A stretch of DNA of 64,000 bases, taken from Pseudobacter ginsenosidimutans. GTDB taxonomy: Bacteria; Bacteroidota; Bacteroidia; Chitinophagales; Chitinophagaceae. The stretch is from positions 3,968,001 through 4,032,000 of the forward strand of contig NZ_CP042431.1 in assembly GCF_007970185.1 (NCBI RefSeq), in the 5' to 3' direction. The notes beneath the pieces were generated by a model. That model worked only from the letters and a program-made list of their open reading frames with translations, made no database searches and was not told the origin of the DNA. The position numbers and the translations under genes are program-made. Shown one piece after another: positions 1-64,000 of the stretch; position 1 is the first letter of the stretch; each line of letters opens with the position of its first letter.

Positions 1-1445
1 TGCAATACGATACGATCATTTACGATACCCGGAGATATGAAGGGCCCGTATCCCAGGCTGAACAGGATAGCCTGGTACCTTGCGGCAAGGTCCGAAGATT
101 CCACATTGCTGAAATTATCCGATTTGGGATTGGCGGTTTTGTTGCGCAGGAACTGCCCGCTAACGTTTACGCTCAGCTGAAAATTGCTGGTAATATTGAT
201 ATCGAAATTGTTCCTGAAAGTATACCTGGAGAATTTGGGTTCCACATCCGCGCCAGCTGCTTTGGTATAATTCAAAATACCGGTCTGATCAAAATATCCT
301 ACTGAACTGGCGTAACGGAATTTTGCATTCCCTCCGGATGCATTCAGGTTGTATTGATTTTGTATACCAGTGCCATTGAATAACTCCTTGTACCAGTCGT
401 GACTGGTATAATACAGCGCCGGGCTGTTCAACAGGGCTGTTTTCTGATCGGGGGTAAGGTTCATGGCTTCCACTTCTGCGGGTGTATAATCCCGGTTATT
501 CTGGAATTTCCATAATTCATCTTCAGAAAACAGCATATTGTTGTAGGCGCCATTGCCGGACGATTGTAATTTCCTGATGCTTTCATTTCTCGACTGTGCG
601 AAGTCGTGAGAATTGGTCAGGGGGATCAATGATGTGGGTTTGGTGTAGCCACGGTTCATGGAGAAGCTGAAGGAAGGGCGTCCGGACCTTCCTCTTTTAG
701 TGGTGACGATGATCACTCCGTTGGCGCCGCGGATACCATAAACAGCCGTGGAAGACGCGTCTTTCAGGATGCTGATATTATCGATATCATTCGCATCGAT
801 AGCATTGAGCATGGTGAACGGATTTTCTGCCGGTTGTTGCACGCCGTCGATCACCACCAGTGGATTGGAGCCATTGAGGGTGGCCAGCCCCCTGATCCGG
901 ATAGTGGTTCCGTTCTGACCAGGTTCACCACTGTTTTGAATACCCGTAATTCCGGGCGCCATCCCCACCAGCATATTGGTAACATTGGCAACCGGTGTCT
1001 GCGCCAGGTCTTTACCGGCCACTACACTCACCGATCCCGTTACTGTGGGAAGTTTTTGTCTGCCGTATCCAACCACCACCACCTGGTCCATCTGGATACT
1101 TTCAGAAGACAATTGAATGTTCATCGGTTCAAAGGAAGTGACCCTTACTTCTCTTTTCAAATAACCGATGGAAGTAAAAACCAATGTGTCGTTCAGGGAA
1201 ACGGCCAGTGAGTAGATACCGGCTGCATCAGTAAAAGTGGCCGCGCTTTTGTTCTTTACGGTCACGTTAACTCCTGCCAGCGGAAGGTTCTGATTATCGG
1301 TGACCTTCCCGTTGATCCGGTTCTGGGCCATCGCCATCGACACCGGCAAGAGGGAGACCAGCCATAAAAAAAGTACTCTTTTCAAAAAAGGTACAGTAGC
1401 AGTAGCTGAACAGTTGGGGGGACTGTCAATTGGCAAGCAGATCAT
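1..1445 (-). CDS. SusC/RagA-type TonB-dependent outer-membrane receptor, N-terminal part (runs off the window)
   Basis: Reading the minus strand from the ATG at 1445 gives 481 codons with no stop before the window edge. The start region has a basic residue pair and hydrophobic stretch ending near MAMAQ (residue ~40), a probable signal peptide. It is followed directly by a carboxypeptidase-regulatory-like domain (INGKVTDNQNLPLAGVNV) and then a plug domain with the usual motifs VVVVGYG, VVIDGVQQP and ILKDASSTAVYG(I)RGANGVI. There is no STN domain, so it is not expected to signal to a FecR protein. Family knowledge: such receptors import glycans or peptides across the outer membrane using TonB energy, with a SusD partner; that partner would lie beyond position 1. 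The hybrid two-component regulator gene lies 182 bp upstream on the same strand and is the likely regulator. Confidence 0.93.
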   Translation of the reverse strand, partial: MICLPIDSPPNCSATATVPFLKRVLFLWLVSLLPVSMAMAQNRINGKVTDNQNLPLAGVNVTVKNKSAATFTDAAGIYSLAVSLNDTLVFTSIGYLKREVRVTSFEPMNIQLSSESIQMDQVVVVGYGRQKLPTVTGSVSVVAGKDLAQTPVANVTNMLVGMAPGITGIQNSGEPGQNGTTIRIRGLATLNGSNPLVVIDGVQQPAENPFTMLNAIDANDIDNISILKDASSTAVYGIRGANGVIIVTTKRGRSGRPSFSFSMNRGYTKPTSLIPLTNSHDFAQSRNESIRKLQSSGNGAYNNMLFSEDELWKFQNNRDYTPAEVEAMNLTPDQKTALLNSPALYYTSHDWYKELFNGTGIQNQYNLNASGGNAKFRYASSVGYFDQTGILNYTKAAGADVEPKFSRYTFRNNFDINITSNFQLSVNVSGQFLRNKTANPKSDNFSNVESSDLAARYQAILFSLGYGPFISPGIVNDRIVL

Positions 1446-1627
1446 AAATGAATCAGTTAGAATGATAGTTTAAAACAGTTGCAACCCCTGTTATCGGCTG
1501 TTGAAAGCCAGGGGATAGAACTGGTCAAAATTAATGACGGGTGTTCCGGGGGAGGGCGAAATTCTGCACAAAATAGGGAGAGAAATGTTTCCCGTTTATT
1601 TCTATGTGATTAAAAATCAATAAGAAA

Positions 1628-2251
1628 TCACGAATTCTTATTCTCCTTGCCCTGGGCTTTATGCATTTCCTGGTATGCAGATGGTGTTACCTGAAATTGC
1701 TCTCTGAATACTTTTGTGAAATATTTCGGGTCGTTGAAACCAACCTCGTAGGCGATTTCGGCAATCGTCCATTTTTCTGTTTCGAGCATTTGTTTGGCTC
1801 TTTGCAAACGGATGGAGCGGATAAACTCTATAGGAGTTTGGCCGGTGAGGCTAAAAAGTTTTTTGTAGAGAGTAGGGCGGCCGAGCAGTAATTCCCGGCT
1901 CAGTTCTTCTACGGAGAAATCGGGGTTCGACATATTCTTCTCCACCAGCGCCAGGGCTTTTTGAACAAATTCCGTGTCGGTGGATACAGGGATAATTTCT
2001 GTAGCGGCAACGGTCACCTGCTTTTGATAGGTTTCCCTGAACTTGTCCTGCTGCGCCAGCAGGTTCCGGATCTTGGATAGTAAGAGTTCGATATTAAAAG
2101 GCTTGGTAATATAATCGCTTGCTCCGGTGCCGAGCCCTTCCAGCTGGCTGAATTCAGAGCTCAGTACTGTCAGTAAAATAAATGGAATAAAGGAAGTCCG
2201 TTTATCGTTCCTTATTTTCTGGCAAAGCTCTATGCCGCTCAATTCGGGCAT
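1628..2251 (-). CDS. C-terminal part of a frameshifted hybrid two-component regulator: receiver end plus AraC-type DNA-binding domain
   Basis: This fragment begins in the middle of a receiver domain (MPELSGIELCQKI; conserved Lys in YITKPFN) and ends in an AraC-type helix-turn-helix (about residues 105-200: WTIAEIAYEVGFNDPKYFTKVF, then FQVTPSAYQ). In the same frame just upstream of its ATG, codons 2272-2252 encode LIISDIN, which holds the phospho-acceptor Asp (codon 2260-2258). The kinase frame ends at 2269, so this is the continuation of the gene at 2269-5751. Adding one base at the C4 run (2275-2278 on plus) gives HPHLIISDINMPE, a normal receiver sequence. If translated alone from 2251 the product would lack the phospho-acceptor Asp. 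The intact gene would be 1374 aa. Confidence 0.85.
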   Translation of the reverse strand: MPELSGIELCQKIRNDKRTSFIPFILLTVLSSEFSQLEGLGTGASDYITKPFNIELLLSKIRNLLAQQDKFRETYQKQVTVAATEIIPVSTDTEFVQKALALVEKNMSNPDFSVEELSRELLLGRPTLYKKLFSLTGQTPIEFIRSIRLQRAKQMLETEKWTIAEIAYEVGFNDPKYFTKVFREQFQVTPSAYQEMHKAQGKENKNS

Positions 2252-2268
2252 GTTGATATCGCTGATGA

Positions 2269-5200
2269 TCAGGTGGGGTGTTCAGATAAAGCTTTCTGCC
2301 ATCCTTCTTTTCCATTGGCTGCCTCGATGACGGTGAAATGTTCTTTCAGATTGTCCTTAATATAGAAGCGGTAATCTTCATTGTCCTCTACCAGGAGGAT
2401 GGTTTTCCTGTTGGGGTTATTCCCTTTGTGCGCTAACGGAACGGGGGCCGGAGCAGTCTCCGTAATGTCTTCCGGTAACTGCACGGGAAGGTTTACAATA
2501 AATACGCTACCCTTATTCAAGCTGCTTTCGGCATGAATGGTTCCGCCATGCAGTTTTACAAACTCCTTACAGATACTCAGTCCTATACCGCTACCCTGAT
2601 TGATGATAGAACTGGGGGTTTCATGCTGGAAAAAACGTTCGAATATTTTTTCCAGTTTGCCGGCCGGAATGCCGATGCCGGTATCGCTGACTCTTATTTC
2701 AATGAATGCTTTTTCATTACCAGGTATTTTACTGACCTGTAAAGAAACAGCGCCGCCTTCGGGAGTGAATTTAAAAGCATTGGACAACAAATTGAAAAGG
2801 ATCCTTTCCATTTTATCGGCATCGAAAGCCATGATCTGGTCGGCTTCATCAGCATGATAGGTGAAATCGATAGTCTTCCTCTCGGCGATATCGGAAAAAG
2901 AATCGAAAACATCCCTGCATAACCGGAAAATATTGCCTGGCTTTTTATTCAGTTTCAGTTCACTCAATTCAAGTTTGCGGAAATCGAGCAGTTCATTCAC
3001 CATGTTCAACAGGCGGCGGGCATTGCGGTGGATCAGGCGGAACTGTCTGTTCTCGTTTTCGGGATACTGCTGTTGCAACAATTTTTCAATAGGGGAGATG
3101 ATCAATGCCAATGGTGTTTTGAATTCATGGCTCACATTGGTAAAGAAATGGATCTTCATCGCATTCAATTCCTGGTTTCGTCTTGCTTCAAGATCTTCCT
3201 GTTCTTTTTTGAATTTCATTTTGGTACGGCGAATGATCCTGTATCTTCCATACAATAAAGAACCAATGATCAATAAAGCATAAAGACAATATGCAAGTGC
3301 GCTGCGCCAGAAGGGGGGGAGTATCCTGATTTGCAGATCGGCAGAACCGGGCACCCACACACCATTTTCATTGCGGGCTCTTACCGATAAAGTATATGTG
3401 CCGGGATTCAATCCGGTGAAACTGATCTTCCGGTTATTGCCATCGGTGGTTATCCAGGTATCATTGAATCCTTTTAGCTGGTACATGTATTTGATCTTCC
3501 CTGCATCTACAAACTGGAGTGCTGCAAATTCGATGGCAAATGCGTTCTGGTCGTGCCGCAGCACCAGTTCCCGGGTGGCTGCGATCGTTTCTGATAACAC
3601 GATCCGGCCGCCATATTGCTTTCCTGTTTCTACACTGTTATTGAAGAGTTGCAGATCGGTGAACACCAATGGCGGGTGGACAGTCTTTGTAACAGGGGTG
3701 GGTGGAAAAAAAATATTGTAACCATTGCTGCCACCGAATACCAGCTCGCCTGCTTTTGTAACAAATGCTGCATCATCATTGAAAACACGTCCCTGCAATC
3801 CGTCTGTTTCATCATAATTTCTGAACTGGAGAGCCATATTGCTTCCATTGCGGATGATGCTGACATTGGAAATACCGTTGGGTGTACTGATCCAAAGGTT
3901 TTGGTGATGATCTTTCAAGATCCTCAGAATGGTATTATGAGGAAGTCCATCTTCTGTTCGATACCTGGTAAATTTGTCCAGCTGCGGGTTGTAAAGGTTT
4001 AGCCCATCCCTGGTGCCAACCCAGATCAGGCCGCTGCTATCTTCCAGGATATCCAGCACAGTGGTATTGCTTAGACTGTTGGGATTGTTTTCATCATAGG
4101 TAAAGGTCCTGATGAGCTTTGCGTGCTTATCGTATAATTCAATGCCAGCCGATCCACCGGCCCATATATTCCCACTCCTGTCTTCGATGATGGAGTTGGT
4201 GCTGACTGTATAGGCGCGTTGCGTACGGTAACTATAGAACTTTTGCTCCTTCCGGTTGAACAGTTGAAGCCCGTTGGTGAGGGTGCCAATCCACAAGCGG
4301 CCCTGGCTGTCTTCATAGATCTCCCAGATACTATCATCTGAAAGACTGAAACTGTCATTCTCAATATGCCTGTAGCGAATGAAGTTTTTACCATCGAAGC
4401 AATTCAACCCACCAAAATAAGTACCGATCCAGAGTTTGTTTTCTTTGTCGAGATACAGGCTGGAAATGACATTATTGGAAACGCTGTTGTTATTCGCGGG
4501 ATTGTTCAGGTATTTTTGATATGTATTGGTGGCGCGATTGAAATAGAGAAGCCCTCCACCATTGGTGCCGATCCAGAGATTTCCTTTTTTATCTTCTGCA
4601 AAACAATTGACATCATTGAAAGGAAGACTTTTCCCATTTGCTGCATCGTGCTGAAAAAGTAAAAAAGAGGATTTGTTTTCATTGAAGTAATTGATACCTG
4701 TTTTGAAAGTTCCCATCCAGATGGTGCCCAGTTCATCTTTGAAAATAGCGTTGATGGCATTTTCGAAATTATTGCTGTTGCCGCCTGTACTGCTGTATAG
4801 ATAGTTTACAGATCCGTTCTTTTTATTGATGAGGTTGATGCCTCCGTGATCTGTGGCTATCCAGATATTTCCCCTGTGGTCCTGAATGATACCGTTAACG
4901 ATATCGTTATTGAGCTTCAACTGCACGGAATTGCTGTTCACAGGCACCACGGTATCTGTTGCCGGCTGGTACCACCATGCACCATGTTTTTGATTGGCTA
5001 CATACAGCCAGACATCATTTTCTTTATCAATGAATATGCGATATTGCTGGCCATTGCCGCGGGCAGACTGCAGCAAGGATTTATTCCTTCGCATCAACTG
5101 ATTGTCTTTACCGTTTCTTTTTTCGAATACACCTTCTTCATAAGCCACCCAATAATTTCCTTCGCTATCGAATGCAATGGCGGTTACATTATTGGAGTAG

Positions 5201-5751
5201 AGGGGGGATGTTCCCATCTGATCATTGTAATGATCTGTTTTTCCCGTGGTGGCGTTGTAGCAGTACATTCCGTCATGAGGAAAAACAAACCAGAATCCGC
5301 CTTGTTTATCAGGAACGATGGTGGAGAACCATTCATGGGGAATGCCTATTGCCTGCAGGAACTGTTTGGGCCGGGAGACGAATTTTTCAGTTTTCGGATC
5401 GAATTTATTCCAGCCTTTGGGAGTATATGCCCAAAGTGATTGTAAAGGACCGTGTACTACCTTGTCAATGAAATTATCGTTGATGGTGGTGCTGTCGCCT
5501 TCTTTATGCAGGAAAACTTTGAATGTATAACCGTCAAACCTGTTGAGGCCTGCGGCTGTGCCGAACCAGAGAAAACCCTGCTGGTCTTTGATAATGGCGG
5601 TGATTCGATTATTGGATAATCCCTGGTTGAGCCCGATGGTGTTGAACCTGTATTGCACAGGTTGTGCTTTGAGCAGGTTGCTGCCCTGAGCAAAAAGTAA
5701 AAGAAACAGGGCGATGCGGATATAAAACCGGTCAGGAGTTGTCCATTTCAA
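2269..5751 (-). CDS. Hybrid two-component system sensor (HTCS): periplasmic propeller, Y_Y_Y domain, histidine kinase and start of receiver; frameshifted before its receiver Asp
   Basis: The 1160-residue frame has a signal peptide (1-29), about 14 Reg_prop-type propeller repeats (recurring GLIWVGTRDGLNLY-like units, residues ~35-740), a Y_Y_Y-like domain (~745-810) and a membrane segment (~816-839). It continues with a HisKA domain (His875 in NVSHEFKTP), a HATPase with N-box NLLSNAFKF, DTGIGIP and GSGIGLS, and a receiver start at ~1115 (ILLVEDNEDY). The frame ends at TGA (2271-2269) in mid-receiver. The rest, including AraC output, is at 1628-2251 in another frame. Family knowledge: HTCS proteins sense oligosaccharides in the periplasm and switch on nearby susCD operons; the SusC gene downstream on the same strand fits. 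The total length 1628-5751 is 4124 nt, one short of a multiple of three, consistent with a single-base loss. Confidence 0.9.
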   Translation of the reverse strand: MKWTTPDRFYIRIALFLLLFAQGSNLLKAQPVQYRFNTIGLNQGLSNNRITAIIKDQQGFLWFGTAAGLNRFDGYTFKVFLHKEGDSTTINDNFIDKVVHGPLQSLWAYTPKGWNKFDPKTEKFVSRPKQFLQAIGIPHEWFSTIVPDKQGGFWFVFPHDGMYCYNATTGKTDHYNDQMGTSPLYSNNVTAIAFDSEGNYWVAYEEGVFEKRNGKDNQLMRRNKSLLQSARGNGQQYRIFIDKENDVWLYVANQKHGAWWYQPATDTVVPVNSNSVQLKLNNDIVNGIIQDHRGNIWIATDHGGINLINKKNGSVNYLYSSTGGNSNNFENAINAIFKDELGTIWMGTFKTGINYFNENKSSFLLFQHDAANGKSLPFNDVNCFAEDKKGNLWIGTNGGGLLYFNRATNTYQKYLNNPANNNSVSNNVISSLYLDKENKLWIGTYFGGLNCFDGKNFIRYRHIENDSFSLSDDSIWEIYEDSQGRLWIGTLTNGLQLFNRKEQKFYSYRTQRAYTVSTNSIIEDRSGNIWAGGSAGIELYDKHAKLIRTFTYDENNPNSLSNTTVLDILEDSSGLIWVGTRDGLNLYNPQLDKFTRYRTEDGLPHNTILRILKDHHQNLWISTPNGISNVSIIRNGSNMALQFRNYDETDGLQGRVFNDDAAFVTKAGELVFGGSNGYNIFFPPTPVTKTVHPPLVFTDLQLFNNSVETGKQYGGRIVLSETIAATRELVLRHDQNAFAIEFAALQFVDAGKIKYMYQLKGFNDTWITTDGNNRKISFTGLNPGTYTLSVRARNENGVWVPGSADLQIRILPPFWRSALAYCLYALLIIGSLLYGRYRIIRRTKMKFKKEQEDLEARRNQELNAMKIHFFTNVSHEFKTPLALIISPIEKLLQQQYPENENRQFRLIHRNARRLLNMVNELLDFRKLELSELKLNKKPGNIFRLCRDVFDSFSDIAERKTIDFTYHADEADQIMAFDADKMERILFNLLSNAFKFTPEGGAVSLQVSKIPGNEKAFIEIRVSDTGIGIPAGKLEKIFERFFQHETPSSIINQGSGIGLSICKEFVKLHGGTIHAESSLNKGSVFIVNLPVQLPEDITETAPAPVPLAHKGNNPNRKTILLVEDNEDYRFYIKDNLKEHFTVIEAANGKEGWQKALSEHPT

Positions 5752-5864
5752 TTGTGCAAATATTTAGAAACAATGCAATCAATGCTGGAAATCGGGTTCA
5801 GCAGCCTAAAAGTATAATTTTTATCAGGAACGGACAGCAAGATTATGATGCCGGGCATTCAGCA

Positions 5865-7151
5865 TTAAGGCATATTGCTTTTCTCTGCAATTTTTTTTCC
5901 ACTCGTCAATGCTGCTTCCACGGTGCCGATCAATGGTCCTTTGTAAAAAGCTTCACCTGCAAAGTAGATCGTATCAGCAATGGGCCGTTGCAGGAAATCC
6001 ATCACGGCTGCCGTTTCTACCGTTGCGTAGGTATAAGACCCAAGTGTATAAGGATCAGAAGTCCAGTCGATGATTTCCGATTCCCTGAGCATGGCATTCA
6101 ATTCAGTGGCATCCCTGTTGAAAATATTTGCGAGGGAATTGATACTCAGGTTGAGCAATCGCTCCTTACCAGCATTGGCCCATTCTTTTGCAGGAGGCCC
6201 ACCAAGCCAGCCGGTCAGTACAGCAGATTGTTGCGGGAATTGTGTCCACCAGGTGGGGACCGGTTCTTCAGACAAAATGAATTGCAGGTTGTGGAGCTTT
6301 TCTTCCTGCTCTATCCAGAATGGATGATCAAAGCGTAGCAGGATCTTGATGATGGCGCCCATGCCTATCTTTTGTACTGCCTCCATATATTCGGTAATGG
6401 CAGGAAAGAATTGAATGGCCCCTTCATATGAGAGAGTCGCCTTCAGCACATTCAACGGTATAGTGATAATGGCTTTTTGTGCCAGGAACTGTTGCTTGCA
6501 GGCTGTGATCAATTTTATCGGCTGCATTTCCCAATGCAATTCCCTCACGGGAGTTGATAATAATAATTGTCCTCCATGTTTCAGGTAATCATCCCTGAGG
6601 AATTCCATCAGGCTGCGATAACCCTTGTTGATCCTGTATTGCGGACTATCCTCTTCCGCCAGCCATTCTTCGCGCAATGCGAACGTGCTTGCGTCCGCCG
6701 GATCGGCTGTATCATAGCCGGTAGCGAAGCGGACGGCCGCTTCACATAATGCTGTATACCGGGGATCGCTGAAGTATAGCTCCAGGAAATCCAGCAAGGG
6801 AAGGTCTTCCTGCAATGATCTCAGTTTTTCGGTGAATACTTCCCAGTCTGGAATGATCTCCTGGCTTTGCTGCAGCTCTCCGTTCCTGAATTGCCACCAG
6901 GAGCCTTCGGTCTGATGAAATTCCAGGCCAGCTTCCTTCAGTAATGATTTTGTAAGGGGGAGATCACCATGAATGAATTCCGCCCCGTATTCAATATGAT
7001 CTTTGTCCCCAACGGAGATTGTATGTATTCGTCCTCCGATGCGGTCCCTTGCTTCCAGCAACAGGGTCTTTTTACCGGCTTTTGCCAATTCCCTTGCAGC
7101 CATCAGTCCGGCTGCGCCAGCACCCACAATAATGAATTCATATTGTTCCAT
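5865..7151 (-). CDS. Flavin monoamine oxidase family FAD-dependent oxidoreductase
   Basis: The 428-residue protein starts with a Rossmann FAD-binding motif GAGAAG (residues 10-15), followed by the ribose-binding acidic residue and the GG motif in LLEARDRIGGR (31-41). The C-terminus carries the second FAD signature (YFAGEAFYKGPLIGTVEAA), typical of amine oxidases. Family members oxidise amines to imines with release of hydrogen peroxide, or act on carotenoid or protoporphyrin-like substrates; the substrate here cannot be read. There is no signal peptide, so it is probably cytoplasmic. It lies 113 bp upstream of the hybrid sensor gene on the same strand and is divergent from the ECF sigma gene at 7303. 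No functional link to either is evident. Confidence 0.9.
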   Translation of the reverse strand: MEQYEFIIVGAGAAGLMAARELAKAGKKTLLLEARDRIGGRIHTISVGDKDHIEYGAEFIHGDLPLTKSLLKEAGLEFHQTEGSWWQFRNGELQQSQEIIPDWEVFTEKLRSLQEDLPLLDFLELYFSDPRYTALCEAAVRFATGYDTADPADASTFALREEWLAEEDSPQYRINKGYRSLMEFLRDDYLKHGGQLLLSTPVRELHWEMQPIKLITACKQQFLAQKAIITIPLNVLKATLSYEGAIQFFPAITEYMEAVQKIGMGAIIKILLRFDHPFWIEQEEKLHNLQFILSEEPVPTWWTQFPQQSAVLTGWLGGPPAKEWANAGKERLLNLSINSLANIFNRDATELNAMLRESEIIDWTSDPYTLGSYTYATVETAAVMDFLQRPIADTIYFAGEAFYKGPLIGTVEAALTSGKKIAEKSNMP

Positions 7152-7302
7152 AGAAAATGAATTTACAAAATTGTATTATTGCAACAGGCTACTATTCTTA
7201 CTAACTGCATTCAATCTTTCATAATCAAACCTTCCTGTTCCTCGTTATTTGAGGGCCAGGAATTTATTTTGCTAAGCCCAATTGAAGGAAAGGGATTAAA
7301 AT

Positions 7303-7905
7303 ATGAAGATGAAAAGTGAGCTTGTTGACGAACCATTACTAATCAGGCGCTGTGTAAACGGCGACAGAACTGCCTTTTCCAGCCTTTATTCTCACTACGC
7401 CCCTCTATTGTACCGGCTGCTGTATCCACTCACGCGTGAATCCCGGCATGATGCCGAAGAGATCATACAGGATGTATTCCTTTCTATCTGGGAAAAAAGG
7501 GAACTATTACCTGCTATCCGGAATTTCAAACCCTTTCTTTTCCGGATGGCCAGGAACAAACTGATTGATCTCAGAAGGAAGTCTGCTGTCAAAAAAAGAG
7601 CGGCAGGTAACCTCGAACAGCTCTCCCAAAGCAGTTCTCTTTCACCGGAAGAGGATGTGCTGTATATCGAGTACCATTCATATGCCATGAAAGCAATAGC
7701 CGCTTTGCCGCCCAGGCAGCGGCAGATCTTCGATCTGCGGATGTCTGAAGATCTTTCTCTTGACCAGATCGCTGCACAACTTCAGATCACTACGCATGCG
7801 GTGAAGAAGAATTTATATACCGCTATCAGAGCGGTAAAAGAGCAGCTCAGGAAGAATCCCGACTGGTTCTTACCCTTGTTGCTTGCCGCTGCCAGTTACT
7901 GCTGA
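7303..7905 (+). CDS. FecI-type ECF RNA polymerase sigma factor
   Basis: The 200-residue protein has sigma region 2 (FSSLYSHYAPLLYRLLYPLT, DAEEIIQDVFLSIWE at about residues 25-65) and region 4 (ALPPRQRQIFDLRMSEDLSLDQIAAQLQ, 130-165). This layout is that of the Bacteroidota FecI/RpoE-like sigma-70 family. A FecR gene follows after 67 bp, then susC with an STN domain and susD. Known logic of such loci: substrate binding to SusC is passed via the STN domain to FecR, which frees the sigma factor to transcribe the locus. ATG at 7303 or 7309 could start the protein. Upstream (7152-7302) is a divergent region with only a weak -7 match. Confidence 0.95.
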   Translation: MKMKSELVDEPLLIRRCVNGDRTAFSSLYSHYAPLLYRLLYPLTRESRHDAEEIIQDVFLSIWEKRELLPAIRNFKPFLFRMARNKLIDLRRKSAVKKRAAGNLEQLSQSSSLSPEEDVLYIEYHSYAMKAIAALPPRQRQIFDLRMSEDLSLDQIAAQLQITTHAVKKNLYTAIRAVKEQLRKNPDWFLPLLLAAASYC

Positions 7906-7972
7906 AAAAAATCTTATCCCGGAAGGTATACTTTCCGTCTGCTCGAACGAACTATACATTAACAGGCATGAT

Positions 7973-9013
7973 ATGACTGATGCAATTATTGAAAAAATAG
8001 CCACCGGCAATTATTCGGAGGAGGAGCTGCGTGCTTTCCTGGAAGAATTGAAGGACATGAACGATGACGATTACAAAGCCATTTACAACAAGCTGTACAA
8101 GGTGCTGCCGGATTTCCCGGACAGGCAAATGAGTGAAAACTTCAGTATGGAAATGGAGAAGCAGCTAGACAAAAGTGATTCGATGAACGGCGCTGTTGTT
8201 ATTACAGGTTGGAGAAAATGGAGATACTACGCAGCAGCAGCGGTATTGTTGCTGGTATTGGCAGGTGGTATCTACCTGTACCTGCAACCTGATCAGCACA
8301 GGGTCTTTGCCGCCAGGAACGGAGAACGCAAGAGTGTTCGGCTGCCGGATGGTTCACAGGTGATCATCAATAGCGGAAGCACCCTGTCTCTATCTGAAGA
8401 TTTCGATGTAACTGACCGCGAGGTTACACTGGAAGGTGAAGTGTATTTCGATATCAGAAGCAATGAAAAGAAACCTTTCATCATCCATACCAAAGCATCT
8501 GAAGTAAAAGTACTGGGTACGGCATTCAATGTAAGGGCCTATCCTTCGGAAGAAACGGAAGTGGCTTCGCTGGTGAGAGGCGCCATCCAGGTAAGGATAA
8601 AAACAGACACCGGTTTGTCTGGAGAATACCTGCTGAAGCCGATGCAGAAGATGATCATCAACAAAACCAGTGAGGTGGAAAAAGATAAAACAGTACAGGT
8701 CGCAAAGAAAACGAGAATGATACCGGCAAGGATCGACAGCATCCATGTAAACAAGATCTTCGATGAAGTGGTGGAAACTGCCTGGACAAAGAACAAGCTG
8801 GTTTTCGATAATGAAACCCTGCTCGAAGCAGCAGCGAGAATGCAGCAATGGTACGGGATCGAAATAAGAATTGAGAACGACTCCCTGAAAAATCTCCTGT
8901 ATACGGGAAGCTATGAGGGAGAAACTTTGGAGAAAGTACTGGAGGCCATTCAATACTCGATCCCAATGCTGAAATATAAAATGGAGAACAATGGCTTGTA
9001 CATACTATACTGA
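7973..9013 (+). CDS. FecR-type anti-sigma factor
   Basis: I chose the ATG at 7973 (MTDAIIEKIATGN) because residues encoded by the longer open frame from 7883 overlap the sigma gene and look unlike the family. The 346-residue protein has a cytoplasmic anti-sigma region (1-80), one membrane segment (about 84-104, YYAAAAVLLLVLAGGIYLYL), a FecR domain (SVRLPDGSQVIINSGS, LEGEVYFDI, VLGTAFNVRAY) and a C-terminal DUF4974-like domain (WYGIEIRIEND, YTGSYEGETLEKVLEAI). It should sit in the inner membrane, hold the sigma factor from 7303 inactive and respond to the STN domain of the SusC at 9133. An unusually lysine-rich linker (~225-260) separates the FecR and DUF4974 parts. Confidence 0.93.
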   Translation: MTDAIIEKIATGNYSEEELRAFLEELKDMNDDDYKAIYNKLYKVLPDFPDRQMSENFSMEMEKQLDKSDSMNGAVVITGWRKWRYYAAAAVLLLVLAGGIYLYLQPDQHRVFAARNGERKSVRLPDGSQVIINSGSTLSLSEDFDVTDREVTLEGEVYFDIRSNEKKPFIIHTKASEVKVLGTAFNVRAYPSEETEVASLVRGAIQVRIKTDTGLSGEYLLKPMQKMIINKTSEVEKDKTVQVAKKTRMIPARIDSIHVNKIFDEVVETAWTKNKLVFDNETLLEAAARMQQWYGIEIRIENDSLKNLLYTGSYEGETLEKVLEAIQYSIPMLKYKMENNGLYILY

Positions 9014-9027
9014 GAAAAAATGAGTGC

Positions 9028-9055
9028 ATAAAAAAGGGGATGCGCTAACATCCCC
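9028..9055 (-). terminator. Rho-independent terminator on the antisense strand between fecR and susC
   Basis: Plus-strand GGGGATG (9036-9042), a six-base loop and CATCCCC (9049-9055) form a perfect 7-bp hairpin. On the minus strand it is followed at once by six T residues (9035-9030). On the plus strand the T-run is weak (GATTTTC), so the hairpin is a stronger terminator for antisense transcription. No minus-strand protein gene ends here, which suggests a small antisense RNA. It could also weakly end fecR messages. Confidence 0.6.
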
Positions 9056-9115
9056 GATTTTCAGATATCGAAACAGTTTTGCGTTGAGAACATAGCTGTT
9101 TCCAATATTAACCAA
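9028..9115 (-). ncRNA. Candidate cis-antisense small RNA opposite the susC leader
   Basis: Seen in sequence: a perfect antisense -7 box (TAGTTTTG, 9127-9120) just before the susC start and an antisense-strand hairpin with a T6 run at 9055-9030. Together they would give an RNA of about 85-90 nt fully complementary to the susC leader. Known: DonS-type cis-encoded RNAs in Bacteroides fragilis have this position and repress susC of ECF-regulated loci. Inferred: the same mechanism here. No clear -33 TTTG was found at the usual spacing, and the start site is estimated. Confidence 0.35.
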
Positions 9116-9119
9116 AAAT

Positions 9120-9127
9120 CAAAACTA
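9120..9127 (-). promoter_or_regulatory. Antisense Bacteroidota -7 box (TAnnTTTG) at the susC start
   Basis: The plus strand reads CAAAACTA, i.e. TAGTTTTG on the minus strand, a full match to TAnnTTTG. It lies 6 bp upstream of the susC ATG (9133) and points toward the antisense terminator at 9055-9028. The -33 element is not recognisable. Confidence 0.35.
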
Positions 9128-9132
9128 AAGGT

Positions 9133-12100
9133 ATGCAAAATTGCAACACCTCAGGTCCGTTTTTTGACCTGGACCAGCATGCATTCCTGCTTATGAGATC
9201 AGACCTGCCAAAGGCCGGATTTCACCGCAGTATCAGGAAAAAACTTTTACGAGCGATGAAATGGACAATCTTTATAATGGTAGCCTCTACGCTGCATGTG
9301 TCCGCGAATGGATTTTCCCAGAACGTCAAAGTAACTATTGTAGAACGTCAGATCAAACTGGAACGTTTTTTCCGTCTTGCAGAAAAGCAAACTGATTATC
9401 GTTTTTCTTACAGCACCAGTCTTGTTCCTATCACACACAAGATAGATGTGATCGCAAAAGATGAACCACTGGTGCGTGTGCTGGAGCGCATCCTGCCTGA
9501 ACTGGGCATGCGATACAGGCTCCTGAACAAGAATGTTATCGGCATTTCTCCGGTTACACCGGTGGCGCCGGTAATAATGATCGATACAACCATCACCGTC
9601 CTGGGGCGTATTCTCGATGCAAAATCAATTCCCGTAGGCTTCGCTTCCGTAATGGTGAAGGGAACGAGAATGGGAGAAACCACCGATGAACAGGGCAGGT
9701 TCGTGCTGAAAGGCGTGCCGGCCAATGCCATCATTTCTGTCAGCGCCATAGGATTCACCACGCAGGAACTCTCACTGCATGGTAACAGGAATATCGAGAT
9801 CAGGCTGGCTGCTGAAAAAGCCGCCGACCTTCAGGAAGTGACTGTAGTGAACACCGGTTACCAGGCTATTTCCAGGGAAAGGGCCACTGGCGCATTTTCT
9901 TCCATCAACCCAACCCGCCTCCGTTCCAAATTGAAACCGGATATCATTGCTGCACTTGAAGGGCAGGCGGCAGGTGTGGTGGTCACCAAAGAAGGGGCCA
10001 TCGAAGTAAGGGGTGTGTCTACCATGAGCGCAGGCATCAGGGATGTGCTGATAGTAGTGGATGGTTTTCCTATCACAGGCGGACTGGAAAGTGTGAACGT
10101 AGACAATATCGAAAGCATCACTGTACTGAAAGATGCGGTAGCTGCTTCCATCTATGGAGCGCGCTCTTCCAATGGTGTGATCGTAATCACTACCAAACAG
10201 GGAGCTGTTGGCAAAATGAGTGTGGAATACAGGGGCAGCGTGGGCATGGTATTGAGGCCTGAGCTTTCTTACCTCAACAGGACATCTGCTGCGGATTATG
10301 TGGATGCCGAGCTTGATCTTTATAACCAGGATCCCAACAGTTTTCTCAACTCCTATAATAACTACCAGGTTTTGTCGAGGGTGAACTACCTGAGTGTTGC
10401 CCGCTCACAGAACTGGATCACACAGGAGGCTTATGATGCGGAGATCGAACAGTTGAAAAAGAACGATGGCATCGGCCAGTTGCAGGACAATCTCTTCAGG
10501 AAACAGTTCTTACAGCAGCACAATATTTCTCTTTCAGGAGGCAGCGAAAAGAACAGGACCGTTGCTTCACTGAAATACATGGCCAATAACCGGAACGTGG
10601 TGCGTACAGATGATTCCAGGGTGATCTTTGATGTGAAGAATATCTGGAAGCCCAACAACAAAATATCCGTGCAGGTATTCGCCAACGTGAATTATTACAA
10701 CGAAGATAAACCTGTGCGCACCTGGCAGGATATACTGTCGTATACATCCACTTCTGTACTGCAACCGTATGATATGGTGGTGGACCCTGCAACAGGTGAT
10801 CCGCAGGATGTATTTTATGCCAATCCAAAATCGATTGACCGTTATGGAGCGCTCACCAATATGAAGTCGCTTCATTACAATCCCCTGGAAGACCTGGCGC
10901 TTGAAAATACCAGTATCAAAGATTTCCAGATCAGGATGGGAGGCTCCATCAATATTTCACTGGCCCCGGGCCTTAACCTGGAAACAGGCGGATTATGGAC
11001 AAGAGGCAGCAGGATGGAGCGAACATTGTACAACAAAGAATCATACCGTCTCAGAGCTGCTTACAACGATGCCACTTCCATCTCCAATCCTTCCAAACAT
11101 TATATACCTGATGGCGATATGATCAATGAGTCTCGCAATATGAACGAAGACTTCACCATCAGGGCGCAGCTGACATACAATAAAAGAATTGGAAAACTGC
11201 ACAGGATCGCGGTGCTGGGCGGGTCCGAAGTAAGACGTGATATCGTAGACAATAACACAATGCCCACCAGGTTCGGTTACAATGATCTTGCGGGAACTTT
11301 TGTGCCCTTCAACTATGCCGACTACAGCACCACCATCTACAACAGTGATATGTACCGCTCTGCCGGAAAGATTACCGCCAACAATGGCTCCTATGCTTTC
11401 AGGGATAACCGTTTCGTTTCCTTCTATGCGAATGGTTCCTATGAATACGATAACAGGTTCCTGGTAAGCGGCAGTGTTCGTATCGATCAAACCAATTTCT
11501 TCGGCACCGATCCAAAATACCGTTACAAACCCTTATGGTCAGTGGGTGGTACATATAAGATTTCAAGGGAGAAATTCTTTGATGTTGCCTGGATCGACAA
11601 ACTGTATGTGCGTGGATCCTATGGTGTGAATGGAAATATTTCACTGAACTCAGGGCCCTTCCTGATCATTACTGCCGGAAGCTTTTCCAATCTCACCGGT
11701 GGTATTTCGCACAGCATCACTTCACCTCCCAATAATTCACTGCGATGGGAGCGCACCAATACCATCAACCTGGGAACGGATATCAGCTTCGCGAAAGGGA
11801 ACGTGAACCTGTCCGTTGATTATTATTTCAAGAAGAGTACAGACCTGCTGGCCAGCGATGCCATCGATCCAACCCGTGGTTTTGCATCACTGACCAAGAA
11901 CGTAGGCCAGATCAATAACAACGGTATCGAAGTGAGCCTGAATACCGATGTACTGAAAACAAGGGATCTCGTTTGGAACCTGCTGGTGAACTACAGCTAT
12001 AACCGCAACAAGGTGGTGAACTATAATGTGAACTACCAGTATGCAACACAGCTTACTTCCGGTTCTATTCTGAGGCAGGGATACCCGGCCAATGCATTGT

Positions 12101-12726
12101 TCAGCTATCGTTTTGCAGGGCTTGATAATAATGGAATCGCACAATTCTATAATAATGGAAAAGAGAAAGTGGTTGGCGGAAATGTGCAGGCTGCAGACCT
12201 GGTTTACTCGGGTACACTGAGGCCGCCGCATGCGTTCAGTCTTACCAATACCATCAGGTATAAAAGATTCGATCTGAGTTTCATGCTGATCGCCAAGATG
12301 GGAAATGTGTTGCGTAAAGATGCGTTCACCGGATCCAACTATATCAACAAGAACGTGGCCAACAGGTGGAGGAAACCTGGCGATGAAGCCCATACCATCT
12401 ATCCAAAACTCACGGCCTGGAATATGGATATGTTCTATTTCCCATACTCCGATGTGCTGGTGGAAAGCGCCAATTTCCTGAAGATGCGGGATATCACCCT
12501 GAGTTATGATATGAACAATGGCTTCTTTAACAAAGCAGGTTTCTCTGATGTGAGATTACAACTTCAGGTAAGGCATCTGTTCATGATCACTGCCAACTCC
12601 AACAGAAGGGATCCTGAAACTTCTGAGATCAATACAACAGGCGGAACGGGCGCTTTCACTGAGCAGGGATTCACTTCGCTGCCACTGCGTCCTGAATTCT
12701 ATATAGGCATCACACTGGGTCTCTGA
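9133..12726 (+). CDS. SusC/RagA-type TonB-dependent receptor with STN signalling domain
   Basis: The 1197-residue protein has a long N-terminal leader typical of Chitinophagaceae SusC proteins, with the hydrophobic signal part at about residues 42-62 (MKWTIFIMVASTLHVSANGFSQ). It continues with an STN (secretin/TonB N-terminus) domain (~68-130), a carboxypeptidase-regulatory-like domain (~155-225, VLGRILDAKSIPVGFASV), a plug (LQEVTVVNTGYQ, VVDGFPITGG, VLKDAVAASIYGARSSNGVI) and a 22-strand-type barrel to the C-terminus (PLRPEFYIGITLGL). A later start at 9256 (MKWTIF) is possible. The STN domain fits control through FecR (7973). SusD follows after 16 bp. Role: TonB-driven import of an unknown glycan or peptide. 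Confidence 0.96.
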   Translation: MQNCNTSGPFFDLDQHAFLLMRSDLPKAGFHRSIRKKLLRAMKWTIFIMVASTLHVSANGFSQNVKVTIVERQIKLERFFRLAEKQTDYRFSYSTSLVPITHKIDVIAKDEPLVRVLERILPELGMRYRLLNKNVIGISPVTPVAPVIMIDTTITVLGRILDAKSIPVGFASVMVKGTRMGETTDEQGRFVLKGVPANAIISVSAIGFTTQELSLHGNRNIEIRLAAEKAADLQEVTVVNTGYQAISRERATGAFSSINPTRLRSKLKPDIIAALEGQAAGVVVTKEGAIEVRGVSTMSAGIRDVLIVVDGFPITGGLESVNVDNIESITVLKDAVAASIYGARSSNGVIVITTKQGAVGKMSVEYRGSVGMVLRPELSYLNRTSAADYVDAELDLYNQDPNSFLNSYNNYQVLSRVNYLSVARSQNWITQEAYDAEIEQLKKNDGIGQLQDNLFRKQFLQQHNISLSGGSEKNRTVASLKYMANNRNVVRTDDSRVIFDVKNIWKPNNKISVQVFANVNYYNEDKPVRTWQDILSYTSTSVLQPYDMVVDPATGDPQDVFYANPKSIDRYGALTNMKSLHYNPLEDLALENTSIKDFQIRMGGSINISLAPGLNLETGGLWTRGSRMERTLYNKESYRLRAAYNDATSISNPSKHYIPDGDMINESRNMNEDFTIRAQLTYNKRIGKLHRIAVLGGSEVRRDIVDNNTMPTRFGYNDLAGTFVPFNYADYSTTIYNSDMYRSAGKITANNGSYAFRDNRFVSFYANGSYEYDNRFLVSGSVRIDQTNFFGTDPKYRYKPLWSVGGTYKISREKFFDVAWIDKLYVRGSYGVNGNISLNSGPFLIITAGSFSNLTGGISHSITSPPNNSLRWERTNTINLGTDISFAKGNVNLSVDYYFKKSTDLLASDAIDPTRGFASLTKNVGQINNNGIEVSLNTDVLKTRDLVWNLLVNYSYNRNKVVNYNVNYQYATQLTSGSILRQGYPANALFSYRFAGLDNNGIAQFYNNGKEKVVGGNVQAADLVYSGTLRPPHAFSLTNTIRYKRFDLSFMLIAKMGNVLRKDAFTGSNYINKNVANRWRKPGDEAHTIYPKLTAWNMDMFYFPYSDVLVESANFLKMRDITLSYDMNNGFFNKAGFSDVRLQLQVRHLFMITANSNRRDPETSEINTTGGTGAFTEQGFTSLPLRPEFYIGITLGL

Positions 12727-12742
12727 TCAAAAGCATAATACA

Positions 12743-14254
12743 ATGAGAACAAAATATTGCACAATAATTTTATTACTGACGGCCATTGGCTTTTCATCCT
12801 GCAATAAATACCTCGATGTGAAGCCGAAGGGAAGACTGATCCCTTCAGATGTTGCCGACTTCGACAAACTGCTGGATAATACCAATATCGTTCAATGGGT
12901 ATTCCTCGATAATAATACAGGCAGCACCCTGGGCTATTTTACTGATAATCTCGCATTGTCTGAAGGTATCGGAGAGGTCAGTTATAAAGCCAATAACCAT
13001 CCGAATATCGACCGGTATTACAGTTATCTTTTCAGGGCGCCATTCAAGAATCCCAACACTTCCGATTATTTCTGGGACTGGGGCACCTATCGCAGTATGG
13101 CCTATTTCAATAACGTGATAGATGGAGTTGCAGGGCTGGGCGATTATTCGAAGGATGAATATGCACGCCAGGTAGTAGCGCAGGCAACGGTGAACAGGGC
13201 CTGGTCTTATTTTATCACAACAATGGTGTATGGACCTGTATACAAACCGGGTGGTGATAATTCGAGAAAAACGATCCCTTACCTCACCAGTTCGGATATG
13301 GGTGCGCCTATGCCGATGCTGTCCACGCAGGAAGAAGTATACTCGAAAGTGCTCAATGACATACACAATGTACTGACGGATGCGCCAACTGTTACCAGCT
13401 GGCCTTCACGTCCCAACAAGAATGCTGCATGGGCATTGCTGGCCTACTATCACCTGTTCACGCGAAAGTTCGACAGTGTGGTGCACTACAGCAACCTGGC
13501 CTGGAATGCAGCTTCCGGCGGCAATGCGGCCAAACTGATCTATGATTACAATACATTCTTCTGGGCAGATCCTGCCAATCCGGTGACCAGCGAACTGAAA
13601 GGCCCTGATAACCTGCTCGCACAACCGAATAACCGGGAGATCCTGCTGTTCAGAAGTACAGATAATGGCGCAGGCCGTTCTTCCAACTCTTATCCTTCCG
13701 CTGAGTTCAAAGCCCTGTTCGATCAGGCTACCGACCTGCGGTACAAATACTTTTTCCTCACGGCGCCGGGTTACAAAACAACCTACAATGGCGTAATCTA
13801 TGATGATGGCAACCAGGTGCAGTATTATCGGGGTTCCAAAACACAGGTGACTGCCGGCTTCACCTGGCCTGAGGTATTACTGATGCGCGCAGAAGGTTAT
13901 GCAAGAACGAATGAACTGGATAAAGCCATTCAGGACCTGAACACGCTCAGAAAGTTCAGGTACGTGACCGGTACACCTGACCTCACTGCCGGTACACAGG
14001 ATGAAGTGATCAAACTCGTATTGGAAGAAAGGAGAAGGGAGCTGCCACTCGCACACTTCAAACGCTTCCTGGACCTGAAACGTTTAACGCTCGATGCAGG
14101 AAAGCCCTGGTCCAAAACAAATATCACGCATACGGTAGGATCACAATCTTATGAGGGAGCGATCGATTCGGATGATTTCATTCTCCCGATCTCCAACCTC
14201 ATCTTACAATACAATCCGCAATGGGGTGTTCCTTTGGATACCCGTGCTTTCTAA
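12743..14254 (+). CDS. SusD/RagB-type nutrient-binding outer-membrane lipoprotein
   Basis: The 503-residue protein starts with a lipoprotein signal peptide ending in a lipobox (GFSSC, Cys ~20). The SusD pattern follows: CNKYLDVKPKGRLIP at the mature N-terminus, TPR-like helices in the middle, and the C-terminal family signature (LVLEERRRELPLAHFKRFLDLKR, DDFILPISNLILQYNP). It is the surface-exposed partner lid of the SusC at 9133 and captures substrate for import. The ligand is unknown. It is 16 bp downstream of susC and 19 bp upstream of the TlpA-like gene, clearly one operon. Confidence 0.95.
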   Translation: MRTKYCTIILLLTAIGFSSCNKYLDVKPKGRLIPSDVADFDKLLDNTNIVQWVFLDNNTGSTLGYFTDNLALSEGIGEVSYKANNHPNIDRYYSYLFRAPFKNPNTSDYFWDWGTYRSMAYFNNVIDGVAGLGDYSKDEYARQVVAQATVNRAWSYFITTMVYGPVYKPGGDNSRKTIPYLTSSDMGAPMPMLSTQEEVYSKVLNDIHNVLTDAPTVTSWPSRPNKNAAWALLAYYHLFTRKFDSVVHYSNLAWNAASGGNAAKLIYDYNTFFWADPANPVTSELKGPDNLLAQPNNREILLFRSTDNGAGRSSNSYPSAEFKALFDQATDLRYKYFFLTAPGYKTTYNGVIYDDGNQVQYYRGSKTQVTAGFTWPEVLLMRAEGYARTNELDKAIQDLNTLRKFRYVTGTPDLTAGTQDEVIKLVLEERRRELPLAHFKRFLDLKRLTLDAGKPWSKTNITHTVGSQSYEGAIDSDDFILPISNLILQYNPQWGVPLDTRAF

Positions 14255-14273
14255 AAAAAATAAAAGAGTACTG

Positions 14274-15410
14274 ATGAAAAGAATAATCTTGTTTTCTTGC
14301 GCACTGGGCTTTGTATTTATGCTCGGTGCCACTATAGCCCGCGCACAAGGTGCGGCAGCCGCATCTACGCGGCCACCCGTCACTTTGAAAGTGGGCGATC
14401 AGGCGCCACCACTGGCTGTGGAAAAATGGATAAAAGGACAGCCGGTGAATTCTTTTCAAGCCGGCCATGTGTATATCGTTGAGTTCTGGGCAACCTGGTG
14501 CGGGCCCTGTCGCGCTGCTATGCCGCATCTTTCTGAACTGGCCGGCAAGCTCAAGGGAAAAGCAACGGTGATCGGTTTTGATGTACAGGAACTGATAGCC
14601 GGTAAGAACAAGAACGGCGATTATATCACCAAAGTGGAGAATTTCGTGAAGAACCTGGGAGATGGTATGGACTATACAGTTGCTGCCGATGTACGTGAAG
14701 GCACTACCTGGAATACCTGGATGAAAGCGGCAGGCCTAGGCGGCATTCCCGCTTCTTTCGTGATCGATCAGGAAGGGAAGATCGTTTGGATCGGACATCC
14801 AATGTCCGGACTGGATGAAGTGGTGGACCTGGTGCTCCAGCGCAAATTCGATGATGCGGCCAGGGAGGAAATTACTGCAAAGCGAAAGAAGAATTTTGAA
14901 AAAGTGAAAGAGCTCCGCGCCAAACTGGACGAAGCTAAAAAATCCGGCAATACTGCCGAAATTCTCGCTGCTACCGAAGCGGTGAATGAAGTTCAGCCTT
15001 TCATGCAGGATGCATTGCTGGTAGCCAAATACGAACACCTTCGCGCCACCGATCCGAAAAAAGCCAAACAGTTTGCGCTGGATGCGGCAAAGAAACATGC
15101 CAACAATCCGCTCTTATTACAATCTCTTTCAAAAGCCATTTCCGATACCAGATATCCGCAGGGACAGCAGCCGGATTATGCGTTGGCAGTTCAGATCATG
15201 GAGCAGGCAGTAGCCAGATGTGCGCCGGATGATCCTTATGCCTACAGCAACCTGGCCGAAGCATATTTTAAAAGTGGAAAAATGAAAGAGGCTGTAAAAA
15301 CACAGGAGAGGGTAGTGGCCATTCTCGCTGATACATCGCTGGTAGAACAAAAGCAGGAAGTGAAAGACAGGGCAGCAGAAACCCTGGAAAAATATAAGAA
15401 AGCAGTTTGA
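14274..15410 (+). CDS. TlpA-like secreted thioredoxin-fold protein
   Basis: I chose the ATG at 14274 because it starts a clear signal peptide (MKRIILFSCALGFVFMLGAT, cleavage near ARAQ). A longer open frame from 14151 overlaps susD and is unlikely. The 378-residue protein has a TlpA/AhpC-type thioredoxin domain (about 35-190) with active-site WCGPC at 75-79 and the cis-Pro region GIPASFVID. A charged helical linker (KRKKNFEKVKELRAKLDEAKK) and TPR-like helices follow to the C-terminus. TlpA-like proteins are periplasmic or surface thiol-disulfide reductases. They are common next to susCD genes in this phylum, where their substrate is generally unknown. It is the last gene of the operon; a strong terminator follows at 15432-15463. 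Confidence 0.92.
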   Translation: MKRIILFSCALGFVFMLGATIARAQGAAAASTRPPVTLKVGDQAPPLAVEKWIKGQPVNSFQAGHVYIVEFWATWCGPCRAAMPHLSELAGKLKGKATVIGFDVQELIAGKNKNGDYITKVENFVKNLGDGMDYTVAADVREGTTWNTWMKAAGLGGIPASFVIDQEGKIVWIGHPMSGLDEVVDLVLQRKFDDAAREEITAKRKKNFEKVKELRAKLDEAKKSGNTAEILAATEAVNEVQPFMQDALLVAKYEHLRATDPKKAKQFALDAAKKHANNPLLLQSLSKAISDTRYPQGQQPDYALAVQIMEQAVARCAPDDPYAYSNLAEAYFKSGKMKEAVKTQERVVAILADTSLVEQKQEVKDRAAETLEKYKKAV

Positions 15411-15431
15411 TAACAGATAGACCTAAACAGG

Positions 15432-15463
15432 AAAGGGCGGCTCATTTTTTTGAGCCGCCCTTT
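15432..15463 (+). terminator. Strong hairpin terminator after the susCD-tlpA operon
   Basis: Perfect 13-bp stem: AAAGGGCGGCTCA (15432-15444), T6 loop, TGAGCCGCCCTTT (15451-15463). It lies 21 bp after the TlpA stop and its A-start/T-end allow use from both sides. Confidence 0.8.
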
Positions 15464-15581
15464 GTAATGAAATACTGATAAATTTCGTATGTACAATTTC
15501 ATTAGGTTTGCAGTTTACCCAGTTACCCTGACAACCTGGGATTTGTTTCTTAGCATCTTTATAGATCAATCAATAACACGT

Positions 15582-16031
15582 ATGAAAAAAATTGCTCTGT
15601 TCACCTTTTGTCTTATGCTCTTGTCGATTGTCGGATTTACCCAAAGCTCCACAGCGGATTCACTGGCGGTGTTGAAAAAAGAAAAGGAAATGCTGAAAAT
15701 GCAGGAGCGCATCAGTCAGTATAAGATAGATTCTGTAACGCTGGAACTGGACCTTCAGGAAAAAAAGAATGAATTACACAAACTGAAGCTGGAATCCCAA
15801 AGCCTGGCAGATAAGAATTACCAGCATGCACAAAACCTGCAACGCGATGCACATAGCAAGACGGCCACCAGAAAAGCTGATAAAGCTGCCAGTGCGGCAA
15901 GGAAGGCGGCCAAAAAAGTAAGGAAAGCGGAAAGTTCAGTGGATAAAACTGAAAAGAAATTGAAAAAGCTGAAGAAGAATCTCGATAAGGAAGAAAATAA
16001 ACTTAAGAAACTGACCGTTTTGGAAAAATAG
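15582..16031 (+). CDS. Small secreted coiled-coil protein, function unknown
   Basis: I chose the ATG at 15582, which begins a signal peptide (MKKIALFTFCLMLLSIVGFTQ); upstream in-frame codons lack family-like features. The 149-residue product is almost wholly charged helix after the signal. It has heptad-like Leu patterns (LAVLKKEKEMLKMQERIS, ELDLQEKKNELHKLKLES) followed by an Ala/Lys-rich stretch (~85-125) and a Lys/Leu C-terminal coiled coil. It has no lipobox and no known catalytic motif. It stands alone between two terminators (15432-15463 and 16059-16089). A periplasmic structural or envelope role is possible but not shown. Confidence 0.75.
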   Translation: MKKIALFTFCLMLLSIVGFTQSSTADSLAVLKKEKEMLKMQERISQYKIDSVTLELDLQEKKNELHKLKLESQSLADKNYQHAQNLQRDAHSKTATRKADKAASAARKAAKKVRKAESSVDKTEKKLKKLKKNLDKEENKLKKLTVLEK

Positions 16032-16058
16032 TATTCCTGTTTTCCTTTTTGCAAAATT

Positions 16059-16089
16059 GAAAGAGGCAGTCACCCGGACTGCCTCTTTC
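16059..16089. terminator. Bidirectional hairpin terminator between convergent genes
   Basis: GAAAGAGGCAGT (16059-16070), a seven-base loop and ACTGCCTCTTTC (16078-16089) form a perfect 12-bp stem. It sits between the plus-strand coiled-coil gene (ends 16031) and the minus-strand susD (ends 16113), so it can serve both. Confidence 0.8.
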
Positions 16090-16112
16090 TGTATAATTCT
16101 ATTATAGATTTC

Positions 16113-17597
16113 TTATTTTGTCCACCAGGGTTGGGCGCTGATCTTATCATTACCTTCTCCAAACTGACGCTTGATGGCTTCACCCACATTGCCTGCATTA
16201 TTATTGTATTCCGCCTGCGGATAGATCCAGCGGAACGGGATATTCACGCCTGCAGGACGACGGAAAGCAGGATAGCCCGTTCTCAAATGATCGAAGAAAG
16301 GGCCCCAGGGCGATTGCAGGAAAGAACGGAGGTAGCGCTGCATGATGATCTTTTCGATCTGGCCTTCTGTAGTGGCAGCAGCAGCCAGGTTGTTGATGTT
16401 CTTACCCAGGTAAGCTGTTGCAATGCTTTCCGATACATAGCTTCCTAATCCTTTCGCATATTTTTCATAGAACTTAAAGGATGCTTTCACACCTGCATTA
16501 TAGTGGTCATCTGCATTACCGGCAAGCCATCCTCTGACGATAGCTTCAGCAATGATCAGTTCCTGTTCAGCATATCCGATCAGTACCATGGGCTCTGTTG
16601 TTGGATCTTTATGGTACCTGTTGTTCACTTTGGAAGTTTTACCGAGTGCGGCTTTCGTATTCACTTCTGAATAGGGCGCAGCGGGATCGCCACCTTCATA
16701 GGCAGTGAAGTCATCGATCTCCAGTCCTGCATCCTCTGCATTCTTTGTTCTGGTGCAGAAGATAAAGAGACGGGGATCTTCCCTGTCCTGCAGCCTGCGG
16801 ATAAAAGTGGAATCCATATACATACCCGAGCCGTAGCCGCTGGAGTTGAATTCAGGATAGCGATTACCTTCCTGATCGAGGAACACCAGTTGCGCATCGT
16901 CGTCATTACTGGCCAAAAGCGGCTCATTGGCTACTATCTGTGAAAAAGCAGCTTTGATAGCCAGGTCTGCATCGGCTTCTTTTTTGGACAGCAGCATCAG
17001 CACTTTCAGACGGAAGGCGTTGATGGCTTTGCGCCATTTTTCCAGGTCGCCCTTGTAGATGATATCGCCGGTAATAATGGTGTTTTCCTTCGACAGTAAT
17101 TCATTCGCTTCTTTCAGTTCGGCCAGTATCCCTTTGAACACATCTTTCTGCGCATCATACACAGGCGGGATATAAGTTTCCTGTGTTTCACCCTGTAAGG
17201 ATTGAGAGTAAGGTACATCCCCGAAAGTAAGTGTGAGGTTCAGGAAATAACTGGCCCGGAAGAATTTACCCAGCGCCAGGTACGCATTGCTGTTGATGCG
17301 TTTTGCTTCTTCCATCATTTTGGTCACATCCCTCATTTTCGAGTAGGGAGTGAAGTTAGACCTGTCCCATTTATAATATTGTTCAGTGCTTTCCCCGTCT
17401 GTCTGTACAAGTTTCTTTTCTGCATAGAGCGGGCTGGTGCCGTTGTTATAACGGAAGGCGTCCCATTCGATCTGGGTCAACAACAATTGTGGGTGCGTTT
17501 CCGTAACCCTGTTGGGGTCTATATTGATCTCTGCCAGTTTCTTGCAGGAGCTGAATCCGGTGAGAACGGTGATGCCTATGATGATTAGTTTTTTCAT
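16113..17597 (-). CDS. SusD/RagB-family lipoprotein (SusD-like type 2)
   Basis: The 494-residue protein has a lipoprotein signal with lipobox GFSSC (Cys ~18) and a mature start CKKLAEINIDPN. The body matches the SusD-like group that ends with a W-I/Y-P signature (IPFRWIYPQAEYNNNAGNV) rather than the classic FDLKR end. It contains helical repeats and RAYF-like Tyr-rich segments (KFFRASYFLNLTLTFGDVPYS). It pairs with the SusC at 17629-20793, 31 bp upstream on the same strand. This subgroup often goes with receptors lacking an STN domain, as here. The substrate is unknown. Confidence 0.93.
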   Translation of the reverse strand: MKKLIIIGITVLTGFSSCKKLAEINIDPNRVTETHPQLLLTQIEWDAFRYNNGTSPLYAEKKLVQTDGESTEQYYKWDRSNFTPYSKMRDVTKMMEEAKRINSNAYLALGKFFRASYFLNLTLTFGDVPYSQSLQGETQETYIPPVYDAQKDVFKGILAELKEANELLSKENTIITGDIIYKGDLEKWRKAINAFRLKVLMLLSKKEADADLAIKAAFSQIVANEPLLASNDDDAQLVFLDQEGNRYPEFNSSGYGSGMYMDSTFIRRLQDREDPRLFIFCTRTKNAEDAGLEIDDFTAYEGGDPAAPYSEVNTKAALGKTSKVNNRYHKDPTTEPMVLIGYAEQELIIAEAIVRGWLAGNADDHYNAGVKASFKFYEKYAKGLGSYVSESIATAYLGKNINNLAAAATTEGQIEKIIMQRYLRSFLQSPWGPFFDHLRTGYPAFRRPAGVNIPFRWIYPQAEYNNNAGNVGEAIKRQFGEGNDKISAQPWWTK

Positions 17598-17628
17598 TAC
17601 GTAGAGAATTTTTAGTGCAGGATGCTGT

Positions 17629-20600
17629 TTAGAATTTTACATTGAGGGAGAAACCTACATAACGTGGAGAAGGATCTTGCAGGTTGCCATCGTTACCGAT
17701 CTCATAGTCCGGATCCAGCAATGGCATTTTCTTCCACATTGCCAGGTTGTATCCAAACACCTGCGCGTAAAGTCCTTTTACTTTTTTCCCTAAATTGATC
17801 ACATTGCCGAGCTCATAGCCAACGGATACCCTGCGCAACTTGAAAAAGGAACGATCGAAAGTGTTGGCGAACTTCTTGCTCTCTTTTTCGGTTACACGGG
17901 CACGGTAGGGATAGTTCTGTCCCCATGTCTGCCAGCTTACAGCGGTGGTATTGTCGGCATATTTACGGGTATCGGAAATGACGTTGCCATTGATGTCCTG
18001 TTTCAATTCTCCTGACACTACCACAACACCTTCCGGAACATATACGGGTTTGCCTGCTTCATATTCAGCAGCACGGTATTCAACAGAGTTGGGATGTTTG
18101 CCGCCCCACCACATTTTTTCATGCGTGGTAGAGTTCATGATACCGCCCCATACACCATCGATGTCCACACCGATATCGAAGCCTTTGATGTTGAATTTAT
18201 TCTGGAAGCCGAGTCTCCAGGAGGGGTCCAGGTGACCAATATTTCGCGCAAATGCATCCCTGATCGGCATTCCATTACTGCCGAGGATCAGCTGGCCGTC
18301 TGCACTTTTCTGCCATACAGTGGCATAATAGCTATCCGTTCTGTCGCCCAGTTTGAGATTGCCGAACTTCGACTGATCGCCATAGATCTCTGTGATCTTT
18401 TTCACATAGGTTGACCAGTTGGCGGCAATATCCCACCTGAAATTCTTTTTCCTGATCGCTTTGAATCCTGCAACTATTTCAAATCCATTGGTGGTGTACA
18501 CGTTGCCGTTCACTTTTTTAGAAGTGAAGCCTGATGCTTCTGAAATACCCAGGTCAATGATCTGGTTCTCGTCTTTGATATTGTAGTAAGTGAGATCCAG
18601 TGAGAGCCTTCCTTTGAACAGACCTGTAGAGAGGCCCATTTCATAGGAGGAGGATTTTTCAGGAAGGATATTCGGGTTTACGATCCCGGAAGGATAATAA
18701 ACAGATTGAGTGGATCCATAGGTTGTGCCTTTGTTGTAGGCAGAGTAAACGCTGTAGGGAGCCAGATCGCTCGATACATGCGCCCATGATCCATACAATT
18801 TCAGGTACTCTACAAACTGTGGCATCTTCACATATTCTGACACCATAGTGCTGAGTGAAACAGAAGGATAGAAATAGGAATTGTTGCTGGTGGGCAGGGT
18901 GGAAGACCAGTCGTTACGCGCTGTGAAGCTCAGGAACACTGCATTGTACAGATCGATATTGGCAGCTCCGTAAATACTCCTGATAGATTTTTCGTAGCGT
19001 GAGTTATTGGCCTGTACAGGTCCCTGCGTGTTATTGAGACTGTAAACTTCGGGAACGATCAAACCGTCTGTGGATTGATATTCCTGTGTGTATTTCCGGT
19101 TGAAGAGGGAAGCACCGGCATTGATGCCGATCTGAATATTATCTGTGATATCTTTTGAATAAGACAGTAAGGCGTCCGCATCAAAATTCAGCTGATGTGT
19201 ATTCCAGTTCTTGTAATCACCATTGCGGGAGTCGCCATAGTTCATGTATGACTTGGGGCTCTTCATGGATTCGAAATTGGAAATATTCCTTCCGTTCCCA
19301 CGGAGCTGTAAAACCAGGTCTTTGGTGAATTTGTAACTTCCTTTGAGCTGCATGTCTACCACATCCCTGTCCTGCGCCTGTTTCAGGTTATAGGAAGCGA
19401 AGTAGGGGTTGTTGTACCAGGCATAGTTGTAGTTGGCCTGGCGATAGCCTTCCTGACCGGGCACCCAGAGATGGTTCTTCAGGTCCTGTCCGTTCACATC
19501 ATCGCTCATCCAGATGAGGATGGTGTAGATATGGTTCTTGGGGCCGTATCCATAACGGGGATAGTTAGGTGAAAATACCTTGTTGTAGGAGAGAGAGGTT
19601 TCCAGTGTGAATTTCTCCGTGATGTCGAATGCGGCATTGAAGTTCAGTCCGCCGGTGTTGAGGCTCATGTTGGGAACCTGTCCTTTCTGGTGGGCATATT
19701 TTCCTGAAGCATAGTAGCGTGCTTTTTCTCCTTTGTAAGCCACAGAGAAAGTATTGGTGCTGACGATACCTGTTCTCAGGAAGTCTTTGAGGTTATCGTG
19801 GTAAACGAAATCTGTGGGTACGCGTTCGTATTTGGAGCGATCGTCATAGATGGTTCCTTTTACATCGCCATACCATTCGATGGTTTCACCGGTTTCTTTA
19901 TTCCTGATGGGGCTGTTCCACTGAGGAACTTTCACGCCTGCATTCAGCCTGGGGCCCCAGGTCATGTCGCCATCGGAGATCCCGCCATCGGCTCCGTCCC
20001 AGAATTCGTACTGGCCATTGGAACCGCTTCCGTATTCCTTTTGCGTTTTCGGGAAAACAGTAAAGCCGGCAGTGAACATATTGTTGGTATTCACATTCAC
20101 TTCCATGCCTTCTTTTTTGGCATTCTTTGTAGTGATGAGGATAGCGCCGTCTTTACCACGGGTGCCATATAACGCTGACGCAGCTACGCCTTTCAGCACG
20201 TTGATATTATCGATGTCTTCACCGGAAACATCATAGAAGTCTGTTTCCACGGGAACACCATCGATAACGATCAGGGGTGATTTACCCCTCAACTGGAACT
20301 GTGGGCTTTGGAACATACCGGTGGGAGTGGTTACGGTAAGACCAGCCACCTGTCCTGCCAAAGCCGTACCCAGGTTCATGGTGCGGGAGTTGGCGAGTTG
20401 TTCTGTTTTTACTTCCTGGGTGGTGAAACCAAGCCTCTTTTTCTGTTGTTTGATACCGATGGCTGTTACCACTACTTCGTCCAGTTGTTTTGAACCTTCC
20501 TGCATGGTTATGTTCAATACAGATTGTCCGTTCACAGGAACTTCCCGGGTGGCAAATCCTACTGAAGAGAAAATGAGTATTGCATCGGAAGGCGCTGTAA

Positions 20601-20793
20601 TGGAGAACTTTCCTTCGGTGTCTGTAACAATGCCGTTGGATGCGTTCTTAATTACAACGTTCACTGAGGGAAGATTTTTGCCTTTTGGATCGGTGACCCT
20701 GCCGCTGATGACTTGTTGTGCAAACAGGATCGATGGAAAGATAGTAAGTACGGATAAACAGAGTATCCGCAGGTAGCGTAGCTTTTTGCTCAT
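17629..20793 (-). CDS. SusC/RagA-type TonB-dependent receptor without STN domain
   Basis: The 1054-residue protein has a signal peptide (1-25, ending SILFAQ), a carboxypeptidase-regulatory-like domain (~28-100, SGRVTDPKGKNLPSVNVVI), a plug domain (LDEVVVTAIGIKQQKKRLGF, LIVIDGVPVET, VLKGVAASALYGTRGKDGAI) and a beta-barrel ending SPRYVGFSLNVKF. No STN domain is present, so direct FecR control is unlikely. It is in an operon with the SusD at 16113. It is divergent from the ECF sigma gene at 21024 across a 230-bp region. No dedicated regulator lies beside it. Confidence 0.95.
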   Translation of the reverse strand: MSKKLRYLRILCLSVLTIFPSILFAQQVISGRVTDPKGKNLPSVNVVIKNASNGIVTDTEGKFSITAPSDAILIFSSVGFATREVPVNGQSVLNITMQEGSKQLDEVVVTAIGIKQQKKRLGFTTQEVKTEQLANSRTMNLGTALAGQVAGLTVTTPTGMFQSPQFQLRGKSPLIVIDGVPVETDFYDVSGEDIDNINVLKGVAASALYGTRGKDGAILITTKNAKKEGMEVNVNTNNMFTAGFTVFPKTQKEYGSGSNGQYEFWDGADGGISDGDMTWGPRLNAGVKVPQWNSPIRNKETGETIEWYGDVKGTIYDDRSKYERVPTDFVYHDNLKDFLRTGIVSTNTFSVAYKGEKARYYASGKYAHQKGQVPNMSLNTGGLNFNAAFDITEKFTLETSLSYNKVFSPNYPRYGYGPKNHIYTILIWMSDDVNGQDLKNHLWVPGQEGYRQANYNYAWYNNPYFASYNLKQAQDRDVVDMQLKGSYKFTKDLVLQLRGNGRNISNFESMKSPKSYMNYGDSRNGDYKNWNTHQLNFDADALLSYSKDITDNIQIGINAGASLFNRKYTQEYQSTDGLIVPEVYSLNNTQGPVQANNSRYEKSIRSIYGAANIDLYNAVFLSFTARNDWSSTLPTSNNSYFYPSVSLSTMVSEYVKMPQFVEYLKLYGSWAHVSSDLAPYSVYSAYNKGTTYGSTQSVYYPSGIVNPNILPEKSSSYEMGLSTGLFKGRLSLDLTYYNIKDENQIIDLGISEASGFTSKKVNGNVYTTNGFEIVAGFKAIRKKNFRWDIAANWSTYVKKITEIYGDQSKFGNLKLGDRTDSYYATVWQKSADGQLILGSNGMPIRDAFARNIGHLDPSWRLGFQNKFNIKGFDIGVDIDGVWGGIMNSTTHEKMWWGGKHPNSVEYRAAEYEAGKPVYVPEGVVVVSGELKQDINGNVISDTRKYADNTTAVSWQTWGQNYPYRARVTEKESKKFANTFDRSFFKLRRVSVGYELGNVINLGKKVKGLYAQVFGYNLAMWKKMPLLDPDYEIGNDGNLQDPSPRYVGFSLNVKF

Positions 20794-20929
20794 TTGCCTG
20801 GTTTTGTTTGTAAGGAGGAGCGCAAAGATTGAATAGTAATGTAAAGGGAAGGTTAATGGGCTTTTAACAAATCTTTATCAGTGAAACCAGCGGCAATAAA
20901 TTGCGATGCTATGTTGCTTTTTGTTTTAT

Positions 20930-20937
20930 TATATTTG
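20930..20937 (+). promoter_or_regulatory. Possible -7 box of the module A sigma gene promoter
   Basis: TATATTTG matches the Bacteroidota consensus TAnnTTTG and lies about 87 bp upstream of the sigma start at 21024. A -33 TTTG at 19-21 bp spacing is not seen, so support is limited. The 20794-21023 region also holds the divergent susC start and no other gene. Confidence 0.35.
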
Positions 20938-21023
20938 ATCTCTCCGGGTGAGTTACAGCATCCCGCCTACAACCTTCTCCTTGCGGAATCATTCTTGAAG
21001 TAAACCATTACAATGTTCACTGC

Positions 21024-21620
21024 TTGGCCGTAACCCCATCATACCAGGAAAAAGAATTATTGCATCGCCTGTCTGAAGGAGATAAACAGGCATTCACCAC
21101 CTTGTTCGATATTTATTGGGACAATATCTACAGCGTTGCGCTTGTACTCACCAAATCGCCGCAGCTCGCAGAGGATACGGTGCAGGAGATCTTCCTGAAG
21201 GTCTGGAACAAGCGGGAGGAGCTGGCCTCCGTTGACCGGTTCGACAATTATCTTTTCATTATGGCCAGGAACCATATCTTTTCGGAGTTCCGGCGCTTAA
21301 AGATCCGGCAGGAGCATATTGCCTTGCTCCAGGCTCATTTCGATTCAGCACTTCAGACTCCGGAAGATCAGATGCTATATAAAGAATCCACTGAACTCAT
21401 CGAAAAAGCAGTAGCCCGACTGGCGCCACAGCAACAACAGGTTTACAGGCTGAGCCGTGAACAGGGCCTCACACATGAAGCCATTGCTGCCACACTGGGC
21501 ATATCCGTTCATACCGTACGCAATCATATGGTCAGGGCTATCAAGGGGATCCGTGATTATCTGATGAACCAGGATAACACCCTGCTGCTGACTGTGGCAT
21601 TGATCCGGTCCATGCTCTAA
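21024..21620 (+). CDS. FecI-type ECF sigma factor (module A)
   Basis: The 198-residue protein has sigma region 2 (FTTLFDIYWDNIYSVALVLTK, LAEDTVQEIFLKVWNKREEL) and region 4 (LAPQQQQVYRLSREQGLTHEAIAATLG, HTVRNHMVRAIKGIRDYL). No ATG exists in frame before region 2: the ATG at 21013 runs into TAA at once, so TTG at 21024 is the most likely start. FecR follows after 72 bp. By analogy with FecI systems it drives the module A genes after release by FecR. It is most like the module B sigma at 38566 in the region 4 motif (HTVRNH/HTVKSH). Confidence 0.93.
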   Translation: MAVTPSYQEKELLHRLSEGDKQAFTTLFDIYWDNIYSVALVLTKSPQLAEDTVQEIFLKVWNKREELASVDRFDNYLFIMARNHIFSEFRRLKIRQEHIALLQAHFDSALQTPEDQMLYKESTELIEKAVARLAPQQQQVYRLSREQGLTHEAIAATLGISVHTVRNHMVRAIKGIRDYLMNQDNTLLLTVALIRSML

Positions 21621-21692
21621 AAAAATATTTTCGGTACATGTAGTTCCTGGTTCTTTGTGGTGCGTCTTCATTTGGTACAAGCCGCAAAAATT

Positions 21693-22868
21693 ATGAAGAA
21701 TTGGCAAGAATTACTGGATGGTTATCTCAATAACAACCTGACATCTGCGGAACTGGAAATGTTCTTACAGCAGGCTGATGATCATAGTGATTCAATTGCC
21801 GGCACCATCGGTGAATTGCTGGCATCGGGAGAATTGCAGGGAGAGGGAGATCCTTTACTGCGCAACAAGCTGCTGGAACAATTGCTGGAGAAGATCGATC
21901 AGCCTGTTGAACCGCCGGTCCGGAAAATTTCCTTCCTGCGCAAACCCTGGGTGCGTGCAGCGGCAGTGGTACTGCTTACAGCAAGTCTCGTTGCCCTCAC
22001 CTGGTTCCTTAAAGACCGTTCAGAAGAGAATATACCTGCGGATCGTCCTGCCATTGTGCAGGATGCTGCTCCCGCCCGCGAAGGCGCCATCCTTACCCTG
22101 GCAGATGGCAGATCGCTTCTGTTAGACAGTTTGCCAAATGGCATTGTAACTACAGATGGCAATACAAAGATCGAACTGGAGAACGGACAGATTTCATATA
22201 GCCATGAAAAAGATACTGCCGGCACAGTTCGCTTCAATACCATGCAAACTCCGAGGGGACGCACTTTTCATATTCAATTGCCGGACGGCACCATGGCCTG
22301 GCTCAACGCTGCATCATCCATCACCTATCCTGTGCAATTCAAAGGAAAAGAACGGAACGTTTCGGTACAGGGCGAAGTGTATTTCGAAGTGGCAAAGAAT
22401 GCCTCCATGCCTTTCCGCGTAACAGTGAACGATCGCACTACCGTGGAAGTATTGGGAACGCATTTTAACGTGAATGCCTATGCGGATGAACCACTCATCA
22501 GTACCACACTCCTCGAAGGAAGTGTGCGGGTGGTCAGTGGAAACTCCGTCATACTGAAGCCCGGTGAAGTAGCCAGCCAGTCAAACTCCGGTGCTGCTTC
22601 CGTTATCCGGGTACAGCCTGCAGATACAGATGCAGTGATGGCCTGGAAAAACAACCGCTTTCATTTCAATCATACTGATATTCCTACGATCATGCGACAA
22701 CTGGCCAGGTGGTATGATGTAGATATCGTGTATGAAGGCGCTGTGCCAACCGGCCATTTCAATGGTAAACCATCCAGAAACCTATCCGCTTCTCAGGTAC
22801 TGACACTGCTGCAACATATTGGTGTCAATTGCCGTATCGAAGGCAAGAAAATCATTGTAGCTGAATAA
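21693..22868 (+). CDS. FecR-type anti-sigma factor (module A)
   Basis: I chose the ATG at 21693 (MKNWQELLDGYLNNNLT), which gives a standard FecR N-terminus; an upstream GTG at 21657 is less likely. The 391-residue protein has a cytoplasmic part, one membrane segment (about 86-106, WVRAAAVVLLTASLVALTWF), then the Bacteroidota FecR region (EGAILTLADGRSLLLDS, TPRGRTFHIQLPDGTMAWLNAASSI split over ~125-215, VQGEVYFEVAKNASMPF, VLGTHFNVNAY). It ends with a DUF4974-like domain (LARWYDVDIVYEG, LTLLQHIGVNCRIEGKKIIV). It should couple the STN domain of the module A SusC to the sigma factor at 21024. susC follows 27 bp later, with none of the antisense hairpin seen at the other two ECF loci. Confidence 0.94.
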   Translation: MKNWQELLDGYLNNNLTSAELEMFLQQADDHSDSIAGTIGELLASGELQGEGDPLLRNKLLEQLLEKIDQPVEPPVRKISFLRKPWVRAAAVVLLTASLVALTWFLKDRSEENIPADRPAIVQDAAPAREGAILTLADGRSLLLDSLPNGIVTTDGNTKIELENGQISYSHEKDTAGTVRFNTMQTPRGRTFHIQLPDGTMAWLNAASSITYPVQFKGKERNVSVQGEVYFEVAKNASMPFRVTVNDRTTVEVLGTHFNVNAYADEPLISTTLLEGSVRVVSGNSVILKPGEVASQSNSGAASVIRVQPADTDAVMAWKNNRFHFNHTDIPTIMRQLARWYDVDIVYEGAVPTGHFNGKPSRNLSASQVLTLLQHIGVNCRIEGKKIIVAE

Positions 22869-22895
22869 TTATTAAGTCATTTAACCAAACTGCTT

Positions 22896-25076
22896 ATGAG
22901 GCCAACATGCCTTACCCTGTTGCTATTGCTTTTATTCCAGCAAGGGTTCTCACAAACTGCGGGCATTACATTCAAAGGCAAAGGCGTTTCCCTTGCCACT
23001 GTATTCGCCAGCATCGAAAAACAAACGGATTATACTTTCTATTACAAGGTGGAAGTATTGGAAAAGGCAAGAAATGTGGACGTGGATTTCAGGAAGGAAC
23101 CACTGTCTGAAGTGCTGAAAGTTCTATTTGCCAACCAACCGCTGAAGTACCTGATCATCGACAAGAATATTGCGGTATCTGCCAGTGAACAACCGGGAAC
23201 GCCAACTTCGGGTCCTGCAGCGCTTATGACGGTAAGTGGAACGGTTATGAATAAACGAGGAGAGGTTCTTGGCAATGCCAGTGTGGTGGTGAAAGGCACT
23301 CTGAAAGGAACATTCACCAAAGCTGATGGAACATTCGTTCTGGAGAATATGAAACCGGAAGATTTGCTGAAGGTAAGTTTCATCGGATACCAGGCTGTAG
23401 AGATATCCATTAAAGGACAGGAAAAGCTAACGATCGTACTGCAGGAAGCCGATAATCAACTGGACGAAGTGGTGGCCCAGGGTTACAGTAACACTACCAA
23501 GAGGCTTTCCACCAGTAGTGTGAGTAAAGTAAGCTCTGCAGAACTGGGCCGTCAAACAGAAATGAATCCATTGCTGGCTTTACAGGGAAGAGTACCGGGA
23601 ATGGTGGTAACGCCAACCACCACTTACGCTGCCAGTTCCATTGAAATAGATCTCCGTGGAAAATCATTACTGTCGGGGCAAAGTGGGAGACCGTTGATAG
23701 TGATCGATGGAAGCCCGCTTTATGTTGGCTCCAACCAGGGGGCAGCTAACGGTGACGGGCCAGCGCAGGGGATGGCGGCAGGATTTTCACCTGCCTATAG
23801 CCAGAACCCATTGTACGGACTCAACCCGAAAGACATTGAGAGCATCGAGATATTGAAAGATGTAGGGGCTACTTCCATCTATGGTTCGGCAGGCGCCAAT
23901 GGTGTGATCCTGATCACCACCAAAAGAGGTAAAGCCGGATCTAACAATGTTGAGGTGAACGCAAGCACAGGCTTCTCCAGGATCACTCGTTACTGGAACA
24001 TGCTCACCACTCCGCAATACCTGGAAATGCGCCGCGAAGCTTTTAAGAATGATGGCATCATTCCCACTCCGCAGAATGCACCGGACCTTCTCGTCTGGGA
24101 TACTACCAGGCAAGTGGACTGGCAAAAAGAGATCTGGGGGAAAATGGGGTCCAATTTCAGCGCCAATGCTGTTATCTCCGGCGGCACCGCTCAATTCACG
24201 CACCGGTTGTCTGCGAATTACAACACCAGCAGTGATATCACTACCGCATCAGGAAGTAACGATGTGATAGGCGTGTCAGCAGCATTGGATCACAGAAGCC
24301 GTGATTCCCGTTTCAGTCTCGGCTTCACAGCCAACTATTACTATACCAAATCAGACATAGTAAGAACTCCGTCAATTTCTACATTGCCGCCTAATGCACC
24401 ACCCATTTATGATGAAACCGGTGGTCTCAACTGGGCTGCCTATAATGCCGTTGGTCAGGCTTCTTTCCTGGAATCCTTTGTTTGGATGCCTACGCCGGTA
24501 TTAAGCAAAACCAACAGCATCTCTTCCAACCTGCGATTGAAATACGAGATCCTGAGAGGGCTCAACCTCATTGCTTCCGTCGGGTATAACCGGAATGATA
24601 ATGATATGGAGATGTTCAAGACCATCAAATCTCAAAACCCTGCCAGTTTCCCGATCGGACAAGCATTGTATGGTAAATCGAAAAGCAATAACTGGACGAT
24701 AGAACCACAGGCCAGTTATGAAAATACGCTGTTGGGAAAAGCGCGGATCAGTGTGGTAACAGGAGCTACCATCAGGCAGGAGTTCAGGGAGAACGTTTCG
24801 ATCTATGCAGGAGGATATTCCAATGACGCGTTGATAAGAGTGTTATCGCCGGGAAACATATGGGCCATCACAAATGAACGCAATCCTTACAAGTATGCAG
24901 GGATCTTCGGAAGGATGGGGCTTACCTGGGACAATAAGTATGTGTTGGAATTATCCGGCAGAAGGGATGGGTCATCCCGCTTCGGACCAGGCCGCAGGTT
25001 CGGCAACTTTGGCGCAGTTGGTCTCGCCTGGATCGCCTCCGATGAGCAATGGCTGAAAAAATACTGGCCCCTGTGA
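22896..25076 (+). CDS. SusC/RagA-type receptor with STN domain (module A), N-terminal part of a frameshifted gene
   Basis: The 726-residue frame has a signal peptide (MRPTCLTLLLLLLFQQGFSQ), an STN domain (~22-90), a carboxypeptidase-regulatory-like domain (VSGTVMNKRGEVLGNASVVV, ~112-185), a plug (LDEVVAQGYSNTTKRL, VIDGSPLYVGS, ILKDVGATSIYGSAGANGVI) and half of the barrel. It ends at WIASDEQWLKKYWPL followed by TGA. The module B homologue continues normally past the equivalent WIASEEGWLKD. The continuation is found one frame over at 25049-26209. Adding one base at the C4 run 25068-25071 restores a single 1104-residue receptor. Either the gene is decayed or a base was missed. Confidence 0.9.
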   Translation: MRPTCLTLLLLLLFQQGFSQTAGITFKGKGVSLATVFASIEKQTDYTFYYKVEVLEKARNVDVDFRKEPLSEVLKVLFANQPLKYLIIDKNIAVSASEQPGTPTSGPAALMTVSGTVMNKRGEVLGNASVVVKGTLKGTFTKADGTFVLENMKPEDLLKVSFIGYQAVEISIKGQEKLTIVLQEADNQLDEVVAQGYSNTTKRLSTSSVSKVSSAELGRQTEMNPLLALQGRVPGMVVTPTTTYAASSIEIDLRGKSLLSGQSGRPLIVIDGSPLYVGSNQGAANGDGPAQGMAAGFSPAYSQNPLYGLNPKDIESIEILKDVGATSIYGSAGANGVILITTKRGKAGSNNVEVNASTGFSRITRYWNMLTTPQYLEMRREAFKNDGIIPTPQNAPDLLVWDTTRQVDWQKEIWGKMGSNFSANAVISGGTAQFTHRLSANYNTSSDITTASGSNDVIGVSAALDHRSRDSRFSLGFTANYYYTKSDIVRTPSISTLPPNAPPIYDETGGLNWAAYNAVGQASFLESFVWMPTPVLSKTNSISSNLRLKYEILRGLNLIASVGYNRNDNDMEMFKTIKSQNPASFPIGQALYGKSKSNNWTIEPQASYENTLLGKARISVVTGATIRQEFRENVSIYAGGYSNDALIRVLSPGNIWAITNERNPYKYAGIFGRMGLTWDNKYVLELSGRRDGSSRFGPGRRFGNFGAVGLAWIASDEQWLKKYWPL

Positions 25077-26209
25077 TCAGTTTCCTGAAGTTCAACGCCA
25101 ATACCGGTACCGCAGGGCAGGATGGCGGCAGTGATTACCAATATCTCTCCCGTTGGGGGCAGTCATTCGGCATGCTTACCTATGATGATATCGATCCAAT
25201 GATTGCGCTGCAGCCATTCAACCAGGATTACCATTGGCAACTGACCCGTGAACTGAACCTGGGAATGAATCTCCGTTTCTTCAGGAATGACCTGTCGCTT
25301 GCAGTGAACTATTATCGAAAGCGGGTAGGGAATCAATTGACGCAAAACCCAACACCCTTTATAACCGGCTTCCCCACTGTATTTGGTAACTGGGATGCCA
25401 CTGTACAAAATGAAGGGTGGGAGGCAATGTTCAGCGCTACTCCTGTCAGGACTAAAAATTTTTCCTGGACCTTTTCTGTGAATGCTGCTATCAACAGAAA
25501 CAAATTGCTGCAATATCCGGACATGAAAAATTCACCATTCGCCAGAACCATGACGGTAGGAAAGTCTACTACCGAGAAGTACCTGCTGCATTACGTAGGT
25601 GTGGATCCTATGACAGGGTGGTACCAGTTTGAAGATTACAATAAAGACGGATGGATCAAAAATAATCCCAACGTGATGCCTGGTATCGCAGACGACAACC
25701 GGTATGTGTTCGATCAAATGCCCAAAGTAACGGGAGGCATGTCGCATGCATTCTACTACAAAATTTTTTCTCTGAACCTCTCTTTCGATTACCGTATCCA
25801 GGAAGGAAGGAATGCTTTCGCCGGAATGCTGCCTTCCGGAATACCAGGTACATTGAGCAATATCCCCGTTGAACTTTTCAACCACCGCTGGCAAAAACCT
25901 GGTGATAATGCACGCTACGCAAAATTTTCCACGCAGAGCGCGCCCCAGCATCAGTTTGGAGCAACAACCGGCGGATCAACCCTCACTTATACCGATGCTT
26001 CTTTTCTGCGCTTCAGGAATATCAACTTTTCATACACCCTGCCTGAAAAATGGATGCAGAGATTAGGTATGAAAAACGGTTCGCTGAATATCACCACCAA
26101 TAACCTTTTTGTGATCACCCGTTACAAAGGGATCGATCCGGAAATACAAACCTTTGGGTCGATGCCTCCGTTGAAAACTGTTACAGCAGGCTTTTCTGTT
26201 AATTTCTAA
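25049..26209 (+). CDS. C-terminal barrel part of the frameshifted module A SusC receptor
   Basis: From about 25073 this frame encodes the rest of the barrel (VISFLKFNANTGTAGQDGG, DYQYLSRWGQ) and the usual SusC C-terminus (ITTNNLFVITRYKGIDPEI, PLKTVTAGFSVNF). It aligns with the second half of the module B SusC (FIKFRGSYGITG, YEYLSRWGTA, IQTSNIFYITPYEGLDPEI). The formal ATG at 25049 is out of frame with the first part and has no signal peptide, so this piece is not a gene of its own. susD follows after 10 bp. Confidence 0.88.
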   Translation: MAEKILAPVISFLKFNANTGTAGQDGGSDYQYLSRWGQSFGMLTYDDIDPMIALQPFNQDYHWQLTRELNLGMNLRFFRNDLSLAVNYYRKRVGNQLTQNPTPFITGFPTVFGNWDATVQNEGWEAMFSATPVRTKNFSWTFSVNAAINRNKLLQYPDMKNSPFARTMTVGKSTTEKYLLHYVGVDPMTGWYQFEDYNKDGWIKNNPNVMPGIADDNRYVFDQMPKVTGGMSHAFYYKIFSLNLSFDYRIQEGRNAFAGMLPSGIPGTLSNIPVELFNHRWQKPGDNARYAKFSTQSAPQHQFGATTGGSTLTYTDASFLRFRNINFSYTLPEKWMQRLGMKNGSLNITTNNLFVITRYKGIDPEIQTFGSMPPLKTVTAGFSVNF

Positions 26210-26219
26210 ATTCTATTCC

Positions 26220-27680
26220 ATGCGAATGATCACTCAATATATTCTACCGGTATTGTTTTTCACCATGCTGCTTTCCTGTGAAAAACTGGTAGAAATCGAT
26301 CCTCCCATCGATTCCATTACCACCAGCGAGGTCTTCATTTCTGAAAATCAGGCAAAGCAGGCAATGGCCGGCCTTTACACACTGATGATGAATGGAAAGA
26401 CGGGAAATGGTCATGTCACTTCCTCAAGACTGACCCTGATGGCCAGCCTTTCTTCGGACGACCTGGATTGCTTCAATGCGCAAACCAATAGCTATTTTCC
26501 CTTCAATGCAAACCGTTTGACAAGAGAAAGTATTTCCAGTGATGCTATCTGGACGGGATTGTACGAAATCATCTTTACTGCCAATTCAGTGATAGAAGGA
26601 ATCCGGGCTTCCACTGCTGCAGCTTTTCCTGAAAAATCGAAAACAAAGATGATCGCTGAATGCAGGTTCGTCAGGGCTTTCTGTTTTTTCTACCTCACCA
26701 ATTTTTTTGGAAATGTTCCAATGGTGACCACTACAGACTTCAATGAAACGCGAAGACTTCCGGCCGCATCAAAAACTGAATTGTACAAACAGATGACCGA
26801 TGATCTCCTTTTTGCCAGGGATAATCTGCCACCGGTAAATCAGAACAGCAGCGGCGAACGCATTTATCCCGACAAATGGGCGGCAACTGCTTTGCTGGCG
26901 AGGGTATACCTCTTCCTGGAAGAATATCCCAATGCCTGGGAACAGGCAAATGCAGTGATCCTTAATACTACACAATTCACATTGGAACCAGCGCCGGAAA
27001 ATGTTTTTCTCGTCAATAGCAGGGAAGCTATCTGGCAGTTGAAGCAAAATACCAGCTCTCATAATGGTACTGCCACTTATGAAGGCGAGCAATTCATTCC
27101 CGGAAGCGGCCTGGCCGGAATTCCTTTCTCTGATATCTATTACAATTTGCCTGACAACCTGCTGAATGCATTCGAACCTGACGATAAAAGGAAAACAGAC
27201 TGGACAGCCCCTGCGGCCCCCAATCCCCAGAATGTACCCGGACAATTTTATTTTCCGCATAAGTACAAAACCGGCGGATACAACAAAGTGATCGGTGGAA
27301 TGCCAACGGAATTTTATATGGTGCTTCGATTGGCGGAACAATTCCTCATCCGCGCAGAAGCTGCAGCACATGGCGCCGGCTCTCTCACCGATGCCATCGG
27401 GGATCTCAATAGTATCAGGCATAGGGCCGGATTGTCAGATCTGCCCGATGATCTCGATCAAGCACAGGTGCTGGCCGCCGTTGCGCAGGAACGGAGAATG
27501 GAACTCTTTTGTGAATGGGGGCACAGGTGGTTCGATCTGAAGCGGACCAGCAAGGCAAGTGCAGTGCTGTCTCTGATCCCGGTGAAACAACCCTGGCAGG
27601 GCGATCATCAATTATTGTATCCGATCCCTGCCAGGGAGATCGAATTCAACCCATCCCTCCAGCAAAATCCTGGTTACTAA
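26220..27680 (+). CDS. SusD/RagB-type nutrient-binding lipoprotein (module A)
   Basis: The 486-residue protein has a lipoprotein signal with lipobox MLLSC (Cys ~20) and a mature start CEKLVEIDPPIDSI. SusD features include CRFVRAFCFFYLTNFFGNVP, RVYLFLEEYPNAWEQANAVI and the C-terminal signature ERRMELFCEWGHRWFDLKR and LLYPIPAREI. It closely matches the module B SusD (44116) in these stretches. It partners the frameshifted SusC just upstream (10 bp). The ligand is unknown; the SusD N-terminal text ID/SPPIDT/SITT is shared by both modules, which suggests related substrates. Confidence 0.94.
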   Translation: MRMITQYILPVLFFTMLLSCEKLVEIDPPIDSITTSEVFISENQAKQAMAGLYTLMMNGKTGNGHVTSSRLTLMASLSSDDLDCFNAQTNSYFPFNANRLTRESISSDAIWTGLYEIIFTANSVIEGIRASTAAAFPEKSKTKMIAECRFVRAFCFFYLTNFFGNVPMVTTTDFNETRRLPAASKTELYKQMTDDLLFARDNLPPVNQNSSGERIYPDKWAATALLARVYLFLEEYPNAWEQANAVILNTTQFTLEPAPENVFLVNSREAIWQLKQNTSSHNGTATYEGEQFIPGSGLAGIPFSDIYYNLPDNLLNAFEPDDKRKTDWTAPAAPNPQNVPGQFYFPHKYKTGGYNKVIGGMPTEFYMVLRLAEQFLIRAEAAAHGAGSLTDAIGDLNSIRHRAGLSDLPDDLDQAQVLAAVAQERRMELFCEWGHRWFDLKRTSKASAVLSLIPVKQPWQGDHQLLYPIPAREIEFNPSLQQNPGY

Positions 27681-27692
27681 AAAAAATTACAG

Positions 27693-28463
27693 ATGAAAAA
27701 AATCAACCACGGCTGTTTTCTTTTCCTGTTTTTGATAGCAGCCTGTAAAAAAGACAATCCCCGCGGAACAGCCACCCTGCTGATGTTCAATGCTGTGACC
27801 GGATCCGATACGCTCGTTACCAGTTTCAACGGCACAGAAACCATACGCTATTTCAAAACTGCCAACAGGCTGGTCTATGGCGAAGTGATAAGCCCATATT
27901 TTTTCAATATGAACGGGCAATTCAATTCCTATGCAGGTGATCAGCCGATCGTTTTGTACAACAACAACGATACTACCAGCAAGAGCCAGCCTGTATTCGA
28001 TCTACAGGTGAACCTGCCTGTTAGTTCCATCAGCAGCCTCTTCCTCACGGGTTCTCTGGCTGATCCGGATACTTTGTTTACCCGTGATCATCTGCCATAT
28101 CATCCTTCAACCGACAGTAGTATGGGCATACGCTTCGTGAATCTTTCGCCCGGCAATATGAAATTGAGTGTGAACCTGGCGGGAGAGACTCATGGCAGTG
28201 AAGTGAGCGGCCTGCAATATAAAGGGATCACAGGGTTCACGAACTATCCGGTCACGGAAGGAGTGGAGGAGTACAACTATGAATTCAGGGATGCATCCAA
28301 TGGTGATCTGATCACCACATTTACCATCGATGTGCGGAACAGTCAATCCGGCAACTTCATCATCAATCAGCGGCGCTATCGCAATTATACCCTGATGTTC
28401 TATGGGAAAGCCGGCAGCACCGGCACAGATAAACAGGCCGTGCAGATCATGAACAATAATTAA
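27693..28463 (+). CDS. DUF4397-like lipoprotein (module A)
   Basis: The 256-residue protein has a lipoprotein signal with lipobox LIAAC (Cys ~19) followed by KKDN, the charged tail seen on surface-exported Bacteroidota lipoproteins. The body is beta-rich: TATLLMFNAVTGSDTL, a Tyr-rich stretch, then IRFVNLSPGNMKLSVNLAG, which resembles the DUF4397 repeat (residues carried on an immunoglobulin-like fold). It ends QAVQIMNNN. It lies 12 bp after susD and 10 bp before the ABC ATPase gene, so it is translated as part of the module. A surface accessory to the SusCD pair or an anchor for the exporter are both possible. A paralogue is at 45574. Confidence 0.88.
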   Translation: MKKINHGCFLFLFLIAACKKDNPRGTATLLMFNAVTGSDTLVTSFNGTETIRYFKTANRLVYGEVISPYFFNMNGQFNSYAGDQPIVLYNNNDTTSKSQPVFDLQVNLPVSSISSLFLTGSLADPDTLFTRDHLPYHPSTDSSMGIRFVNLSPGNMKLSVNLAGETHGSEVSGLQYKGITGFTNYPVTEGVEEYNYEFRDASNGDLITTFTIDVRNSQSGNFIINQRRYRNYTLMFYGKAGSTGTDKQAVQIMNNN

Positions 28464-28473
28464 CCTAACTTAT

Positions 28474-29397
28474 ATGAGCAGCATTCTAAAGATCGAACAG
28501 CTCTCGCACAGGTACAGCAGTACATGGGCTGTTCGCGACCTCAATATCGAGATCAGTCAAACAGGTATCGTGGGCCTGCTGGGCTCCAATGGTGCAGGAA
28601 AATCCACCACCATGAATATCATCTGTGGTGTTTTGAACCAGACTGAAGGTAAAGTGACCGTTGATGGATTCGATATCCGGGAACAACCGGAAGAAGCCAA
28701 AAAGAATATCGGTTTCTTACCTCAGACGCCGCCACTCTATGCTGATTTCACCATCGACGAATATCTTCACTATACAGCCAACCTGCGCGCTATGGATAAG
28801 ACGAAGATCAAAGCGGCAGTGGAAGAAGTGAAGGAAAAAACGGGCATCGGACATTTCAGCAGCAGGCTCATCAAAAATCTTTCCGGTGGATATAAACAAC
28901 GTGTGGGCATTGCACAGGCATTGATCCATAAGCCCAGGCTGGTGGTATTGGATGAACCTACCAATGGGCTCGATCCCAACCAGCTGATAGAAGCGAGGAA
29001 ACTGATCAAAGAGATCGCGCAGGAACATGCAGTTCTGTTATCGTCGCATATCCTTTCTGAGATCCGCCTCGTGTGTAAAGATGTGATCATGATCGAAGCG
29101 GGAAGAGTAGTGTTTGCCGATACGATGGACGCGTTCGACAATTACATGCAACCCAACAGCCTCCTCGTAATGCTCCAGAATATGCCGGCGGAGGCAGCTT
29201 TGCTGGCTGTAAAAGGTGTTCAGAAAGTGGAATTCCTCACAGAAAAGCAGGTTCGGATCTATTTCGATGGAGACCCAGGCATCAACGAAAGGATCGTTGC
29301 TGCCAGCATGGAACAGAACTGGCGACTGAAAGAGATCAGCGCAGACAAGAGCCTGCTGGATGATACCTTCAAACAATTGTCCACACTTTCCAACTAG
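28474..29397 (+). CDS. ABC transporter ATP-binding protein, GldA/ABC-2 exporter type (module A)
   Basis: The 307-residue ATPase has Walker A GSNGAGKST (37-45), Q-loop FLPQTPPLY, signature LSGGYKQRVGIAQ, Walker B LVVLDEPTNGLDPNQ and the switch His in LLSSHILSE. A C-terminal ~90-residue extension (LLAVKGVQKVEFLTEKQVRI) is like that of GldA and other ABC-2 drug or lipid exporter ATPases. It should form the motor of a complex with the two fused permeases at 29434-31793 and 31827. It is about 65-70% identical by eye to the module B ATPase (46400). It is one ATPase serving two permeases, consistent with a homodimeric motor on a heterodimeric channel. Confidence 0.95.
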   Translation: MSSILKIEQLSHRYSSTWAVRDLNIEISQTGIVGLLGSNGAGKSTTMNIICGVLNQTEGKVTVDGFDIREQPEEAKKNIGFLPQTPPLYADFTIDEYLHYTANLRAMDKTKIKAAVEEVKEKTGIGHFSSRLIKNLSGGYKQRVGIAQALIHKPRLVVLDEPTNGLDPNQLIEARKLIKEIAQEHAVLLSSHILSEIRLVCKDVIMIEAGRVVFADTMDAFDNYMQPNSLLVMLQNMPAEAALLAVKGVQKVEFLTEKQVRIYFDGDPGINERIVAASMEQNWRLKEISADKSLLDDTFKQLSTLSN

Positions 29398-29433
29398 CTC
29401 ACTCAACTACCTATTAAGTATAAACGCTAACCA

Positions 29434-29931
29434 ATGAGGATGCTCATCCAAATCGCAAAAGCAGAGTTGCGAAATCTATTCTATTCCCCTGTAGCATGGT
29501 TCCTGGCTATCGCCTTCCTGGTACAATGCGCCTTGTTCTATATGAAGGGGATGGTGCCGATGGCAAAAGGAAATGATGTAATGAATGAAATGTACCCGGG
29601 CATGAATGTATATGAAGACTTCCCGCTTACAGGTTCCTTCTTTCTTCAACCCGGTGGCATGTTCCAGGTGGCGCTGCAGAATCTGTACCTTTTCATCCCA
29701 TTGCTGACCATGGGGATGATCAGCCGCGAAGTGAACAATGGCACCATCAAACTGCTCTTTTCCTCCCCGGTGAAACTGCGGCAGCTGGTGCTGGGAAAAT
29801 ACCTGGCATTGATGGTATACAACCTGCTGCTGGTGGGGATCATCGGCATATTCATGGTCACTGCTTTTTTCATATCAAATCACCAGACTATGGGTTATTG
29901 TTGTCGGCAGCACTCGGCTTTTATCTGCTGA
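29434..29931 (+). CDS. N-terminal part of frameshifted permease-GldG fusion 1 (module A)
   Basis: This frame starts MRMLIQIAKAELRNLFYSPV, the N-terminus shared by all four permeases in the window. It covers the first three to four membrane segments of an ABC-2 (GldF-like) permease (LYLFIPLLTMGMISREVNNGTIKLLFSSPVKL appears at ~85-130 in pieces). After GIFMVTAFF it runs into unrelated residues (NHQTMGYCC) and stops at 29931. The intact frame continues at 29898-31793. The break is at a T6 run (29865-29870); one extra T gives GIFMVTAFFHIKSPDYGLLLS, matching the homologues. The combined length, 2360 nt plus one, gives 786 residues. Confidence 0.87.
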   Translation: MRMLIQIAKAELRNLFYSPVAWFLAIAFLVQCALFYMKGMVPMAKGNDVMNEMYPGMNVYEDFPLTGSFFLQPGGMFQVALQNLYLFIPLLTMGMISREVNNGTIKLLFSSPVKLRQLVLGKYLALMVYNLLLVGIIGIFMVTAFFISNHQTMGYCCRQHSAFIC

Positions 29932-31793
29932 TCTGCGCTTATGGAGCCATCGGTTTATTCATGAGCAGCCTGACCACTTACCAGATCCTCTCTGCCATCG
30001 GTACTTTCATTGTTATTTTCATACTGAGCCGTATCGGCACACTCTGGCAGGAGACCCCCTTTGTGCGCGACCTTACTTATTTTCTCTATCTGTCAGGAAG
30101 AACAGGTAGAATGCTCAATGGGTTGATCGCATCGAAGGATATCATTTATTTTTTGATGGTGATCGGCATGTTCCTCGGCTTTACCCTCGTCAGGCTCAGG
30201 AATGCCAGGGAGAAAAAGCCCTGGTATATCAAGGCGATGCGGAATGTGCTGGTGATTGCCGTTACAGTACTTACCGGATATATTTGTTCATTCCCTCAGA
30301 CCACGCTTTACTTCGATCCAACGGATCGTGAGAACAATACCCTCCATATCAATACCAGGCAACTGGTAAAAGAGATCGGCAACGATGATCTGGAAGTGAC
30401 CCTCTATACCAACCTGCTCGGCAATGAAATGAGTTATGGTCTTCCCGGTGCGCGTAACGCTTACCTGACCAATATGTGGGAGCGGTTCCTTCGGTTCAAA
30501 CCTAATATCAGGTTCAAATACGTGTATTACTATTATTATGATCCTTCGCTGGATATGGGCCAGAAAGCAACACTGTTCCCCGGCAAGTCCAATGAAGAGA
30601 TGGCAAGGGACATCGCAAAATTGTACAGGCTCGATTTGAAATTGTTCAAAAGTCCGGAAGAAATGAAAAAGATCATCGATCTCGGACCTGAAGGACACCG
30701 GTTGATCATGCAGCTGAAGTACAAAGGCAGAACGGAATTCCTGAGAACATACGGTACCGGAACGGCCTTCCCGGCAGGTGATCCCTGGCCAATTGAAATG
30801 AATACCGCTGCTGCATTAAAGAGGTTGGTACATCCGGAATCCATACCCCGGATCTTATACTCCACCGGGCATTATGAGCGGAGTATTTTCAAAGATGGAG
30901 AACGTGAATACTGGTATACAACCCTGAACAAGACCAGGAACGAAACCCTTATCAATAACGGGTTTGAATTTGATACCATCTCCCTGGCTACCCGGAACAT
31001 ACCGGAAAATATTACAGCACTCGTATTGGCGGACCCACGTTCAGCTCTAACCGAAAACGAACAAAAGAAGATCAGTGATTACATAAGCAAAGGTGGGAAC
31101 ATGATCATAATGGGGGAGCCGGGAAAACAGGAAATACTGAATCCCCTGCTCAGTCAACTGGGCGTTCAGTTGATGGATGGGACCGTTGTGGAGCCGAGCT
31201 TCCATGAAATGCCGCAAATGGTGAAAGCCCTGTATACGCCTGCTATTGCCAATGTGGGGTACGAGCCGCTGATGCAGATGATCAGCAGGAAGTTCAACAG
31301 TAAATATCCTTATGATACCATAAAGCTGACTATGCCAGGAGTGGCAGCAATTGCATTCACCAATAAAAATGATTTTGAGAAGAAGGCATCCCTCCTGACG
31401 AATAAAAACAGTACATGGATCAGGAAAGGAGAACTGGTTACCGATTCCGCAGCCATTTTGTTTCAACCTGAAAATGGCGATACAAGAGGCTCATTCCCTA
31501 CAGGCGTTCAACTGAGCAGGCAGGTAGGTAAGAAGGAACAACATATTATGATAATGGGCGACGCTGATTATATCAGCAATTACAGACTGGCAGACTATTT
31601 CAACAATACGGTCCATTACTGGATCAGCAATGGGGCCTATCCTGTATATCTTCCCTGGCGTAATCCCACTGATAATAAAGTAATGGTTACAGGCAGGACC
31701 ATGATCAGGCTCAGCTTCGTATATACATGGGTGTTGCCGGCCATCATCCTGGTGCTTGCAGCCGTTCTGCTGATCAGGCGAAAAAGAAAATAG
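29898..31793 (+). CDS. Main part of permease-GldG fusion 1 (module A) after the frameshift
   Basis: The coding frame in fact opens near 29872. It carries the remaining GldF-like membrane segments (LGFYLLICAYGAIGLFMSSL, IIYFLMVIGMFLGFTLVRLR). A large GldG-type auxiliary domain follows outside the membrane (about 150-590: DLEVTLYTNLLG, NAYLTNMWERFLRFKPN, TGHYERSIFKDGEREYW, LVLADPRSALTENEQKKISDYI, GGNMIIMGEPGKQEI). A final membrane helix ends in the basic tail LLIRRKRK. The fused order, permease then GldG, combines what are separate gldF and gldG genes in gliding bacteria. Most similar in the window to its neighbour at 31827. Confidence 0.88.
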   Translation: MLSAALGFYLLICAYGAIGLFMSSLTTYQILSAIGTFIVIFILSRIGTLWQETPFVRDLTYFLYLSGRTGRMLNGLIASKDIIYFLMVIGMFLGFTLVRLRNAREKKPWYIKAMRNVLVIAVTVLTGYICSFPQTTLYFDPTDRENNTLHINTRQLVKEIGNDDLEVTLYTNLLGNEMSYGLPGARNAYLTNMWERFLRFKPNIRFKYVYYYYYDPSLDMGQKATLFPGKSNEEMARDIAKLYRLDLKLFKSPEEMKKIIDLGPEGHRLIMQLKYKGRTEFLRTYGTGTAFPAGDPWPIEMNTAAALKRLVHPESIPRILYSTGHYERSIFKDGEREYWYTTLNKTRNETLINNGFEFDTISLATRNIPENITALVLADPRSALTENEQKKISDYISKGGNMIIMGEPGKQEILNPLLSQLGVQLMDGTVVEPSFHEMPQMVKALYTPAIANVGYEPLMQMISRKFNSKYPYDTIKLTMPGVAAIAFTNKNDFEKKASLLTNKNSTWIRKGELVTDSAAILFQPENGDTRGSFPTGVQLSRQVGKKEQHIMIMGDADYISNYRLADYFNNTVHYWISNGAYPVYLPWRNPTDNKVMVTGRTMIRLSFVYTWVLPAIILVLAAVLLIRRKRK

Positions 31794-31826
31794 AAACCAA
31801 TACAAAAACACTATAAATAATCATCG

Positions 31827-34262
31827 ATGAGGATGATCATTCAAATTGCGAAGGCGGAACTGAGGACTCTTTTCTATTCCCCTGTGGCCTGGTTCCTGAT
31901 ACTTGCATTCCTTGTGCAATGTGCTTACTTTTTTACCACCGGATTGGCGGGCCTGGCCGAAGTGCAGGATATGATAGTTAAGAATAATCCCGGTTATGCT
32001 GGCCTTACAGGAAGTGCTGAAGCTGGTTATACCAGGCGATTGTTCCTGGGTGGCGAAGGCGTATTTTCAAGTGTGTTGCAGAATCTGTACCTGTTCATTC
32101 CGCTGCTTACAATGGGGCTTATCGGCAGAGAGATTCAGAACGGCACTTCAAAGCTGCTTTATTCTTCCCCAGTGAAACTGCATCAGATCGTATCAGGGAA
32201 ATATCTTGCCATCATGATCTATAACCTGATACTGGTAATTATCCTGGGGATCTTCATGGTAACCGCTTCGATGGTGATGATCAAAGTTGATCATGGAATG
32301 CTGCTCTCTGCCATGCTGGGCTTCTACCTGCTTACCTGCACGTATACTGCTATCGGAATGTTCATGTCCAGCATTACCACGCATCAGATCATCGCAGCCG
32401 TTGGCACTTTCCTGATCGTCTTCTGCCTGAGCTTCATGGACAGTCTCTGGCAGAAATATGATTTCGTACGCGATCTCACTTTCTTTTTACATCTTCCCGG
32501 CCGCACACAAAAGATGTTACTGGGATTGATCACTACCAAAGATGTAATCTATTTCCTGGTGATCATGAGTATGTTCATCATGTTCACCATCCTCCGCCTG
32601 CGGGCCGCCAGGGAAGCCAATCCCTGGTATGTAAATATGATGCGCTATTGTTTTGTTGTGGTATTGGGATTGATGATCGGATATCTCAGTTCGAGACCTG
32701 CCATGACAGGCTATTGGGACACTACTGCTCAAAAAGTGAACACGATACATGAGAAGACGCAGCAGCTCATTAAGGAAATGGGCGATGAGCCCCTGGAGGT
32801 AACGCTTTATTCCAATTTTCTGGAGCCTTCCGGCAGTAAAGGGCTTCCCGAAGCGCGGAACGCCTACCTCACCAATGTATGGGAAAGGTATCTGCGTTTC
32901 AAGCCCGGGATCAAATTCAACTACGTTTACTATTATGATCATGATAGCACCATCATGGGTAAAAATATTTACCGTGCATTTCCCGGTAAGTCGATTGATT
33001 TCATAGCAGCCAAATCAGCAGAATATTCGGAGCTTGACCTGGATGATTTTCTGAAGCCTGCAGAGATCAGGAAGATGATCGATCTGAAGCCTGAGAACAT
33101 GCGGCTGGTAATGCAGTTGAAGTACAAGGGACGCACAGAGTTCCTCCGCACTTTCAACGATAATATTTTTTGGCCGCAGGAAATGCAGGTAGCAGCAGCG
33201 TTCAAGCGATTGATCGATGGCGTTGCCCCCAAATGTGCTTTCGTTTCCGGTCATTATGAAAGGAATATTTTCAAAACCGGTGAGCGGGAGTATGCGAACC
33301 ATACTGCCAGCAAACTGGAGCGCAGCGCGTTGGTGAACCTGGGCTTTGATGTGGATACTGTTAGTCTGGACACGGAAGATATTCCTGCAGGGGCAACCAC
33401 CCTGGTGCTGGCAGATCCTAAATCTGCATTAAGCGAAGTATGCCTCCAAAAGATCAGGCTTTATCTGGCAACGGGTGGTAATATGTTCATTATGGGAGAA
33501 CCAGGTAAGCAGCAAATGGTGAACCCGGTGCTGAAGCAACTGGGCTTAAGCCTGATGGATGGTGTGCTGGTTTCACAAAATAAACGGGAGATGCCACAGA
33601 TGCAGTCGCTACACCTGACCAACGCTTTCCTTAGCATGGAGAAGAACCCGTCATCATCCGGTTTCAAAAAAGTTCCGGAAAGAGACAAACATATCCTCAT
33701 GCCTTATGCAGCAGCGATCGACTATACGGATACCGCTGGTTTTACTGTTACACCTTTGCTGAAGTCGGAGGCAGGAGTTACCTGGTTGAAAAAAGGAAAG
33801 CTGGTGGTGGATTCTGCCATGGTGGAATTCAATCAGCAGGATGGAGATCTGCGGTCATTTTTCGCCTCCCTTTCAAATAAGACAATGCCGGCAGTGAAAG
33901 AGGATACAGTCAATACGGCTCAGGTAGTGCCGGATACAATGCATAATGAGCAGGGCTCATTCGTAACCTTACTGGCAATGCACCGCTCCATCGGAAATAA
34001 AGAGCAACGGATAGTTGTAGCCGGAGATGCTGATTTTATCAGCAATATGAGAGCGATGCAACACAAAACCGGCATACTCCTGTATAGCTGGCTTGCCAAT
34101 GGAGTATACCCGATCGCTATTCCCGGGACTCCGCCCCGTGATATATTCCTGACTATTACCGGAAAGACTGCGGCGCAGCTCAAACTGTTCTTTGTGTGGC
34201 TGCTGCCAACACTGGTGCTGCTTTCCGGCACCGTTCTATTGATCAGACGCAAAAGAAAATAA
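31827..34262 (+). CDS. ABC-2 permease-GldG fusion protein 2 (module A)
   Basis: The intact 811-residue protein begins MRMIIQIAKAELRTLFYSPV. It has six or so membrane helices in residues 1-280 (GldF-like ABC-2 permease, LYLFIPLLTMGLIGREIQNG, LLYSSPVKLHQIVSGKYLAI) and a large extracytoplasmic GldG/ABC_transp_aux-type domain (~300-770: PLEVTLYSNFLEPS, VSGHYERNIFKTGEREYA, LVLADPKSAL, GGNMFIMGEPGKQQM, IVVAGDADFISNM). A last membrane helix with tail LLIRRKRK closes it. It lies 33 bp after fusion 1, and only 2 bp separate its stop from the MutS-like ATG at 34265. The tight spacing indicates co-expression of exporter and MutS-like ATPase. The exported substrate is unknown. Confidence 0.93.
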   Translation: MRMIIQIAKAELRTLFYSPVAWFLILAFLVQCAYFFTTGLAGLAEVQDMIVKNNPGYAGLTGSAEAGYTRRLFLGGEGVFSSVLQNLYLFIPLLTMGLIGREIQNGTSKLLYSSPVKLHQIVSGKYLAIMIYNLILVIILGIFMVTASMVMIKVDHGMLLSAMLGFYLLTCTYTAIGMFMSSITTHQIIAAVGTFLIVFCLSFMDSLWQKYDFVRDLTFFLHLPGRTQKMLLGLITTKDVIYFLVIMSMFIMFTILRLRAAREANPWYVNMMRYCFVVVLGLMIGYLSSRPAMTGYWDTTAQKVNTIHEKTQQLIKEMGDEPLEVTLYSNFLEPSGSKGLPEARNAYLTNVWERYLRFKPGIKFNYVYYYDHDSTIMGKNIYRAFPGKSIDFIAAKSAEYSELDLDDFLKPAEIRKMIDLKPENMRLVMQLKYKGRTEFLRTFNDNIFWPQEMQVAAAFKRLIDGVAPKCAFVSGHYERNIFKTGEREYANHTASKLERSALVNLGFDVDTVSLDTEDIPAGATTLVLADPKSALSEVCLQKIRLYLATGGNMFIMGEPGKQQMVNPVLKQLGLSLMDGVLVSQNKREMPQMQSLHLTNAFLSMEKNPSSSGFKKVPERDKHILMPYAAAIDYTDTAGFTVTPLLKSEAGVTWLKKGKLVVDSAMVEFNQQDGDLRSFFASLSNKTMPAVKEDTVNTAQVVPDTMHNEQGSFVTLLAMHRSIGNKEQRIVVAGDADFISNMRAMQHKTGILLYSWLANGVYPIAIPGTPPRDIFLTITGKTAAQLKLFFVWLLPTLVLLSGTVLLIRRKRK

Positions 34263-34264
34263 TC

Positions 34265-35566
34265 ATGTATTTACAAACAGATGAACAAACCATCGATGAT
34301 CTCCGTCTGTTCGGAAAGCGCGACAATAGTGGAGTATTCGATCTGTACAATCATGCGCATACACGTGGTGGTGAGGCCCTGCTGAAAGAGCTCTTCCGTC
34401 GTCCGCTCGCTGACAGGGATGCCATCAATAAAAGAAGCGCCATCATTCAGCATTTTGCACGTACCGGCCTTGCTTTCCCTTTCACCGGGTCAATGTTTGA
34501 TATGGCCGAGAAATATATGATGGCCGATGAGCCTGCAAAACAGGGCTCGCAGAAAGGCGCTTTGAGCGAGAAAGAGATTGGCAATGGTGTGGCCGCTGTG
34601 ATTGAGATGATACAGCGCACGAAGATCTTTATTGCATCTAAGGAGGTGACGTACCTGCAGGAATATGCAGCAGAAAGAAACAATATCGATCTGCTGTTAG
34701 CTGAACACGCTTTCAATCCGGTACTGAAAGAACAGGCAAAAGGAAAATTATCCTATACGGCCATAGCTGCTTATGACGTACTCTTCCGTTCGCAGGAGCG
34801 GGATAAGATCATGAAACTGCTGGATCATATCTATTACCTCGACGTGCTGTTATCAGTAGCTAAAGTAGCCATCCTACGGAAATTCATCTTTCCAAAGGCG
34901 CTGGATAAAGGTTCGGGGATATTGAACCTGGAAGGCGTTCATCACCCCGAGCTGAAAGATCCGGTGAGCAATGACATGAAGATGGATGCCAGCCGGAACC
35001 TGGTTTTCCTCACTGGCGCAAACATGGCGGGTAAGTCCACTTTCCTGCGTGCTGTGAGCATTGCGATGTATATAGCGCATATGGGTTTTCCTGTTGCTGC
35101 AAAAAAGATGGAGTTTTCGGTTATGGATGGGATTTATACAACCATCAACCTGCCGGATAACCTGGGCATTGGCGCCAGTCATTTCTATGCGGAGGTGTTG
35201 CGGGTGAAGCAGGTGGCTACGGAATTGAGCTTGAAGAAATCCCTGTTCATCGTGTTCGATGAACTGTTCCGGGGCACCAATGTGAAGGATGCGCATGAAG
35301 CATCGGTGGCGGTTGCACTGTCGTTCGCCAAAAAAACTGACAGTCTCTTCATTGTTTCTTCCCATATCATTGAAGCAGGAGAGCAACTGAAAGAACTGGA
35401 CAATATCGGTTTCCTGTACCTGCCTACCCTTATGAACGGCCATATGCCGGAATACACGTATAAACTTGAAGAAGGGATTACGGATGATCGTCATGGTATG
35501 ATCATCATTCGCAATGAAGGGATACTTGAAACGCTGAACAACGGCCGAAAACACGCTGTTCGGTAA
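34265..35566 (+). CDS. MutS-like ATPase, type a (module A)
   Basis: I chose the ATG at 34265 because its product (MYLQTDEQTIDDLRLFGKRD) aligns with the module B paralogue (MKFLQTDDQTIGDLRLFSKK). The 433-residue protein has a helical core/lever-like region (1-235) and a MutS domain V ATPase: Walker A GANMAGKST (251-259), the trans-acting loop DNLGIGASHFYAEVLRVKQ (~298-316), Walker B FIVFDELFRGTN (328-339), switch His in SSHIIEAG (~365) and C-terminal HGMIIIRNEGI. It has no mismatch-recognition domain I (no Phe-x-Glu) or connector, and is half the length of MutS. It is therefore not expected to do mismatch repair. Location next to exporter genes and partner type b (35676) suggests a heterodimer of unknown job. 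Confidence 0.9.
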   Translation: MYLQTDEQTIDDLRLFGKRDNSGVFDLYNHAHTRGGEALLKELFRRPLADRDAINKRSAIIQHFARTGLAFPFTGSMFDMAEKYMMADEPAKQGSQKGALSEKEIGNGVAAVIEMIQRTKIFIASKEVTYLQEYAAERNNIDLLLAEHAFNPVLKEQAKGKLSYTAIAAYDVLFRSQERDKIMKLLDHIYYLDVLLSVAKVAILRKFIFPKALDKGSGILNLEGVHHPELKDPVSNDMKMDASRNLVFLTGANMAGKSTFLRAVSIAMYIAHMGFPVAAKKMEFSVMDGIYTTINLPDNLGIGASHFYAEVLRVKQVATELSLKKSLFIVFDELFRGTNVKDAHEASVAVALSFAKKTDSLFIVSSHIIEAGEQLKELDNIGFLYLPTLMNGHMPEYTYKLEEGITDDRHGMIIIRNEGILETLNNGRKHAVR

Positions 35567-35603
35567 CGCAGCGCGTACCCAATTAAATACAGGGTGTGCC
35601 CAA

Positions 35604-35625
35604 TCGCTCGCGGGGACGCGAGCGA
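35604..35625. repeat. Perfect GC-rich palindrome (REP-like hairpin) between the two MutS-like genes
   Basis: TCGCTCGCG (35604-35612), a GGGA loop and CGCGAGCGA (35617-35625) form a perfect 9-bp stem. It is not followed by a T-run, so it is not a standard terminator. It occupies the 109-bp gap between the type a and type b MutS-like genes, the widest gap in module A's tail. The form resembles repetitive extragenic palindromes. Only one copy was seen in the window. Confidence 0.5.
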
Positions 35626-35675
35626 CTGCCGCTCTCCGGCTATTTACGACTCTCCAATTTTCAAAAAAGCTAATC

Positions 35676-36989
35676 ATGAGTTTCAATATAGACAAACAAA
35701 CACTGGATGAACTCAACCTGACCGGAAAATTCAAATCCGGCTCAGTGTATGCACTATTCAATAAAGTAAGAACAAGTGGAGGAGAACGTCTGCTGGACCA
35801 TATGTTCCGTCATCCGCTTGAAGAGGCAACTGCCATCAACCATCGCAGTAGTGTTTTCCAATATTTCCAGCAGGCTGACCTGAATTTTCCTTTCGATGTA
35901 CAACAGATCAGCCAGATGCGGGAGTATGTAGATTCTACTGCTAACCCTGGCGTCATCCGGGTATTGGCACAAACCTTCGTTAAGCGTGTGCTGGCCGGTC
36001 TGACCCGCGATGAACGGTACAAGAAAAGTGTACAGGGGCTGCAAGCCACCATCGTAACGGTTAGTAAATGTTATGCCTTCGTCGAAAAGCTACAGTCAGA
36101 TAAAGGCCCTTATGCAGATAAGATACTAGCCATGAAGGAACTGCTTTCTGATAAGCGTTTACAGAAGCTTCGTGAGATCGATATCTATGCAGATATGCCA
36201 TTAAAGAAACTGGCATATTATGAACATGCATTGAAAAGTTCCCTGCAACGGGAAATGAATGAACTGTTGCAGTTCATTTTTGAGCTGGATGTGAACATTG
36301 CCGTTAGTGCTGTTGCGCGCCAGAAGAAATTCCGTTACGCAACAGCATTGCCGCCGGAAAGGAACCTGTTTGCCGTGAAAGGCCTGGCGCATCCCGGCAT
36401 CGATGGAGCTATAGGGAATGATCTGCGGATGGATACCAATAGCAACGTGATCTTTCTCACCGGCGCCAATATGGCCGGCAAATCAACTTTGATGAAATCC
36501 ATCGGCATCAGCCTGTATCTCGCACATATGGGATTTCCGCTGGCTGTGAACGAAATGACATTCTCTGTTCGTGCCGGATTGTATTCCTCCATCAATGTTG
36601 CGGACAATATCGGACTGGGATACAGCCATTTTTATGCAGAAGTGGTGCGCGTGAAACAGGCAGCAGAAGCCGCTGCTACTGGCAAAAGGCTGCTGCTGAT
36701 GTTCGATGAACTGTTCAAGGGTACAAATGTGAAAGATGCCTATGATGGTACACTGGCCATTACCAAAGCGTTTGCTGAGTACAGGGATTGCCTGTTCATT
36801 GTAAGCACGCATATCATTGAAGTAGGGGAGGCGCTGAGATCACAGGATAATATTCAATTCGTTTACATGCCTACTGTTATGGAAGGTGTGAAGCCAAAAT
36901 ATACTTATCAATTGCAACAGGGTATCACGGAAGACAGGCAGGGTATGATGATCATCAGGAATGAAGGGATCCTGGAATTGATGGACTGA
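35676..36989 (+). CDS. MutS-like ATPase, type b (module A)
   Basis: The 437-residue protein has a helical N-terminal part (1-250: MSFNIDKQTLDELNLTGKF, TSGGERLLDHMFRHPL) and MutS-type ATPase domain V. Walker A GANMAGKST is at 263-271, loop DNIGLGYSHFYAEVVRVKQ, Walker B MFDELFKGTNVKDA, switch His in VSTHIIEVG and C-terminal QGMMIIRNEGILELMD. It lacks mismatch and connector domains, as does the type a protein, from which it is clearly distinct in the N-terminal half. The pair a/b is kept in both modules, so they probably act together. It is the last gene of module A; the convergent gene at 37008 begins its 3' end 18 bp away. Confidence 0.9.
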   Translation: MSFNIDKQTLDELNLTGKFKSGSVYALFNKVRTSGGERLLDHMFRHPLEEATAINHRSSVFQYFQQADLNFPFDVQQISQMREYVDSTANPGVIRVLAQTFVKRVLAGLTRDERYKKSVQGLQATIVTVSKCYAFVEKLQSDKGPYADKILAMKELLSDKRLQKLREIDIYADMPLKKLAYYEHALKSSLQREMNELLQFIFELDVNIAVSAVARQKKFRYATALPPERNLFAVKGLAHPGIDGAIGNDLRMDTNSNVIFLTGANMAGKSTLMKSIGISLYLAHMGFPLAVNEMTFSVRAGLYSSINVADNIGLGYSHFYAEVVRVKQAAEAAATGKRLLLMFDELFKGTNVKDAYDGTLAITKAFAEYRDCLFIVSTHIIEVGEALRSQDNIQFVYMPTVMEGVKPKYTYQLQQGITEDRQGMMIIRNEGILELMD

Positions 36990-37007
36990 TATACCTGACT
37001 GGCTTGC

Positions 37008-38408
37008 TCACTGAAGGGGCTTTGCCCAATTATTCGCATTCAGTTCAGGATTCAGAACAATCGAGCTGAATTTGTAGGTAAAGGTTTTGTTATCCCTCAT
37101 CTCTTTGACCGTGTAGGGCAATTGCACCTGCTGTGCAGTTTTGAAATCTGAAAAAAGATACGTGATACTCCTGTTGTCGATTTTGGCGGAAGAGCCTGTC
37201 AGCCTTTGTTCATTGTCGAATGCCCACGCTGTACTGATGCCATTGACCGAAACGATCATGCTTGTTGTCTGATCCTTTTTTTCAGGAGAGCTGAGGATGG
37301 AAATTTTTGCCAGTGCCGTTTCCTGCAGGTTGAATATGCCGGATAGACCGGCTAATTGGATTTCCCTGATGCGGCTGGAAACAAGGGTGGTGAATTTATT
37401 GTTAGACCATTCCCATCCGGTATTACCCTCTGTTTGTTCGATGCCGATCAGTTGTCCCTGTTTCCTGTATTCATTGCGGATCTTTTGTAAGGGGAGATCG
37501 AGATAGGTGGTTATCTGCAATGCGCCATTGCCAAGCGATGATTCAAGTTTCACTGTTTTGATGACATTCAGTTGTTTCCCTCCAAGAGCCAGATTGGCCT
37601 TGTTCAGGAACTCCCGGGCGCTGCCCATATCTTTTGGGCGGGTACCGGGCTTGTTTGGTGATCCTTTTTCCACTTTATCTTTTCCTGGCAAATTTTCATC
37701 TGCATAATAAGTGGTGCCGTTGACCACTATAGAGGATACAGCATCTGAAGTAAAGCAGCTGTTCACACTTTTTTCTCCATTATTGAAATGAAGGGTTAGT
37801 ACTCCATCTTTGATGGTGTACTTTCCATCGGTTTCTTTCTTGTTTTTTCCATATCCACTTACGTTCTCTCCCGAAATATAGGTAGAGCTTGCGCTGGAAG
37901 AGTTGAAGCTGCCATCAGGGTTGAACCGGATCCCTTTATGCGCGCGGTTTCCAACATAGGGCGCATTAGTGCCTGATCCGATACCTCCACTCCCGGAGGA
38001 GTAACTGAAACTATAATATCCCGGAGGTATCTTATTGGCTGGTTCCTTTCTGAAGATGGTGGTGCCATTGTACCAGAAACTGCCATCCCCATCATAGGGA
38101 ATGGGAAAAACTTCTTTCTTTGAATCTATTAGCTTAATGGCTCCTTTTTCAATGGTATACCGGCCACTGACCTCAGTCTGCCACCCATTGCCAAGATTGG
38201 TGCAATAGGTGCCGTCTGGCCGGAAATATAAAATTATCTCAGTGCTTTCCATTCCGCCACCGAATGTTGCACTTGGGTCCCACCGCATACCAATAAACGC
38301 AGCATGCATATACTTTCCCTGTTGGGCCGGAGCAAGGCCTGGGTGCAAAAGAAGCATTAACAAAAAGGTGAACAGCTTCGGAAGGGAGCACCTGTGGTAA
38401 GTTGTCAT
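37008..38408 (-). CDS. Secreted protein with repeated beta-rich segments and a LolA/RseB-like C-terminal part, function unknown
   Basis: The 466-residue protein has a signal peptide (1-29, ending LAPAQQ). The N-terminal half holds two similar segments, each with a large-side-chain strand, 'PDGTY' or 'PDGSF' and a 'GRYTI/GKYTI + G + L' ending (RPDGTYCTNLGNG ... SGRYTIEKGAIKLI, then NPDGSFNSSS ... DGKYTIKDGVLTLHF). This is lipocalin-like or DUF-type repeat architecture. The C-terminal half (~265-466: FLNKANLALGGKQLNVIKTVKLES, YLDLPLQKIRNEYRKQGQ, NNRSITYLFSDF) resembles LolA/MucB-fold outer-membrane sorting proteins. It lies alone on the minus strand between modules A and B. No catalytic motif was recognised. 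Confidence 0.75.
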   Translation of the reverse strand: MTTYHRCSLPKLFTFLLMLLLHPGLAPAQQGKYMHAAFIGMRWDPSATFGGGMESTEIILYFRPDGTYCTNLGNGWQTEVSGRYTIEKGAIKLIDSKKEVFPIPYDGDGSFWYNGTTIFRKEPANKIPPGYYSFSYSSGSGGIGSGTNAPYVGNRAHKGIRFNPDGSFNSSSASSTYISGENVSGYGKNKKETDGKYTIKDGVLTLHFNNGEKSVNSCFTSDAVSSIVVNGTTYYADENLPGKDKVEKGSPNKPGTRPKDMGSAREFLNKANLALGGKQLNVIKTVKLESSLGNGALQITTYLDLPLQKIRNEYRKQGQLIGIEQTEGNTGWEWSNNKFTTLVSSRIREIQLAGLSGIFNLQETALAKISILSSPEKKDQTTSMIVSVNGISTAWAFDNEQRLTGSSAKIDNRSITYLFSDFKTAQQVQLPYTVKEMRDNKTFTYKFSSIVLNPELNANNWAKPLQ

Positions 38409-38565
38409 TGTTTTTTTGCTTTGATTAGGCTAATCGGATAGATCAAAAACTGTTCCGGTTATAGCAGCTGCGGTTTTGAAAGACCAATGGGTAAATTCCG
38501 ATCCGGATTCTACCAATAAAAAATTGTATTCTTGCTGTTCAGCTGCTCATCTTTGAAAGCAAGAA

Positions 38566-39162
38566 ATGGACCCGAACCCTCAATACTCCGACAAAGAATT
38601 ACTCCGGCGCATTGCCCTGGGAGATGAGCAGGCATTCACTTCACTTTTCTGGCGGTATAAAGACAGGATCTATTCAACCGGCCTGCGCCTTACCGGTTCC
38701 ACAACCGAGGCGGAAGAGATCGTACAGGACGTTTTTGTGAAACTCTGGACCAAAAGACAAGACCTCACAGACATCGGTAATCTCGAAGGTTATGTTTACA
38801 TGATGGCGCGCAATTACACATTCAACAGTCTGCAGCGTATTTCAAAAAAGATAGCTGGGGGCACTGCCGGCATTGAGGAAAGGGATTTGGATGAAGTGGC
38901 TGCAGATGCGATCCTTGAAGAAAAAGAGCTCAATGAGCTCCTGTTCCAGGCCATCCGTCAGTTGCCTGCCCAACAACAAAAAGTGTATCAGCTCATCAAA
39001 CAGGAAGGGTTTACCAAGCAGGAAGTGGCAGATAAACTGGGCATTTCTATCCATACCGTAAAATCCCATTTCGATGCCGCCGTCAGGGCTATCAGGGCAT
39101 TCATCACAGCCCGGATCGAGTTGTCTCTTATCCTTATCTGGCTTGCCGAAAAAAATTTTTAA
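38566..39162 (+). CDS. FecI-type ECF sigma factor (module B)
   Basis: The 198-residue protein has sigma region 2 (FTSLFWRYKDRIYSTGLRLTG, AEEIVQDVFVKLWTKRQDL) and region 4 (LPAQQQKVYQLIKQEGFTKQEVADKLG, HTVKSHFDAAVRAIRAFI). ATG at 38566 gives a standard N-terminus (MDPNPQYSDKELLRRIALGD). FecR follows after 60 bp. It should transcribe module B when released. A weak promoter-like pair (ATTG at 38523, CATCTTTG at 38548) lies just upstream but has mismatches. Confidence 0.94.
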   Translation: MDPNPQYSDKELLRRIALGDEQAFTSLFWRYKDRIYSTGLRLTGSTTEAEEIVQDVFVKLWTKRQDLTDIGNLEGYVYMMARNYTFNSLQRISKKIAGGTAGIEERDLDEVAADAILEEKELNELLFQAIRQLPAQQQKVYQLIKQEGFTKQEVADKLGISIHTVKSHFDAAVRAIRAFITARIELSLILIWLAEKNF

Positions 39163-39222
39163 GAGCACTCACCAGTTGGGCGCCTGTCCACTGTCTTTAT
39201 ATTCACTGAAGATTATTTTGTC

Positions 39223-40377
39223 ATGAATGAACGGCTTTCATACCTGTTTCAACGATTGTATACCGGAAACATTTCTCCTGAAGAAAAAGAGGAGTTGTAT
39301 GTGTTGATGCAGGATCCGGGAAATGCTTTGGAGATCAAGGACCTAATTCAGCAGACCTACAGTGAGCCGGTAAAAGATGTTTTACCTGAGCAACGCTCCA
39401 AAGATATTCTACAGGCGATCCTGCAAACCACGCCCATTGAGGTGCCTGTTGTGCATAGTCTTCCGCGGAGGAACTGGTGGCGTGTAGCGGTGGCCGCAAC
39501 AATTGTGCTGGCCCTGGCTGCCTGGCTGCTGGCGGATCGCATTAACCAGTCAGCAAATTCGCCTGCCACAAAACAGATCGCGGATATCGCACCCGGGAAA
39601 GAAGGTGCAGTGCTTACATTGGCAGATGGAACAGAAGTTTTGCTGGACACAATCCGGAATGGAGTGGTGGCCACCCAGGCGGGAGCTACTGCTACTGTGG
39701 TGAATGGCGCATTGCAATATGAAGGAATGGGGGAGGAAACCCTGTACAATACCATGCGTACGCCGAAAGGAAGACAATACCAGCTTACGCTTCCCGATGG
39801 TTCAAAAGTCTGGCTCAATGCAGCCAGCTCTATCAGCTACCCGGTCACCTTCAGCGAAAGGGAGAGAAGAGTGAAAGTAACAGGTGAAGCATATTTTGAA
39901 GTAATGCCGCGGCAAAAACACCCATTTGTGGTGAATATCAATGACCGGGCGCAGGTGGATGTTCTGGGAACTGCTTTCAACGTGAATGCCTACGAAAATG
40001 AAAAAGGGATCACCACTACCCTGGTGGAAGGTGCTGTTCGGGTAAGGAATACCGGTAGTGCAAGCGAGATATTGTCGCCCGGGCAACAGGCTGCTATCGG
40101 ACAAAACATTTTCATCTCTGATGCCAACATAGAAAGTGTTACTGCCTGGACCAATGGCAGCTTCTATTTCAACCAGGTAAGGCTGGAAGAGATCATGCGC
40201 CAGATCGAGCGTTGGTATGATGTGGAAGTAGTGTATGAAAAGGGTATTCCCGAAGTACAATTGTTTGGTAGTGTGAAAAGGAACCTGAGCCTCGAAGGGA
40301 TCATCAGGGGATTGAAAGATATGGGTGTGAACCTCCGGCTCGAACCCGGAAGGAAATTGATCGTAACTGCTCAATGA
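39223..40377 (+). CDS. FecR-type anti-sigma factor (module B)
   Basis: The 384-residue protein has a cytoplasmic part, one membrane segment (about 86-104, WWRVAVAATIVLALAAWLLA), the Bacteroidota FecR region (EGAVLTLADGTEVLLDTIRN, TPKGRQYQLTLPDGSKVWLN, VTGEAYFEVMPRQKHPF, VLGTAFNVNAYENEK) and a DUF4974-like end (IERWYDVEVVYEKG, LKDMGVNLRLEPGRKLIV). It shares many of these stretches with the module A FecR. It should link the STN domain of the SusC at 40605 to the sigma at 38566. The 227 bp after it contain the antisense hairpin and -7 box. Confidence 0.95.
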   Translation: MNERLSYLFQRLYTGNISPEEKEELYVLMQDPGNALEIKDLIQQTYSEPVKDVLPEQRSKDILQAILQTTPIEVPVVHSLPRRNWWRVAVAATIVLALAAWLLADRINQSANSPATKQIADIAPGKEGAVLTLADGTEVLLDTIRNGVVATQAGATATVVNGALQYEGMGEETLYNTMRTPKGRQYQLTLPDGSKVWLNAASSISYPVTFSERERRVKVTGEAYFEVMPRQKHPFVVNINDRAQVDVLGTAFNVNAYENEKGITTTLVEGAVRVRNTGSASEILSPGQQAAIGQNIFISDANIESVTAWTNGSFYFNQVRLEEIMRQIERWYDVEVVYEKGIPEVQLFGSVKRNLSLEGIIRGLKDMGVNLRLEPGRKLIVTAQ

Positions 40378-40477
40378 TTTGAAATATTTGCCTCCTAACG
40401 TTAGCGCAATCCTGATCATTAACCTTTCCTGCCGCTACTGCGGCTTTCCATAAACCTTTCCTGTGGTCATCTCCCAT

Positions 40478-40512
40478 AAAACAAAACCGCCACGGCTCGA
40501 ACCCGTGACGGT
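40478..40512 (-). terminator. Antisense-strand terminator hairpin between fecR and susC (module B)
   Basis: Plus-strand ACCGCCACGG (40486-40495), a seven-base loop and CCGTGACGGT (40503-40512) form a 10-bp stem with one non-Watson-Crick position. In the antisense RNA that position is a G-U wobble, so the stem is continuous. In the sense RNA it is a C-A mismatch. On the minus strand the stem is followed by TTTGTTTTA (40485-40477); on the plus strand no T-run follows. Both facts favour an antisense terminator. Confidence 0.6.
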
Positions 40513-40592
40513 GAAGTTCGGGTTGAATCAAATGCGTCAAAGCAATTTATTAACAACCAAAACAAGTCCAGCCGTTGCAATGCTCCGGCTGG
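40478..40592 (-). ncRNA. Candidate cis-antisense small RNA opposite the module B susC leader
   Basis: An antisense -7 box (TAATTTTG, 40605-40598) overlaps the first base of the susC ATG, and an antisense hairpin with T-tract lies about 110 bp further at 40512-40478. The predicted RNA of about 115 nt is complementary to the susC leader. The same arrangement, with unrelated hairpin sequence, occurs at 9028-9127. The likeness to DonS-type RNAs of Bacteroides is by position; transcription is not shown and no -33 element was found. Confidence 0.35.
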
Positions 40593-40597
40593 CAGGC

Positions 40598-40605
40598 CAA
40601 AATTA
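40598..40605 (-). promoter_or_regulatory. Antisense -7 box (TAnnTTTG) at the module B susC start
   Basis: Plus strand CAAAATTA equals TAATTTTG on the minus strand, a full match to TAnnTTTG. It overlaps the susC start codon and points toward the antisense terminator. The -33 element is not evident. Confidence 0.33.
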
Positions 40606-43600
40606 TGTCAAAAACTGCTACCAATGACCGTAGCGCCGGATCCTTTTTGCTCACAGGGAAGGAAGACATACGGTTATGGGCTCCAATGCTTAAGGTAATG
40701 AAACTGCTTAGCTTCCTGCTTTTCATCGTTTGCATGACTGTTGCTGCGCGGCCAAAAGCGCAAACAGTATCGCTCTCCATTAAAGATGCTCCCATGGCAG
40801 AGGTATTCACTGCTATCAAAAAACAAACAGGTTTTGAAGTGGCAGGTAACCTGATGGCGCTGAAGAAAGCACGTCCTGTTACAGTATCCGTTAAGGATAT
40901 GCCGCTGGAAACATTTCTTCAACTGTTGTTCCGCGATCAGCCGCTGACCTTCCGCCTGGATGGACAGAATATTTTCCTGCTGGAAAAACCTGGCGGATCG
41001 CCGGTAAATAATAAGCAGGGAATTGAAGCAGAGGACTTACCTCCACCCACAACCGATATCTCCGGAAGGATCTTGTCTGCCGCAACAGGTGAGGCCGTTG
41101 CTTCAGCATCCATCCTCGTGAAAGGCCAGAAGAGCGGCACCAGTTCCGACAGGCTGGGTAAGTTCAGTCTTTCAGGACTTACCGATAATGTAGTGCTGGA
41201 GATCTCTTCCATTGGTTTCAAGCCAGTGGCTATTCCGCTCGGGAAGCTGCTTGCGCTGGAGAACGGAAAAACTCTTTCTATAGACAAGACCATCGTTCGG
41301 AAGACCGGTTCGGAATTCACTTTTTTTCTGCTGGCCGCCGATGTGGAAATGGATGAGACCGTAGTAACCGCCTATGGCAAAACAACCAGGAGGCTGGCTA
41401 CCGGCAATATCGCAACCATCAAGGGGGAAGAGATCCAAAGACAACCGGTGATGGGCGTACTGCAGGCCCTGGTGGGCCGTGTGCCGGGCATGGTGGTATC
41501 GCCATCCTCAGGTAATGCCGCAGCTCCGGTGAGCGTAACCATCCGCGGCAGGAATACCATCAATCAATATTCAGTTGGCGATCCGTTATATGTGATCGAT
41601 GGAGTTCCCTTCACTTTTTTGAATGCATCCAAACAAACAGAGCTGCTGGATGTATCCACAGGAATAGTACAGGGAGGCTTAACCAATACCAATGGTGAGA
41701 ATCCGCTATTCAGTATCAATCCCGCAGACATCGAACGCATTGAGGTTTTCAAGGATGCAGATGCAACAGCCATCTATGGGTCCAGGGGCGCCAATGGCGT
41801 GATACTGATCACTACAAAAAGAGCAAAGGCTGGCCCTCCCCGGTTAGACATCAGCGTTAACTATGGCCTCAAATTCAATCAGCGCTATCCCAAACTCCTG
41901 AATACACAGGAATACCTCGCCATCCGCAAAGAAGCGCTTCGCAATGATGGCATCATTCCTGATAAATTCAACGCTCCTGACCTGGTAGTTTGGGACTCTA
42001 CAAAATTTACCGACTGGCAAAGGGAGTTGATCGGCACAGGCAATACACTTAATGTGAATGTTGGCATTGGCGGCGGCAATTCACAGTCCAGCTATTCGCT
42101 TTCTGCTGCCTATGTTTCGCAGCAGGAGATCATGAATAACGGAGGTAAGAATATCCGGGGTAATGTGAATATGAATTTCAATCATTCCGGATTGAACCAG
42201 AAATTCAAACTGAGGCTGGGCAATACCATTTCCCTGACCGATTCCCGCGCATATGCGCTGGGTAATATTACCGCTTTGCCTCCCAATGCGCCTGATATCT
42301 ATACTGAAAAAGGTGAGTTCAATTTCGTTCCATACAGAGGACAACAAACTTCTATCTTTCCTTTTTCCGGTCTCAAAGTTCCGAGCGACAGCAGAACAAT
42401 TAACCTGCGTTCCAATATGAATGTCAGCTATGAGATATTGAACGGGCTCATTGTTTCTACACTTGCAGGGTTCAATTTTTCAAGTAATGAAAATATCCGC
42501 ATTACACCGGGCATTTCACAAGACACATTCTACAAAACCAATCCCGGTGCTTTCTATGGTAGATCAGCCAATAAGGGATTCAGCCTCGAGCCTCAGATCG
42601 CATACGCTACCACGATAGGTAAGGGGAGGTTGCAGGTGCAACTTATCGGTACTTACAATAGTCTCACTACCCGTGGTGAAACCATCGAGGGTAGGAATTT
42701 TGCAAACGATGCATTGATGAAGAGCTATAACAATGCAGGCACCAGGCTGATCTCGGAAGGGTATAAAGAATACAAATATGTTTCAGGTGCAGGTATCCTG
42801 AACTATAACTGGAATAACAAGTATATCGTTAATCTGAATTTAAAGAGAGACGGTTCTTCCAGGTTTGGCCCGGGCAAACAATTCGGTAATTTTTATTCCG
42901 TGGGGGCATCCTGGATCGCTTCGGAAGAAGGATGGTTAAAAGACAGGCTGCCTTCCTGGCTCGATTTTATCAAGTTCAGGGGAAGCTATGGTATCACGGG
43001 GAGCGATGTGGGCAAGGATTATGAGTATCTGTCGCGCTGGGGTACGGCCTCGGTTTTATACAGCCCGCTGCCGCTTTTCAAATACAATGGTATGGATGCA
43101 TTCCATGTTTTGCGTCCGTTGGCGCAGGACTTTCATTGGGAGTCCACCAGGAAATCGGAGATCTCCACCAGTCTGGCTTTCTTCGATTACTTGTTCACGT
43201 TGGATATATCCACGTACAGGAATGTTTCCAGTGACCAGCTGACTGAAATCCCAACTCCCACTTATACGGGCTTCGACAATACTGTTACCAACTGGCAGGC
43301 AAAAGTGGCCAATACCGGGCTGGAGATCAACCTGGAAGCGAAGTTCATTCAGAAGAAAGATATGAGCCTTTCCATGAGGGCGGGTTACTCCAGGAACAGG
43401 AACCGCCTGTTGGACTTTCCCAACCTTGCACAATCACATTATAAAAGCAGCCTTAAAATAGGATATCCGGTGAATGTGGAATACCTGCTCAAATACACCG
43501 GCATTGATCCCCTCACTGGCTCCTATACTTTTGAAGACCTCAATAAAGATGGCACCATCAATTCCGGGGCCGGCGCTATCCCATCTACCTATAATGATGA

Positions 43601-44105
43601 CCGTTATATCATAATGTCCAGGACCCGGAAATATGATCTGAATGGCGGGCTTGTTTTTAGTTACAAAGGTCTCATGGTCACTGCCGGATTCGAGTACGTG
43701 AATACATTACAGGAAGATCCTTATCTGAGTGCGGTGGTGGGAGGAATGTTCAATATTTCACTTCCATCTGAAATATCGGAGAAACATTGGAAGAACCCGG
43801 GTGATCAGGCTAAATATCCCAGGTACACTACAACCCCTACTGGCATCAATAAATCGCCCTTCAACAAATCCGATGGCAAGTATGTGAACGGATCATTCTT
43901 CCGGATGAACAGCCTGGCGATTTCCTACAGTCTTCCTCAAAACTGGTGTAAGAAAGTGGGTATGAACAACGCATCTTTTTCCATACAGACTTCCAATATT
44001 TTTTACATCACGCCTTATGAAGGACTGGATCCTGAGATCAAATCCGGCGTTTATTCAACACCTATTCCAAGAACTATCGAATCCAGTTTGAGGTTCAGTT
44101 TCTAA
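40605..44105 (+). CDS. SusC/RagA-type TonB-dependent receptor with STN domain (module B)
   Basis: I chose ATG 40605 (MSKTATNDRSAG), since the longer frame begins with TTG at 40575; a start at MLKVMKLLSF (40686) is also possible. The 1166-residue protein has the signal hydrophobic part (MKLLSFLLFIVCMTVAARPKAQ, in two pieces ~32-53), an STN domain (~55-120), a carboxypeptidase-regulatory-like domain (ISGRILSAATGEAVASASIL), a plug (DETVVTAYGKTTRRLATGNI, VIDGVPFTF, VFKDADATAIYGSRGANGVI) and a barrel ending IPRTIESSLRFSF. It is intact, and serves as reference for the frameshifted module A copy. It is controlled in all likelihood by FecR (39223). susD follows after 10 bp. Confidence 0.96.
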   Translation: MSKTATNDRSAGSFLLTGKEDIRLWAPMLKVMKLLSFLLFIVCMTVAARPKAQTVSLSIKDAPMAEVFTAIKKQTGFEVAGNLMALKKARPVTVSVKDMPLETFLQLLFRDQPLTFRLDGQNIFLLEKPGGSPVNNKQGIEAEDLPPPTTDISGRILSAATGEAVASASILVKGQKSGTSSDRLGKFSLSGLTDNVVLEISSIGFKPVAIPLGKLLALENGKTLSIDKTIVRKTGSEFTFFLLAADVEMDETVVTAYGKTTRRLATGNIATIKGEEIQRQPVMGVLQALVGRVPGMVVSPSSGNAAAPVSVTIRGRNTINQYSVGDPLYVIDGVPFTFLNASKQTELLDVSTGIVQGGLTNTNGENPLFSINPADIERIEVFKDADATAIYGSRGANGVILITTKRAKAGPPRLDISVNYGLKFNQRYPKLLNTQEYLAIRKEALRNDGIIPDKFNAPDLVVWDSTKFTDWQRELIGTGNTLNVNVGIGGGNSQSSYSLSAAYVSQQEIMNNGGKNIRGNVNMNFNHSGLNQKFKLRLGNTISLTDSRAYALGNITALPPNAPDIYTEKGEFNFVPYRGQQTSIFPFSGLKVPSDSRTINLRSNMNVSYEILNGLIVSTLAGFNFSSNENIRITPGISQDTFYKTNPGAFYGRSANKGFSLEPQIAYATTIGKGRLQVQLIGTYNSLTTRGETIEGRNFANDALMKSYNNAGTRLISEGYKEYKYVSGAGILNYNWNNKYIVNLNLKRDGSSRFGPGKQFGNFYSVGASWIASEEGWLKDRLPSWLDFIKFRGSYGITGSDVGKDYEYLSRWGTASVLYSPLPLFKYNGMDAFHVLRPLAQDFHWESTRKSEISTSLAFFDYLFTLDISTYRNVSSDQLTEIPTPTYTGFDNTVTNWQAKVANTGLEINLEAKFIQKKDMSLSMRAGYSRNRNRLLDFPNLAQSHYKSSLKIGYPVNVEYLLKYTGIDPLTGSYTFEDLNKDGTINSGAGAIPSTYNDDRYIIMSRTRKYDLNGGLVFSYKGLMVTAGFEYVNTLQEDPYLSAVVGGMFNISLPSEISEKHWKNPGDQAKYPRYTTTPTGINKSPFNKSDGKYVNGSFFRMNSLAISYSLPQNWCKKVGMNNASFSIQTSNIFYITPYEGLDPEIKSGVYSTPIPRTIESSLRFSF

Positions 44106-44115
44106 ATCACTGTTT

Positions 44116-45564
44116 ATGCAAAAACTAACGGCAATATATACATGCTTATTCCTTTTTTCAGGATCGCTGCTGCTGAGCAGTTGCAGGAAGCTGCTGGAAA
44201 TATCTCCCCCAATCGATACGGTTACTACCGGGGAAATGTTTGCTAACAATAAGCAGGCGGAACTGGCCATTGCCGGCGTTTATTCAACGCTGGCGCATGG
44301 AACGCAGATCACAATAACCAGCCTGATACCCGATTACGTTTTCTCTTCCGGTTTGTCTACTATTACAGGAAGCTTTTCTTCTGATGAGCTGCTGCCACCA
44401 GCTTCGGCTACCGGCGAGGAACTGCGCCTTGCTCAGAATAAGATCAACCTTGGCGCTACCGCAAAGACCGATGCATTATGGAAGAGCGCTTACAAGGTGA
44501 TCTATGATGCCACCGCCGTGATTGAAGGTATTGAAGCGTCTACATCTGCAGCACTGATAGGCAGTGTAAGGGATCAGCTGACAGGCGAGGCGCTGGCGCT
44601 GCGGGCATTCAGCTATTTCTACCTGGTGAATTATTTTGGCGATCTGCCGATGGTGCTGACCAGCGATTCCAAAAAAATACTGGCGCTCAAAAGATCCCCG
44701 GTATCCCAGGTGTATGATCAGATCATTTCAGACCTGGTGAAAGCCCGCTCCTTGCTGAGCAGCGACTTTGCTTTTACCGGCAATGAGAAAATTCGGGTGA
44801 ACAAATGGTTTGCCGAAGCCCTGCTGGCGCGCGTTTACCTGTATACAGGCCGGTACCAGGATGCCATCAACAGCTCTACAGCTGTGATCAACCAAACAGG
44901 TCTCTTCGGTCTCAACCAGGAATTGTCTGATGTATTCCTGAAGAACAGCCGTGAAGCCATCTTCCAGCTGAAACAAACCACTGATGATGCCTTTCTGAAA
45001 AATGGAACACCCGAAGGACTCAGGCTTTTGTTTGTTCCCGGCCAGCTGCCTGCGCCATTGTTCACATTGAGCGAACAATTGCTGAACAGCTTTGAAGCCA
45101 ATGATAAGAGAAAAACGGTTTGGACAGCTTCACATCCTCCTCATCAAACACCTGCCAAGTATAAAAATGGAGAAGGCAAGGAATACTATATGGTGATGAG
45201 GCTGGCTGAACAGTATCTGATACGCGCAGAAGCAATAGTGCGTGGTACACCAGGCAATGCAGGTGCAGCTGTTGCCGATCTCAACCTGTTGCGCAGAAGA
45301 GCAGACCTTACTGAGCTGGACAATAACCTGCCTGCCGCATCTGTGCTGGATACCATCATGCATGAAAGAAGGATCGAGTTCTTTGCTGAATGGGGCCATC
45401 GCTGGTTCGATCTGAAGCGAACAGGCAAAGCTCATGAGGTATTGTCTGCTATTCCCATAAAACAGCCCTGGGCTGGAGACTTCCAGTTACTCTATCCCAT
45501 CCCGGCTCCGGAGATAAAGAACAACGCTTTGCTGGAGCAGAATCCTGAATACGATAATTTTTAA
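44116..45564 (+). CDS. SusD/RagB-type nutrient-binding lipoprotein (module B)
   Basis: The 482-residue protein has a lipoprotein signal with lipobox LLSSC (Cys ~23) and mature start CRKLLEISPPIDTVTTGEMF, parallel to the module A SusD. Typical SusD features follow: ALALRAFSYFYLVNYFGDLP, RVYLYTGRYQDAINSSTAVI, RLAEQYLIRAEAI, ERRIEFFAEWGHRWFDLKR and LLYPIPAPEI. It forms the substrate-capturing lid on the SusC at 40605. It lies 10 bp after susC and 9 bp before the DUF4397-like gene. Confidence 0.95.
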   Translation: MQKLTAIYTCLFLFSGSLLLSSCRKLLEISPPIDTVTTGEMFANNKQAELAIAGVYSTLAHGTQITITSLIPDYVFSSGLSTITGSFSSDELLPPASATGEELRLAQNKINLGATAKTDALWKSAYKVIYDATAVIEGIEASTSAALIGSVRDQLTGEALALRAFSYFYLVNYFGDLPMVLTSDSKKILALKRSPVSQVYDQIISDLVKARSLLSSDFAFTGNEKIRVNKWFAEALLARVYLYTGRYQDAINSSTAVINQTGLFGLNQELSDVFLKNSREAIFQLKQTTDDAFLKNGTPEGLRLLFVPGQLPAPLFTLSEQLLNSFEANDKRKTVWTASHPPHQTPAKYKNGEGKEYYMVMRLAEQYLIRAEAIVRGTPGNAGAAVADLNLLRRRADLTELDNNLPAASVLDTIMHERRIEFFAEWGHRWFDLKRTGKAHEVLSAIPIKQPWAGDFQLLYPIPAPEIKNNALLEQNPEYDNF

Positions 45565-45573
45565 ATCAGCGCC

Positions 45574-46356
45574 ATGTTATTCACCGATATACAATTAAAG
45601 AAGCGCGGCATGAAATGCCTGAAACCTTTGACCTTTACGGTTTTTCTGCTGACGGTGCTCTTGTCCGCCTGTAATAAGAGAGAACTGAATCCCGGCAATC
45701 CGGCCGCCATACAGGTGTTCAATGCTCTCAATGATGGCACCAGACTATATACCAATTTATCTGATCAGCGGCCGGACTATTTCCGGCTCAGCCGTCAGAT
45801 CCTTAATAAAGCGACCCTGCGGCTGAATGTAAATGATCCGGTCAATTCTTCGGTTACACTATCCTGGTATAGCATACCGGACACCATGCAGAAAGACCAG
45901 CCCATCATAATGGCAAAAGAGAAATTTGAGAATGGCGCCATCTATTCCATGTTCATTTATGGTTCCAAAACATCGGCAAAATATACCTGGCAGAAAGACA
46001 TCATTCCGCCGCTTGGTAATGCCGACAGCGTAACCTGGATCAGGTTCGCCAACTTCAGCGAAGACCAGGTGATCAGTGTGAACCTGAAAGGAGAGCCTGC
46101 AGGAAGTTTCGTACAGGACTTACCGTTATATTCCCTTTCAGAATTTGTGAAGCTCAGCGTTGTGAAGTCTATTCAGAAATATGAATTTGAAATAACCGAC
46201 TCCAATACCGGAACGCTGATCACAACCTATGTTATAGAAAAGTTGTACGATCCTGGCGTCTTCTGGTACAACCGTTCAAACACCCTTGTGCTTACAGGAA
46301 AACAAGGCGCTACAGGAACTTTACTGCCTGCTGTAACGCGGATCAATTATCGATAA
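45574..46356 (+). CDS. DUF4397-like lipoprotein (module B)
   Basis: The 260-residue protein has a lipoprotein signal with lipobox LLSAC (Cys 34 from this start) and NPGNPAAIQVFNALNDGTRL at the mature N-terminus. It then shows ITWIRFANFSEDQVISVNLKG-like text (written here in part: WIRFANFSEDQVISVNLKG), the DUF4397-like repeat also found in the module A paralogue (IRFVNLSPGNMKLSVNLAG). An alternative start at 45610 (MKCLKPLTFTVF) gives a shorter signal peptide that better matches the module A protein. It is between susD (9 bp) and the ABC ATPase (43 bp). Likely anchored in the outer membrane; function not known. Confidence 0.87.
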   Translation: MLFTDIQLKKRGMKCLKPLTFTVFLLTVLLSACNKRELNPGNPAAIQVFNALNDGTRLYTNLSDQRPDYFRLSRQILNKATLRLNVNDPVNSSVTLSWYSIPDTMQKDQPIIMAKEKFENGAIYSMFIYGSKTSAKYTWQKDIIPPLGNADSVTWIRFANFSEDQVISVNLKGEPAGSFVQDLPLYSLSEFVKLSVVKSIQKYEFEITDSNTGTLITTYVIEKLYDPGVFWYNRSNTLVLTGKQGATGTLLPAVTRINYR

Positions 46357-46399
46357 ATAATCGTCCTCATTTGAGCATCTAAATTATCCATTACATATT

Positions 46400-47320
46400 A
46401 TGAGTACAGTGTTAAAAGTGGAGAACCTCTCCCACAGGTATTCTACTGCCTGGGCTATCCGTGACATCAGTTTCGAGATCAGCCAAACAGGAGTGATCGG
46501 ATTGCTGGGATCCAATGGAGCCGGTAAATCCACCACCATGAATATCATTTGTGGCGTGCTGAAACAAACAGAAGGTGAAGTGTACATCAATGGCATCAAT
46601 AAAAAGGATGATCCCCGGCTGGCGAAACGACAGTTAGGATTCCTCCCGCAAACACCGCCACTCTATTTCGACTTTACCGTGAACGAATACCTGACCTATG
46701 CGGCAGATCTGCGCTTCATTGAAAAAACAGCAGTGAAGAAAGCTGTGGCCGAAGCGATGGACAAAACAGGAATCGCACATTTCAGTTCCAGGCTGATCAA
46801 GAACCTCTCCGGTGGTTACAGGCAAAGGGTTGGTATTGCACAGGCCATCATTCACAAACCCAGTGTGGTGATACTGGATGAGCCCACCAATGGTCTCGAT
46901 CCAAACCAGATCATCGAAGCGAGAAAACTGATCAGGGAGATCGGCAATGAGCATATCGTATTATTGTCTTCCCATGTGCTGTCTGAGATCAATCTCTTAT
47001 GCCGCGACATCATCATGATCGAAGGAGGCCGCATCGTTTTCTCCGACTCGATGGATTCTTTCAACAATTACCTGCAACCTTCCAGCGTATTGGCCGTGAT
47101 GGAGAATATGCCTGCTGAAGCTGAGCTGCTGAAATTAAGAGGAGTGACCAAAGTGGAATTCCTCTCGGGCAGGCAATGCAGGATCTATTTCGCCGGTGCC
47201 GATAATATCACAGAGCTGGTGATTGCCGCCAGTATGCAGCACCAGTGGAGGCTGCAGGAGATCAACCTTGAAAGATCCCTCTTAGATGATGTATTCAAAC
47301 AATTGTCCAGGCAATCTTAA
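46400..47320 (+). CDS. ABC transporter ATP-binding protein, GldA/ABC-2 exporter type (module B)
   Basis: The 306-residue ATPase has Walker A GSNGAGKST (37-45), Q-loop FLPQTPPLYFDF, signature LSGGYRQRVGIAQ, Walker B VVILDEPTNGLDPNQ and switch His LLSSHVLSE. The C-terminal extension (LLKLRGVTKVEFLSGRQCRIYF) matches the module A ATPase nearly word for word. It should power the exporter formed by the fusions at 47332 and 52347. It lies 11 bp before the first permease. Confidence 0.95.
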   Translation: MSTVLKVENLSHRYSTAWAIRDISFEISQTGVIGLLGSNGAGKSTTMNIICGVLKQTEGEVYINGINKKDDPRLAKRQLGFLPQTPPLYFDFTVNEYLTYAADLRFIEKTAVKKAVAEAMDKTGIAHFSSRLIKNLSGGYRQRVGIAQAIIHKPSVVILDEPTNGLDPNQIIEARKLIREIGNEHIVLLSSHVLSEINLLCRDIIMIEGGRIVFSDSMDSFNNYLQPSSVLAVMENMPAEAELLKLRGVTKVEFLSGRQCRIYFAGADNITELVIAASMQHQWRLQEINLERSLLDDVFKQLSRQS

Positions 47321-47331
47321 ACACCAGCTTT

Positions 47332-49647
47332 ATGAGAATCATTTTTAAAATAGCCCGGGCAGAGCTCAGGAATATGTTCTATTCTCCGGTGGCCTGGTTT
47401 GTTATCTTCGTTTTTTATGCGTTCGCAGCGGCCGTCTATTTTCTGCCACAGGCAGGCGTCATGCGTATGCAGGATGTGTTCCAGTCCAATAAACCTGACT
47501 GGATCGGTTTCGAAAAAGGATTGGGGAATGTTCTTATCATACCCATGCTGATGACGGTACTGTCTTTTCTTTATCTTTTCATTCCACTACTTACCATGGG
47601 AGTGGTGAACAGGGAATTCAACAGCGGAACCATCAGGCTATTGTATTCTTCACCCGTAAGAACGCGCGAGATCATCCTGGGCAAATACCTGGGGATGGTA
47701 TGCTTCAATGTGATCTTCCTGCTAGGCTTTGTACTGATACTTGCAACTGCCAGCGTAAATATTCAACATGCTGATACCAGTTGGTTCCTGTCTGTGCTAA
47801 TGGGATTGTTCCTGCTGGTGAATACTTATACTGCCATCGGATTGTTCATCAGTTGTCTGACCCAATATCAGCTGGTGGCGGCAGTATTGACCTTTGGTGC
47901 TTTTTTCCTGTTATCTGCCACTTCAGGTATGGGACAGCAATACGACCTGGTTCGGGATGTTACGCGAGCCGTTTCACTTTCCGGAAAAGTGCAATTCATG
48001 CTGATGGGTTTGATCACCAGCAGGGATGTGATCTATTTTATACTGATCATTTTCCTCTTCCTGATGTTTGCTATGATCAGGATCAAAAGTACTCAGGAAT
48101 CGAAAAAATGGACAGTCACTTTTTCAAGATATGCACTCTGTTTATTGCTGGTGTTGGCTTTGGGATACCTGAGCTCCAGGCCGGGCTATATTTCTTATCT
48201 GGATGTAACGCGGAACAAGATCAATACCCTGCATCCTGCTGTACAGGATGTGCTGAAAAAAATGGATGGCTCACCGGTGACCGTTACACTGTACACCAAC
48301 CTGTTCTATCCGAAAGCGAGCGCAGGACTGCCACAGGAAAGGAACCGCTATATCTGGGATTTCTGGGAAAGGTATATCCGCTTCTATCCAAACCTTTCCT
48401 TTAAGTATGAATATTATTACAGCATGAAGGAAGGGGATAGCTCCTTCTATCAAAGATACCCTGGTAAAAGCATCGAAGAAATTGCAGCGATCGAAGCTGA
48501 GATCCTGGGCATCCGGAAATCCCTGTTCAAAAAAGCAGCAGAGATGGAAAATTATGCAGACCTGAAAAAAGAAGATTTCAGGATGCTGATGGAGCTGGAG
48601 TACAAAGGAAAGAAGGCTTTCTTATCGGTGTACAACGATAAGGATGTCTGGCCAATGCAGGACGATGTTGCCGGCACCATCATGAGACTGGTGCGTTCGA
48701 AAGAGGTAACCGTCAATTTTCTCACAGGACATTTTGAACGTGATCCCATGCGATTCACACCCAGGGATTATGGCAATAATACTACGCATGTGTATATCCG
48801 TGCTGCTCTGGTGAACAAAGGTGTGGATGTGGATACTGTTTCTGTTTCGGATAAGCCCGTTCCCGGCAATACGGATCTGCTGGTGATTGCTGATCCCCGG
48901 TCTGAATACAATGAAGCAGAACTGAACCATATCAACCGCTACATCGAAGAGGGAGGGAATGCGCTGATCTTTACCGAGCCCTCCAAACTATTTATCCTGG
49001 ACCCCGTGCTGAAGAAGATCGGAGTGCAGGTTGAACCAGGCACACTGGTGCATCCCAATGCTCACGAGATGCCTCATATCCTCGTCAGCAAGTTTACAAA
49101 ACCTGGTAACTATATGGCCAAAGAAAAGGCCATGGAATATTTCCAGCGCTATGGTGAACGCGGTGGACAGATTACAAGTGAAGGAACAGGTAATATCATC
49201 GCCTCACCAATAGATGGTTTCAAAGTGGAGGCAGTGATCACCGAGCCCGGGCATCCCAATACCTGGTTGGAAAAAGGTATACTGGTAGTGGATTCAGCTG
49301 CTCCCAAATTTAATCCGGCCGAAGGTGATGTAAAAAGAGATGAATACATCATCGCGGTGAAAATGTCGCGCATGATCAACAATAAGGAACAGCGCATCGT
49401 GGTAGCTGCCGATGCAGATTTCATGTCGTCCAAAAGGATCAGCCATGGAAATATTGGTCATACATTCTACAGCTGGGGGCTGAACAATATGTACCCTGTA
49501 TATGCCAATTACCCTATTCCTGAAGACAGGTTCCTGACCATCAGCGAGAAAACAGCCAAACGACAGATACAATTATATGTGTATGGTATTCCCGCCTTCA
49601 TACTGCTGGCGGCCACCATACTCTTAGTGAGAAGGAAAAGAAAATAG
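47332..49647 (+). CDS. ABC-2 permease-GldG fusion protein 1 (module B)
   Basis: The 771-residue protein begins MRIIFKIARAELRNMFYSPV. It has an ABC-2 permease part with about six helices (1-285: YLFIPLLTMGVVNREFNSGT, LLYSSPVRTREIILGKYLGM, YFILIIFLFLMFAMIRIK) and a GldG-like extracytoplasmic domain (~300-740: PVTVTLYTNLFYP, ERNRYIWDFWERYIRFYPN, LTGHFERDPMRFT, LVIADPRSEYNEAELNHI, GGNALIFTEPSKL, IVVAADADFMSS). A last helix ends VRRKRK. It is more similar to the module B fusion 2 (52347) than to either module A fusion. The exported substrate is unknown. Confidence 0.94.
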   Translation: MRIIFKIARAELRNMFYSPVAWFVIFVFYAFAAAVYFLPQAGVMRMQDVFQSNKPDWIGFEKGLGNVLIIPMLMTVLSFLYLFIPLLTMGVVNREFNSGTIRLLYSSPVRTREIILGKYLGMVCFNVIFLLGFVLILATASVNIQHADTSWFLSVLMGLFLLVNTYTAIGLFISCLTQYQLVAAVLTFGAFFLLSATSGMGQQYDLVRDVTRAVSLSGKVQFMLMGLITSRDVIYFILIIFLFLMFAMIRIKSTQESKKWTVTFSRYALCLLLVLALGYLSSRPGYISYLDVTRNKINTLHPAVQDVLKKMDGSPVTVTLYTNLFYPKASAGLPQERNRYIWDFWERYIRFYPNLSFKYEYYYSMKEGDSSFYQRYPGKSIEEIAAIEAEILGIRKSLFKKAAEMENYADLKKEDFRMLMELEYKGKKAFLSVYNDKDVWPMQDDVAGTIMRLVRSKEVTVNFLTGHFERDPMRFTPRDYGNNTTHVYIRAALVNKGVDVDTVSVSDKPVPGNTDLLVIADPRSEYNEAELNHINRYIEEGGNALIFTEPSKLFILDPVLKKIGVQVEPGTLVHPNAHEMPHILVSKFTKPGNYMAKEKAMEYFQRYGERGGQITSEGTGNIIASPIDGFKVEAVITEPGHPNTWLEKGILVVDSAAPKFNPAEGDVKRDEYIIAVKMSRMINNKEQRIVVAADADFMSSKRISHGNIGHTFYSWGLNNMYPVYANYPIPEDRFLTISEKTAKRQIQLYVYGIPAFILLAATILLVRRKRK

Positions 49648-49682
49648 CAATAATATATCCGATCAGAAAATAATAATAAGTG

Positions 49683-50972
49683 ATGAAGTTTTTGCAAACG
49701 GATGATCAAACCATCGGAGATCTCAGGCTCTTTTCCAAAAAGGAACAGAGAGGCATATACGATATCTATAACAACACAGCCACCAGGGGAGGAGAATTGC
49801 TGCTGGAGAAAATGTTCAGGAATCCGTTGTCTGACCAGGATGCCATTATGGAGCGAGCCGGGATCATCGCATCCCTGGCGAAGCTGAATGCGGCATTCTC
49901 TTTCGGATCAGGATTGCTGGACAGTGTTGAGAAATATTTGTCGCACCATGAAAACAAAGATGGGCAAAAAGCGACGATGGGAGAGAAAGAGATCAGCAAT
50001 GGGGCAACAGCTATCATTGAGTTGCTGCATGCTGTACGCCATTATCTTGAACAGGGAGATATAGCAAAAGTGGAAGGATTAACAAGGGAAAGGATAGCCA
50101 TGACAAAACTCCTGAATGATCCCGCACTTGAACCTGTATTCAGGGAAAAGTCCCAGCCGAAATTATCTTATGCTGCGGTGACTGCTTTCGATATCCTGTT
50201 CAGGGTAAAGGAGAAGAACAGGATGCTGGCTGTGATGGATTTCATTTACCAGATGGATGTATTCATTTCCGTGGCAGCAGTTTCTGTAAAAAGGGATTTT
50301 GTTTTTCCGGTAGCGAAACCGAAGGGGAGCTCTGTGGTGAAAATGGAAGGAGTGTACCATCCCGAGCTGAGCCATCCTGTAGCGAATTCCCTGTATATGG
50401 ATGGGAGCAGGTCTGTAGTATTCCTGACCGGCGCCAATATGGCTGGAAAGTCCACATTCCTCAGGAGTTTCAGTACGGCGCTGTACATCGCGCATATGGG
50501 ATTCCCGGTAGCCGCGAAGCTTGTTGAATTTTCGGTTATGGATGGTATTTACACTACTATCAACCTGCCTGATAACCTGGGTATCGGCGCCAGTCATTTC
50601 TATGCAGAAGTGCTGCGGGTGAAGCAGGTGGCGGCAGAGCTTGGCGCCGGGAAATCGCTTTTTGTTTTGTTCGATGAATTGTTCCGGGGAACGAATGTGA
50701 AAGATGCTCATGAAGGTACTGTGGCCATTACGCATGCATTTGCAGGTAAGAAGACCAGCCTTTTCATCATCTCCTCCCATATTGTGGAGGCCGGCGATGA
50801 GCTGAAGCAAAAGAAGAATATCGCTTTCCATTATTTGCCTACGAAGATGAGTGGAACAGTCCCTGACTATACCTATACGTTAGAAGAAGGCATTACGGAT
50901 GACAGGCATGGTATGATCATTATCCGTAACGAGGGAATTCTTGAAACATTGAAAAACGGAAAGAAAGAATAA
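49683..50972 (+). CDS. MutS-like ATPase, type a (module B)
   Basis: I chose ATG 49683; a GTG directly before it is less likely. The 429-residue protein matches the type a protein of module A along its length (FLQTDDQTIGDLRLFSK; ATMGEKEISNGATAIIE). The ATPase motifs are Walker A GANMAGKST, loop DNLGIGASHFYAEVLRVKQ, Walker B FVLFDELFRGTN, switch His ISSHIVEAG and end HGMIIIRNEGILETL. No mismatch-recognition or connector domain is present. It is between permease fusion 1 (35 bp upstream) and the type b gene (34 bp downstream), inside the exporter operon. Confidence 0.91.
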   Translation: MKFLQTDDQTIGDLRLFSKKEQRGIYDIYNNTATRGGELLLEKMFRNPLSDQDAIMERAGIIASLAKLNAAFSFGSGLLDSVEKYLSHHENKDGQKATMGEKEISNGATAIIELLHAVRHYLEQGDIAKVEGLTRERIAMTKLLNDPALEPVFREKSQPKLSYAAVTAFDILFRVKEKNRMLAVMDFIYQMDVFISVAAVSVKRDFVFPVAKPKGSSVVKMEGVYHPELSHPVANSLYMDGSRSVVFLTGANMAGKSTFLRSFSTALYIAHMGFPVAAKLVEFSVMDGIYTTINLPDNLGIGASHFYAEVLRVKQVAAELGAGKSLFVLFDELFRGTNVKDAHEGTVAITHAFAGKKTSLFIISSHIVEAGDELKQKKNIAFHYLPTKMSGTVPDYTYTLEEGITDDRHGMIIIRNEGILETLKNGKKE

Positions 50973-51006
50973 ACACCGGGCATACCATGATAAAAAAAAT
51001 TAAACC

Positions 51007-52323
51007 ATGAATTTCACAATAGACAGGCAATCCCTGGAAGAGTTGAACCTGATGGGAAAGTTCCGGCAGGGGTCGGTTTATTTTCTCTTCAACCAGGTAA
51101 AGACCAGAGGGGGCGAGCAACTGCTGGATCAAATATTCAAAATGCCGCTTGACAGTCCTGAACTGATCACAGAGCGCACTGATATTTTCCGTTTTTTCCA
51201 GGAAGCGAAGTTTCAGTTCCCCTTTGATCCGCAACAGGTGGTGCTGATGCGCGAGTATGTAGATGCAGCGGCCGGCAGCGGCCAGTTGCGGACATGGGCA
51301 GGCATCCTGTTGAAAAAGACTTTGGCCTCGCTCACACGTGATGAACGTTACAAGACCCTGATCCAGGGCCTGCAGGCCACCATCGTTACCCTTAAGAAAT
51401 GCCAGGAATTTGTAACGATACTGTGTTCGATGCCCGGGCCGTACCGGCAGCAGGCTGATCGCATGCAGGGCATACTCGGCTCGCCCGGATTGCGCAGGCT
51501 GATCGATACGGATATCTATGCCGATATTTCTGTAAGCACCATCGCTGCTTATGATCATCTGCTGAAAAGCAGGCTGAGCAATGAGATCAGCGAAGTACTG
51601 GAGTTCATCGCTCAAACCGATGTGAACATTGCTGTAGGCAGTGTAGCAGAAAATAACGGATTTGCATATGCGAAGGCATTACCAAAAAAGGCCAATTGTT
51701 TCAGTGCCATCGATCTGAAACATCCCTGTATCACCCATGCTGTTGGGAACAATATCGAAATGGCTCCCGGAAGCAATGTGATCTTTCTCACCGGCGCCAA
51801 TATGGCTGGTAAATCCACCTGGATGAAAAGCATCGGTATTGCCATGTACCTGGCGCATATCGGGTTTCCTGTGGCTGCGCAGCGTATGGAGTTCTCCGTG
51901 AGGGAAGGTATTTACTCCAGTATCAATGTGGCAGATAATATAGCATTGGGCTATAGCCATTTTTACGCAGAAGTGGTGCGTGTGAAGAATGCGGCAGATG
52001 CAACTGCTACCGGAAAGCATTTGCTGCTGATGTTCGATGAGCTGTTCAAGGGAACGAATGTGAAGGATGCCTTCGATGGTACACTGGCAGTAACGGAAGC
52101 TTTTGCTGAATATACCAACTGCCTGTTCATCGTATCCACACATATCATCGAAGTGGGAGAGGCGTTGAAAGGGAAAAATAATATCCGGTTCACTTTTATG
52201 CCAACAGTACTGGAATCGGGGATCCCGCGATATACTTATCGCTTACAGCAAGGTATAACCGAAGACCGGCAGGGCATGATGATCATCAGGAATGAAGGTA
52301 TTCTTGAGCTGATCGGCAATTAA
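51007..52323 (+). CDS. MutS-like ATPase, type b (module B)
   Basis: The 438-residue protein matches the type b protein of module A: MNFTIDRQSLEELNLMGKF, TRGGEQLLDQIFKMPL, LTRDERYKTLIQGLQATIVT, YADISVSTIAAYDHLLKS. MutS domain V motifs are Walker A GANMAGKST, loop DNIALGYSHFYAEVVRVKN, Walker B MFDELFKGTNVKDA, switch His VSTHIIEVG and end QGMMIIRNEGILELIG. The N-terminal half has no counterpart to MutS domain I. A heterodimer with the type a protein is inferred from the conserved pairing. Permease fusion 2 follows after 23 bp. Confidence 0.91.
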   Translation: MNFTIDRQSLEELNLMGKFRQGSVYFLFNQVKTRGGEQLLDQIFKMPLDSPELITERTDIFRFFQEAKFQFPFDPQQVVLMREYVDAAAGSGQLRTWAGILLKKTLASLTRDERYKTLIQGLQATIVTLKKCQEFVTILCSMPGPYRQQADRMQGILGSPGLRRLIDTDIYADISVSTIAAYDHLLKSRLSNEISEVLEFIAQTDVNIAVGSVAENNGFAYAKALPKKANCFSAIDLKHPCITHAVGNNIEMAPGSNVIFLTGANMAGKSTWMKSIGIAMYLAHIGFPVAAQRMEFSVREGIYSSINVADNIALGYSHFYAEVVRVKNAADATATGKHLLLMFDELFKGTNVKDAFDGTLAVTEAFAEYTNCLFIVSTHIIEVGEALKGKNNIRFTFMPTVLESGIPRYTYRLQQGITEDRQGMMIIRNEGILELIGN

Positions 52324-52346
52324 AATCAATCTTAACTATCATTGAA

Positions 52347-54659
52347 ATGAAAATCATATTCAAAATTGCAAGGGCTGAGCTCAGAACTTTGTTCTATTCT
52401 CCCATTGCCTGGATCGTAATCGTTACCTTCTTTGTGATCTGCGGAATGGAATTTGTAACGCCGCTGATGGATATGGCAAGGCAGCAGCAGATCAAGGCAC
52501 AGAACAGTCCCATGTGGGAAGGATTTGAAGGGCCGCTGACTTTCCGGCTTTTTGAGGAAACCATCAACAAGGTGCTTTCTTATTTCTACTTGTTCATCCC
52601 CTTGCTGACCATGGGCACTATCAGCAGGGAAGTGAATGCCGGCACCATGTACCTGCTTGGATCTTCGCCGGTCAGAACAAGAGAGATCGTATTGGGCAAA
52701 TATCTCGGCCTGCTGACCTTCAATTTTACATTGCTACTGGCAATTGCTTTATTACTGGGAACAGGTTATTTCACCATCGTACAGGCAGACCTCAGTTGGT
52801 TCTTATCGATGATGCTTGGCTTCTTCCTGCTTTCTGCAGCCTACCTGGCGATCGGACTTTATATTTCCTGTTTGACCAATTACCAGATCATGGCCGGCAT
52901 CGCCACTTTTGTGGTGTTCACTCTGCTCACCGTGATAGGATGGGTTTGGCAGGAATACGATTTCGTCCGTGACCTGACCTGGTTCCTGTCAATTTCCGGC
53001 AGGACAGAAAAAATGATCGGTGGACTGATCACAACCCGTGACCTCGCTTACTTCATCCTCATCATCCTTTTGTTCCTCGGACTGGCAATGCTCAGGCTGA
53101 GATCGAAACAGGAATCTGTAAAATGGACCGTTCCTTTTTCGCGGAACCTTGCATGGGTACTGGGCATTGTGATGCTCGGCTATTTCACTTCACGTCCGGG
53201 ATATGTAGGTTATCTCGATGTTACGAGAGATAAATGGAATACTATCGATACCGCCACACAATCCGTACTCAAAGAGCTCGACGGATCTCCCGTTACTGTA
53301 ACGGCTTATGTAAATCTTTTCGGCGGCAACCTGCAGGCCGGCATTCCGGAATCCAGGAACGAGTATATATGGGGATTCTGGGATAAATACATGAGGTTCT
53401 ACCCCAATCTGAAATTCAAATACGAATATTTCTATGATGTGGTGAATGGCGACAGTGGCATCTTCCAGGCATTCCCCAACAAGAATATAGATCAGATAGC
53501 AGTACAGGTGGCGAAGATCTTTGATCAGGACCTCAGCAAATATCAGAAACCGGATGGGATCCGGAAGAAGATCGATCTGTCGAAAGAACCCTTGCGAATG
53601 GTGATGGAACTGGATTATAAAGGAAAGAAAACAATTCTCCGGACTTTCACTCCCAAAGTATGGCCCGATGAACCGAATGTATCTGCGTCTGTCAGGAGGC
53701 TCACGAGGGACAGTTTGCCAGGTGCTCTCTTCCTAACGGGGCACTATGAGCGCAGTCCCTGGCGGAATGGCGAAAGGGAGTTCGGAACGCATACCAATTA
53801 CGATAATGCCAGGCCTGGTCTGGCCAATACCGGCGTGAACTCAGATACTATTTCGCTCCTGCAAAATGATATTCCTGCGTCCACTGCGCTGCTGGTGGTG
53901 GCTGACCCTAAATCTTCGCTTGCTGTAACAGAGCAGGAAAAAATCCTTCGCTATCTCGGTGAAGGCGGTAATGCCTTGTTCTATGCCGAGCCTGGAAAAC
54001 AACAAATGTTGAATCCTTTGCTGAACCAGTTGGGCGTGAACATCGATCCGGGAATACTCGTATCCCCAAGGAAACATGTGGAATCAGGAGTATTCGACTC
54101 AAAGATGACAGCAGCAGGTAATCATATGGCCAGGGAGAAATCGATGCAGAAATTCAGGCAAACCGGGAAGAACGGAGCGATTGCGCGTTTCAAAGGCAGC
54201 AGTCATATCAGTTACCAGGAAAAGGATGGATTCACTATCGAGCCGATTGTTACACTTCCCGGAGACAAAAATATATGGATTGAGAACGGCCTGTTTGTCT
54301 CGGATTCGGCAGCGCCAATTTTTGCAGCAGCTGAAGGCGATATTCAAAAAGAAGAGTATGTACTGGCAATAAAGCTGGAGAGAAAGATCAATAATAAGTT
54401 GCAGCGTATAGTGATAACCGGTGATGCTGACTTCATGTCGAGAGTGGCGTTCAGCGGTATGAAGATCGGAACAGGGATTTACAGCTGGCTGGTGAATAAT
54501 GAATACCCGATCTATACAAGGGTTGTGGATATTCAGGACAGGAAACTGACTATCGGAAAGAACACAGGAAAAACGATCTGGTATGCATATGTATATGTGA
54601 TCCCGGGATTGTTGCTGATAACAGGAACTTTGTTGATAATAAGAAGGAAACGGAAATAA
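52347..54659 (+). CDS. ABC-2 permease-GldG fusion protein 2 (module B)
   Basis: The 770-residue protein begins MKIIFKIARAELRTLFYSPI. It has the ABC-2 permease part (1-285: YLFIPLLTMGTISREVNAGT, LLGSSPVRTREIVLGKYLGL, FILIILLFLGLAMLRLRS) and the GldG-like domain (~300-740: PVTVTAYVNLFGG, SRNEYIWGFWDKYMRFYPN, LTGHYERSPWRNGEREFG, LVVADPKSSLAVTEQEKILRYL, GGNALFYAEPGKQQM, IVITGDADFMS), then a final helix with tail LIIRRKRK. It closes module B. Unlike module A, it is separated from its partner permease by the MutS pair. Confidence 0.94.
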   Translation: MKIIFKIARAELRTLFYSPIAWIVIVTFFVICGMEFVTPLMDMARQQQIKAQNSPMWEGFEGPLTFRLFEETINKVLSYFYLFIPLLTMGTISREVNAGTMYLLGSSPVRTREIVLGKYLGLLTFNFTLLLAIALLLGTGYFTIVQADLSWFLSMMLGFFLLSAAYLAIGLYISCLTNYQIMAGIATFVVFTLLTVIGWVWQEYDFVRDLTWFLSISGRTEKMIGGLITTRDLAYFILIILLFLGLAMLRLRSKQESVKWTVPFSRNLAWVLGIVMLGYFTSRPGYVGYLDVTRDKWNTIDTATQSVLKELDGSPVTVTAYVNLFGGNLQAGIPESRNEYIWGFWDKYMRFYPNLKFKYEYFYDVVNGDSGIFQAFPNKNIDQIAVQVAKIFDQDLSKYQKPDGIRKKIDLSKEPLRMVMELDYKGKKTILRTFTPKVWPDEPNVSASVRRLTRDSLPGALFLTGHYERSPWRNGEREFGTHTNYDNARPGLANTGVNSDTISLLQNDIPASTALLVVADPKSSLAVTEQEKILRYLGEGGNALFYAEPGKQQMLNPLLNQLGVNIDPGILVSPRKHVESGVFDSKMTAAGNHMAREKSMQKFRQTGKNGAIARFKGSSHISYQEKDGFTIEPIVTLPGDKNIWIENGLFVSDSAAPIFAAAEGDIQKEEYVLAIKLERKINNKLQRIVITGDADFMSRVAFSGMKIGTGIYSWLVNNEYPIYTRVVDIQDRKLTIGKNTGKTIWYAYVYVIPGLLLITGTLLIIRRKRK

Positions 54660-54977
54660 TTGTAAGCATACTGCTGGCTAAATCATATGCACCCATCCTG
54701 TGAAGAAGTAAAGAAATAATCAATCAACTGCCCAGGCTCTCGCCGGACAGTTGATATTTGGTGGTGCTGCTATCAGAATCTATTTGCAGAGGAAATTTCT
54801 ATTTGTCGGATCATGGACAGACAAGTAAAACACAGGGGCTGGATGGAAATTCAGCCCCTTGTAATTCATTTTCCAATATTCAGATTAATTACCCTTCCTA
54901 AAATTAACCAGTTGGAAGAATTCATTTTTTATGGAATCCCGGGCTGTTTTTACATAATTCACACATTTAGGGAAAGA
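54660..54977. other. Intergenic region after module B, no gene seen
   Basis: This 318-bp gap separates the convergent module B and the kinase gene at 54978. It holds two inverted repeats: TCAACTG/CAGTTGA (54724-54730 and 54748-54754) and the stronger hairpin at 54834-54859. No open frame with family features, no RNA gene and no mobile-element end were recognised. Confidence 0.6.
54834..54859. terminator. Hairpin terminator candidate between convergent genes
   Basis: AGGGGCTG (54834-54841), a ten-base loop and CAGCCCCT (54852-54859) form a perfect 8-bp stem. On the minus strand it is followed by GTGTTTTAC, and on the plus strand by TGTAATTCATTTT, so either direction has only a modest T-run. 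Its place between the module B end and the 54978 gene end fits a terminator. Confidence 0.5.
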
Positions 54978-57900
54978 TCATATCTTTTCCGGAAGGTAAA
55001 TATCGAACCTTGTTCCTTTATTCAGCCCACTGGTAGCGGTGATCAGTCCTTTATGGTTTTCCACTATTTTCTTGGCTATGGCTAACCCAATGCCAGTACC
55101 GGGATAAGCTTCCTGGTTATGCAGGCGTTGGAATACTTCAAAAACCTGTTCCTGGAATTCAGGTTCAAACCCTATTCCGTTGTCTGTGATACTTAAATGG
55201 CAATAGGTTTGTTGTGGCAACAGGTGCGGATTATCCGATTTATCTCCTTTAATACTTTTTCCTTCGATAATGATATGAGGGGTTCTGGCAGGATCTACAA
55301 ATTTTAACGCATTGCTCAGGAGATTCTGGATGAGCTGATAGAATTGAAAAGGTATGATGCGGGCATTACAAACACTGTTCACTACCACTATTGCTTTTTT
55401 CTGTTCTATCACTTCATGCAGTTCTGCAATCACTTCATGTATGATCTTTGAAATATCGGTAAGTTCGATGGTGGTGTCTGTTGTATTGATCCTTGAAAAG
55501 GTCAGCAGGTCCTCAATCAAAACTTTCATCCGTTCAGCGGATGACTGCACCTTTTCAAAATACTCATGTCCTTTCCTGGAGAGATTTTTGCTTTCCTCTC
55601 TGGCAATGAGATTCACAAAGAGCCTGATCTTACGCAGGGGTTCCTGCAGGTCGTGGCTGGAAACATACGCGAAGGATTCCAGTTCCTTGTTCATTTTCCT
55701 GAGCTCTTCATTGGCTGCCTGCAATTCCTTTGTACGTTGAAGCACCGCATTCTCAAATTCCAGTGATTGTGTTTTCTGTTTCTGGATCTCAGTGTAGGTG
55801 CCGATCCAGAGCTTTATTTCTCCTGATGGATCCCTGTATGCTTCGCCGCGGCTTAAATGCCACCTGTACTGGCCGTCTTTTCCTCTTAACCGGATCTCGA
55901 TCTCAAAGTTCCTGCCGGTAGCGATCGATTCATTCCAGGAATCGTTGGCTTTTGCTTTGTCCTCGGGATGGATGACGCTTTCCGTTTCCACGGATTTCAG
56001 TTCATCGGGGCTCATGCCGGTATAGTCTAACCATTGCTGGTTGAAATAAGTTCTTTTGCCTTCAGGATCGGCTGTCCAGACTTTTTGAGGCATGGTGTCT
56101 GCGATAAAACGGAATAGTTTGGCAGCTTCCTGCTGGATATCGATCTTTTCTTCCAGGATTTTTGTATCGATGCGCTGTTTGTTCACTGACTCGGTAATGT
56201 CGGCAATTGCCAGCAATATCAATTGTTCACGGTGGGCTTGCTGGAGCACTCTTCTTGCATTCAGCCTCAATATGATCTTACCTAACCTGGGGAATGTTTG
56301 TTCCACTACGAAATCCTTGAAACTGGAATTCTTAGAAATGATGTCTTCCAGAAGTTTACGCAGTTTAGGTATATTCCATTGCCGGTTGCCGATATCGTAC
56401 AATAACATGCCTTCTGTTTCTTCTTCATTCAAATGGAATTGCCTGTAAAAGGATTTGTTGGCAGTTTTAATCCGGAGATCTTTATCCAGGATGATCATCG
56501 GATCATGTATGGTGGAAATAATGGCTTCGGAATATTGATAGGATTCATTCAGGAGCTCATTGCGGGTTTGCAGTTCCTGGTTGGTGGTTGCCAGTTCTTC
56601 ATTGGCAGACTGTATTTCTTCTTTTGACGTTTCGAGCTCCTCATTGATGCTGCGTAATTCTTCATTGCTGCTGACCACTTCTTCATTGGCGCTCTGCAAC
56701 TCCTCAATAGCGGCCTCATGGTTGTGGCTGATGGTGCGAAGTTCATCCCTGTAGGCGGCCATTTCCTCTTCCAGTCTGGCGATTTTCCGTTCATTGACCC
56801 CCGGGCCAGCTTTTGCTTTTTTAGAAAACTGTACCGGGTCTTCCAGTTCCTGCTGGGTAAACAGTATCAGTAATACGGGTTCATCCCATTCCTTGCCGAG
56901 AGGAACAGCTTCCAGGGTAATTACTGTTTTGCCTCCATTCAATTCGATCCCTTTTTTAAGTACCGGCTTTTTTGTTTTTGTGGCTTTGGAAATGGCATTT
57001 CTCAATTCGAAGGCAATTTCCGGCCGGGCCATTTTCAGGATATTCAAGCTGGCCCTTCCTTCAGGGTGCTGAAGATATAAAGAGGTGGAACCGCGGAATT
57101 GCAGAATTTCCATTTGCTGATTAATGACTACGCTGGCCGGCACATAGCGCGACAGCAACAGTAGATTAACGGCATTATCGAGCCCATTGGTGTTGTTGGA
57201 GGACCTGGATGGTTTATTCAGAAATTCCGGAATACTGTCTGCCTGCATAGTGGGGCGATTGAACCGGTTGTCCGGCACCGGTAGTATCCCTGAACCGGAA
57301 TTCTTCTTGCGGGTATAGATCTTCAGATTTTTATTGAATGCAGAAAAGAGCTGGGCTGATGAACCAACAGTTTCTGATTTTCCAAGCAGCAGGAAGCCAT
57401 CAGGGTTCAATGCATAATGGAAGGTTTCGATCGCTTTTTTTTGTGCAGCTGTATCGAAGTAGATCAGGAGGTTGCAGCAGCTGATGAAATCCACCCGGGA
57501 AAAGGGGGGATCACTCAGAAGGTTGTGTGGTGCAAATACGCACATATCCCTTACCGTTTGTGCTATGCGGTAATCGCCATTGGAGCGTGTGAAAAATTTT
57601 TGTAAACGTTTGGGAGAAACCTGCTCCAGTTCCTGCCTGGTATATACTCCAATGCGCGCCTTGCTGACAGCCTGGTTGCTCAGGTCCGTTGCAAAGATCT
57701 GCACAGGGATATCCCTGAACCGGGTTTCCTGGATCTCAAGCAGCATCATTGCTATGGAATAAGCTTCTTCTCCCGTTGAACACGCGGTAACCCATATGCG
57801 AAGAGCCTCCCCTGTCTTTTTTGTTTTCAATATCTTGGGGAACAGGGTGTTTTTAAGATATTTACAGGCTTCAGGATCCCGGAAGAAGTTGGTTACATTT

Positions 57901-58829
57901 ATCAGGAGGTCGTTATACAGGATGGTTATTTCCTCTTTTTTATCTTGAAGCCAGCCTGCATATTCTTTCAGGGTTTTTATTTTGTGCAGGAGCATCCGGC
58001 GCAGGATCCGTCGTTTTACCGTATTCATTTTGTACAGGGCAAAATTCACGCCTGAGGATTTGTGCAGTAGGTTCAGGATAATCTTCAGGTCCGGATTGTT
58101 ATTGTCGATATCATCCTCCGTGGTCTGCTGCATTCCATTGGACCGTATATAGGGATGCTTGCTGAGCCGGATAAGTTCGCGGGCGATCTCTTCCGGCGGA
58201 AGAACAAAATCAACAACGCCCGCTGCGATGGCAGACTTGGGCATGCTGTTGAATTTGGCACTGTCGTCCTGGGCAAAGGTCAATCCTCCTTCGTACTTGA
58301 TGGCTTTCATTCCTTTCGTCCCATCGGTAGCGCTTCCTGAGAGGATTATACCGATCACATTTTCCCGGTGTTTCTCAGCCAGTGAAGAAAAGAAAAGATC
58401 GATGAGCATATTCACGCCGCGCCCCGATGATCTGGGAAACAGTTTGAGCTTTCCGTCCACTACTTTCATTTCCTTATCCGATGGCATCACATAAATATTG
58501 TCCGGCTGGATCTTTGCCAGATCCTTTGCTTCCTGAACAGGTATCCTGGTACTCTTTCCCAGCAGGGAGGAAAGCATGCTTTCATGTTCCGGGCTGAGGT
58601 GCTGAACATAAATGAAAGCCATACCCGTAGTAGGTGGAAGATGCTTTATCAACTTCGTCATTGCCTCAAGACCACCTGCTGAAGCGCCAATTGCTACAAT
58701 AGGGAAGGATTCCTTTGCTGAGCCGGATGATTTGGCAGACTTCTTATGAGCAGCAGTTCTTGCAGCAGAGACCTTTTTTACCATTGAAAAACGTTTTTTT
58801 CCAGGCATACTGAGCGCCTGATATTGCAT
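54978..58829 (-). CDS. Giant fused chemotaxis-type signalling protein: CheB methylesterase, CheR methyltransferase, coiled coil, PAS domains and histidine kinase
   Basis: The 1283-residue protein has, in order: a short Lys/Ala-rich tail (1-40); a CheB-like domain (~42-225) with catalytic Ser in GASAGG (48-53), His in YVQHLSPEH and Asp in SGSATDGTKG; and a CheR-like domain (~250-510, NFFRDPE, ACSTGEEAYSIAM, DLSNQAVSKAR). A long coiled coil (~690-790, EELQSANEEVVSSNEELRS) is followed by PAS regions (~800-905 and ~925-1035). HisKA (His1059, VSSHDLQEPLRK) and HATPase (NLLSNALKF, DNGIGFEPEF, GTGIGLAIA) end it. Later starts at 58808 or 58784 are possible. It has no receiver domain; the response regulator at 58904 lies 74 bp upstream on the same strand. 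This fusion type is known in Bacteroidota but its partners are mostly unknown. Confidence 0.95.
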   Translation of the reverse strand: MQYQALSMPGKKRFSMVKKVSAARTAAHKKSAKSSGSAKESFPIVAIGASAGGLEAMTKLIKHLPPTTGMAFIYVQHLSPEHESMLSSLLGKSTRIPVQEAKDLAKIQPDNIYVMPSDKEMKVVDGKLKLFPRSSGRGVNMLIDLFFSSLAEKHRENVIGIILSGSATDGTKGMKAIKYEGGLTFAQDDSAKFNSMPKSAIAAGVVDFVLPPEEIARELIRLSKHPYIRSNGMQQTTEDDIDNNNPDLKIILNLLHKSSGVNFALYKMNTVKRRILRRMLLHKIKTLKEYAGWLQDKKEEITILYNDLLINVTNFFRDPEACKYLKNTLFPKILKTKKTGEALRIWVTACSTGEEAYSIAMMLLEIQETRFRDIPVQIFATDLSNQAVSKARIGVYTRQELEQVSPKRLQKFFTRSNGDYRIAQTVRDMCVFAPHNLLSDPPFSRVDFISCCNLLIYFDTAAQKKAIETFHYALNPDGFLLLGKSETVGSSAQLFSAFNKNLKIYTRKKNSGSGILPVPDNRFNRPTMQADSIPEFLNKPSRSSNNTNGLDNAVNLLLLSRYVPASVVINQQMEILQFRGSTSLYLQHPEGRASLNILKMARPEIAFELRNAISKATKTKKPVLKKGIELNGGKTVITLEAVPLGKEWDEPVLLILFTQQELEDPVQFSKKAKAGPGVNERKIARLEEEMAAYRDELRTISHNHEAAIEELQSANEEVVSSNEELRSINEELETSKEEIQSANEELATTNQELQTRNELLNESYQYSEAIISTIHDPMIILDKDLRIKTANKSFYRQFHLNEEETEGMLLYDIGNRQWNIPKLRKLLEDIISKNSSFKDFVVEQTFPRLGKIILRLNARRVLQQAHREQLILLAIADITESVNKQRIDTKILEEKIDIQQEAAKLFRFIADTMPQKVWTADPEGKRTYFNQQWLDYTGMSPDELKSVETESVIHPEDKAKANDSWNESIATGRNFEIEIRLRGKDGQYRWHLSRGEAYRDPSGEIKLWIGTYTEIQKQKTQSLEFENAVLQRTKELQAANEELRKMNKELESFAYVSSHDLQEPLRKIRLFVNLIAREESKNLSRKGHEYFEKVQSSAERMKVLIEDLLTFSRINTTDTTIELTDISKIIHEVIAELHEVIEQKKAIVVVNSVCNARIIPFQFYQLIQNLLSNALKFVDPARTPHIIIEGKSIKGDKSDNPHLLPQQTYCHLSITDNGIGFEPEFQEQVFEVFQRLHNQEAYPGTGIGLAIAKKIVENHKGLITATSGLNKGTRFDIYLPEKI

Positions 58830-58903
58830 AAAAATATGCTATTATGATCGATGATAGGGAGAAAGTCTTCCTGATGCAAAAGGAAAATGAGGGGCGGACA
58901 GTT

Positions 58904-59320
58904 TTAGCGGTTCGAATAGGTATGCCAGGGTTCTCCCAGTATGAACGAAACCAGGTAATAAATTTCATCTGCATTCCCTGGCTTGGTCATAAAATGACAG
59001 GCTCCCATTTGGGCTAATTCTTTTGACTCTTCCACATTGTTGGAAGTTGTATAGATGAAGACCGGGATGTCTTTCAGCCTGGCGTCTGCTTTTATTGCAG
59101 AGAGGCATGTCTTTCCACTGTAGCGCGGCATTCTAAGGTCCAGAACAATAAAATCCGGCAGGGGGATTTCTTTGTTGTTCAATAGTTCCAGTGCCTGCTG
59201 CCCGTTATCAGCCGGTATGCAGATCATTGTTTCTTCAACTTCCTTCACTGCTGCAATGAAGAGATTCCGGTCATCTGGATCATCATCTACAATAAGTAAT
59301 ATCCTCGGATGTATGCTCAT
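58904..59320 (-). CDS. Single-domain response regulator (receiver only)
   Basis: The 138-residue protein is a CheY-like receiver: acidic pocket LLIVDDDPDD (8-17), phospho-acceptor Asp61 in IVLDLRMP, Thr in YTTSNNVEES and Lys113 in MTKPGNADE. There is no output domain. It precedes the CheB-CheR-kinase gene on the same strand with a 74-bp gap and is the likely phosphorylation partner of that kinase. Receivers of this type often pass phosphate on to another protein or bind a partner. Confidence 0.93.
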   Translation of the reverse strand: MSIHPRILLIVDDDPDDRNLFIAAVKEVEETMICIPADNGQQALELLNNKEIPLPDFIVLDLRMPRYSGKTCLSAIKADARLKDIPVFIYTTSNNVEESKELAQMGACHFMTKPGNADEIYYLVSFILGEPWHTYSNR

Positions 59321-59365
59321 AAAATTTGTTTTAGCTGCGGGTACAAATTGTTTGAATGCTGCTGC

Positions 59366-59917
59366 TCAGGAAACTCTTGTTTGCGCCTGCCATAGCTTCT
59401 TGAACCGGGCGGGCGTTATTCCTGTGATCGCTTTGAACTGTGTACTGAGATGTGCAACACTGCTATAGCTTAATTGAAAAGCAATTTCCTTGATGCTCAT
59501 CCCTTCGTATAGCATCAATTCTTTCACACGTTCAACTTTCTTCAGGATGTAGAATTTTTCAATGGTGCTTTTTTCGATCTCAGAAAAAGTATTTGCCAGA
59601 TAAGTATAATCCCGGTTCAGTTTCCTGCTGAGTAATTCGGAGAATTTAACAGACTTCTCTCCATTGGCAGTATCTACCATTTCAATGATGGAGATCTTAA
59701 TGTTTTCAACCAGGATCTGTTTGGGTGAATCCAATAGTTCCAGCTCATAATATCTCAGAGCGGAATTCAATTCACTTCTTTGGTCGGAATTCAGATCTGA
59801 TGAAAGAACAACTTTCCCCAGTTCCACATCCTCGAATTGGATGTCCAGTGAATCCAGCACTGTTTTCACGATCATTTTACATCGCACACAGACCATGTTT
59901 TTGATGTATATATACAT
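59366..59917 (-). CDS. AraC-family regulator with N-terminal CxxC (HMA-like) domain
   Basis: The 183-residue protein starts MYIYIKNMVCVRCKMIV with Cys10 and Cys13 in a CxxC spacing. The first ~65 residues have the beta-alpha-beta pattern of heavy-metal-associated (HMA) domains (KNMVCVRC, VELGKVVL). The C-terminal ~100 residues are AraC-type DNA binding (SIKEIAFQLSYSSVAHLSTQFKAITG split 130-160, ITPARFKKLW). A paralogue with the same layout is at 62668. The proteins belong to a Bacteroidota-rich group in which the Cys pair is conserved; a metal or thiol signal is possible but unproven. No operator was identified. Confidence 0.88.
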   Translation of the reverse strand: MYIYIKNMVCVRCKMIVKTVLDSLDIQFEDVELGKVVLSSDLNSDQRSELNSALRYYELELLDSPKQILVENIKISIIEMVDTANGEKSVKFSELLSRKLNRDYTYLANTFSEIEKSTIEKFYILKKVERVKELMLYEGMSIKEIAFQLSYSSVAHLSTQFKAITGITPARFKKLWQAQTRVS

Positions 59918-60066
59918 GCTTATTCTCTTCCGTTTTGATCAACAAATTTGCAATACTGTAAAGATGCACAGCAGACTGATTGGAAGTTTTCAGCGAAACA
60001 GGGTATGAATTCAGGGCAAAGTGGCAGGGGTTATCATCTAAAGTTATGCCTTTTATTCTGTCTGGG

Positions 60067-61602
60067 TCATGTACAGGCATGGTTCTTTTGCAAAAATGCA
60101 TTCACATCATGATGCAGAGCGCTCTTTGGCAGCCAATCCCACCATATACCCAGGTCTTTTTTGATGATAGATGTATAGAAAGAGGGGATCTCGTTGGATT
60201 CGCCATTAAAAAAACGGCGCATGGCTTTGTCTTCCGTAAGTTTTTGCCGGAGTTTTTGGTAGAACCTCAATCTGCCATATCCTTCTGAAGAGATGGCCCG
60301 CATCAGGTTCATCCATTTTGGGGTCCTTTCCGGCGTGGCCTTAAAGCGCCGATAAAGTGCCCGTGCCGAGAATGAGTAGGAGGTGAGGTTGATTACCTTA
60401 TTATAGAAATCAATCCATTCATAATTCCTTGGCTTGATGTTCATGGCTGAATGATTGTCGAGAAAATGGAAAGGGAAAGGAATTACTCTGCCCGATTTTT
60501 GGTATTCGAGATTAAGCGGGGCAGCTTCTCCGAAAGCGGTGAGCAGTGAATAACCCGGGAATGCGCCAGGGGAGCGGTCAATGAAGCGTTTGGTCAATTC
60601 GAACGGGTCGGCTCCTGAATCGCTGTCCAGTCCCAGTACAAAATTCGTCTGAACATAGGGAATATACCTCAGGATCATATTCACATGCTCCGAAATTCGG
60701 TTCACCTTTTCTTCGCCTGTAATATTGGATGCCCTCGATTTATTTCCCAGTTCGTACCAGGATTCCACGCCCGGCAACAGCGCCTTGAAACCGTTTTGCC
60801 TGAAAATTTTCAAATGATCTTCTGTGAGAATGGATAAGCTGCTTTCTGCAACAAAGCGGAAACTGCCGGGTGGTGCAGCTTCGGAGATGGCATTCATGTA
60901 TTCCCCGAACCTGACGCCAAAATTAGGATCATGCCATGCTATCCAGGGGGATTTGAATTTAGTGAGCAGGAATTGCAGGTCTGTTTTGATGAGGTCGAAA
61001 TTCATGGATTGATAAGGCACCGTGGAATCTATACAGAAAGGGCAGGTATAAGGGCAGCCTACGCTCCCCAGCATGGGGACAAACTTCAGCAATGGCGCTT
61101 TTTTCAAAGTAGGTTCTATGAATTTCCATCGTTCTTCCACACTGGATAATTCGATTGTTTGTTTAGCGGCTGATAAAAATTGTCCAACGGGCTGCTGGCG
61201 GCTGCAATTGTTCAATATTTCAGAAATGATGTTACGGGTCGTAAAACCCAGTACATAATCGAAATACTGAACGGCATCATCAGGATAACACCGTGCATGG
61301 GGGCCGCCAAGTACAGTTACGGCTTTCCTGCTATGGAAAAAATTGCTCAGCGCGTAAGCAAACTGGGCTGCCTGGGTAAAGGCGCTGATGAAAACCAGGT
61401 CAACTCCGTCCGGAAGTGCTTTTGTAAGATCTTCCTTTCCGGTATAACTGACGAGTGTAACAGAGCATCCTTCCTGCTCACACCAGGTTGCAACAACCTG
61501 GGGCATAATGCTGGCGAGGTTTGCATGCATTGTTTGAGCCCATAGAGTGTTATTGGGGCCTTTGCAAACAAGGTCGATAATGCCGATCTTTAGCGTTTTC
61601 AT
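60067..61602 (-). CDS. B12-binding-fold radical SAM protein, substrate unknown
   Basis: The 511-residue protein has an N-terminal Rossmann/B12-binding-like domain (~5-135) with VLGGPHARCYP but no D-x-H-x-x-G cobalamin motif. A radical SAM core follows with the 4Fe-4S motif Cys183-x3-Cys187-x2-Cys190 (GCPYTCPFCID), then VESSLSILTEDHLKIFRQNG-type text (in pieces ~258-285: AESSLSILTEDHL, FKALLPGVESW). It resembles B12-binding radical SAM proteins of the elongator/tetrapyrrole or methyltransferase-like family, but the chemistry cannot be read. The genes before and after it (bestrophin 49 bp upstream, AraC regulator downstream) do not reveal a pathway. Confidence 0.88.
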   Translation of the reverse strand: MKTLKIGIIDLVCKGPNNTLWAQTMHANLASIMPQVVATWCEQEGCSVTLVSYTGKEDLTKALPDGVDLVFISAFTQAAQFAYALSNFFHSRKAVTVLGGPHARCYPDDAVQYFDYVLGFTTRNIISEILNNCSRQQPVGQFLSAAKQTIELSSVEERWKFIEPTLKKAPLLKFVPMLGSVGCPYTCPFCIDSTVPYQSMNFDLIKTDLQFLLTKFKSPWIAWHDPNFGVRFGEYMNAISEAAPPGSFRFVAESSLSILTEDHLKIFRQNGFKALLPGVESWYELGNKSRASNITGEEKVNRISEHVNMILRYIPYVQTNFVLGLDSDSGADPFELTKRFIDRSPGAFPGYSLLTAFGEAAPLNLEYQKSGRVIPFPFHFLDNHSAMNIKPRNYEWIDFYNKVINLTSYSFSARALYRRFKATPERTPKWMNLMRAISSEGYGRLRFYQKLRQKLTEDKAMRRFFNGESNEIPSFYTSIIKKDLGIWWDWLPKSALHHDVNAFLQKNHACT

Positions 61603-61650
61603 GAAAATACTGTTACGTGATCAATTCAGCAGTAAAGTGCCGGACCATAA

Positions 61651-62544
61651 TTACATTATATAGTACGTTCTTGTATCGGGTTCTGTTGCTGTAGCTTCTT
61701 CTCCCAATAACTGCCTTATATCTTTTTCTATAGTCTTCGCGATTTCTGTTATGGCTACATCGCTGGGCCTGTTCCTGAAAGGATCCTGCAGGTAGTAGGC
61801 AACTTTCTCGATGAGAAAGAAACCGGCAGAGATCAGAAGCAGCAGCGGTATCACCAGGCGATTGTCGATGTCTTTCAGTGAGATGGCCAGGGTTACAACA
61901 AAAAGGTAAATGATGAAATGCAGTACCAGCCGATAGGTGGAGGGGAATACAGTATTGTTGATCCTCTCAACTCCTCCCATTGAATCGGTAAGGCGGATAA
62001 TGGTTTCCTGGAGATGGATATGCGCATGTACATCGATAGTATCACGCTGGCGTAATTTCTCCAGGTCCCTGGCCGTATTCTGCAAAAGAAAAAGTGGCTG
62101 GTTGTTCTGTGTGGCTGCTGCAGTTAATTCAGGCAGGGGAAGCAGGTGTGCGATATACTGCAATGCATTCTGCCTGCGTAATGATCTCCCCAGTACATAA
62201 CCCCAGGCTATTTGCCGGTAGCCGATCAGTTTTATGATGGGTGTTTTAGGGACTCCGATGAAGGATTGCAGTTGAATGATCAGACTCCTGGAATCGTTCA
62301 GGATACTGCCCCAGATCCTTCTGGCTTCCCACCACCTGTCGTATGATTGGTTCATCTTGAACGAAAGCAATACCGATATGGAAGTACCCAGGAATGCAGG
62401 AATGGCCAGTGGCATCACCGGTAATGTGTTCATCAGTTCAAAGGCTCCTAAATGGGTTGCCAGTCCCAGCAATAGTACAATGGTCAGCTCATATTTGATG
62501 ATGCCGAAAGTGTATTTGATGGGTATCCTGGATTCTCGTAACAT
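61651..62544 (-). CDS. Bestrophin-family ion channel protein
   Basis: The 297-residue protein has four to five hydrophobic segments and the bestrophin-family text SYDRWWEARRIWGSILNDSRSL (residues ~68-90, written here in two parts: SYDRWWEARRIWG and SILNDSRSL). Further marks are YVLGRSLRRQNALQYIAHLL and a C-terminal DPFRNRPSDVAITEIAKTIE. Bacterial bestrophins form pentameric ion channels in the inner membrane. It lies 49 bp upstream of the radical SAM gene in the same direction and is divergent from the AraC gene at 62668. Confidence 0.92.
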   Translation of the reverse strand: MLRESRIPIKYTFGIIKYELTIVLLLGLATHLGAFELMNTLPVMPLAIPAFLGTSISVLLSFKMNQSYDRWWEARRIWGSILNDSRSLIIQLQSFIGVPKTPIIKLIGYRQIAWGYVLGRSLRRQNALQYIAHLLPLPELTAAATQNNQPLFLLQNTARDLEKLRQRDTIDVHAHIHLQETIIRLTDSMGGVERINNTVFPSTYRLVLHFIIYLFVVTLAISLKDIDNRLVIPLLLLISAGFFLIEKVAYYLQDPFRNRPSDVAITEIAKTIEKDIRQLLGEEATATEPDTRTYYIM

Positions 62545-62592
62545 AGGCTAAATGGGGTTTATGTCAGGTAATGCTGTTGGCCGGATGCGGGC

Positions 62593-62605
62593 CCGCAAAT
62601 TGCGG
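62593..62605. promoter_or_regulatory. Palindrome in the divergent bestrophin/AraC intergenic region
   Basis: CCGCAAATTGCGG is a perfect 13-bp palindrome with a central A. It lies between the divergent starts of the bestrophin (62544) and AraC (62668) genes, a fitting place for an operator. It may also be chance; nothing similar was seen near the paralogous AraC gene. Confidence 0.3.
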
Positions 62606-62667
62606 CTTTGCTAAAAAATGAGTAATTTCATGTACTGCCTTATATGCCTGCATAAACACGGATCTCC

Positions 62668-63228
62668 TTGAAACTCTTTATAAAAAATATGGTGTGCATT
62701 CGTTGCAAAATGGTGGTGAGGGATGAATTGACAAAACTTGGGGTTCATTGTATTGTAGTTGAACTCGGAGAAGCGGAAATTCTTGAAACCATTACCCCGG
62801 AACAACGGGAAGAGATCCGGTCTGTTCTGTTACGATCCGGACTTGAACTAATGGACGATAAAAAAAGCATGCTTATCCAGAAGATCAAACAGGTGATTAT
62901 CGAATTGGTGCATTACTCCGAGGAGCCGCTAAGGGTAAAGTTCTCTGAATACCTGAGCCGGCAATTGAACTACGATTATACTTACCTGGCCAATGTGTTC
63001 TCGGAAGTGCAGGGCACTACCATCGAAAAATTCATTATCTCACACAAGATCGAACGGGTTAAGGAATTGCTGGTCTACAATGAGCTCACACTTTCAGAAA
63101 TTGCCTTCCGGATGCATTATAGCAGCGTGTCTCATTTGTCAGCCCAATTCAAAAAAGTAACCGGTCTCACTCCTTCACATTTCAAACAGATCAAATCCCA
63201 GAGACGCAACATGCTGGACGAGCTGTAA
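62668..63228 (+). CDS. AraC-family regulator with N-terminal CxxC (HMA-like) domain, paralogue
   Basis: The start is TTG at 62668: it gives MKLFIKNMVCIRCKMVV, which aligns residue for residue with the paralogue at 59366 (MYIYIKNMVCVRCKMIV), including Cys10 and Cys13. The first in-frame ATG (62689) would cut the first strand. The 186-residue protein ends in an AraC-type DNA-binding domain (LTLSEIAFRMHYSSVSHLSAQF in two parts ~127-150, LTPSHFKQIKSQR). It is divergent from bestrophin. Confidence 0.88.
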   Translation: MKLFIKNMVCIRCKMVVRDELTKLGVHCIVVELGEAEILETITPEQREEIRSVLLRSGLELMDDKKSMLIQKIKQVIIELVHYSEEPLRVKFSEYLSRQLNYDYTYLANVFSEVQGTTIEKFIISHKIERVKELLVYNELTLSEIAFRMHYSSVSHLSAQFKKVTGLTPSHFKQIKSQRRNMLDEL

Positions 63229-63322
63229 TGCTAAGGGAAACCGGCATCTGGAAATCGTATTTGAAAGCATCCATTTTAATTCCGCTTGCCATTGGCCTCT
63301 ATGTTATCTTCCTGTGACCACC

Positions 63323-63730
63323 TTATGACTGATGCTTTTGCTGAAAAGCCAGTTCTGTCCCCTGGATGCTGAAGAAAAGATTTTGTAACTGGTGCAAATG
63401 GAGCATGTGCTGAACGATTGGATGATGAGCAAAATCCAGTGGAAAATAATCATTGTCCAATTCGATGGAATAGGTTTTCTCAGGCCGTTGGTGTTGCCAT
63501 AACCTGAAATGCGGATGGAAAGTGAAACCCAGGAGCACCAGTAACTGATCGGTGATCTTTACATTTTCCAACCTGTCGGAGGCTGCACTTTCAAATTGTA
63601 CATCGCCGTCCTGCTCAAAGCCAATCAGTTTTTCTTCCTCATTTCCATTATTGTTGAGGCTGCATATTTTACGTAGCTTACTATCTACCAGCACATAATT
63701 ACCGATCCGGAATTGTTCTATGTTGATCAT
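63323..63730 (-). CDS. Conserved small Bacteroidota protein of unknown function (RIGNYV / HQLQNLFF family)
   Basis: The 135-residue protein has the layout of a widespread Bacteroidota family: RIGNYVLVDSKLRKI near the N-terminus, a middle strand region (KITDQLLVLLGFTFH) and a conserved end LHQLQNLFFSIQGTEL. The family often appears in genomic islands and phages as well as chromosomes, and no function is established. The lack of signal peptide suggests a cytoplasmic protein. It is convergent with the AraC gene. Confidence 0.78.
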   Translation of the reverse strand: MINIEQFRIGNYVLVDSKLRKICSLNNNGNEEEKLIGFEQDGDVQFESAASDRLENVKITDQLLVLLGFTFHPHFRLWQHQRPEKTYSIELDNDYFPLDFAHHPIVQHMLHLHQLQNLFFSIQGTELAFQQKHQS

Positions 63731-63852
63731 GCTACTGATTTTTAAAGCTGGTTTGAAATAACAACTGACCGACTCTCGCCGGTAGCAGTTGTTCGTTCAT
63801 CGTGGCCATTATAAGAAATAGGTGAATGGTAATTTGCTGGTTGATTCATTGG

Positions 63853-64000
63853 TCATTCATAACCACTTTTGATAGTGGTAAGTATCAATTTAAACCGGCC
63901 ATTGGGCTCGATATGATTGGGCGCATGTGCGGGAATTATGATCCCTTCACCGGTATGCAACAGAATCACTTGTTTGTCTATCACAAGTTCTGCCTTGCCT
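63853..64000 (-). CDS. Cupin-domain protein, C-terminal end (runs off the window)
   Basis: On the minus strand the frame entering at 64000 encodes 48 residues, ending at TGA 63855-63853. The visible text is GKAELVIDKQVILLHTGEG, then IIIPAHAPNHIEPNGRFKL and a short tail (TTIKSGYE). The turn and 'IPAHAPNHIEP' strand pair is typical of the second cupin motif. Neither the start nor the metal-binding first motif is in the window. Confidence 0.75.
   Translation of the reverse strand, partial: GKAELVIDKQVILLHTGEGIIIPAHAPNHIEPNGRFKLILTTIKSGYE

Follow-up and report, generated by a model that had tools for sequence, protein, structure and literature searches.

MutS-like ATPase pairs are joined to ABC-2/GldG-type machines in dozens of SusCD operons of Pseudobacter ginsenosidimutans

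Two ten-gene operons lie on the forward (+) strand of the window, by which we mean the whole 64,000-nucleotide stretch of the Pseudobacter ginsenosidimutans genome that was analysed. Copy A (21024-36989) opens with a FecI-type ECF sigma factor (21024..21620; Sigma70_r2/r4) and a FecR anti-sigma regulator (21657..22868; FecR, FecR_C), followed by a SusC-type TonB-dependent transporter (22896..26209) that is read in two overlapping frames: the first piece (22896-25076) carries STN, CarboxypepD_reg and Plug domains, the second (25049-26209) has no Pfam match, and both align to the SusC of copy B. Downstream come a SusD surface lipoprotein (26220..27680; SusD_RagB, SusD-like_3), a DUF4397 lipoprotein (27693..28463; PF14344) that occupies a variable slot, an ABC ATPase (28474..29397; ABC_tran) and two permease-GldG fusions (hereafter PG). 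The first fusion (29434..31793) again falls into overlapping frames, 29434-29931 with ABC2_membrane and 29898-31793 with ABC_transp_aux, and the second (31827..34262) holds ABC2_membrane and ABC_transp_aux together. The operon closes with two MutS-like ATPases, M1 (34196..35566) and M2 (35676..36989), each with MutS_III and MutS_V; comparison with other M1 proteins indicates that the true start of copy A M1 is likely at about 34265, downstream of the mechanical ORF start.

Copy B (38566-54659, + strand) encodes an ECF sigma factor (38566..39162; 38% identity to its copy A counterpart), FecR (39223..40377; 43%), a SusC (40575..44105; 34-35%) with CarboxypepD_reg, Plug and an STN domain scoring 31.2 bits against a cut-off of 28.4, and SusD (44116..45564; 44%). 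The slot lipoprotein (45574..46356) had no match in the Pfam scan and is a diverged relative of the DUF4397 protein of copy A (30%). It is followed by an ABC ATPase (46400..47320; ABC_tran; 67%), PG fusion 1 (47332..49647; ABC2_membrane, ABC_transp_aux), M1 (49680..50972; 58%) and M2 (51007..52323; 63%), both with MutS_III and MutS_V, and finally PG fusion 2 (52347..54659; ABC2_membrane_2, ABC_transp_aux); PG identity between the copies is 37-46%, depending on the piece. Domain profiles and similarity thus bear out the two ten-gene loci and gene orders of the initial annotation, with a common gene content and a different order at the 3' end, and A and B are diverged paralogues. As had also been stated, gaps are mostly below 60 bp when mechanical ORF starts are used; two exceed this size, with 197 bp between FecR and SusC in copy B and 109 bp between M1 and M2 in copy A, and another measures 60 bp exactly.

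The window holds only two of 56 operons of this type in the genome. Among 117 genomic matches to MutS domain V, 112 form 56 tandem pairs, and every one of the 56 pairs lies inside an operon with SusC, SusD, ABC and PG genes; the genome has at least 150 SusD loci, 56 of which carry the ABC-2/GldG machine and the MutS-like pair. In all 55 stretches examined, SusC, SusD, ABC and PG lie upstream on the same strand, an arrangement far beyond chance. Counts over 55 modules leave out L012 and L019; the L012 operon, with the pair at its front, runs on into L146, and this module too contains SusC and SusD. The pair occurs at the operon end, before the last permease or ahead of the sigma gene, so its linkage outlasts rearrangement. 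Spacing is tight: median gaps are 12 bp for ABC to PG (n=55; range -98 to 126), 11 bp for PG to M1 (n=53; -221 to 1375) and 11 bp for M1 to M2 (n=53; -86 to 205), all with mechanical starts. Promoter-like sites are at chance level (32 against 28.9 expected), and terminator-like sites number 28 against 16.4; we rest no conclusion on these counts. Three operons have SusCD, ABC and PG genes and no MutS pair, which means that ABC-PG can occur without it. At least 10 of the 55 modules contain a split gene other than SusC.

SusC and SusD stand in order in all 55 stretches as well as in the L012/L146 module, with a split or incomplete SusC in some, L060 among them, and 37 of the 38 SusC proteins scanned (47 are in the length range) carry STN. 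FecR lies upstream in 54/55 modules and sigma in 48/55; this regulator pair is divergent at L022, and for the other exceptions the fetched stretch was short. The DUF4397 protein, which the initial annotation had listed as a part of the module, finds no support as a defining one: the slot is variable and holds the DUF4397 type in 27/55 modules, whereas the remainder have DUF4843 plus PKD, an M16 protein, a metallopeptidase-like protein, some other protein or no recognised gene there. M16 genes follow M2 in two of this genome's 55 modules (directly after M2 in L055 and L056) and occupy the slot in one, and profiles found no protease or thioredoxin in most modules of this genome. Across 80 named loci, M16 follows M2 in 14, and in five of the 14 a thioredoxin-type gene intervenes. 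M16, thioredoxin and metallopeptidase-like genes accompany some copies, and SusCD are diverged compared with the conserved ATPases; this hints, weakly, at a cargo that probably resembles a peptide or protein and is not the same for every copy.

M1 and M2 are proteins of about 440 aa with a lever/core domain (III) and an ATPase domain (V), alignable to each other over their full length; by sequence they are distinct paralogues, sometimes fused. Their nucleotide-binding motifs are intact. The P-loop TGANMAGKST is present in 52/52 M1 and 53/53 M2, and the Walker B motif reads [FVI]DE[LM]FRGTN in 52/52 M1 and FDELFKGTN in 53/53 M2, with variation in the SHFYAE motif in 8/52 M1; for motif counts and distances short or split M1 and M2 were left out, so that 52-53 of the 56 pairs were used. 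None of the four M proteins in the window contains Pfam domains for mismatch-binding domain I or connector II, and none matches the MutS_IV clamp profile (0/4), one M1 matching the whole MutS_III profile contiguously. Against Msh2, the M1 profile aligns to 303-401 and 553-828 and skips what we take, from assumed Msh2 domain borders, to be the clamp-bearing stretch: M1 profile positions 101-161 (60) stand opposite 152 Msh2 residues (401-553). The M2 profile starts at Msh2 residue 323, that of M1 at 303; the best M2 alignment passes weakly through the clamp stretch while overlapping another alignment, and is ambiguous on clamp loss, but M2 matches M1 from end to end. A structural model of a fused M1-M2 protein has no strand of at least three residues between 24 and 203; its confidence is moderate (pLDDT 71, pTM 0.48), and it does not establish a composite ATPase interface. 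The mismatch, connector and clamp domains thus appear to be missing from both M1 and M2. As these are the parts that contact DNA, a role in DNA repair is unlikely, and MutS domain V, initially taken as a DNA-linked ATPase, loses its value as a sign of DNA work even with the M2 profile alignment, on its own, ambiguous. Other MutS matches in the genome include frames of 910 and 716 aa, lengths typical of ordinary MutS and MutS2.

In a phylogenetic tree, M1 proteins and the N-terminal halves of fused proteins form one side of a branch with support 99. M2 is not one clean clade: the main M2 group has support 52, and three M2 rows from this genome fall outside it. The tree contains six fused proteins, whose placement calls for 5 changes, or at least 4 by starred branches. 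Fused proteins were aligned on their own (n=7), since a mixed alignment of fused and single proteins placed the halves wrongly, and the L023 M1 row was left out of alignment A2.

ABC, PG, M1 and M2 co-diverge closely, with Mantel rho of 0.75-0.92. M1 and M2 follow ABC and PG at rho 0.75-0.84, against 0.24-0.30 for SusC (the M1 distance table also contained the single gene L019); SusC and SusD track the cassette more weakly. Sigma and FecR do not co-diverge with it (rho -0.07 to 0.05), and FecR follows SusC weakly (rho 0.17; 5 of 300). Median dN/dS between nearest unsaturated copies, saturated pairs being left out, is 0.07-0.10 for ABC, M1 and M2, which by this sequence measure are under purifying selection. 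PG proteins, at a median identity of 40%, are more diverged than the ATPases. Taken with the fusions, linkage and co-divergence suggest that M1 and M2 form a heterodimer.

The family is also present in Chitinophaga, Niastella, Pedobacter, Mucilaginibacter and Sphingobacterium. The initial annotation had proposed one functional system from two copies; the search for co-occurrence in other genomes finds an operon that is not limited to its own strain, and its presence in several other genera together with 56 copies here supports a single conserved system. Among 60 genomes of the family, the 8 that carry the pair are also the 8 with PG, which is absent from the other 52 (E 1e-60); G013 and G055, with two low-scoring non-tandem matches each, were scored as lacking the pair. 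Of the 80 named loci, 78 have M1 or a fusion no more than 200 bp from M2, and where enough sequence was available PG is upstream in 76/76, ABC in 71/71 and SusD in 69/70; the exception is L071, an ABC-PG-M1-M2 cassette whose 10 kb of upstream sequence contains no SusD. Distribution is patchy, at 20/298 genomes of the order and 3/392 of the phylum (own genome included); four to five candidates were scored per genome in these scans, and copy numbers come from other searches. Pairs per genome within one genus number 56, about 24, about 11 and 3, calculated as matches halved, with contig-edge fragments included in the G002 count.

We also considered a mobile-element or defence origin. A phage search with one M1 returned 18 records, all below 60% identity and none covering 80% of the query; the corresponding plasmid search returned 99 records, all below 60% identity and 2 covering 80%. 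In PADLOC at E 0.001, the window M1, M2, PG and lipoproteins tested match no family; matches came from the ABC ATPase alone, to 7 families such as mad3. These searches lend such an origin no support.

The outer part of the operon resembles FecI/FecR-controlled SusCD loci, with sigma, FecR, STN-bearing SusC, SusD and surface proteins (DUF4397, DUF4843, PKD_2) in the same order; we know of no such locus that carries an ABC-2/GldG machine and a MutS-like pair, and the open-access literature searched yielded no description of this combination in SusCD operons. The inner part shares with GldA-GldF-GldG an ABC ATPase, an ABC-2 permease with a weak GldF match and an ABC_transp_aux/GldG domain, and differs in having permease and GldG domain in one polypeptide and in its below-threshold GldF score (80.5 bits against the equivalog cut-off of 288.5 for the one protein scanned, copy B fusion 2). 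The genome's best GldG-domain match is a separate 568-aa frame adjoining a 240-aa permease-like gene (L149). The model of copy B fusion 1 (pLDDT 86.7) suggests structural likeness to IFT52 and to chains of NosDFY (E 7e-4) that we take to be NosY. NosDFY is the ABC machine of nitrous-oxide reductase maturation, solved with a periplasmic partner, and transmits force; in PG, by contrast, the periplasmic arm is fused and has a predicted GIFT/IFT52-like fold, and no NosD- or NosZ-like domain was found among the window operon genes scanned. With MutS and MSH2-MSH3/6 the pair shares domains III and V, intact Walker motifs and a two-paralogue layout, but it is without domains I and II, shows no clamp IV and is only about 440 aa long, scoring at most 119.6 against a cut-off of 480 with MutS and MutS2 models. 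The ATPase part is also common to KamC (NF052383), a MutS-fold ATPase to which NCBIfam gives a function other than DNA repair, that of lysine 5,6-aminomutase reactivase; the pair scores 91-98 bits against that model's cut-off of 300, and no paper on KamC appeared by title among the open-access matches listed. Finally, the Fus ferredoxin uptake operon combines a TonB-dependent receptor with a putative ABC transporter and an M16 protease and, as described, consists of FusA-D only (PMC7593965); here M16 is found in a minority of modules.

We favour, at a probability of about 0.45, a reading in which an ABC-2 machine and a heterodimeric ATPase of MutS type are coupled to regulated TonB-dependent uptake. 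From the operon architecture described above we infer the direction of transport, the cargo and the role of the pair as follows. SusD and the slot protein would capture cargo, and the STN-bearing SusC, judged by family, would import it with TonB energy and signal through FecR to sigma. At the inner membrane, the ABC ATPase would drive one or two permeases, each with a large fused periplasmic arm of GldG/GIFT fold, and this machine may either move processed cargo or, by analogy with NosDFY, pass force to periplasmic partners. M1 and M2 would constitute a two-site MutS-type heterodimer that has lost its DNA-contacting domains and, as a cytosolic ATPase, may act on the cargo or on the ABC/permease complex, in coupling, gating or remodelling and not in mismatch repair. 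On this view each operon would regulate itself and would supply both an uptake system and the engine that serves it at the inner membrane. More tentatively, ABC-PG-M1-M2 could represent an undescribed class of membrane machine, in which a MutS-type heterodimer without DNA-binding domains serves as second motor or gate for a GIFT-arm ABC-2 transporter, multiplied dozens of times with different SusCD for different peptide-like cargos.

The flow could also run outwards. ABC-2 permeases are usually exporters and the nearest named family is that of gliding GldF/GldG, so ABC-PG and the MutS pair might export a product or set it on the cell surface, such as lipoproteins of the module itself or a secreted peptide, that SusCD re-imports or senses; the stronger divergence of PG than of the ATPases is what a cargo-facing part would be expected to show. 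We consider this rather unlikely, as the slot holds no constant dedicated cargo gene, SusC with STN and FecR is a layout for uptake and sensing, and the M16, thioredoxin and metallopeptidase-like genes that a minority of copies carry are more in keeping with a peptide that is imported and then processed. The likeness of the PG model to NosDFY chains, along with the wide variation in copy number within one genus, would suit a role in mechanotransmission or immunity, with ABC-PG and the pair sensing or removing harmful peptides or antibiotics met via SusCD, in the manner of Bce-type or NosDFY-type systems, and many copies answering many rivals' compounds. With the PADLOC result for M1, M2, PG and the lipoproteins against it, we hold this to be improbable.

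Two further readings we regard as very improbable. In one, the pair works on DNA with the transport genes as its target, and might, for example, control recombination or phase variation between the SusC copies. The MutS-family ATPase domains, the multi-copy diverged SusC repertoire and the weak passage of the M2 profile across the Msh2 clamp stretch would agree with this, but the pair has no mismatch or connector domain and seemingly no clamp, the genome has the longer MutS and MutS2-sized frames besides, and the co-divergence of the pair is strongest with ABC and PG and weaker with SusC. In the other, the cassette spreads with SusCD loci as a passenger, whether selfish or neutral, as its patchy distribution and the split genes in several copies might suggest; purifying selection on ABC, M1 and M2, linkage held through three gene orders and close co-occurrence across genera all argue against it.

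MutS-fold ATPases are textbook DNA-repair enzymes. As dozens of diverged uptake operons join an ABC-type machine to MutS-like ATPases that appear to be without DNA-binding parts, our analysis suggests that a DNA-repair fold has been recruited into membrane transport. If this is true, it would be a large-scale recruitment of a DNA-repair motor, and such genes in Chitinophaga, Pedobacter and their relatives should not be annotated as repair genes. The natural M1-M2 fusions would be suited to structural work, with cargo and partner as the tractable questions. The SusCD repertoire would have diversified around a conserved engine, present as 3 to 56 pairs in one genus.

Both operons lie where the initial annotation had placed them, on the plus strand (copy A, 21024-36989; copy B, 38566-54659), and the domain content ascribed to them is borne out in both, the sigma factor, FecR and SusD of copy B being assigned via similarity to copy A. 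Gene order differs as claimed: in copy B the second permease-GldG fusion gene lies 3' of the pair of MutS-like genes (M1 and M2). The copies are diverged paralogues, sharing 30-44% identity in regulators and surface proteins and 58-67% in the ABC ATPase and MutS-like proteins (pairwise comparison); the copy B lipoprotein is a diverged relative of the copy A DUF4397 protein. SusC and the first permease-GldG gene of copy A are each split into two overlapping frames (22896-26209 and 29434-31793). Split genes also occur in loci L015, L026, L028, L037, L041, L049, L059, L062 and L063 and, SusC aside, affect 10 or more of the 55 modules; the splits may reflect genuine decay, indels from sequencing, or recoding. 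A 466-aa minus-strand frame between the copies (37008-38408) gave no match in a Pfam scan, and a 1283-aa protein with CheB, CheR, PAS and histidine-kinase domains (54978-58829, minus strand) adjoins copy B. The MutS pair of a third module of the same type (L032) starts about 1.6 kb past window position 64000, on the minus strand.

The two-copy module is real and conserved, and its scale far exceeds that initially described. The 7.8 Mb single-contig genome contains 117 MutS domain-V matches, which, sorted by position, comprise 56 tandem gene pairs (genes mostly of ~440 aa) and five single genes. In 20-kb stretches around each pair and one single gene (57 in all), 55 pairs are preceded on the same strand by SusC, SusD, ABC and permease-GldG genes; 54 of these also have FecR upstream and 48 have sigma, with some stretches ending before these genes would be reached. 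The 56th pair (L012) lies 11 bp ahead of a sigma gene, and its operon continues in L146, ending in SusC-SusD-DUF4843/PKD-like genes-ABC-permease-GldG, with SusC and SusD split. Median gene gaps inside the ABC-permease-GldG-M1-M2 cassette are 11-12 bp. The GldG domain (PF09822) has 87 matches genome-wide, 82 of them inside the 56 pair stretches; of the remaining five, one is a GldG-like gene at 994 kb, one lies in the L146 module, and three lie in sigma-FecR-SusC-SusD-ABC-permease-GldG operons devoid of any MutS pair (L147, L148 and L150), which may be ancestral or reduced. Since we found at least 150 SusD genes (150 of 190 candidates scored), the cassette is present at a large minority of the genome's SusCD loci.

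At E <= 1e-60, a threshold that would miss weaker-scoring fusions, eight of 60 genomes from the family have the permease-GldG fusion; these are exactly the genomes with the MutS-like pair, and the other 52 have neither at this threshold: 44 have one MutS-like match only, two have two non-tandem matches and six have none. Bit scores were 216-330 for single matches and 466-752 for members of pairs. The pair is present in 20/298 genomes of the order and 3/392 of the phylum, our genome being counted in both. The best 80 of 568 relatives in a scan of named genomes include loci from Chitinophaga, Niastella, Pseudoflavitalea, Pedobacter, Mucilaginibacter, Sphingobacterium and others. In 78 of these 80, M2 has M1 or a fusion no more than 200 bp away; of the exceptions, L110 is truncated at the edge of its contig, and the M1 gene of L068 stops ~1.1 kb upstream of M2. 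Where there is enough sequence in these best 80, permease-GldG (76/76), ABC (71/71) and SusD (69/70) are upstream of M2, and SusC is within 10 kb in 63/70. The SusD exception, L071 (5240-11317), has the complete cassette and divergent sigma/FecR genes, with no SusD upstream within the 10 kb examined. Within the genus, copy number ranges from the 56 pairs here to about 24, 11 and 3 in three relatives (49, 22 and 6 matches, halved).

Inter-module distances correlate strongly among ABC, permease-GldG, M1 and M2 (rho 0.75-0.92, this genome), followed by SusC-SusD (0.69), SusD versus cassette (0.40-0.48) and SusC versus cassette (0.23-0.30), with 0/300 permutations as high in each case (39-54 modules per test). 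Sigma and FecR, in contrast, show rho of about 0 against the cassette (-0.07 to 0.05); FecR versus SusC gave 0.17 (5/300 permutations as high) and sigma versus FecR 0.13 (15/300). Median pairwise identity between modules is 0.65 for ABC, 0.59 for M1, 0.61 for M2, 0.40 for permease-GldG, 0.37 for FecR and 0.24-0.25 for SusC and SusD. When each copy is compared with its nearest unsaturated one, ABC, M1 and M2 show a median dN/dS of 0.07-0.10, permease-GldG, SusC and SusD one of 0.15-0.17, and the two regulators, sigma and FecR, one of 0.23. By these three measures, the module seems to have a conserved engine in its cytosolic ATPases, variable outer-membrane receptors and regulators that evolve separately.

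On a 279-row FastTree phylogeny, a branch with support 99 separates M1 (with fused N-halves) from the rest, and another, with support 96, sets apart the single MutS-like genes. M2 is less clean: its main group has support of just 52, and three of this genome's M2 rows lie outside it, several outlying rows being long branches. Rows from this and other genomes swap 27-28 times, so many lineages are common to other genomes. Six fused M1-M2 proteins require 5 changes, or at least 4 counting starred branches; fusion thus seems to have arisen repeatedly, good evidence for the two proteins acting next to each other. In 9/9 loci examined (4458-5771 of L019, minus strand, and L187-L194), an unpaired MutS-like gene of ~440 aa adjoins or nearly adjoins a gene that looks by eye like a dihydroorotase. 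The lone match in 44 of the 60 family genomes is of this type, and the gene may be similar to the ancestor of the pairs.

The P-loop TGANMAGKST is kept in 52/52 M1 and 53/53 M2 proteins, Walker B reads [FVI]DE[LM]FRGTN in 52/52 M1 and FDELFKGTN in 53/53 M2, and a third motif, SHFYAE, is found in 53/53 M2 and 44/52 M1. A model of a natural M1-M2 fusion is moderate (pLDDT 71, pTM 0.48) and does not settle the dimer interface; Foldseek ranked MutS and MSH2 structures top. While fold and Walker motifs are alike, the mismatch, connector and clamp domains of MutS/MSH2 are apparently gone. The M1 profile aligns to Msh2 303-401 and 553-828, thus beginning past the mismatch and connector domains (domain borders as generally given for Msh2), and the 152 Msh2 residues holding the clamp face just 60 profile positions. 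The M2 profile is ambiguous, with one alignment from 323 and another running weakly through the clamp stretch by reusing the same M2 residues; as M2 equals M1 in length and aligns with it over its full extent, we regard both as lacking the clamp. Because DNA-contacting domains are apparently missing and NCBIfam scores are far below the MutS, MutS2 and KamC cut-offs, mismatch repair is unlikely to be the job of the pair, and a role outside DNA is likely.

An STN domain is present in 37/38 SusC proteins scanned. Between SusD and ABC, the 55 modules carry a DUF4397-type protein (27), DUF4843 with PKD (8), a ~310-340-aa protein (13, some of them also with a second sigma factor), an M16 or metallopeptidase-like protein (3; the metallopeptidase-like match is weak and falls short of its cut-off) or nothing recognised (4). 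The second ECF sigma factor, found there in 10/55 modules (L018, 10093-10857; also L010, L037, L045, L047, L049, L050, L059, L060 and L063), has a hydrophobic C-terminal stretch by eye and may be membrane-tethered. An M16 protease gene lies directly 3' of M2 in L055 and L056. M16 also follows M2 in 14 of the 80 named-genome loci, five of which have an intervening thioredoxin-type gene. In the Fus system, a protein taken up by the cell is processed by an M16 protease (PMC7593965); this resemblance, an M16 protease in a TonB-dependent uptake operon, suggests that at least the M16-bearing copies handle peptides or proteins.

With a pLDDT of 86.7, the model of the permease-GldG fusion is a good one. 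Its best structural matches are the N-terminal domain of IFT52 and subunits of oligosaccharyltransferase, which we read as a periplasmic arm, followed by NosDFY chains, read as the membrane part. Since NosDFY is an ABC-2 machine working on a periplasmic partner, transport in either direction and force transmission are all candidate modes. Export or surface assembly, as first proposed, would be one use of such a machine; set beside the STN-bearing receptors and the M16 genes, it is a rival that we consider less likely. We favour, tentatively (probability roughly 0.45), regulated TonB-dependent uptake coupled to an ABC-2 machine and a MutS-type heterodimeric ATPase.

That the modules constitute a functional unit is well supported by the comparative evidence. 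Their SusCD/FecR part is already known, and the open-access literature searched yielded no description of a MutS-type pair joined to an ABC-2/GldG machine.
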